This document shows positions 1 to 64,000 of a stretch of DNA of 64,000 bases, piece by piece. Within the stretch, counting starts at the first letter, position 1; every line of letters begins with the position of its first letter. The translations under genes were made by a program, and so were the position numbers. Source of the stretch: Cliona cf. orientalis (taxonomy: Eukaryota; Porifera; Demospongiae; Clionaida; Clionaidae); NCBI GenBank assembly GCA_963930775.1, contig OZ005704.1:5642001-5706000 (forward strand), given 5' to 3'. The notes beneath the pieces were generated by a model, which was not told the DNA's origin, did not search any database, and saw only the letters and a list, made by a program, of their open reading frames with translations.

Positions 1-52
1 AGTTTTTCTGCTTCTTCTACAAGTGCACTTCACTGCCACCATTTTGTCTTGC

Positions 53-3000
53 ATGCATACACATGAGCAGGGCGTGAGGTCTGTTTCAACATGGAGAGGA
101 AAGCTCACTGCTCGAGTGTTTAGGAGAGACCTACAGCAGCACAGTAAGTCAATGTGGTGGTGAAGAAATGCTATATGATGGTGTGCTTTATTTAGAATAA
201 TGTTGACTCCACCTTCTTTGTGCACTTGAAAGTTAGCTTTGTGCATGTTGAGTCTGCTCTATGAAGATCTTGAACTCCCATTTGTATAGTATTTTGTCCA
301 CTGTGAATTCATGGGGAATTATGAAGAGCTCCAAAGACTTTCAAAGAAAATAACATCCTCCCAAACCTTTTCATTATGCATGGTGTGTATATATACTCGG
401 GAAGATTCAATGCTAGGGGTAGGCTTTGTACCTTGCAGTGTACAGATATTGATGTGTTCTGGGTCAATTGGGTCCAATGAATGTTATGTTCTTGTGTATG
501 TATAGACTTAGCCTTAGATATTACCAATATGTATATTATGCGGGTGGACGCATGTATCATAGGTGTAGATGCTTACGTACATGTTTATGCATCTGAGTGA
601 TCGCTGACATCATAAATTGGAACAGTACCCTTGGACATGGGATTGGTCGGGTTCTCTCTATATGGATCATTAAAAACTCTTAAATTGCAAACACTGTAGC
701 ACGGGCTGAGCATGATCCTTCGAGCGACAATCTCTCCTCCTCAGGGCCCTCTTATCTTGGAAAGGAAACGTGCTTAGAGCAAAAACACACTTCTGGCCAT
801 TGGCTAGAGCAGCAGCCTTTAGCCAGGGGAAGGGGACGGATAGATGCATGTACACATTTACTTATGACACACTAGGCAGTCTACTAAGAGGTACATGTAT
901 AATACGTATGTGATGAGTACTCCATAGTAAAGTATGCTTCCAAGTTTGGCACGTTGAGAGAGGCTGTTGTCCCTCTAAAGTTGGTGTTAATTGGTTTAAT
1001 GCTACTCTGTTGTGCTACATGTGGCTAGCTGTGAGACACAGCATACTGGGCTATGTAGCTGCGTACTGACTGTGAAGCGAAAAAAAAAATTCTGTCGAGT
1101 TTGCACTCATTCTCTCATCCATTTCTGGGGCTGTGCCTATAGTGTATAGTATACCCCACTCACTGTGCTGGCTTGCACTAGGCGTAGTAGCATAGAGTGG
1201 GCATATGGGAACCCGAGAGTGCTCGGGACGAGAGAATCTCCTTACTAAGCGTTGTGTACTGAGTTTAATTGCCAGAAAGTGGTGTGTTGCGTAGGCATGG
1301 GGTATTGACCGTGCACAAGTATGTACGTACGTAGCTCTATTGAGTGCAGCTGTCCAGGCCTAGCCTAGCCTTGCTGAATACTGCAGTGACTAGAGGAGGA
1401 GTTGACTTGCTAAGGAAGTATAGTACAGCTGTATGTGCACATACGTACATGTGCATGTATGTTTGTGAGTGATGGAAATAAAATTACAAAATGGACCTGC
1501 CCCAGATTGCTGGGTTAGCTCTGTGTACTATCTAGCTCTAGCACATGACCTTCCACTTGTCAGGGAACTAGCTGAGGTGGCTGTAGTTAGTAAATGCAGG
1601 TGCTTGGTGCTTACCATTTGTTGCAGTAGTATTCCGAATTAGCTGACTGTGTAACTAGTGGAGCAGGAAAAATTATTACAAATAGTGCAGGTGCATAGTT
1701 ACTAGTACTATGTATTTAATGTGTGAGTGACTTGGGGTATTATAAAGTTCCCTACTTATTACCAAGTTCTCCGACCAGGAGGATGAAATTCATTGGCTGT
1801 GGTATGTGCAGTCATGCAGAGAAACGGCAGTTCGATGATGCTGAACCTTCCCTTGTTCTACATACAATTTTAATGTTTCGCTACATACAATTACGGCCAA
1901 GTTCTTTAAACACTCTTAGTGCACGATTCTGCATACACAGCATAAATATTTCAATGGTTACTACTGTATCTTGAGTTTTCTCAAGAGTTTGTATGACTGG
2001 TTTTGTTGTCACCTTGGTGACGGACCACTCTACAATGTGTTGAGTTTTGTCTACAATGGGCACGAGTATGAACCTTGATCTCTAGTGCTACGTGTGTGTA
2101 GGGACATGTGATTGCTCCATACAATGGGTGATTGCTGTGAGCTATTCTGGGAATGGCAACGGGTACGGGGTGATGGTATCTCGGTATTGTAGTCTGCATT
2201 CCACTGTGGTGCCTCAATGCCTGCGCTGCAGATTACGCTTATTAAGCGGTGCTTAACTGCATATACGATCAAATCAAAGAGACCCATGTGTACATGTACA
2301 TAATGTGATTAAATCGATAGCAATATTATTTGGCCTTGTGATTCTGAGCATCATTTCTAAAACAGAATGTGTGATCTTTGGTTATCTTGCTTACTTGTAT
2401 GTATTCATTGTGTTTTCTCTTTTCCCCTCATTCTCTCTCTCTCTCCCTCTCCCCTTTTCTGCCTCCCTCTCCTCTTTGTCCCCCACCTCATGCAAACTGG
2501 CAGGATTATGTTCCACAGCTGGACTAATACATCAGAGACCAACCTTTACCCATTTGACTCGGAGCTTAGCATACCAGTAAGTCTACAACCTAGGGTAGGT
2601 ACCATGATCAAGCACTGTGTGAGAAAGCTAATTGAGCATGATATAATCTATACTGTCGGTATGACATCACAGTGCAGTTGGACAGGAAATAATTCCACGT
2701 CTCCCCTGTTGTGGATCTGGCTGGTTATTTCTCGATTGATTGCTTCAGGGTATTCCGTCATTGTGTGTGGGTATGTATATTAAGCAATCTATCCTGAAAA
2801 TTAGGGCTGTACCTCATTAATTAAAGTGATCGTCCGCTTGTCTGCTATTTTGGTTGTTCGTATTGGTTGACCACCCACAAAGCTAATGAGCACTAACTGA
2901 ATATGACATTATAAGAAACTTGACAATAATTGAGTAGTTTTGCACACTTGACTAAACAAGGAGAGATAGAGAGCCGGCCATATCAGGTTTTCATGCCCCT

Positions 3001-6000
3001 ATTCTTAATTAACGCAAATTTTTGGGGACTGTGATGAATAAAAGTGTGTTCATGGGTATGATCCAGACTCTTGGCAGTGCTTGAGTGTAGAGGTAATTAC
3101 CACCCTCTTTCCTGCTAATTCGAGCTAATATTTTTCTGAGTCTTTTGGCTGCCTGGGTGGCTGCTGATTTCATTACAACAGTGTCCTTGGAAACGAGGGA
3201 AATTCTTCTTTCTTAGGCAAAGCATTGGTCAATGAACCTCCTCCTTGCTTCCAATCGGACAGGATCACCTCACTAGCTATATATAGTGCTGTGTCTATTC
3301 TAGCTACTAGCCTCACACCTGAAGCATTTTGGCTCCCCCACGGACTAAGGAACAAGGATATAATAATATTATTATTGGTATCTGTTTGATAGTGTGCAAT
3401 AGAGCAGACCAACTGCATTAATGATATTCAAAGCAGCCTATGATCCACTGTGATGCTGCAGTACCGCAAGTGTGGTTGATTAGTGGCTGTCAGCCACTTG
3501 AGAGACCCTCCTGTCAAATGTCAGAGTTGAAACCCATACCTACTCTGTGAGGGCCTAGGGTTTATAAGGATGCATGATATAAGGATGCTACGCATGGGAG
3601 AAAAGGAGTTGTCAGCAGGCTTGCTAACAAGCATACAATTTTTGGAAGGCTGGCTAGGTATCACTATACCTGGTTGGTCTGCAAATGTAACACATACTTT
3701 AACCTATGCATACATGAGAAAGCAACTGTGCTGGTGGTCTTGCTTGCTTGCTGTACAACTGTTTCGTACATGCAGCACAGACCAGATTAGATGCTTAATA
3801 TGATAAGTGAGCAGAATAGAAAAAAAAGGGCTAACCAAGAATCCTCTGAGCACACTCTTACCAACTGAGCTACTGGATCCTGATGGTAGCAGAGTGTAGT
3901 TCAAGGCTCGAGCTCATAAGCAAAGCTTTCATGTATGTGAAAATACTTGTAGCTGCTAATAAAAGTGTGCGTATTAGTAGGTATTCATGTCCATCCATGT
4001 ACATGAGGTGCAATCTAGTTAGCCTAGTGGCCATCTCTTATGGTAGCAACTCATAGTAGTGCTCATCACAGGGAGCTCATATCCAGACTGGGAGGGAGAT
4101 TAGCCATATTCTGCACCATTGCTACACACATGTACATGTGTGTGTGCAGATATGGAGTGGTGAATGAGTTGATATCCAGATTGTGGGCTAGCTGGCTTAG
4201 CCTACTCTGGCTGGCTTCCTCCATATTCAGTTTGCCAAAGTAGCTAATCTCTTCAAGTTCTATCAGTGTCCATCCATCCCATGCTTATAGCTGCTTGTAG
4301 CATCCAGTATGGAAGCATGTCTGTACACTCTTGGTGGTATAGAGAGCATTGAGAGTATACATAGGAGCACATGTTACTGCAGAACTATGGCAAAAATTGT
4401 ATTACACTCTACATTTAGATTTGGGCTAGAGTAGTGTACAAGTGCAATGTCATGCTGCATGGCTGCCAAGGCCCAGCCCTAGGCAGGGTCCAACGAATGT
4501 TATTAGTACCGGTAACACCCTTACACTGGGTTTTAATGAATTGTTTATCTGAGACCAAACCTTTTGACCAGTTGTACATACATGTAGCTGTGTGGCTTTT
4601 GAAGAGTGGTCATCACAAGAGGATTGAATCCATGTCAGCTGCTACTAGGATACTGCATCTAATATTATTATGGAGATCGAGGAAACATGCAAGGAGAGAG
4701 AGAGAGAGAGAGAGGAGGTCTTTCTCGCTTGTTGCTGATTGCATATTGCTGTTGATGCTTGAGCTAGTACGGAGGGAGGAGTACCAGCGCTTAATTCCCT
4801 ACATTACACTGATTCCTTCCCAGTATCTCTCCACCTGTCATGGGAGAATAAATTCCCAAATTACTAGAATTTTCGTGCATTGAGTCATTGTTCAGATGAC
4901 GTGTATAATTATATATGTAAAAACAGTACAGCTGCAGACGGGTGGTCTAGCATTACTCTGCATATTGTGTTACTATTAATTTACTGTCCTCTACATTCCT
5001 TCACCTGCATGGGCTAGGAACACTACCTCAGGGTGTTTAGTAGCATTACCCATCCCACACTCTCTAGCAGTCGTGGCATGCGGTGACCGTACCTCGTGAC
5101 ACAAAAAAATGAGAGGAAAATTGACATGGGAGAAGCAGGGGAGGGAGGGAGGGAGGGAGGGAGGGAGGGAGGGAGCGGAGAGATCAGAATTACCGGGAAT
5201 CAAATCACAAACTACATATGTCACAGCATATTTGACATGCAAAACCAATCGATTTCTTATACTGCAATAATATATGCACATACATGCATACATGTAATAC
5301 AAAACCCCACATTCTGTTATAGGGATATTCAGGCCATTACCATTAAATTTTAATAGGGTCTTTTTTCTCCTTCAAATACCCAATTTGGGTGATTCTGTGC
5401 GAGCAGGTGTGTGCTGTGCGTCTATTGTATTTGGATATTCAGTGTTGCATTTTATTGCTCTAGTTTAGAAGGAATTTGTTGATAATTATAGTATTCTCTT
5501 TGATTCTGGGGATGATTACGTCCATGCCTACATATATTATCATAAGCACATGTACATGTAGGTTAGCTTTTCCTCATGATATGCACGTAGCTGTAATGGT
5601 CCAAATATCCATCTCTACCACTCGTGATTGTGTAATAATTATTGATGTGAAGATAGTAGTGTCCATTATTATTCACATACAGCTAGCTTCGCATGAACAA
5701 AAAAATCACACACCAATTACATACGTAGTATCAAGAGTATATTATACTCTTGATAATGTGTATGTACTTGATCATTTGATGGATATGCTGGGACATGCCA
5801 TATGCCAGTGGAGCCTGTGAGCTTGTTGGTAGAGACGGTAGGTAGATGCCTTCTCTAACTGGAGCTTCATGTGCCCTGTATTTCTCATGACATAACTGGG
5901 AGTGAACTTCCTCTCCAGACATAGCACGATAATTAGATACGGCTGACTCAAGGAGGCGGGCATTCCTCACCCTATAGATCACCATGCAACCGAATAATAC

Positions 6001-9000
6001 ATCATAGGGTACACAGTTGTAGATCACTTCATTGAATGAAGGTAGGTATATACATGTAATGCATATGTAGCATACGTATATATTCCATAGCTAATGCATT
6101 TGGGATACTCATAGTGTAATGTCGATCAATGTTGGGGTCTGTGGGAAGAATTCTCAGCAAATATCCAGCTACAATAAGTAGGCATGTTGGCATAAGTTGC
6201 CCGTACACTTTCATCCCACGTCCCTGTGCTCATTCACCACACTGTACTGTCATACGTACGTAGCAAGCAGCCTCTGTGACCATAGATGGCGATTAGCTCT
6301 GGTTCAGTAATTGCTAATCGAGATATCAGACATCCTGGTCGTGTGTAGTAGACATTGTTGTTAAGTTTGAATTATTGTCAATCTTGTACCTAATGTACAA
6401 GTGGAATGTTGATAAGGAGCGAGTCCTCTTGTGCAATCATAAAAGGAGAGGATGTGTCATTCCTAATTGAATTTCGTTATACGTAGTATGGGGTGTCAGG
6501 TGCTAAGGTGGAGGGCTGCCTGGGACAGTACACTGTTTTCACTAGTTTCGATACTTTACGTGAGCCAGTAAATGATCATTACTCAATCATAGGTAGATTG
6601 GATTGGTACAAGTAGTTGATTGATGAAGGTATTTTGGGTGAGGTGAGATTATTCTCTTGAACTCTGGAGAACTCGCATCATCAGCAAAGTGTTAACATCA
6701 CAAGAGTACCACCCTGCATGCGTACTCCCACCATACTCTCTCTCTTTTCCCACCCCCCTCCCCCCCACCATCAAGCCTTTGCATAAACCATAAATGAAGC
6801 ACTGGAATAGCCTCGTCCCTCAACGTTGAATAGATCAGTGATCCTGGGGAGGAGGCCTAGAACTGTCACAGGTTCGTGCCCTTTGGTGGTGGATCATTAG
6901 CTTCTTAGCTTCTAATAGTTTCATCGGCTTACACAGTGCACCCCCAATTTCAAGCCCACAAACTGCCAAATTGGTTTATTCTGTGATACTCCTGTTACCA
7001 ATTAGTGCTGTGATGAAATCTGATGCCTCTAGTTTGTCTCCCCGGGGCCCCGTCAGTGTTTGGCGAATGGAGTTCGCCAGCTGCCACTGTGTACGTGTTT
7101 TGTTGGATCCCATACCTCTTCTCCATGGTTTTAAGTTACCATTGCTCGACCTTGGCTACTTGATACACGTGTTCACTGTGTACAGTGTATATACGAAGCT
7201 CACTATGCATTTGCAACTTGAGCATTTTAATCCAGCTATGCAAGTGCTTAAATTAGTTACGGTGATTCTGTTGTGTAAATGGTCGGCACACTAACAGGCA
7301 TATTCATGGTGAATGGAGAAAGAAACTAAAATTAATACATGGCTTATCCCATTCGTAGAGTTGTGCATTTGAAGTGGAATTATTGTGTCTTTGACAGCAT
7401 GTGCTGGGCCATTAGAGGTCACCACAGTTCAAGGGTGGACAATGTACACCCAGTCCATATTAGTGCAGGTCTACTGCATTTTGTGTCCTAACACACCTAT
7501 GGTATGCTTTGTTGTCATATACTGTATGTACGTAGTTCAGATACATGTACATGTACTTGTGCATGTGTATGTGGATGTCACGGAATCTAGTGAACACCTT
7601 TGTACCCCTCAAGAACTCTACGTGTATACAGTGTAAATCTGAAGCGTGACCACTTTCTATACAAATGCAGAAAATCAATGACAACTCTTATTAATACTTT
7701 TCACTTTTCTGGCATTGAGTATTTGAAACTGGTGGGTGTTAATGAGCTAATGTTACTGGGCTCTATTGTCCAGCTATGTGAACTGATGTGAATTGCATGT
7801 CTATAACTCCTGGATCCAATGCCTGGATACGACACACTGCTTTTGTGGGTTTCCAATTTCTCCACCTGTTTTACCTTATATGGTCATGCATTGTAGCCAC
7901 TGTTCATACGCTCGCAGCATCAGTGGGAATGGTACTGATGCTCCTACAATTGGTGATGTTTGGCTGATTAGTGTGAACTTGCGAATTGAAGATGATATGG
8001 TACTGCATGTACTTTGTAGGGGAAGATATTTTTATTGGAAATTCATTTTTGTGCTAAAGTTGCAATACATCAATACCTTATCACTTTTGCTCTCTCCCCC
8101 TCCCCCCTCCCTCCAGTCTTCCATCATCCTCCAGCTTCGCCACTCACTCCTCTTATAACAGAAGACACTGGAGACCTTTACATACTTCCTCTCTCTTAAG
8201 TATGTTGTGCAAACTTTTAATGTTGCTGGCATGCTGTAAATACTATTAATTTTCACTTTAACGTCATTCCCAGGCCAATTCCCAACCGTGCAACAGTGAA
8301 TAATTGGAAGGGCCTGGGAATGAGGCTAATTCATATTGATGCAACATAATAATTATTATTGCCATTATTACTCTTTGCCTATCTGATCTTCCCCCTATCA
8401 GGTCAGGAGTTCACAGTTATCTCCACTCCACCATTTGCGGAGTCTGTGACTGAAGGTGATGTCAAGTGGGAGAAGGGTGAGTACTACTACTGCGCTAGTT
8501 TTACTTTGTTAGAGATTTTATTTATAGAGATACTTTTTATTCAGCTACATAGCCTCGTTACCATTACGTGCATTGGCCTGGTGCAAGGCATAATTATTAT
8601 GTAGAAGACTGAATGTAGAGCAGTGGGATTTTTGTAAGTGGGGGAAGACCCTGACTAATTAATTGTGGATGTGATAGAATTCGTCAGTGTAATTATCATG
8701 CCTATTGATGCATTAAATTTTTTTATCACCGAACTACCGTAATACGTGTATGAAAACATGCCTTCGTAGTTGCCCCTTCCAGGTAGTAGTTTGTAGTCCA
8801 TGGCTCAGGGAATGACAAACTAAATCATCATCAAAGGCTGTGGCTTAATTGCCCACTGATTTGGCCCACGGCTGTTGAAAGCATGTTTGGTCCATTTATC
8901 GACATGTGGCTGAGAGCAGTTATTCATATCAGTCTCAGGTTTGTCAATCCATGCCATCTGCCATTATTGGATAGTTGATTCAGCTGTGTTGATATGCACC

Positions 9001-12000
9001 TCTCTCTCTCTCTCTCTTGGACTAACAAATAACTGGAAGCTAACTTCAATCTTTCAGATTGCACTTGTACCAGTCGAGGCAAGGGCTATGAAGATGGTGG
9101 TGTATCACCAATCGTGTATGGGGCCTCCGGGCCTGTCAATAGGAAAAGGCTCTTCAGTTGTGTCACAGTGTCATTATTGCATAACTTGCCGATAAGGCCA
9201 CACATGTAACTTGTAGAAAATCATGTTATAACTTAAGATTAAAATTGAGAGATAAAATCCATTTTACTGAGCAGTTATCTGTGTACATGTATCTGTCACT
9301 ATAGCACATACTTCCCCTCCCACAAAACTTCTTCTGTAAATCCACAGCTTAGTGGTGCCACAGTGCAGCGGGTGATGCAAGGGAGTATTCAATACAGTGC
9401 ATGTACGAGGCATTTGAGCGATGAGATTAGTGTACCTTGGGACCATTGGTTTTGCATTTGACAGCTGGCCATGTAAGAGAAAGGCATGCAGGGATCCATT
9501 ATGAGCTGAATCTCAATTATGCTAGAAATTTACATTTTCTTTGTGAATCGTGGCAGGGCAGTGCTATTTTTAGTGCCGTGCACAATAATGTATGGATATA
9601 AAAATAATGTACATGTACGTAGGTATTGCTAACTTCAGTGTTGAAATCATAGTTCCATGGCATCATTGATCATGATTCGAGTATGATATGCATGTAACAT
9701 GTATACAGCTCTAAGCTGGCATGTGTTGGCTAGCACAGCCAAATAATATTATGGCTTGCTTTGGATATACTCTTTGTCTTCAAAATTAAGATGCAGCTCA
9801 GGTTTCTATTTTTCTGTTGTTTTTTTTTTTCGTTTGTGTTTATGTCTTGGCACTAGTAGTGCATCAGTTGGGACCACAACCTGGTTCAAAACAACTGACC
9901 ACTTCAGTGGAAAAGATTATATTTACCTACTGCAGGCAGCTTTCATGTATGCACTCCTATTTTAGTATATTATACATCACGAATACCTGGTAAATTTTAG
10001 CTGACTTTGAATCCAAAAACTGAATTTTACTGAAATTGGGAGTAATGATGATCTAATTGATACTGGCAGGAATTCATTTGTATCCATAGAACCCAATTGC
10101 TGTATAAAGAGGAATTCTCTCTTCTTGAATGAGATTGAATTTTCAGGGTTGAAAGTTTGTAAAGGGCCACCTTGATTGTCTTAACCTGCCAGATGATTGG
10201 TAGATTGCGTATTAACTTATATTTAAGTGTTTATTGAGTGTCTGGGTGTCAGGTTTTATAGACGTTATAATTTTTCCATTACTCCATAGGCTTTGTTTTC
10301 TTGCCTACCAAGGTGCAAAGGTCATATGAGTGGTACATACTAGTGTTACGTATTTACGGGAATTAAATTTGGTGGTAGGGTCCCAAAGTTGAAACTGCTG
10401 TTGATTTAAATTTGGTGGTTTGGTATGGGATCACCATAGATATTTTGGTACTCAGCTACAGGCAGACCACCAAACCATCAAGTTTAATTTCCCACCAAAA
10501 TTAAATTTGGTAATCTTACTAATAGAAAGTACCCAATCATTTGTAGTAATTACGTAAGCATAAATTTTATTTTGTAGTCTTACTAATAGAAACATTTGTA
10601 GTAATTATGTAAGCAAATAGGGAGTGGGTTGGATAGGAGAAATACGGATTTATTGATACATTAGGCATTTTCGATATTGAGTCTACCAGAGCCCCATCCT
10701 TGGGATAGTCACCTTCCTACATGTATGTGTATGATGTAATACCATCTCCTGCATATCCTCATAAGGTCAAACAGCTACTCACAGGAGGAGGTGACTCCTG
10801 GAGGAAAACTGGTAGTGTGCACATGTCCACCTTACCTTGCATGGGGTGAGCCGTTCTAGGATACGTAGATTCAGTCTACTTCCATATTTAACTGAAATTG
10901 GGAAGTGAGATCATGTGATCTGGATACTGTAGCATTGATGTGGTGGGGGAGGTTGAGGGTACACTGCCTTAGCAACTACATGTAAAGCTTCTTTGAAGGT
11001 GTAGTTGTCAGCTGGTCTGTGGCTCTCAAATTTTCATCAGTTTCCTAGAATCAGCTGTGAGTAGATGGCATAGGGCATCGTTGACTTTGCTACGGTTCAT
11101 CTCCATATATAGCAAAAGGCATTAATATGGCTATTTATAGCCATGCCTAGCCTGCATCGCTAAGCACTGGATGATATAAAGTGGGCGTGTGGATTATGTA
11201 ATTCGTATATTTAATTACAGGAGCATGTTTTATAATATACATTGCAGTGTTTTCCCCAAGCAAAATTCAAGGCATGATATATAGGAGGGCATGGTATGGG
11301 TGGAGCTTATAGCCACATCAAAGCTTTTGGGTTATCCCATTCCCACATTGAAGGGAACTCCATACTGAAGGCTTGTTGGGCCGACATGCCTTAGGTACAT
11401 GTATGCTAGGGAGAACACTGTACGTAATATTATATTATTGTTACCTTCAAGTTTACACTTTCTTATAGTGTACATTGCAAGTATATACTTTGCCACATGA
11501 TATGCATGTGCTCTGCCGTATGTACATGTACCTACGTACGATGATATGCAGTGCGAGAAATGCCCGCTCTTCCTGACACATAGCTAGGTATTATGGTAAC
11601 GCTGGAATCCATTCACCGAATCACCATCATTAATTCAATAAGCGGCAACTTTGATCAACAGGAAGTGCTTGCTCTTTATCATACATTTTACTTAAGCGAT
11701 ACCGTATCTGTTTATCACTATAATATTATTATTATATTATTTGTTGGCTGTGTGGTAGACGGCTAGTCTGGTGAACTGGAATTACTAAACAAAACCAAGT
11801 GAACAATTGCCATAATGTCTCGGGCGAGCGCCCACTCCCGGATGCAATGTACAAAACTTTTGAGGGGATCAATGCATCAGCTTCCATACGTAAGGGCCCA
11901 CCTGGATCAAAATTGAGAGTTGATTTTAAATAACACTACACTAGGTACATACATGTATCATTATTATATCCACATACATACATCAGCCTCCTCCTCTCTA

Positions 12001-15000
12001 CTTGTACTTGCATGCATGATCGCAGGAAGGTGTTGCATGTGGTGGCTGTAGTGGTTGGTAGTATTCCCATTTGACGGCTCAATTTCACAGCATTGGTTTG
12101 CCATGATGCCTCCCCACACTCCCTCTGTCTCCCTATTGGCGTTTGTGTGTACTGGCATAGAGCACTGTGGTTGACGCTGTTTATCCACTCCTTTGCATGG
12201 AGAGCTAACTTATTACTGCCACTAACTTGTCCAATCAGTTTACTGTAGCTAAGTTCTTACCATACTTGCATTAAAGGTACGCATAATATTATGTACGTAT
12301 AATAATATTGTATTGTGATAGTACATGTATCATTGCAGTGGAACCTACATGTAGCTCCAACAAAGGACACCCCCTATGAAGGCAATAAACTAATATTATT
12401 TTTAAGGATAGTTTTCTTGTCCAAACTACACGTGTAACGTCAAATTGCTGAAGAGAGGAAACCCTCCTATTAAGGGAAAAAAATGTGCTTGTCCCAAGAT
12501 TTCACTATATTTAGACTAACGTACATGTATGCACTATAACATGGGATGGATAAGTTGAAGAGCTGTGTTGGTAGCCACTGTAGTGTACGTAGCAGTGTGG
12601 TGTCTGTGTGTGGACATCAGAATGATGCACATGCAATGTATGTACATGTACATGTAGTACATGTACCTCTCACATGTACATGTATGAAGGGTTTAACTCA
12701 TCTTTGCTGCATCATGTTATGTCTATGGTTTGCCGATGTGTTCTCTGTTATCCCATCACTCGGGCCTTAATCTCACTCAGACTCACTGGCATGAACCTGG
12801 CTGTTGATGCTACAACTTCCTTACAAAAGTGTTTATTTTTTTTCTGGGCACACTACTCTCTCATCTGCATGCTCTCATACTAGTGTACTCAATGGACTCC
12901 ATGAAGTCGGGTGCTTATCTTAATGCATGTATGCTTGTACCCACAGTACTAGGCTAAAATGGACCGTTTTTTTAATGTAGCGCTGTGAATATTCAAACTA
13001 AATTAATGACCGGTTTATTATCCTCCTCCATCAAGCATACTCTTTGTATGTTTAAAAAAGTCATGCTGTTCTTGTTTCCATTGTGTGATGTGATTATCGT
13101 GATGACCATTGTCCACAGCCGTGGGGGATTTTGTTAACGAAGATGAAGTTCTGGCCGAGATTGAAACAGATAAAGTGAGTTATTGTAGTATACAATACAT
13201 TACGCAAGAACATTTGTATTTCTGACTGTTATGATGTAATGTTACAGTATACTGTATTTGTAGGTACATGTGTGTACATGTACATGTACATGTGCATGTG
13301 TGCTGTTGACCATGGTCGATCATCCTGTTGTGATCGTGACCCAATTAGATAATGATTATTAAGTAATAATTATTTGCATGTGACTTTCCCTCATTATGAG
13401 CATGTCCTTCTTTAGATAATTGCATAATGCAATAATTATTATATATGTACACACTGAACATCAATATGATAATATTATTGTGATGGTGGCATATCCATAT
13501 AGCTTATCATGATGAGTACTCTCGAACACACAGATCAACATTAGAAGCAATTATGCTTCCCCCTCCCCATCCCCCCCATCACACATTGAAGTATCCTTTC
13601 ATGATACACGAACTAGTAAATTTAACACTAGCCTGGTACTTACCCAGGGTTCTTCCCAGCACACTCTTAAGGGATATTGGCCCAACATCAACATAACCTT
13701 CAGTATAGATTTTCTTTGATGTGGGAATGGGGCGGGGCCAAAAGATTTGATGTGGTTGCAAGCTCCACCCCAAGAAGCCCAACCCTTCCAATACAACAAT
13801 GATAATAATAATAATATGCTTAGCTCCCCCCTCCAAGTTGCCATGGCACAGACTGTGGCATCCCATATGGCCATGGGGTGGTTGGTATGTGTGAGGCTAA
13901 AAAGCCACAACATGTGACAGAATCCATACAGCAAGTCACGCTGGAGTTCAAACATTATTTAATTATGAGCAACCCTAGGATTATCAGTTGCTGTATAGTA
14001 CATGTACCTCTTGGTGTCATTTGCTGCTATTATAGGAAAGGAGCCTTTCAAGATTTGGCGTGAATGGCTTTTCACTTTTGTAACTATTTTCCCCAAATCC
14101 TGTGGTGGTATATTGAGCAAAAATCCCCCCGTCTTTGCATATCCAGAAGGCTCCTATAATAGTGCATCCACGACTGCATTATGCATATAAATTTAATGCA
14201 TCTACGTGTTTGGTTAAAATCGGGAGCCTTGTGATCATCTCCATGCTATTTTTAGCTCTTCAGTGCTCTCATTTAGAGATCATGCCGCTCTCAGACAGCA
14301 AAAATTTGCCATTATTGTCTAGCATGTACCGGATATTATGCTGAATCCGTCCATGTTAGTATATTTTGGTATGCCCAACAGCTCTTTACATTGTATGCTC
14401 ATTTCCATGCTATTTTTAGTTCTTCAGTGCATCGTGCTCTCATTTTTGGAAAACCACTCCACTCCTGATCCTGACTGTGAGGCTCTATAGGTCTCACTGA
14501 ACCCGATTTCTTCCCCAATTAGTACTGCATGTTTGTTCAATATTCCATCATAATGCATCCTCTATTGTGGCTGTGGAGTGTGCAGTGTTGCTTCCACCGT
14601 TCCCTCACCGAGAGAACAACTTGAACCAACGCCAACTCAATGATACCTTACCCCGCCATCGTATTTATACTAGGTGCATAGAGTTGTGTCTTCAAGCAGC
14701 TAAAAAAGTTTATTTAGTGAAGGTTATTCAGTGTACGTTGTGTGTATACGATATTTATGTGCATGTAGGAGTATTTGGTACGTGCTGTGACCATATATGG
14801 TAAACGTTTTCTATATGAACGGGAGCAACCCTGAATGATTAGAGTTTATGACAGTCTGCCGTATGTAAACCTTGCAGTGTAGTGTGATAGTGTTACACTG
14901 AAAGTTGCCCCTGCTATTGCTTCTGCACTACACAGTAAAAAGGATACCCCCTTGATGTCGTTTTCTATGTTTTATTTTAGATGTTTTGGTTTCAGTGTGG

Positions 15001-18000
15001 AAAGAGGTGCAGCCTAATAAGTGTAATCACAGTGAGTGTATGCAAGGAGCACTTAATTTATTCCCCAAAATTTCACCAGGAACTAATGACATTGACTTTC
15101 TGTAGTAGTTAACTATATTAGCTGATGAAATGATTGACTTGCTCTTACATGTAGCTAGAACAATGGAATTGTGTCACATTATGAGCAAGTCATCATTTCC
15201 GTGGTACTAAAAGTGTATTTCCGTGATCAGGTAGTGAGTGTATTAACTAATTACTCATTGTGAGCTAGAATAATAACTTTTGTTTGCAACAGTGGCAATT
15301 GTGCCCTGTGGCACTAATACTATAGATAAGCATATCCTGGATGATAGTGTATTGTAAGGCTACAGATCAGTATTGCCTAAGTCTAAACTATCACACACAT
15401 GGACATGTATGTGGCTACACTCGTGCTTCCCCCCCCCCCCCAACCTCTCTCCCTCCTCACGCCTCCCTCCCTCTTCCCTTCCCTCGACTACAATCATCCA
15501 TTTGTGTCCTTTTGTGCGCACACACGCACACACCACGTACAAGTATACATCCCTTATAGTGTGCTTGAGTATGATGTGTCCAGGGCAGGACAGTCAAGGG
15601 GGATTCATTATAATTAATGTATTATGAGTATGTGCATATCCCGTGTTTGGAACCTGAATCTGAACACTTGGGGATTACCAACAACTCCCATAATGAACAT
15701 GTGCATATCCCGTGTTTGGAACATGAATTTGAACACTTGGGGATAACCAATAGTCATCCATGTTTAGGTGTTACTATTACTATGCACATGCACAAATATG
15801 CATACGAGTCCACATCTACGAGAGGAATTGTGTGTCCACCACCCCCCAAGGCAGAGTGGAGATTGAGAAAGAATAGGAAATAGTGCCATACTGCTTACTA
15901 CTAGATATGAGATGGAGCAGGAAATCTGTCCATGGCCCAAGTAGTGCAGGATGGACTAGTCTTGGTAATACTAGTATGGAAATGGCTCCATGTTTTATTA
16001 GGGATGGAGGGGGTGGGTATTGTTTCACTTCTACATATTGGTATCCTAGAGACCAGCTTTAGTGTGGTTTTGGGCAGTAGTAAACTCCACCTGATCTGAG
16101 AGGGTCATATAATTATAATAGTAATGTTATATTATATACATGTACATGTAGTAGTAAACCCAGCTGAGTCCCTGGGGCACCTGCTAGTGGTAACTTAAAA
16201 AGGATTGGATTCCGCTCACTACTTAAGCTTCACCATGTGCTGCAGTGTAAGCACATGTACATGTACGTTTTGCTTTGTACCTCTCGGTGCTCAAGCTAGC
16301 CTAAATTTAAGGGCTTATCTATCTAGCAGGTGTAGTAAGCCCCCTAGCCCCCTGGCCAAATCAAAGGTGTCAGACATCCCCTTTGAACACATGGTTTCGT
16401 TAAAAATCAATTTTCCTAGTGTTAGGAGTAGCCATGTACCGTTGCTATAATTGTGCAGCACATGCACATTGTTATAGTACTGCACCCATCCATCCACCTT
16501 CCTGGCATATTTTAAAATTTGTTAGCCACATGTCACCGAATTGCTCGTACCTTTCGCTTTTCTATCAAACAAAGTGAACCAGCACATGTCAACTGAGCCC
16601 ATGCTTATATGTGTCTAGCATACAAAAAATTTACCGGTAACATCTGCACTACAATCTGGTACTGCCAAGACTCCTGGCTACTTGTACAGCCACATTTTAG
16701 CCCCCAGTTGACTCGTTTCCAAGTTTAGCCGATAAAAATAGCCTTAATTGAGCCTCCAGCTGTTTTGCGTACTAAGCACTTGGCGTACAATTGTTACTCC
16801 AGTGGTATCACGTATTAATACCCCTTGTCCCTTGCCATGGCCAAGTGCTGTAGTTGGTAGCTGGTGTTTTCTTCCTGCAGAGGTGGCTGGAGAGGGCAAA
16901 ACAAGAGCCTGTTTAAACAACTACTCCATAAGTAGACCACAGCCTCTTAGCTGCCACTTAATTATGCACACAGCCTCGTGAGACTCAAGTATTCTCATTA
17001 GCCAACTGGCCAGGCATGGGTAATTATGTGCTAGTTTTGGAGTGAGTATCATGACATTGTATGTACTGTATATCACATTTGATGCCAGCAGGGTGACCTG
17101 GCTTCTGTAGCTTGAAGTACAATACGTATCTTCCCCATTTCAGTTTTTGTTGTTGCCATAGCGGTAGTTTTTAGTAATATTATTTGGTCTAGAACATTTT
17201 TATGGTGTATACTTATAAGAATTATATAATATTCAAGTAAGATATTCATTCTAGTTCCAATCAAAGTCTTGTTTTGAAGTAAAATTGATTGTTTGAATCA
17301 CTTTTATCTGCATGTTTCTAATCAGTTGGGTAACTCCCAAATAATTGTTTCCAAATACGAATGTACCATGAAAGCAAGTAATATGATAATAATATTATTG
17401 TTATAGTGACATGAACTATACGTGCATGTGTATGCAAGACATTGTATGTTTCTCGGAAAGCCTCTCTAGATACGGTGTAATTTGAGACCCAAGCCATCCA
17501 ATGTTCACACATATTGTGCCTCGTATTTACAGCTACTCCGGTGGCTTCTGTGTGTTGTGAAGATCTTCAAATCTCTGAGAATTATGTGTATGTTTATAAT
17601 ATTGTGGAAGTGCTTGTTCCTCTGCTACTATGAAGCTTACTGAGGTCACGGCTTAAATAATGGTCCTTTGATCCATTTAATAGGTGTGGGTACCAATTGC
17701 TTAACCTTGTTTCCGGCTTTGTATCGATGGGAAGGTCAGAAGGTCATTTATTATTGATTGAAGATTTCTTATTTTTCCTTCTATTTGAGAGAATAAGCCC
17801 CATATGCATTCACTGCTGACTGTGGAAATATGGAGAGGTGGTGGTGCTTTAGTATAGCTGCAGAGATCTACCCTCCTTTGTCATACACTTGTGTAGTGTC
17901 ATCAAAATTTCCATGTAGCATGTTTGCTAGCTAGTCCATATTGTAGAGTGGCACTGTGAAATTTTGGACCATGAGAATTTTTTTGAAGGCCTGCCTAGGT

Positions 18001-19232
18001 GGCAACTCGATCGATATTTCCCCACTATCCGGTATATTTGACTCTGCTGGTTCATGGTGGAACTACTGCCATGACCTTCACCATGACGCTATCCAATAAA
18101 AATGATTGGAATAGTTATGATATAATTGCGGTAATGGATGTGATGTCTATCTGTCCACCTCCTTGCCTCCTCCCTACCTCCCCCTCCCTTGAGTCAGGTA
18201 TGGCCACTGTCTTAGATAGACTAGTGAGCTAGCCCTGTATTTCAAAGTGATTTCAGCAAAGTATGCAGGTAGCCAAATCAAATTTGTCCCATAATGCTTC
18301 AAGCAGAAGATCCCTGGGAGCAACTGAGTCATTGAACTGCACAAAATTATCCCATAATCTGTGATTCCCCTCCTTGAAGAGATCAGTAGCCATGGTGGAA
18401 TAAATTGTAGCAAATGTGACCTGCTATAAGAAAGGGACCATACATGGTAGTATGAAACGACCAATTTTTATCAGGACAATGTCCAATTTGCTTTCTACAA
18501 ATAATATTATAATAGTGAGTATATACACTTGTATCAGTGTATAGACAACATAGAGTGGATACACCTACAGTAGCTACATCACTATTGTATACTCCATACA
18601 CACTTGCATACATGCAACAAACACAAAGCCCCAAATGGTCCCTGTCCCCTTTCTCACAGCTGGTCAATTGGCTAATTTGGGGACTGATGGAGGAACCACT
18701 AATAATTCTATGGTATTTCACTACTAATTCACAAATCCCTGGGAGCAACCCAAGTATTCTACTGGACAACAAGTGGACAGGGTTGTGGTTTTACTTTCTT
18801 AATGAGGTGTGTTTGTTGTCACTTTCATTGTCCAGCTATTTCCAAACTGAGGGAGGGAGGGAGAGAGAGGAGAGGGAGAGGAGAGGGAGCGACCACCCGG
18901 AATGCATACAAGTCTTACACCACTGACCAACATTACACTGTATATAGTTCACTTAGCTGCCTGGAATGCCAGGACTTTGTGGAATGTTGTACCCTGGTTT
19001 GGCTGGATGGGTTTGGCTGGATGGGTTTGGTGGGGTGAGTATGCACCCCAGGGGGATGATAGACCAATTGGTGGGAGCATTTGGAGTTGTGTTCTCTGCT
19101 TGTCTGTATCTTTATGGTCTATCTTAGCTTCTTGAAGGGGTTCCTTCTTCCCAGACTTTAGTTATTTTTAGCGGATTTTATGGTCTAACTTTACTCACAT
19201 GTTGAAATTATTGCCATATATATACCATATAG

Positions 19233-19266
<34 letters not shown>

Positions 19267-20402
19267 GGGTTGGTAGTTGCCCCTACAGGTGGTAGTGGCT
19301 GCTATTGCATGGAACAACTAGTTTGTGCCCAGTGTTTGGCGTGTATTGCTTTCAGGGTGAAGGGGGGACCACTTGTGAGTAGCATCCATAAGTGAACAGT
19401 TTAAACTATGGGGGTACATCTGCATACTCATTGATACTCCCAACTCCCCATGCTATATTCAGATCACAGCTGCTCACAGCCAAAACTTCCCTTACACAAA
19501 AATAGTCTATCTCATCCTCCTTACACTCCTCCCCCTCCCTGATCCCTCCTCTCCAAGATCAAGCTTGAAATTTAAATACTTACAGCCTTGCCTGCCTCCC
19601 TCTCCCTTTCCCCCTCCCTCCATCCCCCTCTCCCTCTCTCTTTCTTCCCAGACCTAGCTGGAGAATATCTTAAATGGCTATTGACTGTCCTGGATTCAGT
19701 GGTCCCAATGGGATTTTTCTATATCCTGGTGCATTTCAGTAACACTGTCTAGGGAATATTAACAACCTAGTGTCTAGTCAGCTTGCCTATTCTGAGATAC
19801 CTGATACTATCCTGTGTTGCATTGGCTAGCCCTGAGAGCTCTGCTACCATGGAGACGCAATGGTTGCGTCACATTATTCGAGTGTGACTAGGCTTCCTTC
19901 TGTGCAAATTTATACACATGTGAACCGTAATTAAATGTTTAGCATCGTAGTAGTATTCTGATTTCTGGAATTGTTGCTGATAAAACAAAATTGCTGAGTG
20001 TTAATCAATATCAAGTGTACATATAGTATTCCATGTGTAAAACATATACATAATATTATATGCCCATGGGATTTACATGTAGTACAGGTCTTTAAAAACG
20101 TTGTACATGTGCATGTGTAGCTGGTTATGAGAATACAGCTATTATTTATGGCTGAAAGATGATCAGAGGTATGTGTGTAGCGCACTGCCTCCCTACCCTC
20201 TCCCGGCACCATATTTGCTATGTGATATGATTCTACTAATTGAGGATTTGTATGCAGCATGTAAGTTAAAGGTGAACGGTTAAACTCACTTCTAAGCATG
20301 CCCATTACCACAACGCACACCACCATTTTTTGTGATCACATTTGCAAATGCACACTCACAAATTTGTTGGAATCATGCACGTACAAAATTTGTAAGCTTT
20401 AT

Positions 20403-20438
<36 letters not shown>

Positions 20439-23400
20439 TTTCTCACCCTTCCTCCGTCCCTCCCTCCCAGACTGCCATCCCTGTTCCCTCTCCTGTATCA
20501 GGAGTGATTGAGGAGCTGTTTGTTCCAGATGGTGAGAAGGTAACTGCAGGAGCCCAGCTTTGTAGAATCAACACCTCTGGTTCTGCTGCTGCTGCCTCGA
20601 CGGCCACTGAAACTCCACCCACAATACAACCCGAAGCTCCCCCGACCGCTCCTCCTCCTCCCCCACCTCAGGCTGAGGCCACACCCACTCCCATCCCGAC
20701 AAGCCCCCCTCCTCCCCCACCACTGCCAGGTCAGCAAAAAAGGCATACAGCTTATGATATTATAAACCTCACGTTTGGGGCTCCAGCATCCCCTGCAATA
20801 TGCTACAACACTTCAGCTCTCATTTGTGCCTAAATTACCACATGGGGTGTAAATAGATACATGTATAAATTATTTTAATGTGCCAGCCAACTGCTATTGT
20901 ATATGTACACAGGCTTAGCAATGGCACTTTGTAATTCAATCTTCTGACGTTCTTATTGTATTCAAAACAGTGTTTTTATCTCACCACATTCGTCATGCCA
21001 TTGGAGCATAAAATAACTTTAATCAGGTGTAATGTCAAGTTCAAAAGGAAGTACATGTACTATGCTTGTGGGAGCATGTATATCATGCCACATACTCCTC
21101 GTGTGAATATGTGCATGCATCCGTATAATAATAATAATTATGATAATAATAACACTTGCATACCTACGTACAGGTCAACCGTTTGCTCAACCTCCCCCTC
21201 CTCCTCCCCCTCCTTCCAGCAGCCGGCCCCCTCCCCCTCCCCCTCCCCCTGCAAGCCGACCCCCTGGCCCCACATCGTCATCTCCTCCCAAGCCTGGAGA
21301 CGCGGGGACCATCACTGGAAGCAGGGAAGAACACAGAGTAAGAATACTGTCTATCATACAACTGATAGGGTAGCATTAGATGGATGTATAGAAGAGAATG
21401 TCTGTTTCTCGAGACTAGGGGAATTACCATGTGAAGAATGTGATTGTGCCTTTCTATAAAAGTATCCCTTCACAGGGTTGCATACAGGATTTTTTTTCTG
21501 GGAGGGGGGGGGGGCCATCTCACAGACGACTTACATACATGTATGTATATGTGCCGCTGCCATGCGTATATACTAGTAAATAAATCATACAATAATGCTG
21601 TGATAACAAACTTTTACTTTTTGCTTGTGTATGTAATCGTATTATTTGTGCTGTATATATTACATGTATATTATTATGGAATTCTGGGGGGGGGGGGGGG
21701 GAGATCCCAGTGCGCCCCCCCCCCCCCCCCCCCCCCCTCTGTATACAACCCTGCTTCAGTCCTAGACCTAGGGGTAATCATCCCATTGCCTGCCTGCTCA
21801 GGCCTACCTAATCCCGTATACACAATACATATTCTTTTCCTTTAACTGGGATGCTGTTCTTGATCCAAGTTGGATTCTAACAGAACTAACTCTTTGATCT
21901 GTCACAATGTAGATTCCACTTCAGTTGGTTAATGGTGGTGTCCATAAATAATAAATATTTGATCACGATAGTGATTCTGCACCTAATTTTAGTGAGTCTA
22001 GATTTGTGGAGAGGAAATAAACCTGTTAAGTTGTCCTGATATGAAGACCACTTGTAGACACTATACAAATAGCCTCCCTAAAGAGGACAGGTTTTGAAAC
22101 CGACTATCCTTTGGAAAGGGGACAGTCTATTCGTGAGAGGTTGAGCTGCCTGTGCCAGTCCATCCAGCAATTGTGCTGCTGTGTGGATTATGTTTAAATC
22201 AACAACTCCTTAAAAGCTTGAAGCGGTTAATAGATATTGACACAGTCTGATCTGCTGTAGTCTGTATCATCTTGTCTTTTAAGGCTTCCTGATATAATTA
22301 ATCCATTCCATATATTATTTCTCGCTCCAAAGAAAGAGTTATGTGTACGTTACTCAACTGACTGTTGTTTGTCGCTTGGCGGTGTTGATGTGGTCTTCCC
22401 CTACATGTATATACTTCCTTTTCTGTCAGATTACCATCTCTCTCTTTTTCTCTCCCTCTCTCTCTCTCTCCCTGCCTCCCTCTCCCTCCCTTTCTCCCCC
22501 TCCCTTCCTCTCTCTCTGACTGTGTCTCTCCCTGCCTGGCTCTCCTTCCCTCTCTCCCTCCCCTCTCCTCCTCTCTCATTCAGGTGAAGATGACTAGGAT
22601 GAGACAGCGTATAGCTCAGAGGCTAAAGGAAGCTCAGAACGTCAATGCCATGCTTACTACCTTCAATGAGGTGGACATGAGGTCAGAATCCGATAGTCAA
22701 AGTCACCTTCTAGATTATGCAGTAATAGTTGGTATGAAATTTACATAGCATTGAGCTTCATTTAATCCCCCACTCCCCCTTTCCCTAGGTAATGGTATAG
22801 TATAATCAATTCATGATCTCTAACTCCCTTTGATATTATATGGTGTATGTGTGTGTGCATACAGTAGGCTATCGGTATAGATAAGGGATGACTATCAACA
22901 GGCGTTTTGTTCGTGACTGAGAGCTTCCCCCCACTTCTCCCTCCCCTGGACACCTGCCAGGACTTGGCATATTATTATACAAATAACACAGACGTTTAGT
23001 ATTTCCCACTGAAGCTCAATTAGCAGCCCTAGCTGGGAGCCATGCATGACTGTTGGTGCATGATAAAAGATTTCTTACTGATACTCCATGTGACTTTAAA
23101 AATGAAAAGCACTATACAATATTATTGTAATTGAATTAGTGGTTGTCTGGGGAATGTATAGAATGTGAAAGGTACTTTATGACCATAATATTATTAGTGG
23201 CCATCAACCCTTAAACTATTGGGAAAGTTAATAACTGATTGTAATGGGTTTCGAGATGTTGTCCTTTAGTGGTGATTCGTATAGTCTTTGACTTCTATCG
23301 TGTTGTGTCGTTATTCCTAATGTCCCACTATGGCAGCAATGTGATCGAGATGAGGAACCAGCACAAGGAGGCTTTCCTCAAGACTCACGGGGTCAAGCTG

Positions 23401-25016
23401 GGATTCATGTCGCCATTCGTCAAGGCCGCCTGCTTCGCTCTGCAGGATCAACCCGTGATCAATGCAGGTATAGAATGATATGAGCTATAACTATTGTGCC
23501 ACACTCTCTCCTAGTCACCCCTCTCTTCCAGCACTTTTAATGTTACATGCTACATATATGCTAGGAATGTTATTAGCTTTTATGCACTGCAGTATTGTAT
23601 TAATTTATTGCATTGTGGATGTACAGAGTGTTTGCTGAGTTGTGACACTTCTTTCTTGTCCACTTGCAGTTATTGATGGTAATGAGATCATCTACAGGGA
23701 TTACATTGATATCAGTGTCGCCGTTGCAACACCCAAGGTACTAGAATCTGATGATAATGGTCCAAGTGATCATTCTATGTTTGTATGTACATGTATATCC
23801 AGGGTCTTGTTGTTCCAGTGCTGAGAGATGCAACACACATGAACTATGCTCAAATAGAGAGAGGGATCAACGAACTAGGAGTTAAGGTAAGAATGCACAG
23901 GTGGGTATATAGCCAACATGTAATAGGTAATGGTCGTCAACACTGCATGGTGTTTTGACGACCTTTATCATCATTCACTTCAATTTCTGTTTTCTGTTTT
24001 CCAGGCTCGTGATGGTACCCTAGCTGTGGAGGACATGGATGGAGGGACATTCACTATCAGCAATGGAGGAGTATTTGGCTCACTCTATGGCACGCCCATC
24101 ATCAACCCACCCCAGTCGGCCATTCTGGGGATGCATGGAGTCTTTGACAGACCAGTGGCAATCAACAAGCAGGTGTGCGAGACTAATTCTCTGTGTGTGC
24201 ATGTGTGTCTCTGTGTATAATTGTGTATGGGTGTGTGTGTATTGAGGAGGTGAAATAAGAATTGTCATGGTTATTGTTGTCGTATTATGATAAGGCTGTA
24301 TGGAGCATGAATCAAAGCCACTCTTAAGTACCGTATAGCCGGAAATTTTCGAGGGAGCCAATTTTCGCGGTTTTCGCGGTTGACGGGCGACCCACGAAAA
24401 TTAAATCCACGAAATATAAACCCTAAACGTACGTTCTCGCAACGTCGACGCGCGATAACAGGGGGTGTGGCCTTCGTAGTGCATGCCGCTGCTTGATCGA
24501 TCTATTAAACAGCTGAGCTTCTTCGACACAAATATCTTATAATTTTCAAGCTTTCAAGTGACTCTACCACACTTCCTGACCCACGTGGCCCAAATCTCCT
24601 TGTATACGTGGTAATCACGGACCATAGCCTCGATCATATGCGACTCTCGTGCCATCTCTCGATCTCACCAACGATCGCTGTCACAACTTTCGGAGCCACG
24701 GTGCGCATGCAATAAGAGGCGGAGCCTAATGGATATTGGGGGTGGAGCAACCCTGGAGCGTTCATCCGCGAAAATTAGATCGCGAAATCTTTGAAGATGG
24801 GCCTTCCGCGAAAATTGGATCCCTCGAAAATTTCCGGCTATACGGTATTAAATTTTAATTATTACTGTTTCTTTCCAAAAGGTTGAAGTTCGGCCAATGA
24901 TGTACATTGCCCTGACGTACGACCATCGTCTGATAGATGGGAGGGAGGCTGCACTCTTCCTCAGGAAAATCAAGTCAGCAATAGAGGACCCTAGGGTCTT
25001 ACTGTTGGACATCTAG
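53..25016 (+). CDS. DLST: Dihydrolipoyllysine succinyltransferase, E2 of 2-oxoglutarate dehydrogenase (multi-exon)
   Basis: Mitochondrial TCA-cycle E2 enzyme: its lipoyl-lysine arm carries succinyl groups from E1 and passes them to CoA. Firm exons: 8402-8476, 13119-13174, 20471-20729, 21174-21337, 22584-22681, 23337-23467, 23670-23737, 23803-23886, 24005-24172, 24882-25016; all join in phase. The lipoyl domain reads [19 protein letters not shown] then EIETDK, with the lipoylated lysine as the last codon of exon 13119-13174. A proline-rich linker follows (20600-21300) with no E1/E3-binding domain, as usual for animal DLST. The catalytic domain starts at [17 protein letters not shown] and holds the active-site motif DHRLIDG near 24930; the protein ends VLLLDI. 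Two 5' exons are tentative: 53-143 (ATG at 53) and 2504-2576. Together they give an Arg-rich, acid-poor leader suited to mitochondrial import. Their exit phase (2) does not fit exon 8402, so one exon between 2577 and 8401 is probably missed. Confidence 0.93.
144..2503. other. Putative DLST intron 1, no gene seen
   Basis: This lies between the tentative leader exons. It ends in a long pyrimidine tract (2415-2500) before the CAG acceptor at 2501-2503. Only short, unconserved open frames occur. I see several TACATGTA-type palindromes and CTAG-rich strings but no recognisable transposon or RNA gene. Confidence 0.45.
3825..3890 (-). repeat. tRNA-like / tRNA-derived SINE fragment
   Basis: On the minus strand the sequence reads GGATCCAGTAGCTCAGTTGG followed by TAAGAGTGTGCTCAGAGG, and ends in a run of T. 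TAGCTCAGTTGG matches the tRNA A-box / D-arm consensus, and the D-stem GCTC...GAGT can pair. I do not find a convincing B-box (GGTTCGA) or a closed acceptor stem, so this is not called a functional tRNA. A decayed tRNA copy or the head of a SINE fits best. Confidence 0.3.
5137..5174. repeat. (GGGA)n microsatellite
   Basis: About nine to ten uninterrupted GGGA units in a DLST intron. Simple-sequence repeat with no sign of coding. Confidence 0.9.
8264..8323. repeat. Short inverted repeat (13-bp perfect arms)
   Basis: TCATTCCCAGGCC at 8264-8276 is matched in reverse complement by GGCCTGGGAATGA at 8311-8323, with a 34-bp loop. It lies about 80 bp upstream of the lipoyl exon and could be a miniature foldback element. 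No target-site duplication was resolved. Confidence 0.5.
10354..10513. repeat. Imperfect foldback element
   Basis: The left arm GGGAATTAAATTTGGTGGT (about 10357) is mirrored on the right by ACCACCAAACCATC...TTTAATTTCCC, then by an additional CCACCAAAATTAAATTTGG. The arms are imperfect and about 20 bp long. A miniature transposon remnant is likely; family unknown. Confidence 0.4.
10514..10617. repeat. Direct repeat, about 64-bp period, two copies
   Basis: TCTTACTAATAGAAA followed downstream by CATTTGTAGTAATTA(C/T)GTAAGCA occurs from 10514 and again from 10578. The first copy has a few extra bases in the middle. A local tandem duplication within the intron. Confidence 0.7.
11255..11410 (+). 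repeat. Dispersed repeat copy 1
   Basis: This segment shares GTGGAGCTT, CCACATCAAA, CTTTTGG, CCATTCCCACAT and ATACTGAAGG in the same order with the reverse complement of 13630-13810. Two diverged copies in opposite orientation in neighbouring introns indicate a dispersed element, probably non-autonomous. Ends and family are not resolved. Confidence 0.5.
13630..13810 (-). repeat. Dispersed repeat copy 2 (inverted relative of 11255-11410)
   Basis: Read on the minus strand it carries GGTGGAGCTTGCAACCACAT, then CTTTTGG, CCCATTCCCACAT and TATACTGAAGG in the same order as copy 1. Divergence is substantial, so this is an old element. Open frames across it are short and unconserved. Confidence 0.5.
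15630..15760 (+). repeat. 69-bp tandem duplication
   Basis: GTGCATATCCCGTGTTTGGA starts at 15632 and again at 15701. Each copy continues with GAA(C/T)(C/T)TGAA...GAACACTTGGGGAT(T/A)ACCAA. The period is exactly 69 bp and the two copies differ at only a few sites. The repeat stays open in one frame because 69 is a multiple of three, but there is no evidence of coding. Confidence 0.75.
18997..19035 (+). repeat. 15-bp tandem repeat
   Basis: GTTTGGCTGGATGGG is repeated about two and a half times. A minisatellite-like run within an intron. Confidence 0.8.
19236..19269. repeat. (GT)n followed by poly-G
   Basis: A short GT microsatellite runs directly into about 19 consecutive G. Its length is likely variable or uncertain in the assembly. 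Confidence 0.85.
20407..20437. repeat. (TC)n microsatellite acting as acceptor pyrimidine tract
   Basis: About 14 CT units lie 35-60 bp upstream of the DLST acceptor at 20469-20470. Similar CT-rich expansions precede the exon starting at 22584. Confidence 0.85.
21338..22583. other. DLST intron with a CAGGG-ended MITE
   Basis: It holds the miniature transposon at 21473-21753, a segment near 22040-22140 (CCTCCCTAAAGAGGACAGG) resembling degraded transposon ends, and a 140-bp CT-rich tract at 22436-22580 running to the acceptor. No gene is supported. Confidence 0.6.
21473..21753. mobile_element. CAGGG-type MITE with 5-bp target duplication (hAT5-like)
   Basis: The terminal inverted repeats are CAGGGTTGCATACAG at the left and CTGTATACAACCCTG at the right, with one mismatch. 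The flanks repeat CTTCA on both sides, a 5-bp target-site duplication. It is about 281 bp, has no transposase frame, and contains long G and C runs. CAGGG ends are typical of hAT-superfamily elements. Most hAT elements duplicate 8 bp, but 5-bp groups are known, so the family call is inferred. Confidence 0.65.
22682..23336. other. DLST intron, 655 bp
   Basis: No gene, transposon terminus or RNA gene is recognised. It contains a short (TG)n run near 22845 and A/T-rich sequence. Confidence 0.6.
24331..24845. mobile_element. MITE with about 40-bp terminal inverted repeats, TA target duplication (Tc1/mariner-like)
   Basis: The left end CCGTATAGCCGGAAATTTTC (continuing through CGAGGGAGCCAATTTTCGCGG) is mirrored at the right end with a single difference over about 40 bp. 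TA flanks both ends, the signature of Tc1/mariner-type insertion. The core (about 430 bp) is CpG-rich compared with the host intron, carries repeated CGCGAAAATT motifs and has no transposase frame. It sits in the last DLST intron, 36 bp before the final exon. The near-perfect arms suggest a fairly recent insertion. Confidence 0.85.
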
Positions 25017-25876
25017 GCCCAAGAACGAACAACTTCCAACTTGTGCATAATTATATTATAGAAGAATATTATTATTATTATCTGTGGTGTACTTTGTACG
25101 ACATTGTCAGTTTTATTATAATACAGTCACCGTATTGACTGTTTGTGAATGCACTAAAGTCTTCGTTCTGCCATAATTATTTACGACACTGTACGGTGGC
25201 CGAGAAAGACATTTTTTTGATGGCTTATATACAAATCTAATCTCTAGGCCCTAGGGTAATAATCTTACTATTGTGTAGCTAACTTTGTTAAACTGTTAAG
25301 CTGTACTGCTAGTGTATACGTACATGCATAATATTATGTGTGAATAGTATAAGTATAATCTTCTGTGCTTCTTGACTTAGTATCTTTAAGCTGCTCAGTT
25401 AATTGTATCACTTTGTGAAAGTGTGTGGCACCGGCCTAGCTAGAGTGTGTTATTCATCTATCTTCGAGTTCGTTGTATATTATAGCTGCTACATATTATC
25501 ATAGCATACTGCATCTAGCTAGAGTAATTATTAGACTAGTGAGTAAATTATAGAGGGTGGAATTCACTGTTTATCTCTTGCAGGGTATACAATGTCATAA
25601 TGTGCATGGGTTAAATAACAATGATGACCTTGCATGCATGATATTCTGCGTGTGTTGATAAAATATTATAGGTATCGAAATTCTACACCTGTATTCATGA
25701 TGCCATGATTAAAATCCATGTCCTGCCCTATGCTCAAATTTAAAAAATAATAGCCACAGTTGTACTAGAACTTGGTTATTTGAGGGTGGTCTGAGGTTTT
25801 TGACTTCAAGTTTGCTAGTTGTCTCTTGTATTTAAACTTGACACTGCTAGAAAGTCCACATTGTATAGCATTAACT
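25017..25876. other. DLST 3' UTR and spacer to receptor A
   Basis: The stretch is A/T-rich with several ATTATTATTATT strings. I see no canonical AATAAA close to the stop with confidence. No gene is supported. The receptor A promoter should lie toward the right end. An upstream non-coding or coding exon for receptor A may also be here, because its N-terminus is much shorter than in its relatives. Confidence 0.5.
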
Positions 25877-28273
25877 ATGAAAGTTGAAATGATTAAGTCA
25901 AGGAAAGTGTGGAGTAAAGGATGGGAGATTTTGCTGTTAACCTGTATCATTCTTGCTATTTGTGCTCTCTTCATGATACCCACAGTCTTTTATGCCCTCC
26001 CTCCATTTAGTTTGATCAAAGAGGTAAGTTAATATACCACAACGTTCATCAGTTTGAGTATAATAATTGTTATCCACTTCTCACTCTCAGCCAAAAGACT
26101 CTCGGAAGAATCATACTGATGAGAGCAATGGATCAAGCTTGAATCAGTGCGATCATTGGAAGAATTATTCTGGTCAAATCTGTTTGAATGAGTTGAAAAA
26201 ATTACAGTCCTGCTATGCTTCACAAGTTGATGTGCCAGTCCGTGTTCCTTCTAACACCAACCAAGAAGTGGCTCAAGCCACAGCCGAGAGACTGCTACTA
26301 GGTCTACCCCTGCTCTCCCCTAGCCCAGAGTGTGAGGCAGCCATCAGACCATTCCTGTGCCTCTATCTGTTTGGGTCATGTGACTCGGACAACCAACCAC
26401 TTCAAGTGATACAAGCTGACTGTGTAAAAATGAGAGATGATGTGTGTGCTCGAGAATGGGCACTGGCTGAAAGGTATCTTGGTCAAGGAGTCCTACCGGA
26501 ATGTGGGACACTTTCAAATGAAGAAGGTGAACCACCAAAAGAGGACTGTCAAGGTAGATATGGCTAATATTCTCGATAGCTGCTAATAATAATATTATTA
26601 TTATTGCCACTGCTATACTGGATTATTTTTTTAATGATTCCACTTTGTTAGCAAAACAAAACAGAGGAGATACATCAACTGATCTCCAGTCGAGCACTAA
26701 CACTACACAAGATTGTGGTGGAGGGTATTACCTGAGTGAGAGCGGTGTGTGCAGACCTCTTTGCTCTCTCTGGACAGAGCCAGCAGAAGTTGATGCAGAC
26801 TATATTGGCATCATAGCAGCAGTAATCATTTGCCTACCATCATCGCTTGTCCTAATCACTGTGGCCCTCATCTTTCAAAGAAAAAGCATGTGCGTTTGCA
26901 TATTAGATACTGTAACACCTAGGATGCCTTATTCTGATGAGTAAAAAAGATCATTATTATAGATCATCCTATTATCTATTAATTTTGCAGGTTAATATTC
27001 CCAACATACTACTTGATATACTTATGCATTACAGCAATCCTCATCGGTAAAATTAATAATTTTCATATCATTGCAGTTACTGTATCTTTACATGCATGCA
27101 GCTGTGGTCGTCTTAATAGGACTTGCTTCGAGAGGGAAGCTATTCTGCACTTCCAATGATCTACTTGAGACATTTGCCAATGGAAATGCATATTGTACAT
27201 TCTCAGGTTAAACAATGTCACGATGGCTACGTAGCTAAGCATGATGTTTGCAATAATTATTATTCACGTGCATACAGGTATTGTCTTCACGTATGGAATG
27301 TCACAGCTGGGAATTTTTATTCTATTTCATGCCGTTGGTCTCTGCTGGGGTGTTGTTTTTCCATTTCACTTTCGGAAGTTCAAAGCCGAAGGGAAACTCA
27401 AATATGTCCACATTACTACGTTGCTCATTGCTTTGCTCCTGCCACTAGTTCCAGCTCTGCTGCAACTCAAAGATGGCTATGTGGTGGCAAACTCACCGAC
27501 AGTCATTTGCTATGGACGAAGCATTGATGTCACGTTCTTTTCATTTATTCTACCAATGAGCACTATCCTTGCTGTAGCGACATCCATTCTCACCATCATG
27601 TTTTGGATAATATTTAAGGTGAACACATCAGATTCTATACATAATGATTGTACCCCTTTGCAGCAATGAGCTCAGTTGTGATTTTCTTTCAGTTTTCCAT
27701 ATAATAGTCCTAGCGTTTCCCCTTTTTTAATACCTAAGCTACTGTAAGAGAGCACAGGCAGGATATGTTTATGGGGATGTCACTCTAGCTATACGTACTG
27801 TGATTATGTTACAGCATAAATTGATGCGCGCATGTACTATAGCTACTGGGTATCATCCTATCATGATGTACTATTGAATTCATACAATGTCATAGAAATT
27901 GGCATTGAAGAAGCTATCCAAGTCAGTGAAGAGCAAACAGACTGGTGTACTGAAAAAGGCTGAGGCAAAGATCCTCTTCATCATGTGTTACTACATATTT
28001 GTTGGAACCCTTGTGCTGACACTGTTCACCTACTTCGAGGCAACTAAAGAGGCCGAAATTCAAGTCATTGAAACATTCTTTATTTGCCAAAGCAGCGGGC
28101 TTGAATCAGACGACGACTGTGGTGATACTCCCCAGGTTCATCTGGCAGTATTTGATTCACTGTCCGCCTTGGCTATCATCCTGATTGGACTCTTGCCATC
28201 TGTCGTCATAGCATTCACTTTGAAGTGTGAACATCGACAGGAAAAATCTATAAAGAAAAACAGCAACTGTTAA
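25877..28273 (+). CDS. Frizzled-like receptor A (TM0 + CRD-like + 7TM)
   Basis: Exons: 25877-26023, 26091-26553, 26652-26889, 26991-27046, 27102-27206, 27278-27618, 27896-28273; they sum to 575 codons plus stop with all phases fitting. The start is ATG 25877, giving only about 17 residues before TM0 (ILLLTCIILAICALFMIPTV); an upstream exon is possible since relatives have 60-120 residues there. The CRD-like domain runs from CDHWKNYSGQIC to EDCQ, with PECEAAIRPFLCLYLFGSCD as its core. Seven helices follow. TM4 begins KYVHITTLLIALLLPLVPAL, and TM6 is preceded by KKAEAKILFIMCYY. The tail after TM7 (KCEHRQEKSIKKNSNC) is 18 residues long and lacks KTxxxW. It pairs with B as a subfamily (both have CRPLCSLWTEP and DADYI). 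Class F similarity is strong in TM2-TM5. Ligand unknown; surface receptor inferred. Confidence 0.88.
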
Positions 28274-28766
28274 GAATTGGATAGTAATAATGTAGATTGT
28301 GATTTATTTATACACTCAGTCTAGCTACTTATAATTATACTGTTATAGCATTGTTATTATAACCCCAATGTGCATTATCGATGTATATGTATAATATCTC
28401 AATTGGAGATCCTCTTTTAAAAGGGCCTGACATGGTAGCTATACAGTGTAAACAAGAACCAGCTTCTTTCAACTGACAGGGTTTAATATTGGTATAATAA
28501 TTATACCGGTACATGGAATGCGAGGTATCTGAATTTATTAATAAGTCAAACAACCACTGCACATGATCACAATATTTTTGCATGTAGCTAGCTAGTTATA
28601 ATTATATATCCTGAAGACAAGTTATAACAATGATTACAGTAACTATGACATAACACAGCTCAACAATGATTACAGTAACTATGACTAAGCATAATAAGCA
28701 ATAACATTATAATTATTGTTACAGTACTGTAACATTGAAATTATGCTAATATCATCACTATAGTTA
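28274..28766. other. Convergent spacer between receptor A and the CARD-like gene
   Basis: Both 3' UTRs must lie here. The only structure seen is a 36-bp tandem duplication: AACAATGATTACAGTAACTA occurs at 28626 and 28662. Confidence 0.6.
28626..28685 (+). repeat. 36-bp-period direct repeat
   Basis: The 24-bp stretch starting AACAATGATTACAGTAACTA is present twice, identical, at 28626-28649 and 28662-28685. Confidence 0.85.
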
Positions 28767-30577
28767 TCAGACGTAGGAGCTTATCCTCTGACTACACAAA
28801 TAACAGCGACAATGCATATTTTTTAGCCGGTTAATAGAGGCTTGAAGTTCCTCTTTTTCCCTTGTATGTGTCTCAGTCATTGAATCCTTTTCTTCCTGAA
28901 GTTTATCATTCTTGATTTTTAGCTCATTTTCATCCTTCTGCAGTTGAATCTTTTCCTTTTCAGCCACATTAAGAGCATCGACCATTTTCTTGTATTTTTC
29001 ATTAGCAACAGTTGCTTCTCGTTTAATTTTCATTTCGTATTCATCTATCATTTCCTTTTGAATTCTTATTTTACCCTTAAGTTTTTCAATCTTCCTTCTA
29101 CATTTAGCAACCTTCTCTTTCAATAGCCTTACATTCTCACTATTACGTCCTTTAGCAGCCTTAAGCTTCTCTTTCAACTCTTCCAATTCATTATTTTTCA
29201 AAGCTAGTTTCTTTTTTAGTCTCTTCTTTTCATTTCTTGCTTCATCACTCTTTTTAATCGCTTTCTGCAGCCTGTCGTGGTCACCCTCCTCTGGTTCAGG
29301 TTGCACTGGAACTGCACTCGATACCGACATTAATTTGTGGTTTTCTTGAATTGATGTTATTAGGCTTGGGCTAATTGCATGTGGCATTTTCATTGACAGA
29401 ATATTAAGAAATATCTCAAAGCACCTTTTATCTATTGCAATATTATCTTTTACAGCTTGCAACAATATTCTGGGTTTGTCTTGATTGTACACGTTTAATA
29501 TTTGCTCATACTTGCTCTTAGATATAATGCCTTCGGCTAGGCACTGATCTGATATAGTGAGTCTGGAGGACAGGTACTAATAGCACTGACTAGCTCAGGA
29601 GTAAATTTTTGAATAACTCTGATTTCTGGAATTACTGTGAAGAGTCTAGCTTGATCATTACCGGTTGCATGTGGACTGCTTTGTGAATTAAATGTCTGGT
29701 ATTTTTTTCTAATGGCTTGAACCTGGTCACTGCAAAGTGGAAATTTTTCCAGAATACTCATTGAAATTTCAAAGCAGCTGTTACATGCATGAATAGCATC
29801 CTTAATTGCAATTAATAGGATCCGGACTTTATTATCACTTGGTACCGGAGACTCCAAAAGTCGCTTATACATCCCATCGGAAATGAGCCCATTAGCCAGA
29901 AACCGGTCTGATACCGCCAAAACACTGCAGGTACTAATCGCTGTCACTAACTTTGGAGTGAAGTTTTGAATGACTTTGATTTCTTGAACTTGAGCATCAG
30001 TGAAGAGCTCATCCAACGGTTCAGTTTCCATAGCACACTCATTTTGACTTTCGTCAACCTTGTGACGCTTACATGGGGGCATATGCATAGTAACTTTCAA
30101 TTGTTCTTCAATTTCCCTTACCAATTTGTTTTGACCGCCAAGTGGTTTCAAAATCTTCAACCTGAGAGACTCGAAGCAGCTTGCATCACGTTTGACACAC
30201 GTTTGAAGAGCATCCAACAGGATCTCAGATTTCTTGATATTTGATTCATTCTTAACAGACTCAGGATCAAGAATACGTTTGTACGTGTTCTCAGAGATAA
30301 GTTGTTCACGTAGGCACTCGTCAGCAATTTCTTGGACACCATAAGCACTGAAAGCCATAGTTAGTTGTGGAATATAAGTTGCAAAGATTTCTGCAGCCAT
30401 CATAAACTGTGTATGGTTGGATATTGATGAATGCACAACTCGGCTTAGGTTCGATCTTCTCAGTTCACGTGTTAGAGATCCACAAAGTGGAGGGTTTTCC
30501 TCCTTAGCTCTTGACATGCGCTGTCTCGCAGGCTCCACCCCTGCTGGGTTTACACGTACTACAGGGTACCGCCTCAT
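28767..30577 (-). CDS. CARD-like repeat protein with C-terminal coiled coil; frame interrupted
   Basis: An intronless minus-strand frame encodes three related helical modules of about 85 residues. Each follows a death-fold/CARD-like pattern: TPxLVxAIS, then a hydrophobic run, then LISDxxYKRIL, then KVRILLxAIKDxI, then CFEISMSIL. Module 2 sits at about 29960-29715 and module 3 at about 29640-29390. A charged Lys/Glu coiled coil follows (29300-28800), then a Cys-rich end (CRCYLC). Compared with module 2, module 3 contains two extra bases around 29550-29572. The frame is therefore broken unless this is a sequencing error or allele. The first ATG is 30577; MSRAKEEN or MMAAEIF slightly downstream are plausible alternative starts. 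Adaptor in death-fold signalling is inference; the closest named family is not certain. Confidence 0.7.
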
Positions 30578-30683
30578 TTACGCTAATTAATATGCAATAA
30601 TAAGCCCCTCCCCTCTTACGTGTAGTAGGAAATGGTCGTTAGCTAGCCGTTTTGATGGGTGTGGCTCGTAACTATAAACCACA
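30578..30683. promoter_or_regulatory. Candidate bidirectional promoter between two death-fold genes
   Basis: Only 106 bp separate the first ATG of the minus-strand CARD-like gene from the ATG of the plus-strand Roc-COR gene. The gap contains GCCCCTCCCCTC (GC-box-like) and an A/T-rich TTAATATGCAATAATAA, but no clear TATA box. True start sites may lie within either first exon. Confidence 0.5.
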
Positions 30684-33600
30684 ATGGCGGAGCAGGAAGT
30701 GCTTAGCAAATCCAGCGGCCAAGACGGTAAGCAAATAAGTATAGATGAACAGTAACAAAAAATAATTACCAGTATTATTAAAACCCTACTTATTAATTAA
30801 ATTGGGTGACGTGAAGTGGGCTAGCTGAATCTGCTAGACCCCTCATGACTAATCAATTCACTCTCAGTTCTCCCCAAGGAAGCCAGTAATTGCTTGCTTA
30901 CTACCCTGAAGGTATAATTGTTATCAAACAAAAGATCCTCGAGATCCAATTGAAATTCACCAAAATTGATATATCCCTCGGAAGACGTCATGATGATGAT
31001 TATCTTCCATGGGGGTGTGTTCTTATTAGGCCATCACTTATAATATAATAGTTTCCCGTCCCCCGCCCGCATGCTATTTTAGCACCCGCATCCTCACTTA
31101 TTATTGGCAGTTTCGTTGGCCACACCCCTAATTCAAGGCGGGTTTAGGGGTGTGGTCAGATTCTTGCTTGCAAGATCAGGCTCAAAGTTACTGAACTGTA
31201 TGCCAACTAATAGTAGCAAAATAATAATATTATTAATACAATAATAAAAAATATCCGCCCGCCCGCATGGGTTGATGGCAAATCAGGGGACGGGAAACAA
31301 GTATATTATAAGTCATGGCCTTAACTGGAGTAGCCAAACTTGATAAGTTGCATTGATTTACTGGAAATGAACTTACTATACTTGTAGCAAAAATAGATTA
31401 TCCTACTCTACTCTTGCTTGTAGCTAACTTGAATATATTATATGGAAATGAATGTTTTGTGTTTGTGAATGTTGTCTACTCTATCCAGCCCTACCTCTCA
31501 CATTCAATAATGTTTTTGAGGCGGTAAAGATGGTGAGGAACTGGAGAAAGCTGGCCTGGTGGCTGATGGGCTGGCTTGACTATGAGGGTAGTGATGGTGA
31601 AAAGAAGTTAAATGCCATCCAAAATCAGCATGTCTCTGCAGGGGCGGATCCAGGATTTGAAGGAGAGGGGAGCACAATGAAGACGCGCGCAAAGCGCGCG
31701 CGCAAAATTTTAGGCCACACCCCCCAAATCGATAAACCACGCCTCCTATTTGCCGCGATCGCCTGCTTTCTGGCAGTAAAATGCTCCGTTTCGACGAAGT
31801 TTTGAACTTCTGAGCAGAGCTTGGTATGTTTTATGAAAGAATAAGTAGTGTAAACTATAAAAGGTTGAAGTTTACAGATCAATTGTGTTGAATGGGAAGC
31901 TCATAGCTGAAGGGGGGGGGGGGGGGGAATTGGCCCCCTGTTCCCTCCCCCTGGATCCGCCCCTGCTCTGATGAGGCTTGCCTAAAAGCTGTGGTGGAAC
32001 TATTCCTCTTGGGGGAAGGTGAATACCTACCCTCATGGAGGAGACTGATTCATGCTCTATACGACGCAGGGGAGAACAATGTAGCTGAAAGGATCAAGAC
32101 TAATGCTGAACCACACCAAGGTGAGTGGGTCTCAATGTGGAGGAAACTCTTTTGCATAAGGAAGGCCACAGTAATTATAAATTGATTCATTGTTCTCCGT
32201 CACCCACCTGCATGCTTATTCACCTTATTCATTAGTTGATCATGTTCCTTGTAAACCATAGGAAGTGGGTAAGTTTTAGTGTTACGTATTACTTTACTCA
32301 TAATTATATTCCCAGTAGCAATTTACTTTTGTGTGGTTATGAGGTAATCATGGTGTAACCTACGGTGAAACTATGATGAATTTATTATGCAACCTATAAG
32401 GTAATTAGCTATAAGAAAATCCAGGGCCTCACTGGAGCCTTTCTGGGACTTGAAAATCAGTAAATACATGGAGTATCTTATGCCTAGGTCAGTGAGATGA
32501 ATGAATATTTTAGTTGACTGACATCACCAGATCCCTACAACTATGCCTCATATGTAGCATTTCCATCATTTTTCTAAAAATTTCTGGAATTGCTATATTC
32601 TAGTACGCATAGCAAGTGCACTCATTTATTTTACACCAACACAGGCAGAATAAGAATGATAAAAATCTTGCCAGTGTTGGTGTAAAAAGAACGAGCGCAC
32701 TTGCTAATGCTTAGCTACTAGATTTCAATTTGAGTATTGTCATCTTTGTACCGATTGTGCAATGCGCACATGTCATGTGCTCTACAGAGCTCTAGTTGTA
32801 ATGAGTGTATTGCTACACACGACTATATTTACCCCCAGATCCCACTATGACAGTAAATAATGTCACTCAAATATACTGAACAAAATATCAGGAGACAAAC
32901 GGGAGGAGGTGATGGGTGGAGGTGGACTTGATATTTCTGAACCACTGCTGGAAGAGATCCGGAAGAGATACTCCACTGATATAGAGAAGAACTGTGCATG
33001 TGCAGACTACTATGTGAAATGCCATCCTCGGGCTGAATGGAAAAATATTGTCACGGAACTATATCATAAGAAGGAATTTGCATTAGCAAGGGAATCCAAG
33101 TCATTTATGTCAACTGGTAAAAATGCTGCCACTACCTACAGAGCATAGCTGCTGATACGTTACCGTGTTTATTCTATTAGAACTGAGAACGTAAGCTAAA
33201 AAATAATTTTACGCAATTTTCTGGTAAAGGTCATCACACTCTACACAAAGATACCTCCTAGAACGTGAATTTTCTTGCGCTACTTAGATATTGCGTTTTA
33301 TTAGCATAAACACGGTAGTAATCTTCTGGATTAAACTATTGGTAGCTACTGCTGTGCTTATTAGCACTGTCGACTTCTAGTTTGCCATGCACCCTGCATA
33401 CTGGCATGAGGTTGTATCATCAAGTGTGAGGTCTAGTAATGATGTTGTTCACTCTCTTTCCCCCAGACCCCACTCTAACGGTGGACAATGTCAGTCGTGT
33501 CATGGAAAAGGTCGAGTCAAAAGTGAAGGCGCAGGTATGGAAGGATGCTTGTGATGCTGTAATGGAGAAAGAGAAGGTGACAGAAGTGTGCATATCTGGG

Positions 33601-36600
33601 AAGGAAGATGAATGTGCTGACTTGTATGTCAACTGCAACCCACATTCTTCATGGGAATGGCTGGCTAAATCACTATACCGTCATCATCAGCTTACTGCAC
33701 TGGAGGAAGTGAGATCATATCTCCCTCCTAGAGGTGAGACTTACTTTACATAATATTGCAGCTATATGAATGAAAACTAAACCTAAAGCCTAAACTTTGG
33801 GTAGGTAATTATCCTAACAATATATAGGGGAGTAAGCAAGTCAATTATTTTTGTGGAATGTGTTTGTGCCATGATTGTTTTGCTTATTGGGTAGCTAATA
33901 TGCAAACATTTAATTTGTCCGGTTATAGACCTCACTATAACTACTGAGAAACTAATGGAACTGTTTGCACCACTGGACCCAGATAAGCTTGGAGGTGATG
34001 ACTACCTTGGTCTACCACAGTCTGATATGGACAGAATACAGAAGGACTACCAGAACCCCACCCAGAGGAAAGAGGCCTACCTAGACCTCTACGCCCATCA
34101 ACACCCTTGCCCTGCTTGGAGCTGGATTGCTAGGGTACTCAACAGTGTCAATCTTCGTCAACAGGCTGACTTGGTGGACACCACTTATGTCAAAGGTACA
34201 CAAGATACACCATAGTGAGACTGTCGTCTGATAGGAAATCATGTGTGATCATGAAGTTACCACAGTCCTTATACTTGATTATTGTCATGCATGTCTGTTA
34301 CCAAGCTAGCTGCTAGACACCTGATTAAGCATTTAGCTATATGTTGAAAACAAGGTGTGGTTAGGGTTTTTATTCAGTTGATAAGAATACATGACTGTAT
34401 ACTTATGCTTATCCAAATGAATAAAGTGTTATACGTGTAACTTTAACAACCTTTACCAATTGCTATTCACACTCGTCTGTATAGGCACCTGTGGGGTTAC
34501 TTGCTTTATTCTATTCCTACAGTTAGTGAAAAAACACAGCAGTGGTTTGATGCAGCCATGATGGAGGGTGAAGTGTCATTGCGAAATGGCAGTGCCTTAC
34601 TCTTAGGGGTGGGAGGATCAGGAAAAACGCACATCCTTGCAGCTTTTCTCAAGGAAACTCCTCCATCAATACGAGAAAGCACTCCATGTGCAAAGAAGCC
34701 AGTGAGAGCTGTAGCTCACTGTAAGGCAGGAGTGAGCGATGATCACTTTATACGAATCACTGATGACCACTACTCTGACATGCTTGTATCAACAGCTGAA
34801 GCATTACCACAGTCAACCGATAGTGAAGCTGGTGCTGAACCCACGCAAGCAGAGGCTAAAGATGACTTGAGCAGTTTAGCTTCTTCATCTCCTAATCAGA
34901 AGGATACCACGAGGCAGCCATCATCAGCTGTCAAAGTAGATGCTTCGCGAAGAGAGAAAATATGGTGTGTTCATCGTGCTATGAAGAGACAGTACCTGAG
35001 TCGAATGCAGGCAGGAGCAAAGAAGAAATCAGATCTCAATGACAAAGATGTGCTTGATGTCGATGACACAGGAGGCCAGCCTATGTTTCATGAGATCCTC
35101 CCAGTGTTCATCCAAAACACCATGATTGGCATACTGACAGTGAAGCTCAATGAGCCATTAGACAGTTTTCCGCTAGTCGAGTTCTATGCCAGGGGAGAAC
35201 GCATTGGAGAGCCATTCAATTCACCTTTTACACACTTGGATACACTTCGCCACTGCATGAGGGTGATACGATCAACCTGTGATCGCAACACATGTCCAAA
35301 AATTGCATTTGTGGGAACGCATAAGGATCTCGCACACGAATGCCCACAGGAAAGCATAGAAATGAAGGAGGAAAAACTACGAAATATAATACCTCGGGAT
35401 ATGGAGGACAATATTATCATCCATGGGCAGTCACTGCTGCTTGCTGTCAATGTAAAAACACCAGAAAAAGAAGATGAGAAAACGATATCCACCTTGAGAG
35501 AGAAAGCGATCATAGAATTGCATAAATTGAAGCCGAAGAAGATGCCACTTCGATACGTTCCCTTGGAAATGGCCTTTCAGCGAATGGCCAAGGAGCAACG
35601 AAAATCAGTGATGAGTAAGGAAGAGTGCTTTGAAGTAGCAGCTACTTACAATTTCACACGAGAATCATTTGAGGTAGCACTGAAGTACCTTCACGGGCTG
35701 AAGCTGGTCTTCTATTACGAAGAAATTCTTCCAAATATTGTGTTCATCGATGCCCAGGCCATCCTTGACAAAATCACTGAGCTTGTAGTGCACAGCCTAT
35801 CATTGCAAGCTAAGTCAAGTGGTAAGCTTCTTGGAGCTCTAAAGAAATTCGTGAAATGTGGAATTGTGACAGCAGAGATACTCAAACAGTTCTCGTCTCA
35901 TTATGTCCCTAAGCTTTTCATGAAAGAGCAGCTGATCTTGCTCCTCAAGCACCTGAGGATCATGGCGGAGGTTGGGAAAGGTGAGTATCTCATGCCCTGC
36001 CTCCTGAGGAAACAAGGGATACCACGTCTTGTATCAGATGTAGTCATCCCCGCTCTTTTTTTCTACTTCGGTCCAGATGGCCCCAAGCTTGGAGTTTACT
36101 GCTTTCTCCTTGCTTCTCTCATCACTGAAGCCAAGTGGGAGCTTCTTGAAGAGGACGGCTACCCTGTGCAAGTTTCTCGCAATCAAGTTCAATTTGCTCT
36201 TCCTGGAAAAAAGCCAGGCTGTGTGACAATAACCGATCCCTTTTCCTCATATTTTCACGTTATTGTTGAGCTTGAGCCTCCTGAGGGTGCCAGCGCTGAT
36301 GGAATCCAACACTTCTACGAAGAAATATGTCCAGAGATTCGTGAGACGATTCTCACTGGGATACGAAAGGCATTGCAAAAGCTGAACTACAGCACTTCTA
36401 TTCCCGAAATTGCCTTTTCTTGCACAAAGCACGACGACCTTCACCCAGCCATCATATCAGAAGATGAAAGATTTCTGATCTGCACCAGCAACCGTCGAGT
36501 CTACAGTGAAATGACAGAGCAGCACAAGCTCTGGCTTGGCCACAAAGGTATGCCTCTAGAGATGGATATGCTGTTTTGTTATAATTAGTATGGTATCTGA

Positions 36601-37145
36601 CATTTTTGTTGTAATTAGTATGGTATCTAACATTGGACATAAATGATAGACGTTTCATTTTCTTCTGTTGTATAGGGGACTCTATTTCTAAAAGTCAAGG
36701 AGTTTCTATGGTAACCAATGATCCAGGAGCATCATCTTCACAAACAGCCATTGGTAAGTAATTCCTATTTCAAATTGATCAACTTTATGCAGCGACATAA
36801 CAAATAAATATGAATCCTTCAACAGATATTGATGCCACTCCAACCCTTAAGAATTTATCAATGATGAAGACAAGAGAAGGAAAGAGGATCAAGATAATTT
36901 CAACAGTTGCATCAAGATGGCAAGAGCTAGGAGATCAGTTGGAATTTGACGAGTTTGGTGCAAAGTTGGATGCTATCAAAACAAAGAACCACGGCGATCC
37001 AGAAGCATGTTGCCGTGAAATGTTCCAGCACTGGTTGAAGGGGAGTGGAGTAAGACCTTGCTCGTGGCACAAACTCATTGAACTACTTGAAGACTGTGAC
37101 TTTGAGGTACTGGCTAGACAGGTAAATTCTGTTTTTAGCGAATAA
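30684..37145 (+). CDS. Death domain / Roc-COR GTPase / death domain protein
   Basis: Exons: 30684-30726, 31489-32120 (split by a transposon at 31639-31965), 32892-33116, 33467-33733, 33929-34195, 34523-36547, 36676-36753, 36826-37145. Leaving out the transposon and its target duplication, the sum is 1174 codons plus stop, and every internal exon is phase 1-1. Order: MAEQEVLSKSSGQD leader; N-terminal death domain (LTFNNVFEAVKMVRNWRKLA to AERIKTNAEP); three shorter death-domain-like repeats; P-loop GVGGSGKT at about 34604; switch motif DDTGGQ at 35062; base-recognition motif THKD near 35310; COR-like region from MPLRYVPLEMAFQRM; C-terminal death domain (REMFQHWLKGSGVRPCSWHK). Roc-COR proteins act as dimerising GTPases; death domains recruit partners. 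The roughly 145 residues between P-loop and DDTGGQ are unusually long for Roc. DAPK1-like and other ROCO proteins are the nearest known architectures. Confidence 0.85.
31639..31965. mobile_element. CAGGGGCGG-type MITE inside a death-domain exon
   Basis: The ends are perfect inverted repeats, CAGGGGCGGATCCAGG and CCTGGATCCGCCCCTG. The flanks share CTCTG, a 5-bp target duplication (31634-31638 and 31966-31970). The element is 327 bp with a poly-G run and no transposase frame. CAGGG ends with a 5-bp duplication match the element at 21473-21753, so the same hAT5-like class is inferred. Removing it plus one CTCTG restores the death domain (QHVS joined to DEACLKAVVELFLLGEG). Confidence 0.85.
32311..32482 (+). 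repeat. Dispersed repeat (copy 1 of pair with 38081-38234)
   Basis: It shares CCCAGTA(G/A)CAATTTACTTT, TGTGGTTATGAGGTAAT, CAGGGCCTC(A/G)CTGGAGCC and GACTTGAAAATCAGTAAATA in the same order with the copy near 38100. It lies in an intron of the Roc-COR gene. Non-autonomous element of unknown family. Confidence 0.75.
32601..32720. repeat. Foldback element, about 40-bp imperfect arms
   Basis: The left arm TAGTACGCATAGCAAGTGCA...TTTTACACCAACAC is mirrored by GTGTTGGTGTAAAAAGAACG...GCGCACTTGCTAATGC...CTA. Hairpin-like miniature element in an intron. Confidence 0.65.
36576..36634 (+). repeat. 30-bp tandem duplication just after an exon
   Basis: TTGTTATAATTAGTATGGTA and TTGTTGTAATTAGTATGGTA, each followed by TCT(G/A)ACATT, repeat with a 30-bp period in the intron after exon 34523-36547. 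Confidence 0.8.
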
Positions 37146-37196
37146 TAATATTACTAGCTCTGATTAACCTATCAATATTTTTACGCACAACTTTAT

Positions 37197-37628
37197 TACG
37201 TCCAGAGTCCCAATTCGCAAAAAAGAATTCGGCCTCGCGATGAGGTAATTATGATGAAATTACGATGAAATGATGATGAAACCTATGATGAAACCTATGA
37301 TGAAACCTATGATGTAATTGCTGTGAAACTGTTTCAAAATGTTTAGCGCGCATGAAAGGTTGTTGGGACCCAGAATTCGAACCTAGCGTAGAAGAGATCG
37401 TGGACTATCCGATGATATCCTTATGGCGTTTCTCTCAGTTCGCTTTCTCTAGCTAGCTCGCTTTCAGGGCAGGGGGAATTCCCTATTCAGTCGAGCACAT
37501 GGCAGGTGAAGGTCAACCGGCTCAAGCCGCGTGCCCCAATATTGTACGCGTATACGGAGCATGCGCAGTTTGTCGATGTGTTCTAGTTCGAATTTATGGC
37601 GGCGTATTCGTGAGGGACTCTGGACGTA
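37197..37628. mobile_element. Inverted-repeat MITE, unit 1 of tandem pair
   Basis: The ends are TACGTCCAGAGTCCC and GGGACTCTGGACGTA, perfect inverted repeats. Inside are ATGATGAAA direct repeats, a tRNA B-box-like GGTTCGAATTC on the minus strand (near 37385), and GAGCATGCGCAG. No coding frame for a transposase. Confidence 0.75.
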
Positions 37629-37645
37629 GTCTCTAGGTTGTTCAT

Positions 37646-38056
37646 TACGTCCAGAGTCCCAATTAGAAACAAAGAATTCGGCTCTCGCTATGATGAAATT
37701 ATGATGAAATGATGATGAAATGATGATGAAACCTATGATGAAACTTATGATGTAATTCCTGTGAAACTGTTTCAAAATGTTTAGCGCGCATGAAAGGTTG
37801 TTGGGACCCAGAATTCGAACCTAGAGTAGAAGACATCGTGGACTATCGATGAGATATGGCGATTTTCTCGGTTCGCTTTCTTTGGCGAGCTCGCACTCGA
37901 GGGGATTTCCCTATTCAGTCGAACACGTGGCAGGTGAAGGTCAACCGGCTCAAGCCGCGCGCCCCGATATTGTACCCGTATACGGAGCATGCGCAGTTTG
38001 TCGATGTGTCCTAGTTCGAATTTGTGGCGGCGTATTCATGAGGGACTCTGGACGTA
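37646..38056. mobile_element. Inverted-repeat MITE, unit 2 of tandem pair
   Basis: The termini are the same as in unit 1 and the interior is closely similar, about 20 bp shorter. The 17-bp stretch after each copy is also shared (GTCT(C/T)(T/C)A(G/A)GTTGTTCAT). The pair therefore arose by tandem duplication rather than two independent insertions. Confidence 0.75.
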
Positions 38057-38080
38057 GTCTCCAAGTTGTTCATTATCTCC

Positions 38081-38234
38081 CCAGTAACAATTTACTTTTC
38101 TGTGGTTATGAGGTAATTATAGTGTAATTATGATGAAACCTATGGTGTAATCTATGAGGTAATTATGAGAAAATTCAGGGCCTCGCTGGAGCCTTTCTGA
38201 GACTTGAAAATCAGTAAATATGTAGAGTATCTTA
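38081..38234 (+). repeat. Dispersed repeat (copy 2 of pair with 32311-32482)
   Basis: Same ordered blocks as the copy in the Roc-COR intron. It lies immediately downstream of the tandem MITE pair and shares the ATGATGAAACCTATG motif with it, so the families may be related or nested. Confidence 0.7.
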
Positions 38235-39591
38235 CGCGTGTATCCAGCGAATAGATTACAACCTGAGCGCTACTTTCTCTGAGAAGTACTGTTGGTTGAA
38301 CTTCACGTGTTTTCTTGGCTTACGTAATGCCATGGATAAATAAAGCTAGCCTTGCGCTATATATAGCACATGTAGCACGCATCACTGCCACAAGGGGCTG
38401 GCCCGCGCGCGACTGCAGCAGCGTGACCAACCTGAAGTTCGGAAGGAATACTGTGTTGTCGAGTTCGTCTCTATGATTGAAGCATCGAAACTTGTCGCTA
38501 TCAAGGTTGAGAGTCGATCTTAGACGCCATCTCCACGATTTCTGGGGCCAGCATCGATCGATGTGTACGCAGTCTATTGACGACCTTTTACCACATGCAC
38601 CATTACACTGTGCAGCTACTGGGGAGATGGTCAAGGGTTCATATACCACTCATACAAGTAGCTAGCAAATGATATTACACAAGTACTTCTTAATAATTAT
38701 TAAATTTTTTTACCATTGTATTCATGATGCATAACGATGCCTGTAGATCATGTTTTCATTTCATATTATTATTCAATGCACTAGAATTTAATTTTGTGTG
38801 TGTGTTTGCATAATAATTTTATTGTCAGCCAATGAAATTATCCCTTCATTACAAATACAGTCTAGATCTAATGCTGGTCTAGGATCTGGATGCCTCAAGT
38901 TGGCGGTTTGAAAGTAATATTATATAAAAGGCCCTAGAATGCCTATGTATACTGTTGCTATTATTATAATACACTCTTGGTAAAGAAATTGAAACATGCA
39001 TATGGCCAATACTGTAGGCCTCATCCAAGTAGCTCATTGAGAAATGTATTGTTTTTATGGTTTTGCCAAACACAGGGCTTCAGTCAGGAAGTGGATCATC
39101 AATACGTCATAATTGCAATTACCTCATAGGTTGGCCAAATTTTTATTTGTTATTGATTGGCACTCGGGATAATTAAATAATTATGTAGACGACCACAATT
39201 ACCTTATTGTGGCACTCCCAATGCTGGATCCATGAGCTTGGCTGAGATTACTACTCAAATTATCCTCCTAAACATGATATTGTACTATCAGGACCAATTC
39301 TAATAGTATTCACTTCTTTGTAATGACAGTTTGTACAATTGAAACCCGTGTGATGGGGCTCACAATCAAGTCAAGCTTTGGTAATGAGACACCAATCTGA
39401 TGGTGTAGTATTGAAATCCACACTTGTAATTAAACACCCATATTTTACACCATATAGAATTACGGGTAAGATAAAGTTAGCTGGCTACTTTACCAGTCAG
39501 GATTTAATTCTATATTAAAAGAGACTTGACCACAACCAAAAGTCGGTAACAAACCAAGTCTCAATATATCATCAACTGTTGGTGGATCCAA

Positions 39592-41868
39592 ATGGCTGCC
39601 ATTGTCACAATTGAATTTGTCAAATCGGGTGCCGATTGCTGCTTGAAAGATGGAGAGCAACATAAACCACAACTAGACTCTAAAGTATCAGTATCAAAAG
39701 AAGATCTAATCAGTGAGCCTCGTCTTCAAACGAAGTCAGTCTGGAGAAGGAGATTAGAAATCATTGTCTTGACCTGCATCATTCTGGCTGTATGTGCTCT
39801 GTTTGTAACACCAACCATCCTCTATGCTCTGCCTCCCCTCAGTGTTATAAGAATGGTAAGTTTAGTACTTGAAATATGTACTTCTCAATTACACAACTCT
39901 AGCTATAGCTGTAAATTTCAAAGTTTCAGAGCCCACTTAATGATGGACAAGAAGTGAATCAGTGTGGACAGTGGAAAGAATACGCTGGTGATATTTGTTT
40001 TGGTGAGCTAATGGAGCTGCAGTCATGCTATGATTTGCACAAGAGTATGGTAAGAGTTCCATCTGATACCAACCAAGAAGAGGCTGAGGACACAGCCAAG
40101 AGATTGCTACTAGGTCTACCCTTGCTCTCACCTAGCCCAGAGTGTGAGGCAGCCATCAGACCATTCCTGTGCCTCTACCTGTTTGGGTCATGTGACTCAG
40201 ACAACCAACCACATCAAGTTACGCAGGAAGATTGTGAGATGATGAGAGATGATGTATGTGCACATGAGTGGGTGCTGGGGGAGCAATACCTGGGCCAGGG
40301 TATACTGCCTGACTGCAGCACTCTTCCAAACCAAGAAGATGATTCAGAATGCCAATTGCAAAGTATAGCTATTAAATTCACACAAAGCCTTGGTAACCAT
40401 AGAGGCACGTATTGTTTTGTATGGCTATAGGCTTCAACAGCACAAGTAGTTCAATGGAGAATGCAGATTTCTTCACTAATATCACATGTGCTGATGGCTA
40501 CTATCTCAGTGACGTCAGTGGTGTGTGTAGACCTCTTTGCTCTCTCTGGACTGAGCCTAGGGACATTGATGCAGACTACATCGCTGTAATTGTAGCAGTA
40601 GTTGTTGGCCTCCTCTCGGCAATCGCTCTTGTTATTCTGGCTCTTACTCTTCAAAGGAAAACAACGTATGAGCTCATTCTTTAAGCAGTTAGCGAATAAT
40701 GTATCTAGTGACATTTTATTGTCGATATCCATGATTGTAGGTTAAAGTTTCCGACATACTATCTAGTGTACCTCTGCATGACTGCAATTGCTATGGGTAA
40801 GTTAGCGTGTAGTTATTTAGTTATATTATGTGTGGTATGCATGAACTTAGAAGAGTGCATCATGCATTTCTACAGTATCAATCACTGTACAATAATACTA
40901 TTACAGGTATTCTTCTTCTAATTGGATTGGTATCCAGGGGGAAATGGTTTTGCAATTCTCATGATCTCTTAAACACATTCATCAATGAAACAGCATATTG
41001 TACTTTTTCAGGTACATTGCTTATCACTACAACTACAATTCTTTATTAATTCTTAGCACTATCGATCTTCATTGCTACGTAGGAATTGTTTTCACATATA
41101 TTCTGGCACAACTTGGACTGTGGATATTTTTTCACTCCCTCGGTCTGTTCTGGAGTGTGGCTTTCCCACTTCATCTGAGGAAATTCAGAGCTGAAAAGAA
41201 AATCAAGTACATCCACGTCACTACAGTTCTCATTGCACTATTCCTACCGCTGGTTCCAGCCCTGCTTCATCTCATTAGAGGCTATATTCACTGGGAAATA
41301 CACCTACGGTCATCTGCCTGGGACGTAGCATTGCTGTCACCTTCTACTCATTTATTCTACCGCTGAGCATAATCTCAGGAATAGTTACATCACTACTGAT
41401 TATCTTATTTTGGATCATCTTTAAGGTAGGAGCAATTTCATTAATAAGTATTTTTCATACTATTATTATGAATTTCAATCATAGAAATTGTTTTTAAAGA
41501 AAGGTTCCAGAGCAGTGCAGAGTAGCAGTGGGGCTGGCCTGAGCATACTGAAGAAAGCCGAGGCCAAGATCCTGTTCATTATGTGCTACTACATCCTACT
41601 GGGGACAGTGGTGCTCACACTGTTCACCTATTTAGAGGAGAGTGGTGAAAATCCAGAAGTGTTCCAGGCAATTGAGAAACACTTCACGTGCCAAAGCACA
41701 GGGATACAGCCTGGCAGAGACTGTGGAAACTCTCTACGTGGCTTTCTTTCTGCTTATAGTGCCCTGTCGGCAATATCGACCGTACTCTCTGGTTTGCTAC
41801 CAGTGGTTGTCATGGCATTCACTCTAAAGTATTCATGCAAAAAGTGCAAGAGAAGCATTAAAGATTAA
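39592..41868 (+). CDS. Frizzled-like receptor B; frame interrupted in exon 6
   Basis: Exons: 39592-39855, 39930-40362, 40431-40665, 40741-40796, 40907-41011, 41083-41425, 41485-41868. The ATG at 39592 gives about 55 residues before TM0 (LEIIVLTCIILAVCALFVTP). CRD-like core: PECEAAIRPFLCLYLFGSCD; TM1 is preceded by CRPLCSLWTEPRDIDADYI. In exon 6 the second extracellular loop region has two extra bases relative to A (23 against 21 between GGCTAT and GTCATC, near 41282-41304). This leads to an early stop, yet the downstream TM5-TM7 sequence (SFILPLSIISGIVT, then exon 7) is well preserved. Either a young pseudogene, a null allele or a sequence error. Exon 2 ends CAAA rather than CAAG at its donor. 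Tail KYSCKKCKRSIKD lacks KTxxxW. Confidence 0.82.
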
Positions 41869-42031
41869 CTAATGGATAAGTCTAAGCCGTTATCATGAAT
41901 ATGTTAGTTATTAATAATTAATTTTGGTCAATTAAGTGTTATAATTATGTGAAATTCAAAATGTACACAAGGAATGTACAGATTAATTAATAGTTGAAAA
42001 GATCAGTCAATCCTCCACATACAGTATATTA

Positions 42032-45000
42032 TTATGATTTGATTAGCCTTTCGCTGTGATGGAATGACTGGAATAAAGAGAGGATCTGTTCTTGCATGAT
42101 GACTTGAAGGTCGATTGTTTCTTTTACACCTTTTAAGACGTCCATACTAGCCACAGCTTTTTTGTACCTTAGAGCAGCGGAGCTATACTGCTTCTCCACT
42201 ACCTCCCGCCTCACCTTCCAGAGGAAGTCATTGATCATCTCACCAATTTCAGCGTCATAGTCTGGACTTTGTGGGGACACTTTTCTCCCCTTCACCACTC
42301 CAACATCTACAACATCATCTAAAACAAGCTGAGAGCACGATACACTTGCTCTGAGTTTTGCTGCTTGGGCATGTAGTACTGGAATCACTGAAGCTTGCTC
42401 ACTCTCTTTGTTCACTACCTTTGAGGAGGGGACTTTGACCAATGGCAGGCTCACAACCAGATTCTGTGGCTTCTCATCATTGTTGAGTGTGTCACGTAAG
42501 CTTCTGCATGTCTCCACAAAGTCACACTCTTTCCTTGGAGAGCTCGAGACTTCCACGATTGGAATGGCTGAAGAAGAGCATTCCAGCTGCTTCTTCAAGT
42601 TGCTGATTAGCATGTCTCGGTGGAAAGAGCTATTGTAGACAAGAGTAGCTGATCTGAGAAAGAATGGGACCTCCAAGGAGGGCTTCCAGTAGGCAGGTGG
42701 ATTAACTGCTTCAGTCTGCAGTTGTGAATTTTCATCAAATTCCATGTCTTCACCTTTCTTCTTTTCACTTGGAGTTTTTCCACTCATCATCTGACACTGC
42801 TCAGTCTCCTTTGCTGGGATTTTGTATTCATCAGAAACCATCTTCTCAGTGTAGTCATGCAACACGGCTGCCACTCGCATTGCCAAGTTCAGGAAGCGTC
42901 TGATCCGTAGCAGGCAACGGTATGATGACTTCACTGCTGGGCCACTGTGAGCGTTGTCGCGGATGTGTACCAGACGTGCAATAGTGGTGGCTGTCTGTGT
43001 CAGTCTCTTCAGGGTAGAAGTAGACTCTATGGTTAACCTTTTGACCCCTTCTGCAGCATAGAAGGCATTGTTGACAGCTTCCTTCAGCTTGTTGACGTTG
43101 GGTCGGACAAGGTTTGGAGTGAGAGCGTAGACCTCCTTCTTGCAAGTATTCAGGCATTTGGTCAGCTGGAACAAAAATGCAGCGGTCTGCTGCTGTAGCT
43201 TCCTCACTGGTGATCGTTGTTGCTCAGATACTTGTGAGCTTCCTGAAATAATAATTAGATCTCAGATTACAATAAGGCTAATCAAGGCTAATAATTGTCA
43301 CATTGAACTTCATTGTACTCACCTGTATCATCAGAATCATCATCAGAGTACTCACTGCTGTTATCACTATCATCAGAATCATCTGTATCAGGGTCAGAAT
43401 TGTAGTCTGAATCTTTGGAATTGTCCTTGATAATGGTAGCGATCCTTATACTCCTGTGTGCATCAAAGGATGCCTTTCTAGCCTCTTTAGAGACATCAGT
43501 AAGGCGAGGCTTGGAGCTTTGTGGGGGAGATTGATGCTGTGGAGGAATCAACTTTTCACTTGTGCTCAAGTACTCCAGGAAAGAAGCCTTGTTGGCCACA
43601 GGTACAACAGAATTGTCTCTCTTGCCACCAAGATTTTGTTGTTCAGCGATCTTTGATAAAGGCAAGCTCACAACCAGATTCTGTGGCTTTTCTTCAGTGT
43701 TGAGTGTATCACGTAAGCTTCTGCATGTCTCCACAAAGTCACACTCTTTCCCCGTGGTCTCTTCCACCATTGGAACAGCTGAAGAAGGGCATTCCAGCTG
43801 CTTCTTCAAGTTGTCAATCAGCAAGTCTCGGTGGAGAGAGCTGTTATAGACAAGACTAGCTGGCTTGAGAAAGAATGGGACCTCCAAGGAGGGCTTCCAG
43901 TAGGCAGGTTGATACATCTTCCACGTGTATGCATGCAACTCTTCGGAGACTCGAACAGCCAAATTCAGCATGCGTCGGACTCGGAGAAGGCAACGATGGG
44001 ATGACCTTGTCAAGGTATTATGCATGCTGTCTGGTATGTGCGTCAGACCAGAGAGAGTGGCAGCTGACTGAGTCAGACTCTTCAAGGTTGAAGTAGAGCT
44101 GATTTTCAACTCCTTGATTCCTTCTGCCACATAGAGGGCATTATCAACTGCTTCTCTGAGCTTGTTGACGTTGGGTCGGACAAGGTTTGGAGAGAGAGTG
44201 TAGACCTCCTTTTTACAGGTGTTGAGGCACTTGGTGAGCTGGAGCAAGAATGAGATAGCTTGCTTCCTCAGCCTTTTCTTCTTCTCTTCCCCTAGCAGCA
44301 GCTGCTGCTGTTGCTCAGACAAATTTTCTAAAAAAAATAAAATAGAATAGGAGTATATACACCCTTGATAGGAAGTAGCTAATTGGATAACCTAAGCTGA
44401 TTGAGTAGCAACCAGCTACAGTGTGTATTCTAGCATTGCTACATACCACAGGATTTCACATAGGCTGAATCATCAGTGCTGGCTTGTTCTGCTATCAGTG
44501 CTGAATCGCAGGTCACGGCAGTAATCCTGTTACTCCTGAGTCTGTCAAAGGTGTTCTTTCTGGCAGCCTTGGAGAGGGTAACGGGACAGGGCTTGCGGCT
44601 AGCGTGTCGGCTGGAGAAGTCTCGGCAGTATTCAGCAAACCGTGCGTTCTCATGGATCGATTGGACAACATCATTATTGCTGTTAAGAAAAGAAGATAGG
44701 TTTATTAAAGACCTCAATGTTGTTAACGGGATCTACATGTAGCTTTCAAGTTCCACCACTGTGTGCAAACCCAGCCACTCTCACTACGAGGATTGAGACA
44801 CGCATGCGCTTATTGTCCCCAGACCCGGTGTCATATGAAAATAGGAACCCCCCAAATTGGGGGCCCCGGGTCCCCATTTTCATAGAATAATGGGGACCTG
44901 GGTTCCTATTTTAATAATATTTTTGGGACCCCTGGGTCCCCATTTTCACAGGATTTTGGGGACCCCCAGTGCAATAATATTATTGTAGGCATGTACATTG

Positions 45001-45682
45001 ATTAGACAGCACATGACTCAGCCTGTATGGTATACATTAACTAATTTTGCAGCACAACTACTATCATGCCAGCTCTAGGGTTGTGGTTACATGCTAGAAT
45101 GAATTATAACTGGCTATGACTCCACTTTCAATTATGTTTCTAGCTAGCTAGCTAGCTACTTTGCCAACAAGCAGTACTGAGTAGCTACCTTACAAACCCG
45201 AGTAGATTTTATACTCAAGAGCTACCATGGCACAGTCATAAATTTCATAAAACACTGTATCACTATATAAGCTTGAGAGTAGTCAAGGCCGTCAGCGCTT
45301 TACAATTGAAAGGCCAATTCGGCTTTGTTGGCTTTCAATTGTAAAGCGATGACGACCTTTACCAAAAGAGCTCTAAATCGATACTTCCATCGTGTCACAG
45401 CCTTTTATTCAAGTTAGCCATACTGTTTGTAACTTCTCCTTACGATATGAGTTCTGCTGACCCCAGTAAACTCATGGCAACCGCTGATTCTTCAATTAAT
45501 ATCAAATTACACTGGGGGTCCCGAAATTCACGGAAGATCATAAAAAATTAATTAATGAAGATGGGGACCCGGGGTCCCCAAAATTAATTTTTATGATACC
45601 GGGACGAGACTAGCATGCGCTTGGAGACTGGAGTGTCACTCTTAGAAGCTTTTATATTGTGGACTCACCAAACCGTATCCAT
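42032..45682 (-). CDS. Unrecognised protein with two duplicated large modules
   Basis: Exons (minus): 45682-45669 (MDTV plus a split codon), 44679-44447, 44327-43323, 43242-42032. They sum to 820 codons plus stop with all phases fitting. Exons 3 and 4 are homologous: each has a helical block (QLTKCLNTCKKEVY(T/A)L(S/T)PNL, then VRPNVNKL(R/K)EAV), a linker with (Q/P)PAYWKPSLEVPFFL, and DFVETCRSLRDTLN followed by EKPQNLVVSLPL. Exon 3 ends in a strongly acidic Asp/Ser tract (43390-43325). Exon 2 resembles the last part of exon 3 (LSKAARKNTFDRLRSNRI against VSKEARKASFDAHRSIRI). No signal peptide or membrane segment is seen. I do not recognise the family; an intracellular helical scaffold is all that can be said. 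Confidence 0.8.
44810..45605. repeat. GGGGACCC-rich foldback repeats
   Basis: Several palindromic blocks built from GGGGACC(C/T)GGGTCCCC occur at 44816-44960 and again at 45509-45600. The right-hand block has arms ATCATAAAAAATTAATT and AATTAATTTTTATGAT around GGGGACCCGGGGTCCCC. The outer GGGACCCCCAGTG (44949-44961) and CACTGGGGGTCCC (45512-45524) are inverted to each other. This suggests one or more foldback elements, all lying in intron 1 of the minus-strand gene. Confidence 0.65.
45285..45359. repeat. Hairpin with about 28-bp arms
   Basis: AAGGCCGTCAGCGCTTTACA...ATTGAAAG is mirrored by CTTTCAATTGTAAAGCG...GACGACCTT with few mismatches and a short loop. It lies within intron 1 of the minus-strand gene, inside the larger foldback region. 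Confidence 0.75.
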
Positions 45683-45930
45683 CTTGATTTTGACAGGGTA
45701 CTGTTCGTCCGTCTCGGAAATTTGCTGGTTTGTTCACGGTGGATCAGTAGCAAAGCTTTCCAGCACTTATAAATCGATCGGTGAAGTCCAAAATGAATAA
45801 ATCGGCTGCGATCACGACAAAGAGCAAAAATCTTCTTTCTGGATCGCAAGATTCTTGTAAAATGAAGTCAAGCTTAGCGTATGGCTGTGCTAGGTAACCG
45901 CGCGGGATCTTCGCAACCGAACGCGTTCTA

Positions 45931-45951
45931 TGACGTCATTGCGCATGCGCG
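45931..45951 (-). promoter_or_regulatory. Adjacent CRE and NRF-1-type palindromes
   Basis: TGACGTCA (45931-45938) is a perfect CREB/ATF site. TGCGCATGCGCG (45940-45951) matches the NRF-1 consensus. They lie about 250 bp upstream of the minus-strand start at 45682 in a locally CpG-rich patch (45895-45965), so a promoter of that gene is most likely. Receptor C starts about 390 bp to the other side. Confidence 0.55.
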
Positions 45952-46086
45952 ATCGGGCACGTTCAACTATCCACGAAATTGAAGTTATTGCCGCTAGATG
46001 CCATTAGGCATGCAAATAGCAAACGCCATTACGATAATCATGATATTGCACTCTTCCTATGCTCTTCCTGTGCTGATATTTGCCTC

Positions 46087-46096
46087 TATATAAATA
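46087..46096 (+). promoter_or_regulatory. TATA box candidate for receptor C
   Basis: TATATAAATA followed by GG lies about 240 bp upstream of the receptor C ATG at 46338. A start site near 46115-46125 would give a 5' UTR of a little over 200 bp. No comparable motif was confirmed for the other copies. Confidence 0.4.
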
Positions 46097-46337
46097 GGCG
46101 ACTACCTAACACAGAACAAAGGGAGAACCAAGTTTGGCAATCAATTGTGCACTACTGATTTGTAACAACAACCCATCTTGAACTTTGGAATTTTATAATG
46201 ACCGTGGCTGCAATAACACAACACAACGTACACAAGATTCTGACACAGACTGTCTAGTGTACGTAAATTTAAAGCTAAGCAGAATATTATTATAGTGTAT
46301 CACTGTCACATGATAGTCTAGTAGATTAATAATTGAG

Positions 46338-48979
46338 ATGGAAGAGGAAGCAGTGTCTGCCATGCCTTTGGAATATGTGCATTCATCAGTAGTCAGTGTA
46401 GAAATGAGTCCGGATCCGCCTCCAGAAAGTATGATTCAAGAGACCAATGTGGATCTTCCCACAAGAGCAAGTTCCACCGAGCATCGTGATCACCCAGCTT
46501 CAGAGTTACCATCCAAGGTGCTGCAAACAACTCATTCTACAGGCCCAAAGCCTAAGCTTGAGTCAGTGGTTCAATGTATGCATAAAAATTGGAAGACAGC
46601 ACTAGAAATGGCAATACTGATTGGTCTCATTCTCATCGTTTGGACTCTGTTTTCTATACCAACAATCCTATATGGCCTTCCTCCTAATGTCAAAGAGGTA
46701 GGACTTTAAGTGATCAAAAATAGCTAGTATTATATCTGATTCATGTTCTTTTAATAATGCAATCCACAGTCTGAGACCAACTTTGCTGGCAATGTCAACC
46801 AATCAGCATCAAGTTGTGATCAGTCGGTGACCTATGAGGGACAAGTTTGTTTGAGTGAACTTACTCGATGGCAACAGTGCTTCTCACCACAATCTGACAA
46901 AGTCTACCTCCCATCTGACATCAACCAACAAGAAACTGAGGCCACTGCCAACTTCTTGCTACTAGGTCTTTTAATGCTATCTCCCAGCGCAGAGTGTGAG
47001 GCAGCCATCAAACCTTTCATGTGCCTCTATCTGTTTGGGTCATGTGACTCAGACAACCGACCACATCAAGTTACACGAACTGACTGTGAGAGACTGAGAG
47101 ATGATGTATGCTCAGAAGAGCTTGTACTAGCTGTAGATTTATTTGGTGAAGGTATCCTGCCAAACTGTGATGATCTTCTTCAGCAAGCGGATGAATGCCA
47201 AGGTATAGTACATAATATAGTATTGTTTAGACATAACATATATACATTTTCTATAAAATCACTCAGGGAGCTGATTGATATAGCTATTGTCTTAAAGTTT
47301 GTCTAAATATGCAGATAACGGCAGTTCAATGGTCCTATTGGAATCTGATCCAAGTATGACAGGGCTAACTCCAGAAGCTGTCACTGACAACCATTCTAGC
47401 ATAGTCTGTGCAGAAGGCTATTATCTAAGCAGTGATGGTAGCTTTTGCAGGCCCCTCTGCTCCCTGTTGGTAGATCCACCAGGTGTTGGTCTGGACGCAC
47501 ACAATATAGCTGTCTTAATCGGTGTGATCATAGCCTTGTTTTCATCAGGTACGGCCATAATACTGGCTCTTACCATTCAAAGGAAAAGAATGTGAGATGA
47601 TGCTTCTTTTGCCAATTGTTATGACGTGATCCTTCTATGTATGTAATAGGTTGACATTTCCAACAATATATCTGGTCTTCTTTTGTATCACAAAAGCCAT
47701 AATTGGTAAGCTGTTTACAGTAGTTGTCTGACTAGATGACGTTATGAAAGGATAATAATAATAATAATATTATGCATTATGATAAACTTTATTTCAGCTC
47801 CAATAATATTAATTGGATTCACTAACAGAAAGAAACTCTTTTGCTCCTCTGATGACCTGTTGGATAGTTTTCAAGAAGAAACAGCATTTTGCACTATAGC
47901 AGGTATCTTTAAAACTGTAGTGACTTTCAGTTAGTACAATAGATCTCTTGCAGATATATCCATGTTGCTGTAGGTCTTATAATATTATTATATATACGTA
48001 GGAGGTGTCCCTATATTTTGTACCATTGGAACCATACGGCATGGGAACATAGTGGGTTTATAGTGTCATAATTAATTTTATTACGATCAAGTGACTTCCA
48101 AATTTTCCTGGTTTATCACAAATAAAACTGGTCGCCCATTGTATTCACAGGTATTATCATCACTTATGGTGAGGCACAAGTAGGGTTTTGGATGGCTTTC
48201 CATGCTGTTGAGCTCTGCTGGGGAGTTGTCTTTCCTTATAACTTTCGGCGGATGAAAACAGAACAAAAAATGAAGTATTTTCACATTACAGCCATACTAT
48301 TGGCCTTACTCTATCCCACTTTACCTGCTTTCATCAATCTTCATGATGGATATGTAATCGCCGGTAGTCCCACTACTGTCTGTTTTGGTCGGAGTAGCAC
48401 TATCACTTTCTTTGGACTAATTCTTCCCCTAAGTATACTGATAGCTGTGGCTACATCGGCACTGATCATTACATTTTGGAAAATTCTCAAGGTATGTGAA
48501 TTTTGTCAAATTAATATGACTGAGTAATGTATTACATTCTTGTTAATGCCTTAGAGTATACTTGAATAATACAGTGTGTTCATTAACAATTCCAGCAATT
48601 TGTCTTAAAGAGCGGGAACCAGGCCACCTCTGTCAGGAAAGCTCAGGCTAAGATATTGTTTGTCGTGTGCTACTATGTTGTCTCTGGAATTATAGTGCTT
48701 ACAGTCTACAGCTACTACCAGGTGGCTGGAGAAGCCAACGTTCAAGCCGTGATCAGACACTTCACCTGTCAAAGTGCTGGAACACAGTCTGGCAGAGACT
48801 GTGGTGACATTCCCAATGTTCATCTGGACGTATTTGATTCACTTCTTGCACTGAGTCTAGTCCTGATAGGCCTACTGCCAGCTGTGATTCTGGTGTTCAT
48901 GGTGAAGTGGAACTGCAATGATAAATGGTGTGCAAAAAAGAACCTTTCTTCGACAGGGATAACTCTTAATATGCAGTAG
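46338..48979 (+). CDS. Frizzled-like receptor C
   Basis: Exons: 46338-46697, 46770-47202, 47315-47591, 47650-47705, 47798-47902, 48151-48491, 48596-48979; 651 residues. About 90 Ser/Thr/Pro/Glu-rich residues precede TM0 (LEMAILIGLILIVWTLFSIP). The CRD-like domain reads CDQSVTYEGQVC...WQQCF, then AECEAAIKPFMCLYLFGSCD, then DCERLRDDVC, PNCDDLL and DECQ. TM1 follows CRPLCSLLVDPPGVGL. TM3-TM4 contain EAQVGFWMAFHAVELCWGVV and KYFHITAILLALLYPTLPAF. It has the longest tail of the family (KWNCNDKWCAKKNLSSTGITLNMQ by eye), with Cys and Lys but no KTxxxW. The exon 7 acceptor gives Gln in place of the Glu seen in E-G. Frame intact; class F-like fold well supported. Confidence 0.9.
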
Positions 48980-49713
48980 TCCAACATTAATTATTTATTC
49001 AGTGATACTAATTGTATGTACCCATGAATTGTATTGAGGAGTTACTACACTGTATGACATTGTGGTGTGGCTCTACTCTGTAAAAAATGAAAGTGAATAT
49101 CACTACTTGGTAGTGACATCTGTTGCAAAATGTAGTAACAGTCACTACACTTTGCCACAGATGTCACTACCAAGTAGTGGCGTTCACTATTCATTTTTTA
49201 CAGTGTAAGATTAGTAATGGAGTTATCTAGATGTACTTTGCAAGTAAGAAAATTGTCACGTAATACGATGACAGGGATATAATCAGGTACTATAGATCAA
49301 TAATAATTATTCTTCATGGCCTGACGAGTTCCATGCAATCTGGAAGATGTTATAGGACTCTAATAGAACCCTTGGGATTCTGTAAGGGTCTTTCTGTCTT
49401 CTAAATCACATGATACACATCCTATATGAAGATGAAACTTCCATGCATGCATATAAGGTCCTTCATTATTAAAATTTTATGACGGCTACCCTAGCCTTTG
49501 TCTAACAATCACAATTATCAACCTTTAATGGAATAATTATTACAATTGGTGTGCCAAATTTGGTTGCTACTGTAACAATACTGAAACTACACGTGCACCT
49601 AAAGTTTATCTGATGCAGTTACACAATATTTAATGGATATTAGATAAGTATAGATCCGCCCCAAATGACCAGTTACTAATCTGAATACATCAATCTGGTT
49701 AGAAGGTGACAAA
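48980..49713. other. Spacer C-D
   Basis: It contains a foldback element at 49074-49207 and A/T-rich sequence holding the 3' end of C and the promoter of D. No additional gene is supported. Confidence 0.6.
49074..49207. mobile_element. Foldback MITE with about 45-bp arms
   Basis: The arm starting TAC(T/A)CTGTAAAAAATGA and containing CACTACTTGGTAGTGACATC is mirrored at the right, ending TCATTTTTTACAGTGTA. The arms also contain the inner palindrome CACTACTTGGTAGTG. There is no coding sequence. Family not assigned; the near match of the arms suggests moderate age. Confidence 0.75.
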
Positions 49714-52379
49714 ATGGAAGCCTTCCAGGAAGGTGAATCAGTTGCTTCATCGGCTACTGCGTATACAGAATACACAGATAGTTCAGCTCTAGATCTCACT
49801 GTGAGAACGAGTCTCACCAGTCAGAACCCAGCATCAGAGGTGCCAAGGTTATCCACAATACCTAGAGATACGTCTTCAACTGGACTCGTACACACAGAAC
49901 AGAGGCCGAAGTTTAATCTTAAATGTGGAAACTGGAGGAAAGCATTGGAAACTGTCATACTGATTGTTACTATTCTCATTGTTTGGGCTCTATTCTCCAT
50001 ACCTACAATATTTTATGCCCTCACGCCCAAGATTAGGGAGGTATCAATTACCATTGTATAATAATCATGATGCTTGCTCTATTGTAAGCTAGATCTATTA
50101 TTCTCAACTTGTAGTCTGGGATCAAGCCTTCTGACACCGTGGACTCAAATTGTGATCAGAAGGAAGTCTATGAGGGAGAAGTTTGTTTAAATGAACTTGC
50201 TAAATGGCAACAGTGCTTTTCTCCAGGGCCAGAACCTAATATAATCTACCTTCCATCTGACATCAATCAAGAAGAGGCTGAGGGAACTGCCACAGGTCTG
50301 GTAGATAGTCTAGGCCCACTTTTGCTCAGCCCAGAGTGTGAGACAGCCATCAGATCATTCCTATGTCTCTACCTGTTTGGATCATGTGACTCGGACAATC
50401 AGCAACATCGAGGAACACAAGAAAACTGCGAAAGTCTGAGAGATGGTGCGTGCGCAAGTGAGTTTATCCGAGCACAAGGGCTATGTCTCCTACCCAACTG
50501 CAATGATCTTCAGTACGAAAAAGAATGTCAAGGTAGCTATAACCAGTGGGTAGCTAACTAGATATACTTTTTGCATAATTACTTTTGTGTATAATTATAT
50601 AGAAGGTGAAAATTCAACGTTCCTAAAATTTAATATGAGTGACTCGACGTTGAAAGTTGACAACAATTCTGGCATAGTTTGTGCTGAAGGGTACTATCTC
50701 AGTGATGACAACTTGTGCCTGCCACTCTGCTCCCTGTGGGTAGATCCACCTGGTGGCATTGGTCTAGGCAAAGTAGCTACCGGAGTCAGTGCAGTCATTG
50801 CCCTGTTCTCATCAATCATAGCCATAACACTGGCTCTTACTGCTCAAAGGAGTACAATGTGAGGGAACTATAGGCAATCACATTAATATCAAGTTGTTAA
50901 TAACGTATACAGGTTGGTATTTCCAACATTATATCTGATTTACTGTTGTGCCACATCAGCCATAATTGGTAAGTACAATGTAACAATAATATTATTATGA
51001 CATTGTACTTGTGTAGTGCATGCCTCTGTATGGAAGCGTGATTGTATATTCAACCAGGAGCAAGCATATTATTATCCTTGACTGCATGTTTATCTTTTCT
51101 TCTATCCAGCTCTGTTCATTTTAATTGGATTCACCAACAGAGAGAAGCTCTTCTGTAGTTCTGAAGACCTTTTTGGAAGTTTTGAAAATGAAACAACCTT
51201 TTGCACCATAACAGGTATATACAATACAGTGTCGTGTAGATATGATCATAACACTATTTGGAACTGTAACTACCCTACCACCATGCACAATTGCAAGACT
51301 GGATGAACATCTGTCATTGCCGGGATTGCATGCTATAATAATTCTATGTTTTTGTAGGCATTATTTTCGTGTATGGCCTAGCGCAACTGGGATATTGGGT
51401 GACGTTTCATGCTATTGCTCTCAGCTGGGGAATTCTCTTTCCATTTCACTTTCGGAGGATGAAAATAGAGAAAAGGCTGAAATACTTTCACATTTCAACT
51501 GTCCTGCTGGCCTTGTTCCTTCCAACCTTGCCTTCATTAATTCATCTCAATGATGGATATGTAAAAGCAAGTATGCGAACTACCCTCTGCTTTGGTAGGA
51601 GTGCTGCAGTCACTTTCTTTGCACTAATTCTTCCCCTGAGTGGACTCATGGCTGTGGCTACATCAGCGCTGGTCACTGTCTTTTGGAAAATTCTCAAGGT
51701 AAGCACAAACAAGGGGTTTATCTGCATAGCATAGAGCCCAGCAGGGTGCGTTCCCACCCCCCTCAAGAAAGTATATCGAAGATTTATGTTTCTTAGATAG
51801 CTTTTTGGATCCCCTTCCCATACCCATCTTCTTGGTCTGCCTTATTGGCTCATTAGTCCAGCTCTATATACCTCCTCTGTTCCCCCAAAAATTTTGGGCC
51901 AGATGCATGCACATGCGCAAACACTACATGTAGTTACAGGCATTACTCAACATAGTAGGAATATTATAACTAGCACAAGACAGGTTAATATGGCTTTCTA
52001 CAAAATTTAGGTATTTGTTCTGAAGAGGTTCTTTGACATGAACAAAAGGAAGCAGACTGCTCCTATTGTCAAAGCCGAGGCAAAGATTTTGTTGATCATG
52101 TGTTACTACATTGTCCTGGGGACTCTGGTTCTCACAGTGAACACTTACTACCAGGTGGCTGGGGAAGCTGTGGCTCAAGCAGTGACCAGCCATTTTGATT
52201 GTCAAAGTGCTGGAACACAGTCTGGCAGAGACTGTGGTGATTTAAGCAACCTTTATGTGGCAGTATTTAATGCACTATCTGATCTGGGAATCATTCTGAT
52301 TGGCCTACTGCCCGCTGTGGTCCTGATATTCACAGTATCGTGTAACTGCAACAATAAACACTGTAAATATTGGAAGTAA
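49714..52379 (+). CDS. Frizzled-like receptor D
   Basis: Exons: 49714-50040, 50115-50532, 50603-50858, 50913-50968, 51110-51214, 51358-51698, 52011-52379; 623 residues. About 80 residues precede TM0 (LETVILIVTILIVWALFSIP). The CRD-like domain is more diverged than in C or E-G: PECETAIRSFLCLYLFGSCD, ENCESLRDGAC, LLPNCNDLQ. TM1 is preceded by CLPLCSLWVDPPGGIGLG, where Leu replaces the Arg of CRPLC. TM3: AQLGYWVTFHAIALSWGILF; TM4: KYFHISTVLLALFLPTLPSL. Exon 7 starts VFVLKRFFDMNKRKQTAP and ends CNCNNKHCKYWK with no KTxxxW. Frame intact. Same direction and spacing as its neighbours. Confidence 0.9.
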
Positions 52380-53085
52380 ATCTTGTGGGATTCTAGCGAG
52401 TATTACTATTATTTTTTTCTTAAGCAATAAATAAGAAAAGTATAATCATGTATAGCAACTGAATGCTAACACAAGGTTGACTTCAGATTCAATTATAGAT
52501 AGCTAGACACCGCATTTTTGGTGTACACATGTGTGTATACATGCGTAATTATTATGTATGTTAATTTTATATACGGAGGTATTCCGGAATTTCAGTATTC
52601 ATTCTGAAATTAAGGCCCTTTGTACCTAATTAATGATCGATCCCCCGCGATGGCATGTAGAACTAGGAGTACACCAAATCTAGCAAAAGCTCTATTATTA
52701 CAAGTGTAAAAATTGGATTGGATATCATCATGGATGGCAGTGCCAAAATTAGTGAACAAACAAGATTTATAGGGCGGATATTCACATCCACTATTATTAT
52801 AGCTACATCAATCCCTACAATTTGCTGCACGTAGCCCTGACTGTGTATGATTCATACATAGTCAGGGCTACAGGAAATTAATATGGCTACAATCATACAC
52901 AAGGACTAGACAATAACATACACTCAGTAATTATTAAATAGTCAAAGTGTCACGTCTTTCCACTAGTAGCTATTCTGTTAATATGACATTGTACTGTTGC
53001 TACTTTGTAAGAGCCTACTGATAAACCTCTTTACAATTACTGTGGTTGTCACAGTGCACTAGCTAGCTAACCTGAACGAACTAAG
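52380..53085. other. Spacer D-E
   Basis: Parts are recognisably related to the upstream regions of F and G (for example ACACCAAATCTAG...ACAA near 52670 against 55990-56030), marking this as the older edge of the duplicated unit. A small inverted repeat, TAGCCCTGACTGTGTATGA with TCATACATAGTCAGGGCTA, occurs at about 52832-52870. No gene. Confidence 0.6.
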
Positions 53086-55626
53086 ATGGAAGGTGAGGCA
53101 GCTGCATCAGTTGCTGTGTACATGGAATACATGGAGTCACCAGCAATTGTGAAGAGATCAAGTACTGTAACAGCTCCTGTAGGCCTCATCAGGGTTCAAG
53201 AGTCTGACATAGATTTACCTACAAGGAGAAGCATCAACAGTCCATGCTCTGCCACTTTAGAATCACCAAACATGACGCCTGTAAGAGCAAGTCCGACAAG
53301 TACACACCCATCATCAGAGTTGCCGACCCTGATGCCTAGAGATGAGTCATCGACTCAACTTATGCCACATGATAAATTCAAATGTGGAAGCTGGAAAACT
53401 GGATTGGAAGTTGGCATGCTGAGTGGGATTATTATAGTTGTTTGGATGCTATTTTCTATACCAGCAATCCTTTATGCCCTCCCGCCCAAGATCAGAGAGG
53501 TACACCTTCAGAAGCTACATTGTGTAATATGTATCACTACCATTAGTAATAGTTACTGTTTATGTATGCTTCTTTCAGCATTGTATTGCTCTCAATTTGC
53601 AGTCTGAGACAGGCCCCACTGATAACGTGGACCAATCAACATCAAGTTGTGATCAGAAGATGATCTATGATGGACAAGTCTGCTTAAGTGAGCTTACACG
53701 ATGGCAACAATGTTTTTCTCCACTATCCGATGCGGTCTACGTTCCACCCAATATGGAGGCTGCAGAGGCCACTGCCGAATTCTTGCTATTAAATCTACCC
53801 CTGCTCTCCCCTAGTCCAGAGTGTGAGGCTGCCATCAGACCATTCCTGTGCCTCTATCTATTTGGGTCATGTGACTTAAACAATAACCTACATCAAGCTA
53901 CGCAGACAAGCTGCATCAGACTGAGAGATGACGTGTGTGCACGAGAGTTTATACTAGCTGAAGGGATAGTTGGTCAAGGTGTGCTACCCAATTGTGATGA
54001 TCTCCTTCAGCAAGAAGAAGAATGCCAAGGTCAGAAGGATAATTACTTATTACTATTTAAGGGGTATTCTCTTCTAATCATGTAGATAGTGAAAATTCAA
54101 CATCCCTCAATATGACCGAAGTGACTGTCGTCAATCGCTCAGCCATAATTTGTGCTGAAGGGTATTATCTCAGCAGTGATAACCTGTGCAGGCCCCTCTG
54201 CACCCTCTGGGTAGATCCACCAGGTGTTGGCCTGGACTCGGACAACATAGCCATCATAGTGAGTGCCATCATTGCTGTGATTTCATCCATTACAGTTATA
54301 GTACTGGCTCTTACTGTTCAGAAGAGTACAATGTAAGTTAAACTGACCATTAAATTTTTTTCTTGCCAATAATAATAATATTATGCTTCCATATATTATA
54401 GGTTGACATTTCCAACCACATACCTCATTTATTGTTGTACCACAATAGCCTTTACTGGTAAGCTACACTACACTGACATGATAGATCACTATAGTGACAT
54501 GCATGAGGTAGCTTTCCTGTACATTAATTTTACTCATATTTTTACCCCAAACAAAAGTACCTAAAGCACCCAGTGATACTAAACTGGCTGTATTATTCAT
54601 GCACAATACATCTTTTTCAGCTCCATTCACTTTAATTGGATTCATTAACAGAGAAAAGCTTTATTGTACCTCTGAAGACCTATTTGAAAGTTTTCAAGAT
54701 GAAACAACCTATTGCACAGCAGCAGGTACCTAGCTACACTATATCGGCAGTCAAGTTTGTGTATGAGATAGTTATTTGTGTGTGTACACTTGCAGGTGTT
54801 TTCTCCACTTATGGTCAGGCACAACTGGGATACTGGGTGGCTTTTCATGCCATTAGCCTCTGCTGGGCAATTGTCTTTCCATTTCACTTTCGGAGGATGA
54901 AAGTGGAAGGAAAGCTCAAGTATTTTCACATTGCGACAGTTCTGATAGCTTTGCTCTTTCCAACCTTACCTGCTCTAATTAATCTTCGTGATGGATACGT
55001 TATGGCTGACAGACCAACCACCCTTTGCATCGGTCGGAATGTTGACATTATTTTCTTTGCACTAGTTCTTCCACTGTGTGTACTCATAGCTGTGGCTATA
55101 TCAGCGCTGATCATTAAGTTCTGGAAAATTCTTAAGGTACATGTCATACATGAGCCACTCCTAAGCTTCTGATGCAATGTTATAGCCATGCCTATTCTGT
55201 GTATTGAATGTCCCAAGTATGCACACTATAGTGCAAATCTTATTACTCCAGGAGTTTGTTCTGAAGAAGTTGTTTGACAGAAAACGAGACCTTGTCCTGA
55301 AGAGGGGAAAACAGACCACTCCAAGTGTTGGAAAAGCTCAGGCTAAAATTCTGTTCATCGTGTGCTACTACATTGCTCAGGGGACTATAGTCCTGACGCT
55401 GCTCACTTACTACCAGGTGGTGGATAAAGCTGATATTCAAGCACTGACCAGCCATTTCACCTGTCAAAGTGTTGGGATACAGTCAGGCAGAGACTGTGGT
55501 GATTTACCCAATATTCACCTGGAATTATTTAATTCACTTACTGCACTGGGAATTGTTCTGACTGGCCTACTACCAGCTGTGGTTCTGATATTCACAGTAA
55601 AGTGTGACTGTAACAATAACAATTAA
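53086..55626 (+). CDS. Frizzled-like receptor E
   Basis: Exons: 53086-53499, 53603-54029, 54086-54332, 54402-54457, 54621-54725, 54796-55136, 55252-55626; 654 residues, all phases consistent. The roughly 110-residue N-terminus is rich in Ser, Thr and Pro and ends in Lys-containing KCGSWKTG before TM0 (MLSGIIIVVWMLFSIPAILY), suggesting a signal anchor with the N-terminus inside. Ten cysteines lie between SSCDQ and EECQ. Potential N-glycosylation sites (NST, NMT, NRS) lie between CRD and TM1. Seven helices in exons 3-7. ECL1 and ECL2 cysteines (YCTSEDLF..., TTLCIGR) could form the usual class F bridge. Tail: VKCDCNNNN. From exon 3 onward it is nearly identical to F. Confidence 0.92.
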
Positions 55627-56162
55627 TTACATGAAATATCATGTACCACAATAGTATATGTTGTACGGATATCTACAGTTATAGCTATCATGCATAATGG
55701 TAACTGCTGAATATATATAATGCATATGATGACTCTTGGCCAGTATTGGATTAAATACATGAATGCTTAGCAGTAGGAAACAATTCTTTTCATATGCAAT
55801 AAGCAACACATAGATTCTGAATTGAATGCTAAATTATAATAATATATAAAGGTTGACATCTGATGTGTTCTTCATTCTTGGTGTGTGTGTGTGTGTTTGT
55901 GTATGGAGGCATCACTACTAGCTATATTCGGCAGTGAAAATTAATACTGATGTAGCTTTACTTTGACAATGGACAATCCCCTGATGTACAACAAAGAGCA
56001 TACCAAATCTATTCACAACTAGTACTACAAAAGCAATACTACAATAATATTACTATAGTATATGCATAATATATTGCTGTAGCTAAGGGTCAACAGTAGT
56101 ACTAGTCTAATTGTGACTAATCTGCATTAGCTGAAGCTAACCTGAACAACAATAAAAGTAAG
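55627..56162. other. Spacer E-F, duplicated upstream of G
   Basis: The region from about 55670 to 56162 is nearly identical to 59360-59852 (for example TAGCTATCATGCATAATGGT, AAGGTTGACATCTGATGTGT and CTGAAGCTAACCTGAACAAC just before each ATG). It probably holds the shared promoter of F and G. A (GT)n run sits at 55881-55896. Confidence 0.75.
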
Positions 56163-58737
56163 ATGGAAGGTGAAGGAGCTGGATCGGTTGCTGTGTATAT
56201 AGAATACACTGAGTCATCAGCAACTGTGGAAAGATTAACTACCTCAGCTCCTGTAGGCCTTGTCAGGGTTCAAGAGTCAAACATAGACCTCACTACAGGG
56301 GGAAGCTTCAACACTCCATGCCCTGCCACTTCAGAATCACCAGTCACGATAGCCAGTCCCACTGATCAACATCCACCATCAGAGTCGCCAACTCTGATAC
56401 CTAGAGATCAGTCATCAACTCGACTTGTTCAACATCACGGTGATGATTGCACAACAAAACAGCATTCAAAGCCCACATTTGGAAGATCGATTCCATTCAA
56501 ATGTGGAAACTGGAAAACAGGATTGGAAGTTGGCATGCTGAGTGGAATTATTATCATTATTTGGGTGTTATTTTCTATACCAGGAATCCTCTATGCCCTC
56601 CCGCCCATAATTAGAGAGGTATACCTTCAGAAACTACCACTACCCTTTAGATTACGTGTGCTTCAGAAGTTCTTTCAGTTACCAGTAGCTATTGTAATGC
56701 TCTCAATTTGCAGCTGCAGTCTGAGACAACTCCCACAGGTAGTGTGGTCCAATCAACATCAAGTTGTGATCAGAAGATGATCTATGATGGACAAGCCTGC
56801 TTAAGTGAACTTACACAATGGCAACAATATTTTTCTCCACTATCTGATGCGGTCTACGTTCCACCCAATATGGAGGCTGAGGCCACTGCCGAGAGACTGC
56901 TACTAGGTCTACCCCTGCTCTCCCCTAGTCCAGAGTGTGAGGCAGCCATCAGACCATTCCTGTGCCTCTATTTATTTGGGTCATGTGACTCAGACAATAA
57001 CCTACATCAAGTTACACAGATAAGCTGCATCAGACTGAGAGATGACGTGTGTGCACGAGAGTTTATACTAGCTGAAGGGATAGTTGGTCAAGGTGTGCTA
57101 CCCAATTGTGATGATCTCCTTCAGCAAGAAGAGGAATGCCAAGGTAATTAATTATATACTTAACAATAAGAATAATTAATCTATTATGTAGATGGTAAAA
57201 ATTCAACATCCCTCAATATGACCGAAGTGACTGTCGTCAATCGCTCAGCCATAATTTGCGCTGAAGGGTATTATCTCAGCAGTGATAACCTGTGCAGGCC
57301 CCTCTGCACCCTCTGGGTAGATCCACCAGGTGTAGGCCTGGACTCGGACAACATAGCTATCATAGTCAGTGCCATCATTGCCGTGATTTCATCCATTACA
57401 GTTATAGTACTGGCTCTTACTGTTCAGAAGAGTACAATGTAAGTTAAACTGACCATTAAATTTTTTTCTTGCCAATAATAATAATATTATGCTTCCATAT
57501 ATTATAGGTTGACATTTCCAACCACATACCTCATTTATTGTTGTACCACAATAGCCTTTACTGGTAAGCTACACTATACTGATATAATATGATAGATCAC
57601 TATAGTGACATGCATGAGGTAGCTTTCCTGTACATTAATTTTACTCATATTTTTACCCCAAATAAAGTGCCTAAAGCACCCAGTGATACTAAACTGGCTG
57701 AATTATTCATGCACAATACATCATTTTTCAGCTCCATTCACTTTAATCGGATTCATTAACAGAGAAAAGCTTTATTGTACCTCTGAAGACCTATTTGAAA
57801 GTTTTCAAGATGAAACAACCTATTGCACAGCAGCAGGTACCTAGCTACACTATTTCGGCAGTCAAGTTTGTGTATGAGATAGTTATTTGTGTGTGTACAC
57901 TTGCAGGTGTTTTCTCCACTTATGGTCAGGCACAACTGGGATACTGGGTGGCTTTTCATGCCATTAGCCTCTGCTGGGCAATTGTCTTTCCATTTCACTT
58001 TCGAAGGATGAAAGCAGAAGGAAAGCTCAAGTATTTTCACATTGCGACAGTTCTGATAGCTTTGCTCTTTCCAACCTTACCTGCTCTGATTAATCTTCGT
58101 GATGGATACATCATGGCCGACAGACCAACTACCCTTTGCATCGGTCGGAATGTTGATATTATTTTCTTTGCACTAGTTCTTCCACTGTGTGTACTCATAG
58201 CTGTGGCTATATCAGCACTGATCATTATGTTCTGGAAAATTCTTAAGGTACATGTCATACATGAGCCACTTCTAACCTTCTGATGTAATGTTATAGCCAT
58301 GCCTATTCTGTGTATTGAATATCCCAAGTATGCACACTATAGTGCAAATCTTACTACTCCAGGAGTTTGTTCTGAAGAAGTTGTTTGACAGAAAACGAGA
58401 CCTTGTCCTGAAGAGGGGGAAACAGACCACTCCAAGTGTTGGAAAAGCTCAGGTTAAAATTCTGTTCATCGTGTGCTACTACATTGCCTTGGGAACTGTA
58501 GTCCTGACACTGCTCACTTACTACCAGGTGGTGGGTGAAGCTGATATTCAAGCACTGACCAGCCATTTCGCCTGTCAAAGTGTTGGGATACAGTCAGGCA
58601 GAGACTGTGGTGATTTACCCAATATTCACCTGGAATTATTTAATTCACTCACTGCACTGGGAATCGTTCTGACTGGCCTACTACCAGCTGTGGTTCTGAT
58701 ATTCACAGTAAAGTGTGACTGTAACAATAACAATTAA
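56163..58737 (+). CDS. Frizzled-like receptor F
   Basis: Exons: 56163-56618, 56720-57143, 57192-57438, 57508-57563, 57732-57836, 57907-58247, 58363-58737; 667 residues, frame intact. The N-terminus is about 14 residues longer than in E (adds GRSIPFKCGNW and neighbours). TM0: MLSGIIIIIWVLFSIPGILY. In the CRD-like domain one cysteine present in all six other copies is replaced by Tyr (WQQYFSP against WQQCFSP), so one disulphide may be lost. TM3-TM7 are almost identical to E and G. The intron between exons 1 and 2 stays open in frame with exon 1 for a stretch and has two possible acceptors (CAGCTGCAG), so alternative splicing by two codons is possible. Confidence 0.92.
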
Positions 58738-59852
58738 TTAAGTAACAAACATGAAATATCATGTACCACAATAGTATATGTGAATGCATCAAGTAAAAAC
58801 TGAGGAAACTTTAGGCATAATAATTTATACCTGGCCTGATTATAATATTATTTGACCAGCTGTGAGAAAAGGGACTGTTTGGGATTGTTTTGTTTGTACA
58901 TGTAGTATGTATGTAGCACGCAATGTACTGTTGCAGTTGCTGTATGCCTCGAGCTCTGCAGTGTGTCTATGGCTAAGGCTACACTGGTCTGCTACAAGTA
59001 CACTCACAACTACATTATAGTAGTAGTTTGTAGTATGTAGCTTCAAACATTGTTATGTACCATCAAGGGCTTATAGACCCCAAAGGGGGAGAGAGCATGT
59101 CTATAAGCCCTTGGTACCATGCAATGTACTCTGGATTTACTCTGTGTTTGTGGTAATAGCTACTCTGGTACAAGTATATATACTCACAACAATTTGTAGA
59201 AGCATGCAAGTGGATATTGAGGTAATAATATACTCACAACAATTTGTAGAAAGTATGCAAATTGGATATTGAGAAATGGTCCTTTAACAATAACTGTTGA
59301 TTTTCTGAAATTGAAACTATGCTTTAAGTTTCCTTTTTATTTGATACATTCACATATGTTTATAGATATCTACAATTATAGCTATCATGCATAATGGTAA
59401 CTGCTGAATATAATGCATATGACTCTTGGCTAGTATTGGATTAAATACACGAATGCTTAGCAGTAGGAAACAATTCTTTTCATAATGCAATAAGCAACAC
59501 ATAGATTCTGAATTGAATGCTAAATTAAATTATAAAGGTTGACATCTGATGTGTTCTTCATTTTTGGTGTGTGTGTGTTTGTGTATGGAGGCATCACTAC
59601 TATGTAGCTATATTCAGCAGTGAAAATTGGTACTGATTCGATGTAGCTTTACTTTGACAATGGTCGATCCCCTGATATACAACAAAGAGCACACCAAATC
59701 TAGTCACAACTAGTACTACAAAAACAATACTACAATAATATTATTATAGTATGTGCATAATAATTATATTGCTGTAGCTAAGGGTCAACAGTAGTCTAAG
59801 AGTGACTAATCTGCATTAGCTGAAGCTAACCTGAACAACAATAAAAAATAAG
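58738..59852. other. Spacer F-G with inserted 600-bp segment
   Basis: About 59360-59852 duplicates the spacer upstream of F. The extra 58790-59340 has no counterpart upstream of F; it contains a hairpin at 59058-59117 and a 50-bp tandem duplication (TACTCACAACAATTTGTAGA at 59181 and 59231). No gene is supported. Confidence 0.65.
59058..59117. repeat. Short hairpin element
   Basis: GTACCATCAAGGGCTTATAG is mirrored by CTATAAGCCCTTGGTAC, with a purine-rich loop of about 20 bp. Possibly a miniature foldback transposon. Confidence 0.65.
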
Positions 59853-62395
59853 ATGGAAGGTGAAGGAGCTGGATCGGTTGCTGTGTATATGGAATACATA
59901 GTGTCACTAGCAACTGTGGAAAGGTTGACTACCTCAGCTCCTGTAGGCCTCGTCAGGGTTCAAGAGTCAAACATAGATCTCACTACAGGGGGAAGCTTCA
60001 ACACTCCATGCGCTGCCACTTCAGAATCATCAGCCATTATGTCCAGTCCCACTGATCAACACCCACCATCAGAGTCACCGACTCTGATACCTAGAGATCA
60101 GTCATCAACTCGACTTGTTCAACGTGATGATTGCACAACAATACAGCATTCAAAGCCCACATTTGGAAGATCGGTTCCATTCAAATGTGGAAACTGGAAA
60201 ACAGGATTGGAAGTTGGCATGCTGAGTGGAATTATTATCATTATTTGGGTGTTATTTTCTATACCAGCAATCCTCTATGCCCTCCCGCCCATAATTAGAG
60301 AGGTATACCTTCAGAAACTACCACTACCCTTTAGATTACGTGTGCTTCAGAAGTTCTTTCAGTTACCAGTAGCTATTGTATTGCTCTCAATTTGCAGCTG
60401 CAGTCTGAGACAACCCCCACAGGTAGTGTGGTCCAATCAACATCAAATTGTGATCAGAAGATGATCTATGATGGACAAGCCTGCTTAAGTGAACTTACAC
60501 GATGGCAACAATGTTTTTCTCCACTATCCGATGCGGTCTACGTTCCACCCAATATGGAGGCTGAGGCCACTGCCGAGAGACTGCTACTAGGTCTACCCCT
60601 GCTCTCCCCTAGTCCAGAGTGTGAGGCTGCCATCAGACCATTCCTGTGCCTCTATCTATTTGGGTCATGTGATTCAGACAATAACCTACATCAAGTTACG
60701 CAGACAAGCTGCATCAGACTGAGAGATGACGTCGTCAGTGTGTGCACAAGAGTTTATACTAGCTGAAGGGATAGTTGGTCAAGGTGTGCTACCCAATTGT
60801 GACGGTCTCCTTCAACAGGAAGAGGAATGCCATGGTAATTAATTATAATACTTAATAATAAAAATAATTAATCTATTATGTATAGATGGTAAAAATTCAA
60901 CATCCCTCAATATGACCGAAGTGACTGTCGTCAATCGCTCAGCCATAATTTGTGCTGAAGGGTATTATCTCAGCAGTGATAACCTGTGCAGGCCCCTTTG
61001 CACCCTCTGGGTAGATCCACCAGGTGTTGGCCTGGACTCGGACAACATAGCCGTCATAGTGAGTGCCATCATTGCTGTGATTTCATCCATTACAGTTATA
61101 GTACTGGCTCTTACTGTTCAGAGGAGTACAATGTAAGTTTAATAAGCCGACCAATGTTTCCAGCCAATAATAATAATACTTCCATAATAATATCAGTATA
61201 ATGTTATTGTAGGTTGACGTTTCCAACCACATACCTGATTTATTGTTGTACCACAATAGCCTTTACTGGTAAGCTACACTACACTGACACGCACATGATA
61301 CACTATAATAATTATAGTGATAAGCACATGGTGTCCTGCATTTACTTGGTCATTCATACACAACACATCATTTTTCAGCTCCGTTCACTTTAATTGGATT
61401 CATTAACAGAGAGAAGCTTTATTGTACATCTGAAGACTTACTTGAAAGTTTTCAAGATGAAACAACCTATTGCATGGCAGGAGGTACCTTATAACATGCT
61501 ATCAATAATTAAAGTCAGCATTATTGGTGTATGTACACTTGCAGGCATTTTTTTCACTTATGGTCAGGCACAACTGGGATACTGGGTGGCTTTTCATGCC
61601 ATTAGCCTCTGCTGGGCAATCGTCTTTCCATTTCACTTTCGGAGGATGAAAGTGGAAGGAAAGCTCAAGTATTTTCACATTGCAACAGTTCTGATAGCTT
61701 TGCTCTTTCCAACCTTACCTGCTCTAATTAATCTTCGTGATGGTTACATCATAGCCGACACACCAACTACCCTTTGCATCGGTCGGAATGTTGATATTAT
61801 TTTCTTTGCACTAGTTCTTCCACTGTGTGTACTAATAGCTGTGGCTACATCAGCGCTGATCATTATGTTCTGGAAGATTCTTAAGGTATATACCTGACCA
61901 GGAGCTTAAGTTCCTGAATTTAATATAATAATATTATTATTATTATAGCCATGCTATACATTCTCCATTTTTAATGGGCACTATGCGTGATACATAATAT
62001 TATTATTATTATTATAGGAGTTTGTTCTGAAGAAGCTATTTGACAGGAAACAGGAATTTGTCTTGAAGAGGGGGAAACAGACCACTCCAAGTGTTGGGAA
62101 AGCTCAGACTAAAATTCTGTTCATTGTGTGCTACTACATTGCCTCGGGAACTATAGTCCTGACACTGTTCACTTACTACCAGGTGGTGGGTGAAGCTGAT
62201 ATTCAAGCAGTGACCAGCCATTTTGCCTGTCAAAGTGCTGGAATACAGTCCGGCAGAGACTGTGGTGATGTACCCAATGTTCACCTGAAACTATTTGATT
62301 CACTCACTGCCCTGGGGATCATTCTGACTGGCCTACTACCAGCTGTGGTTCTGATATTCACAGTAAAGTGTAACAACAAATGTTGCAAGAAATGA
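59853..62395 (+). CDS. Frizzled-like receptor G; frame interrupted in the CRD exon
   Basis: Exons by homology: 59853-60302, 60404-60834, 60886-61132, 61213-61268, 61379-61483, 61545-61885, 62018-62395. Compared with F, exon 2 contains seven extra bases (TCGTCAG, about 60731-60737) within RLRDDVC, so the frame is lost late in the CRD-like domain and a stop follows shortly. All other exons remain open and nearly identical to E and F. The seven bases partly repeat neighbouring sequence (GTCGTCAGT), as expected for replication slippage. As read, the product would keep TM0 and most of the CRD but no seven-helix core: a recent pseudogene, a truncated membrane-anchored CRD form, or a sequence error. 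Exon 7 ends VKCNNKCCKK. One N-terminal change (EYIVSLATVE) distinguishes it from F. Confidence 0.85.
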
Positions 62396-62898
62396 ACTTA
62401 AATTTGTATATTATACCATACCGGTAATAATATAGTTTAGTGGTATTAATAATAATTATTAGTAGATAAATTTAATAGCTATCATGCATAGTGGGTAACT
62501 GTTGAATATTAAATCATCAAAATGACTCTTAGCTGGTATTGGCAAACATTAAATGATAACTGAATGCTCAGCAGTAGTTACATGTATATAATATTATTAT
62601 ATATGAGCTGTTACGGTGGTACTCGGCTATTGTGGCAGGAATAAAGATGCTGAAACAACAGTTGATGGACATTAGTGTCTAGTTAATAAGGTTATTAGAA
62701 CACATCAGACGTCAACCTTTATATTAGCATACAGTTGCTATGCGCTTATCCAACCTTTAATTTGCAGACATTGGTATCTTTAAAAAAGTTTTGGACGAAA
62801 ACCTAGTCAGTGTTGCAATAACACGTCAGGATGGTGTGACGACCATTACCACCTCCATTTAGCTGGATCAACGTGAAGAGGCGCAATACTAGAACATC
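62396..62898. other. Spacer with remnant of the receptor duplication unit
   Basis: At 62465-62590, TAGCTATCATGCATAGTGGG, GACTCTTAGCTGGTATTGG and GAATGCTCAGCAGTAG match the regions downstream of E and F. Near 62693-62718, AGAACACATCAGACGTCAAC continues as CTTTATA and is the reverse complement of sequence upstream of F (about 55845-55872). The array edge therefore includes an inverted fragment. The promoter of the MATH gene should lie at the right end. Confidence 0.65.
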
Positions 62899-63747
62899 AT
62901 GGCGACTGAACAGGTCCACAAGCTGCTGTTAGCTACCCTTGCAGCGGAAAAGGAATTAAAACAAAATAAATCTAGTGCTATTGAATCGCAAAAGAAAGGC
63001 AGTATCAAGCTAGAAAAAGATTTGATAGCCCTGGAGGAAAGAAGCAAAAAAGTTAAGCAATCGGTGACCAGTTTATCTCAAAGGGAAGCAGAGTGTGGCA
63101 AACGTTTAACAGCTATGAAAAAAGATCACGATGCACGATTTCAATCTTATGATGCAGTAGTAAAGAGAGAAGAAGGGGTGGTTCTAGCAGCTAACCAAAT
63201 TCTCACTCGTGTCAGGAAAATAGTAGAAATGACAGACGAAACCGATCCTTCTAGACGAATGCACATCCCTCTCAAATTTTGTCTGCGTGGATTCAAGAAT
63301 CGAAAAAAGAATGAGGAGTGCCATGATACTCAACCTTTCTACACGCATCCTTCTGGATACAAAATGTGTTTAGTGGTGTACTTCAATGGAAACCAAGAAG
63401 GAAAAGGAACGCATCTTTCAGTCTATCTAAAGGTGCTACCTGGTGAATTTGACGAGATACTTGCCTGGCCATTTTGTGGTGAATTGAATATTCGGCTATT
63501 AAACCAGCGCAAAAATAGGTTCCACCATCAACAGGTACTGCCCCTAACTTCCGATGCAAATCTTCATATCCGAAAGAAGCCCGATGCTGGTGCTAATCCT
63601 GCGAATCAGTCAAGCTGGGGCTTTCAAAAGTTTATACCACTCAGTGAACTACCTGCAAAGGGGATGTTTGCTGATAAGGAATACCTAAAAGATGACAGTA
63701 TTATCCTACAAGTGTACAGCGTAGAAATCTACAATCCACGACACTAA
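62899..63747 (+). CDS. Coiled-coil + MATH (TRAF-C-like) domain protein
   Basis: Single-exon gene, 282 residues, with ATG at 62899 after a plausible leader. Residues about 10-95 are Lys/Glu-rich and heptad-like, a coiled coil of the kind that trimerises TRAFs. Residues about 140-280 form the MATH/TRAF-C domain: FYTHPSGYKMCLVVYFNGNQ, then GTHLSVYLKVLPGEFD, then LAWPFCGELNIRLLNQ, WGFQKFIPLSEL and YLKDDSIILQVYSVEI. There is no RING or TRAF-type zinc finger, so it cannot act as a ubiquitin ligase by itself and would serve as an adaptor. Similar short TRAF-C-only genes are, to my knowledge, common in sponges. It lies directly downstream of the receptor array on the same strand. Function in receptor or death-fold signalling is inference. 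Confidence 0.9.
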   Translation: MATEQVHKLLLATLAAEKELKQNKSSAIESQKKGSIKLEKDLIALEERSKKVKQSVTSLSQREAECGKRLTAMKKDHDARFQSYDAVVKREEGVVLAANQILTRVRKIVEMTDETDPSRRMHIPLKFCLRGFKNRKKNEECHDTQPFYTHPSGYKMCLVVYFNGNQEGKGTHLSVYLKVLPGEFDEILAWPFCGELNIRLLNQRKNRFHHQQVLPLTSDANLHIRKKPDAGANPANQSSWGFQKFIPLSELPAKGMFADKEYLKDDSIILQVYSVEIYNPRH

Positions 63748-64000
63748 TGGACTTCAGACTTAGTAGTTAAGTGTAGCAAATTAAAACTGATTTCTTTGCT
63801 GTAGTTCAGTTTACAACTGTGTCATAAAAGTACTGTATGAAGGAGCTTGGGAGGTATATTACACAATGCTATAATCAAACTTGCATTGTACCATCATAAC
63901 CAAAGCAGTGTATGCCTGGCCTGTTTGACTGGCTGCTCTACAGATACTCATGACTGTACCACTCCCTTGTTGATTACGTATGCATGCATGCATATGATGC
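63748..64000. other. 3' flank of the MATH gene
   Basis: No gene is seen. ATTAAAA at 63779 is a weak polyadenylation-signal candidate. The window ends in a short ATGC-type repeat (ATGCATGCATGCATATGATGC). Confidence 0.5.

Follow-up and report, generated by a model that had tools for sequence, protein, structure and literature searches.

FZD1-10, the Frizzled receptors of the class F GPCRs, combine an Fz-type CRD, a cysteine linker and seven helices, and the class F layout of CRD and 7TM is also found in Smoothened. The receptor tyrosine kinases ROR2, Nrk and MuSK carry the CRD on a single-pass kinase receptor. Among class F receptors of sponges, the counterparts of the genes described here are FzdA/FzdB and the Halisarca Frizzleds; in the available portions of the two reports, and unlike our genes, the six Halisarca Frizzleds are laid out as CRD and 7TM in the usual way, a signal peptide appears in the drawing of HduFzdB, and most of the six retain Dishevelled motifs (PMC5684314, PMC8235796). 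For Amphimedon, eight Frizzled-like genes were counted in a study that is cited in the available part of PMC4302439. A lineage-specific expansion like ours is described for the Dictyostelium Fsl receptors, whose SMART/Pfam frizzled domains often fall under threshold and among which, in D. discoideum, KTxxxW is present only in FslJ and FslK; unlike in our genes, an N-terminal anchor and a ROR-type CRD go unmentioned in the accessible sections of that work (PMC10445921). Among the matches listed from PubMed Central open-licence full text, we found no description of an eight-helix class F layout.

The locus is a tandem array of seven genes (copies A-G) that spans 25877-62395 on the + strand of the window, that is, of the whole 64,000-nucleotide stretch of DNA analysed. 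Each gene model has seven exons, all 42 introns are GT-AG and 48-312 bases long, and the domain order is the same in 7/7 copies: head, TM0, CRD, cysteine linker, seven helices and a short tail. The original prediction was therefore right about the copy number, the exon count and the domain order, but only five of the genes are open, B and G being frameshifted, and the identical intron phases that it described (0,1,2,1,1,0) were found in copies A, C, D, E and F. When extra copies were sought across the window with tblastn (E<=1e-3), all 260 HSPs fell inside modelled exons. The gene models, with their Pfam Fz bit scores where obtained, are:

25877..28273 (+), copy A, 575 aa; exons 25877-26023, 26091-26553, 26652-26889, 26991-27046, 27102-27206, 27278-27618, 27896-28273; Fz 24.6 bits
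39592..41868 (+), copy B, frame slip in exon 6; exons 39592-39855, 39930-40362, 40431-40665, 40741-40796, 40907-41011, 41083-41425, 41485-41868; Fz 38.6 bits
46338..48980 (+), copy C, 651 aa; exons 46338-46697, 46770-47202, 47315-47591, 47650-47705, 47798-47902, 48151-48491, 48596-48980; Fz 29.2 bits
49714..52379 (+), copy D, 623 aa; exons 49714-50040, 50115-50532, 50603-50858, 50913-50968, 51110-51214, 51358-51698, 52011-52379; Fz 26.6 bits
53086..55626 (+), copy E, 654 aa; exons 53086-53499, 53603-54029, 54086-54332, 54402-54457, 54621-54725, 54796-55136, 55252-55626; Fz 19.4 bits
56163..58737 (+), copy F, 667 aa; exons 56163-56618, 56720-57143, 57192-57438, 57508-57563, 57732-57836, 57907-58247, 58363-58737; Fz 20.9 bits
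59853..62395 (+), copy G, frame slip in exon 2; exons 59853-60302, 60404-60834, 60886-61132, 61213-61268, 61379-61483, 61545-61885, 62018-62395

The receptor family is large. A profile of the exon 1 end and exon 2 matched 122 database proteins at E<=0.01 (120 of them listed, and six of these the window's own proteins). The full-length profile had zero matches in the protein collection, probably because the relatives there are single-exon ORFs outside the length limit, and two queries each against the genome contig and viral contig collections confirmed no relative. In one relative, P0077, a single intronless reading frame runs through TM0 and the CRD, with a normal-length spacer between them; this supports the predicted junction of exons 1 and 2 in the array copies.

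Unlike FZD1-10, the array copies have an extra N-terminal helix, TM0, preceded by a head of 15-120 residues:

Copy A: TM0 at 25922..26005 (+), 28 residues; head of 15 residues
Copy B: TM0 at 39754..39837 (+); head of 54 residues
Copy C: TM0 at 46602..46685 (+); head of 88 residues
Copy D: TM0 at 49945..50028 (+); head of 77 residues
Copy E: TM0 at 53404..53487 (+); head of 106 residues
Copy F: TM0 at 56523..56606 (+); head of 120 residues
Copy G: TM0 at 60207..60290 (+); head of 118 residues

These lengths agree with the prediction of a hydrophobic segment after a head of up to about 120 residues, as does the placing of basic residues ahead of it, the N side of TM0 being the more positive in 7/7 copies. 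The head was also expected to be variable and Ser/Thr/Pro-rich, which it is in copies C-G (32-35%) but not in A (13%) or B (19%), although it varies in length throughout. In the AF2 model of copy F exon 1, a single 28-residue helix covers residues 117-144 and the head is of low confidence. The uncharged stretch at TM0 extends over 26-30 residues, TM0 is about as conserved as the 7TM, and there are no glycosylation sequons in the heads, as compared to 2-4 per ectodomain. From this helix length, the conservation, and the distribution of charges and sequons, we infer that TM0 most likely stays uncleaved as a type II signal anchor, which favours the topology of eight helices first proposed. Kyte-Doolittle hydropathy, with 9-15 overlapping windows per protein, is unsuited to helix counting.

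Alternatively, TM0 could be cleaved off as a signal peptide whose n-region would, in most copies, be unusually long, and the mature protein could be an ordinary N-out seven-helix class F-like receptor. Signal peptide cleavage sites follow the -3,-1 rule, with small residues at these positions, and the small residue conserved after P-x-x-x-Y in the TM0 region (Ala in 6/7 copies, Gly in 1/7) could act as position -1; heads are short in copy A and in P0077 (about 23 residues), and it is for copy A that such cleavage is hardest to dismiss. However, both the continuous 28-residue helix and the uncharged stretch are longer than a usual h-region, the TM0 sequence is kept among paralogues and relatives including L-[PT]-P past the candidate cleavage site, and relatives on other contigs share conserved heads of the type seen in copy C. 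On this evidence, we consider cleavage less likely than an anchor.

The CRD is encoded by the second exon, which in the seven copies lies at:

Copy A: 26091..26553 (+)
Copy B: 39930..40362 (+), with an Fz match above the Pfam cut-off
Copy C: 46770..47202 (+), used for the fold model, whose nearest solved structures are ROR2, MuSK and Nrk
Copy D: 50115..50532 (+)
Copy E: 53603..54029 (+)
Copy F: 56720..57143 (+), with Tyr in place of cysteine three of the ten
Copy G: 60404..60834 (+), with the break near 60731

The ten cysteines ascribed to this domain are present in 6/7 copies (G read across its break), copy F being the exception, and each is kept in 97-100% of the aligned CRDs covering that position; together with the 122 database matches, this conservation shows that the pattern goes beyond chance. 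In the canonical Fz order, two cysteines lie between the fifth and the eighth; here there is one, and an extra cysteine lies between the second and third, an altered pattern seen throughout the 112 aligned CRDs that also sets the array apart from ROR2, Nrk and MuSK. The canonical order is partly visible in the letters of the ROR2/MuSK alignment. Among the scanned copies A-F, Pfam Fz (PF01392) exceeds its 32.1-bit cut-off only in B, with A, C, D, E and F below it at 19.4-29.2 bits, and two of the eight relatives scanned are above the cut-off and six below. The closest matches by sequence profile and by predicted fold are ROR2, MuSK and Nrk, the fold neighbours (VIA-align) being drawn from Foldseek candidates, such that families outside that list may also match; in CRDs of the ROR/MuSK type, helix alpha5 closes the lipid groove, and the model of the copy C CRD has five helices, but one of them is N-terminal. 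The Fz and structural matches expected of the array were thus obtained in part, and the profiles and the model point to an Fz domain that is nearer to ROR/MuSK than to Frizzled, with a cysteine pattern of its own, and that is joined to a seven-helix core instead of a single-pass kinase receptor.

For the 7TM, the Pfam Frizzled model (PF01534), proposed as a check, was listed for none of the proteins tried: there was no match in five copy proteins at E<=1, nor at E<=10 in the consensus, the consensus 7TM or the copy B fragment. By hhalign, on the other hand, the 7TM reached 44.2 against class F, as compared to <=28.7 in 120 shuffles, 19.7 for the reversed control and 14.4 for GLP1R, and when FZD7, FZD4 and SMO were each compared as single class F sequences, FZD7 matched best. 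An hmmsearch of the PDB returned FZD7 once, while the 7TM-only profile and the consensus 7TM returned no class F chains. Judged by these profile comparisons, the 7TM is related to class F, but distantly. The copies share with FZD1-10 a basic residue at the foot of TM6 and invariant cysteines located ahead of TM3, at TM3 itself, in ECL2 and, twice, in ECL3. The available text of the Amphimedon GPCR survey describes a start with a Pfam search (PMC4302439), and that of a recent survey the retention of candidates with six to eight helices, allowing for N-terminal signal peptides (PMC12716839). Since the 7TM escapes the Pfam model and the first helix resembles a signal peptide, the family could be missed or trimmed by either of these routes.

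Other class F hallmarks are missing. Unlike FZD1-10, the copies have a very short C tail, KTxxxW is found in the tail of 0/7, and Trp is found in TM7 of 0/7, copy C having one just past TM7. A Lys is kept in 7/7 copies, aligned to the FZD residue that we take to be R/K6.32. With R/K6.32 and W7.55 constituting the class F switch (PMC6368630), the switch is incomplete in all seven copies, the Lys being present and the TM7 Trp missing. That these are ordinary Frizzled/Wnt receptors, binding Wnt via the lipid groove, signalling through Dishevelled and diverging fast after tandem duplication, would fit the presence of an Fz domain and of a class F 7TM with FZD7 as best match, but is improbable given the proximity of the CRD to ROR2/MuSK in both profile and fold, the cysteine pattern altered throughout the aligned CRDs, and the loss of KTxxxW and of the TM7 Trp. 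The label "Frizzled-like" accordingly holds only in a qualified sense, as regards the CRD, the distantly related 7TM and the missing motifs alike.

Rather, the copies are probably class F-like receptors of an animal, in all likelihood a sponge, with eight helices, a type II anchor, a cytosolic head and a ROR/MuSK-type CRD. TM0 would leave the head in the cytosol and the CRD outside, tethered to the membrane at both ends by TM0 and TM1; the CRD would probably do without the Frizzled lipid groove in sensing its ligand, the class F core would pass the change inward to G proteins, and the low-complexity Ser/Thr/Pro-rich head of copies C-G, not a C-terminal KTxxxW tail, would supply regulatory or docking sites. 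More tentatively, with the odds slightly against it, the array may represent a large animal family that joins a ROR/MuSK-type CRD to a class F core, with eight helices and the regulatory tail at the cytosolic N terminus, in which the CRD, because it is clamped at both ends, could report ligand, force or membrane state via TM0 moving against the bundle; the lost TM7 Trp and KTxxxW would predict that its members are G protein-biased and free of Dishevelled. If the topology is true, this would be a second way of building receptors of class F, in which the signalling region in the cytosol has shifted to the N terminus from the C terminus, and would bear on the early animal joining of CRDs with seven-helix cores and on the roles of receptors near Wnt signalling before or beside Wnt.

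In the assembly, copy B is frameshifted at about 41280-41296, where exon 6 has 343 instead of 341 bases, and copy G at about 60731, where exon 2 is seven bases longer than that of copy F; both breaks may be assembly errors. These frameshifts and the CRD cysteine lost in copy F are what a mostly decaying array of pseudogenes or non-signalling decoy receptors would predict, a reading that is very improbable given the possible assembly errors, the five intact reading frames (A, C, D, E and F) and a dN/dS of 0.13-0.38 over the linker and 7TM in 10 of the 11 pairs tried, the ones for which it could be computed (21 pairs are possible).

Gene models for the seven tandem Frizzled-like receptor genes (copies A-G, all on the + strand), built by hand from the window sequence, each comprise seven exons separated by GT-AG introns of 48-312 bases at positions common to all copies (7/7); exon 4 (56 bases) and exon 5 (105 bases) are constant in size throughout, and all copies but one have a 341-base exon 6. 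The seven-exon structure of the original prediction thus stands, and so do its identical intron phases in copies A, C, D, E and F (0,1,2,1,1,0). They do not in B and G, whose exon boundaries match those of the other copies but whose phase count slips: exon 6 of B runs to 343 bases, and exon 2 of G exceeds that of copy F by seven bases. These frameshifts (copy B exon 6, 41280-41296; copy G exon 2, about 60731-60738) may mark either true pseudogenes or assembly errors; for the broken exon of G, an intact relative is found in the database protein P0033. Aligned with one another, the five intact copies have a mean column identity of 67%, and a tblastn search with A-G found no further copies in the window, all 260 HSPs at E<=1e-3 falling within modelled exons.

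The constant order of head, TM0, cysteine-rich domain (CRD) and seven helices is indeed present in all copies, and can be given more fully as head, TM0, short spacer, CRD, stalk with glycosylation sequons, three-cysteine linker, seven helices and short tail (7/7). The head is variable in size as proposed (15, 54, 88, 77, 106, 120 and 118 residues in A to G), but is Ser/Thr/Pro-rich in C-G only. Among C-G, the eight pairs compared give head dN/dS values of 0.27-0.64, and the A-C pair, on 15 codons, gives 1.42. Head motifs such as QE-[ST]-[ND]-[VI]-DL and HPxSE (E-G) recur in copy C and its relatives.

AlphaFold2, run on exon 1 alone with seven rows, yielded a model of low overall quality (mean pLDDT 54.2, pTM 0.22), in which residues 1-110 of copy F have block means of 43-52 and a single helix spans 117-144, its two middle blocks at pLDDT 92 and 85. 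TM0 ends in the motif P-x-[IV]-[LF]-Y-[AG]-L-[PT]-P in all seven copies, as well as in 11 of the 120 matches listed for a profile of the exon 1 end and exon 2 (one of them, P0147, being copy B of the array); the remaining 109 fit the CRD profile without exception, lack the upstream exon as far as examined, and are therefore uninformative on the motif. Between paralogues, TM0 identity is close to that of the linker and seven helices (46 vs 52% for A-C, 71 vs 63% for C-D, 64 vs 65% for C-E, 64 vs 64% for C-F and 57 vs 66% for D-E). With 11 of the 21 possible pairs tried, dN/dS over the 28 TM0 codons is 0.13-0.30 in A-C, B-C, C-D, C-E, C-F, E-F and E-G, higher in D-F (0.53) and D-E (0.70), and not computable for A-B and F-G.

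TM0 would most likely go into the membrane as a signal anchor; the strongest rival explanation is a long cleaved signal peptide. The 20-residue flanks of TM0 carry 3-6 Lys and Arg on the N side and 1-4 on the C side, and the net charge of the 15-residue flanks is higher on the N side in all seven copies. Sequons number 21 across the seven ectodomains (2-4 each) and none in the heads of A-G, with single ones elsewhere between TM2 and TM3 in B and in D and in the tail of C. In shuffle tests, where the copies are not independent, trimmed heads have 0 sequons in 578 residues against a mean of 2.67 (P=0.049) and trimmed ectodomains 19 in 1186 residues against 8.74 (P=0.0002). Regarding the exon 1-2 join, head, TM0 and CRD form a single ORF with a spacer of normal size in P0077 (251 aa, longest contig 2.95 Mb), and all three also share one frame in P0031 and P0043, with inserts resembling read-through introns. 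P0117 likewise has CRD, stalk, linker and TM1 in a single frame and P0083 runs from CRD to TM1 with an intron-like insert; among the relatives read, no helices after TM1 were found in frame with the CRD.

The original prediction looked to the Pfam Frizzled model, which gives no listed match to the array proteins tried; for copy A there is a weak hit to 7tm_2 (E=0.3). Against the PDB, the full-length profile matched FZD7 over about TM2-TM6 (E=2.7e-4), pairing the ECL1 cysteine with its FZD7 counterpart, while a profile of the seven helices only (rows A-E) retrieved potassium channels (E>=0.24) and none of the class F chains, and the helix consensus had no match. The relation to class F is clearer in profile-profile comparison, where the helices score 44.2 (probability 77) against FZD4/FZD1/FZD7/SMO, and 41.6, 35.5, 20.7 and 14.4 against single FZD7, FZD4, SMO and GLP1R sequences; control maxima are 21.6 in 60 column shuffles and 28.7 in 60 block shuffles, and the reversed control scores 19.7. 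This alignment is collinear over about TM2-TM6, with coinciding TM3 and ECL2 cysteines. K-Y-x-H-[IV] of the array falls on Y-F-H-[IL] of class F, and an invariant Lys on a class F basic residue that we take to be R/K6.32.

KTxxxW is absent from all seven copies. W7.55, conserved across class F according to one study (PMC6368630), is missing from the array, as no copy has a Trp in TM7. Mutating the switch is reported there to make agonists more potent in mini-G recruitment and to disrupt coupling to Dishevelled (PMC6368630), and by likeness to such mutants the array receptors would be G protein-biased. With KTxxxW and the TM7 Trp missing, G proteins would be the likelier partner of a receptor whose head would most likely stay inside, in a regulatory role, and whose CRD would lie outside the cell, tethered at both ends, passing ligand-induced changes to the class F bundle.

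In Amphimedon, three full-length Frizzleds are reported, six of nine initial Frizzled-like sequences having been discarded as fragments (Krishnan 2014, PMC4302439). The head-TM0-CRD-7TM layout does not occur in the accessible parts of that paper, of others on sponge and ctenophore Frizzleds (PMC5684314, PMC9729800, PMC2959043, PMC8235796) or of one on the freshwater sponge Wnt pathway (PMC5797367), nor, by title and abstract opening, among the matches listed from the wider literature.

The profile of the exon 1 end and exon 2 found 122 proteins at E<=0.01 among 3377 candidates, and 103 of the 120 listed have a precomputed PF01392 annotation. Grouped by apparent common contig, taken from equal size, eight lie on 621,280, six on 455,594 and seven on 355,672 bases, the last being the size given for the window's own proteins. 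P0104, one of these seven and a further CRD of the family, apparently lies on the window's contig but outside the window; its best tblastn identity within the window is 52%. Gene content and very small introns, seen beside general features of sponge genomes, would fit a sponge as the source. In a CRD tree, each of A, B, C and D is closer to a relative elsewhere than to one another, and their duplications therefore probably predate the split from the relatives' genomes. Compared in 200-column windows, copies E, F and G (53086-62395) form a mosaic. F resembles G more closely in five of the six leading windows (F-G 92-98%, E-F 73-96%) and E in each of the eight that follow (E-F 95-100%, F-G 78-95%); the change comes close to exon 3, a pattern expected of gene conversion or unequal crossing-over. 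Tandem copies, old divergence and some mosaic exchange suggest varied ligand detection by the array, which, speculatively, may be sensory or symbiosis-related.

Neighbouring features in the window:
20396-24220, + strand: exon-like pieces resembling DLST (E2 subunit, 2-oxoglutarate dehydrogenase), recognised by eye only
28767-30577, - strand: ORFs of coiled-coil-like character in which short units recur, as judged by eye; Pfam gives no convincing match
33430-37145, + strand: Roc-COR GTPase-like exon (COR-A at 31.5 bits, just below cut-off), then a Death domain (above cut-off)
42032-44391, - strand: two adjacent ORFs (409 and 367 aa), alike by eye; no convincing Pfam match
62893-63747, + strand: single-exon coiled-coil and MATH (TRAF-like) gene, with relatives to 93% identity

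Relatives of the MATH gene, P0007 and P0010, lie on contigs of 124,210 and 260,906 bases, and CRD relatives on contigs of equal size (P0075/P0096 and P0043/P0084/P0087, respectively); if equal size means the same contig, the neighbourhood of MATH gene and receptor may be conserved.
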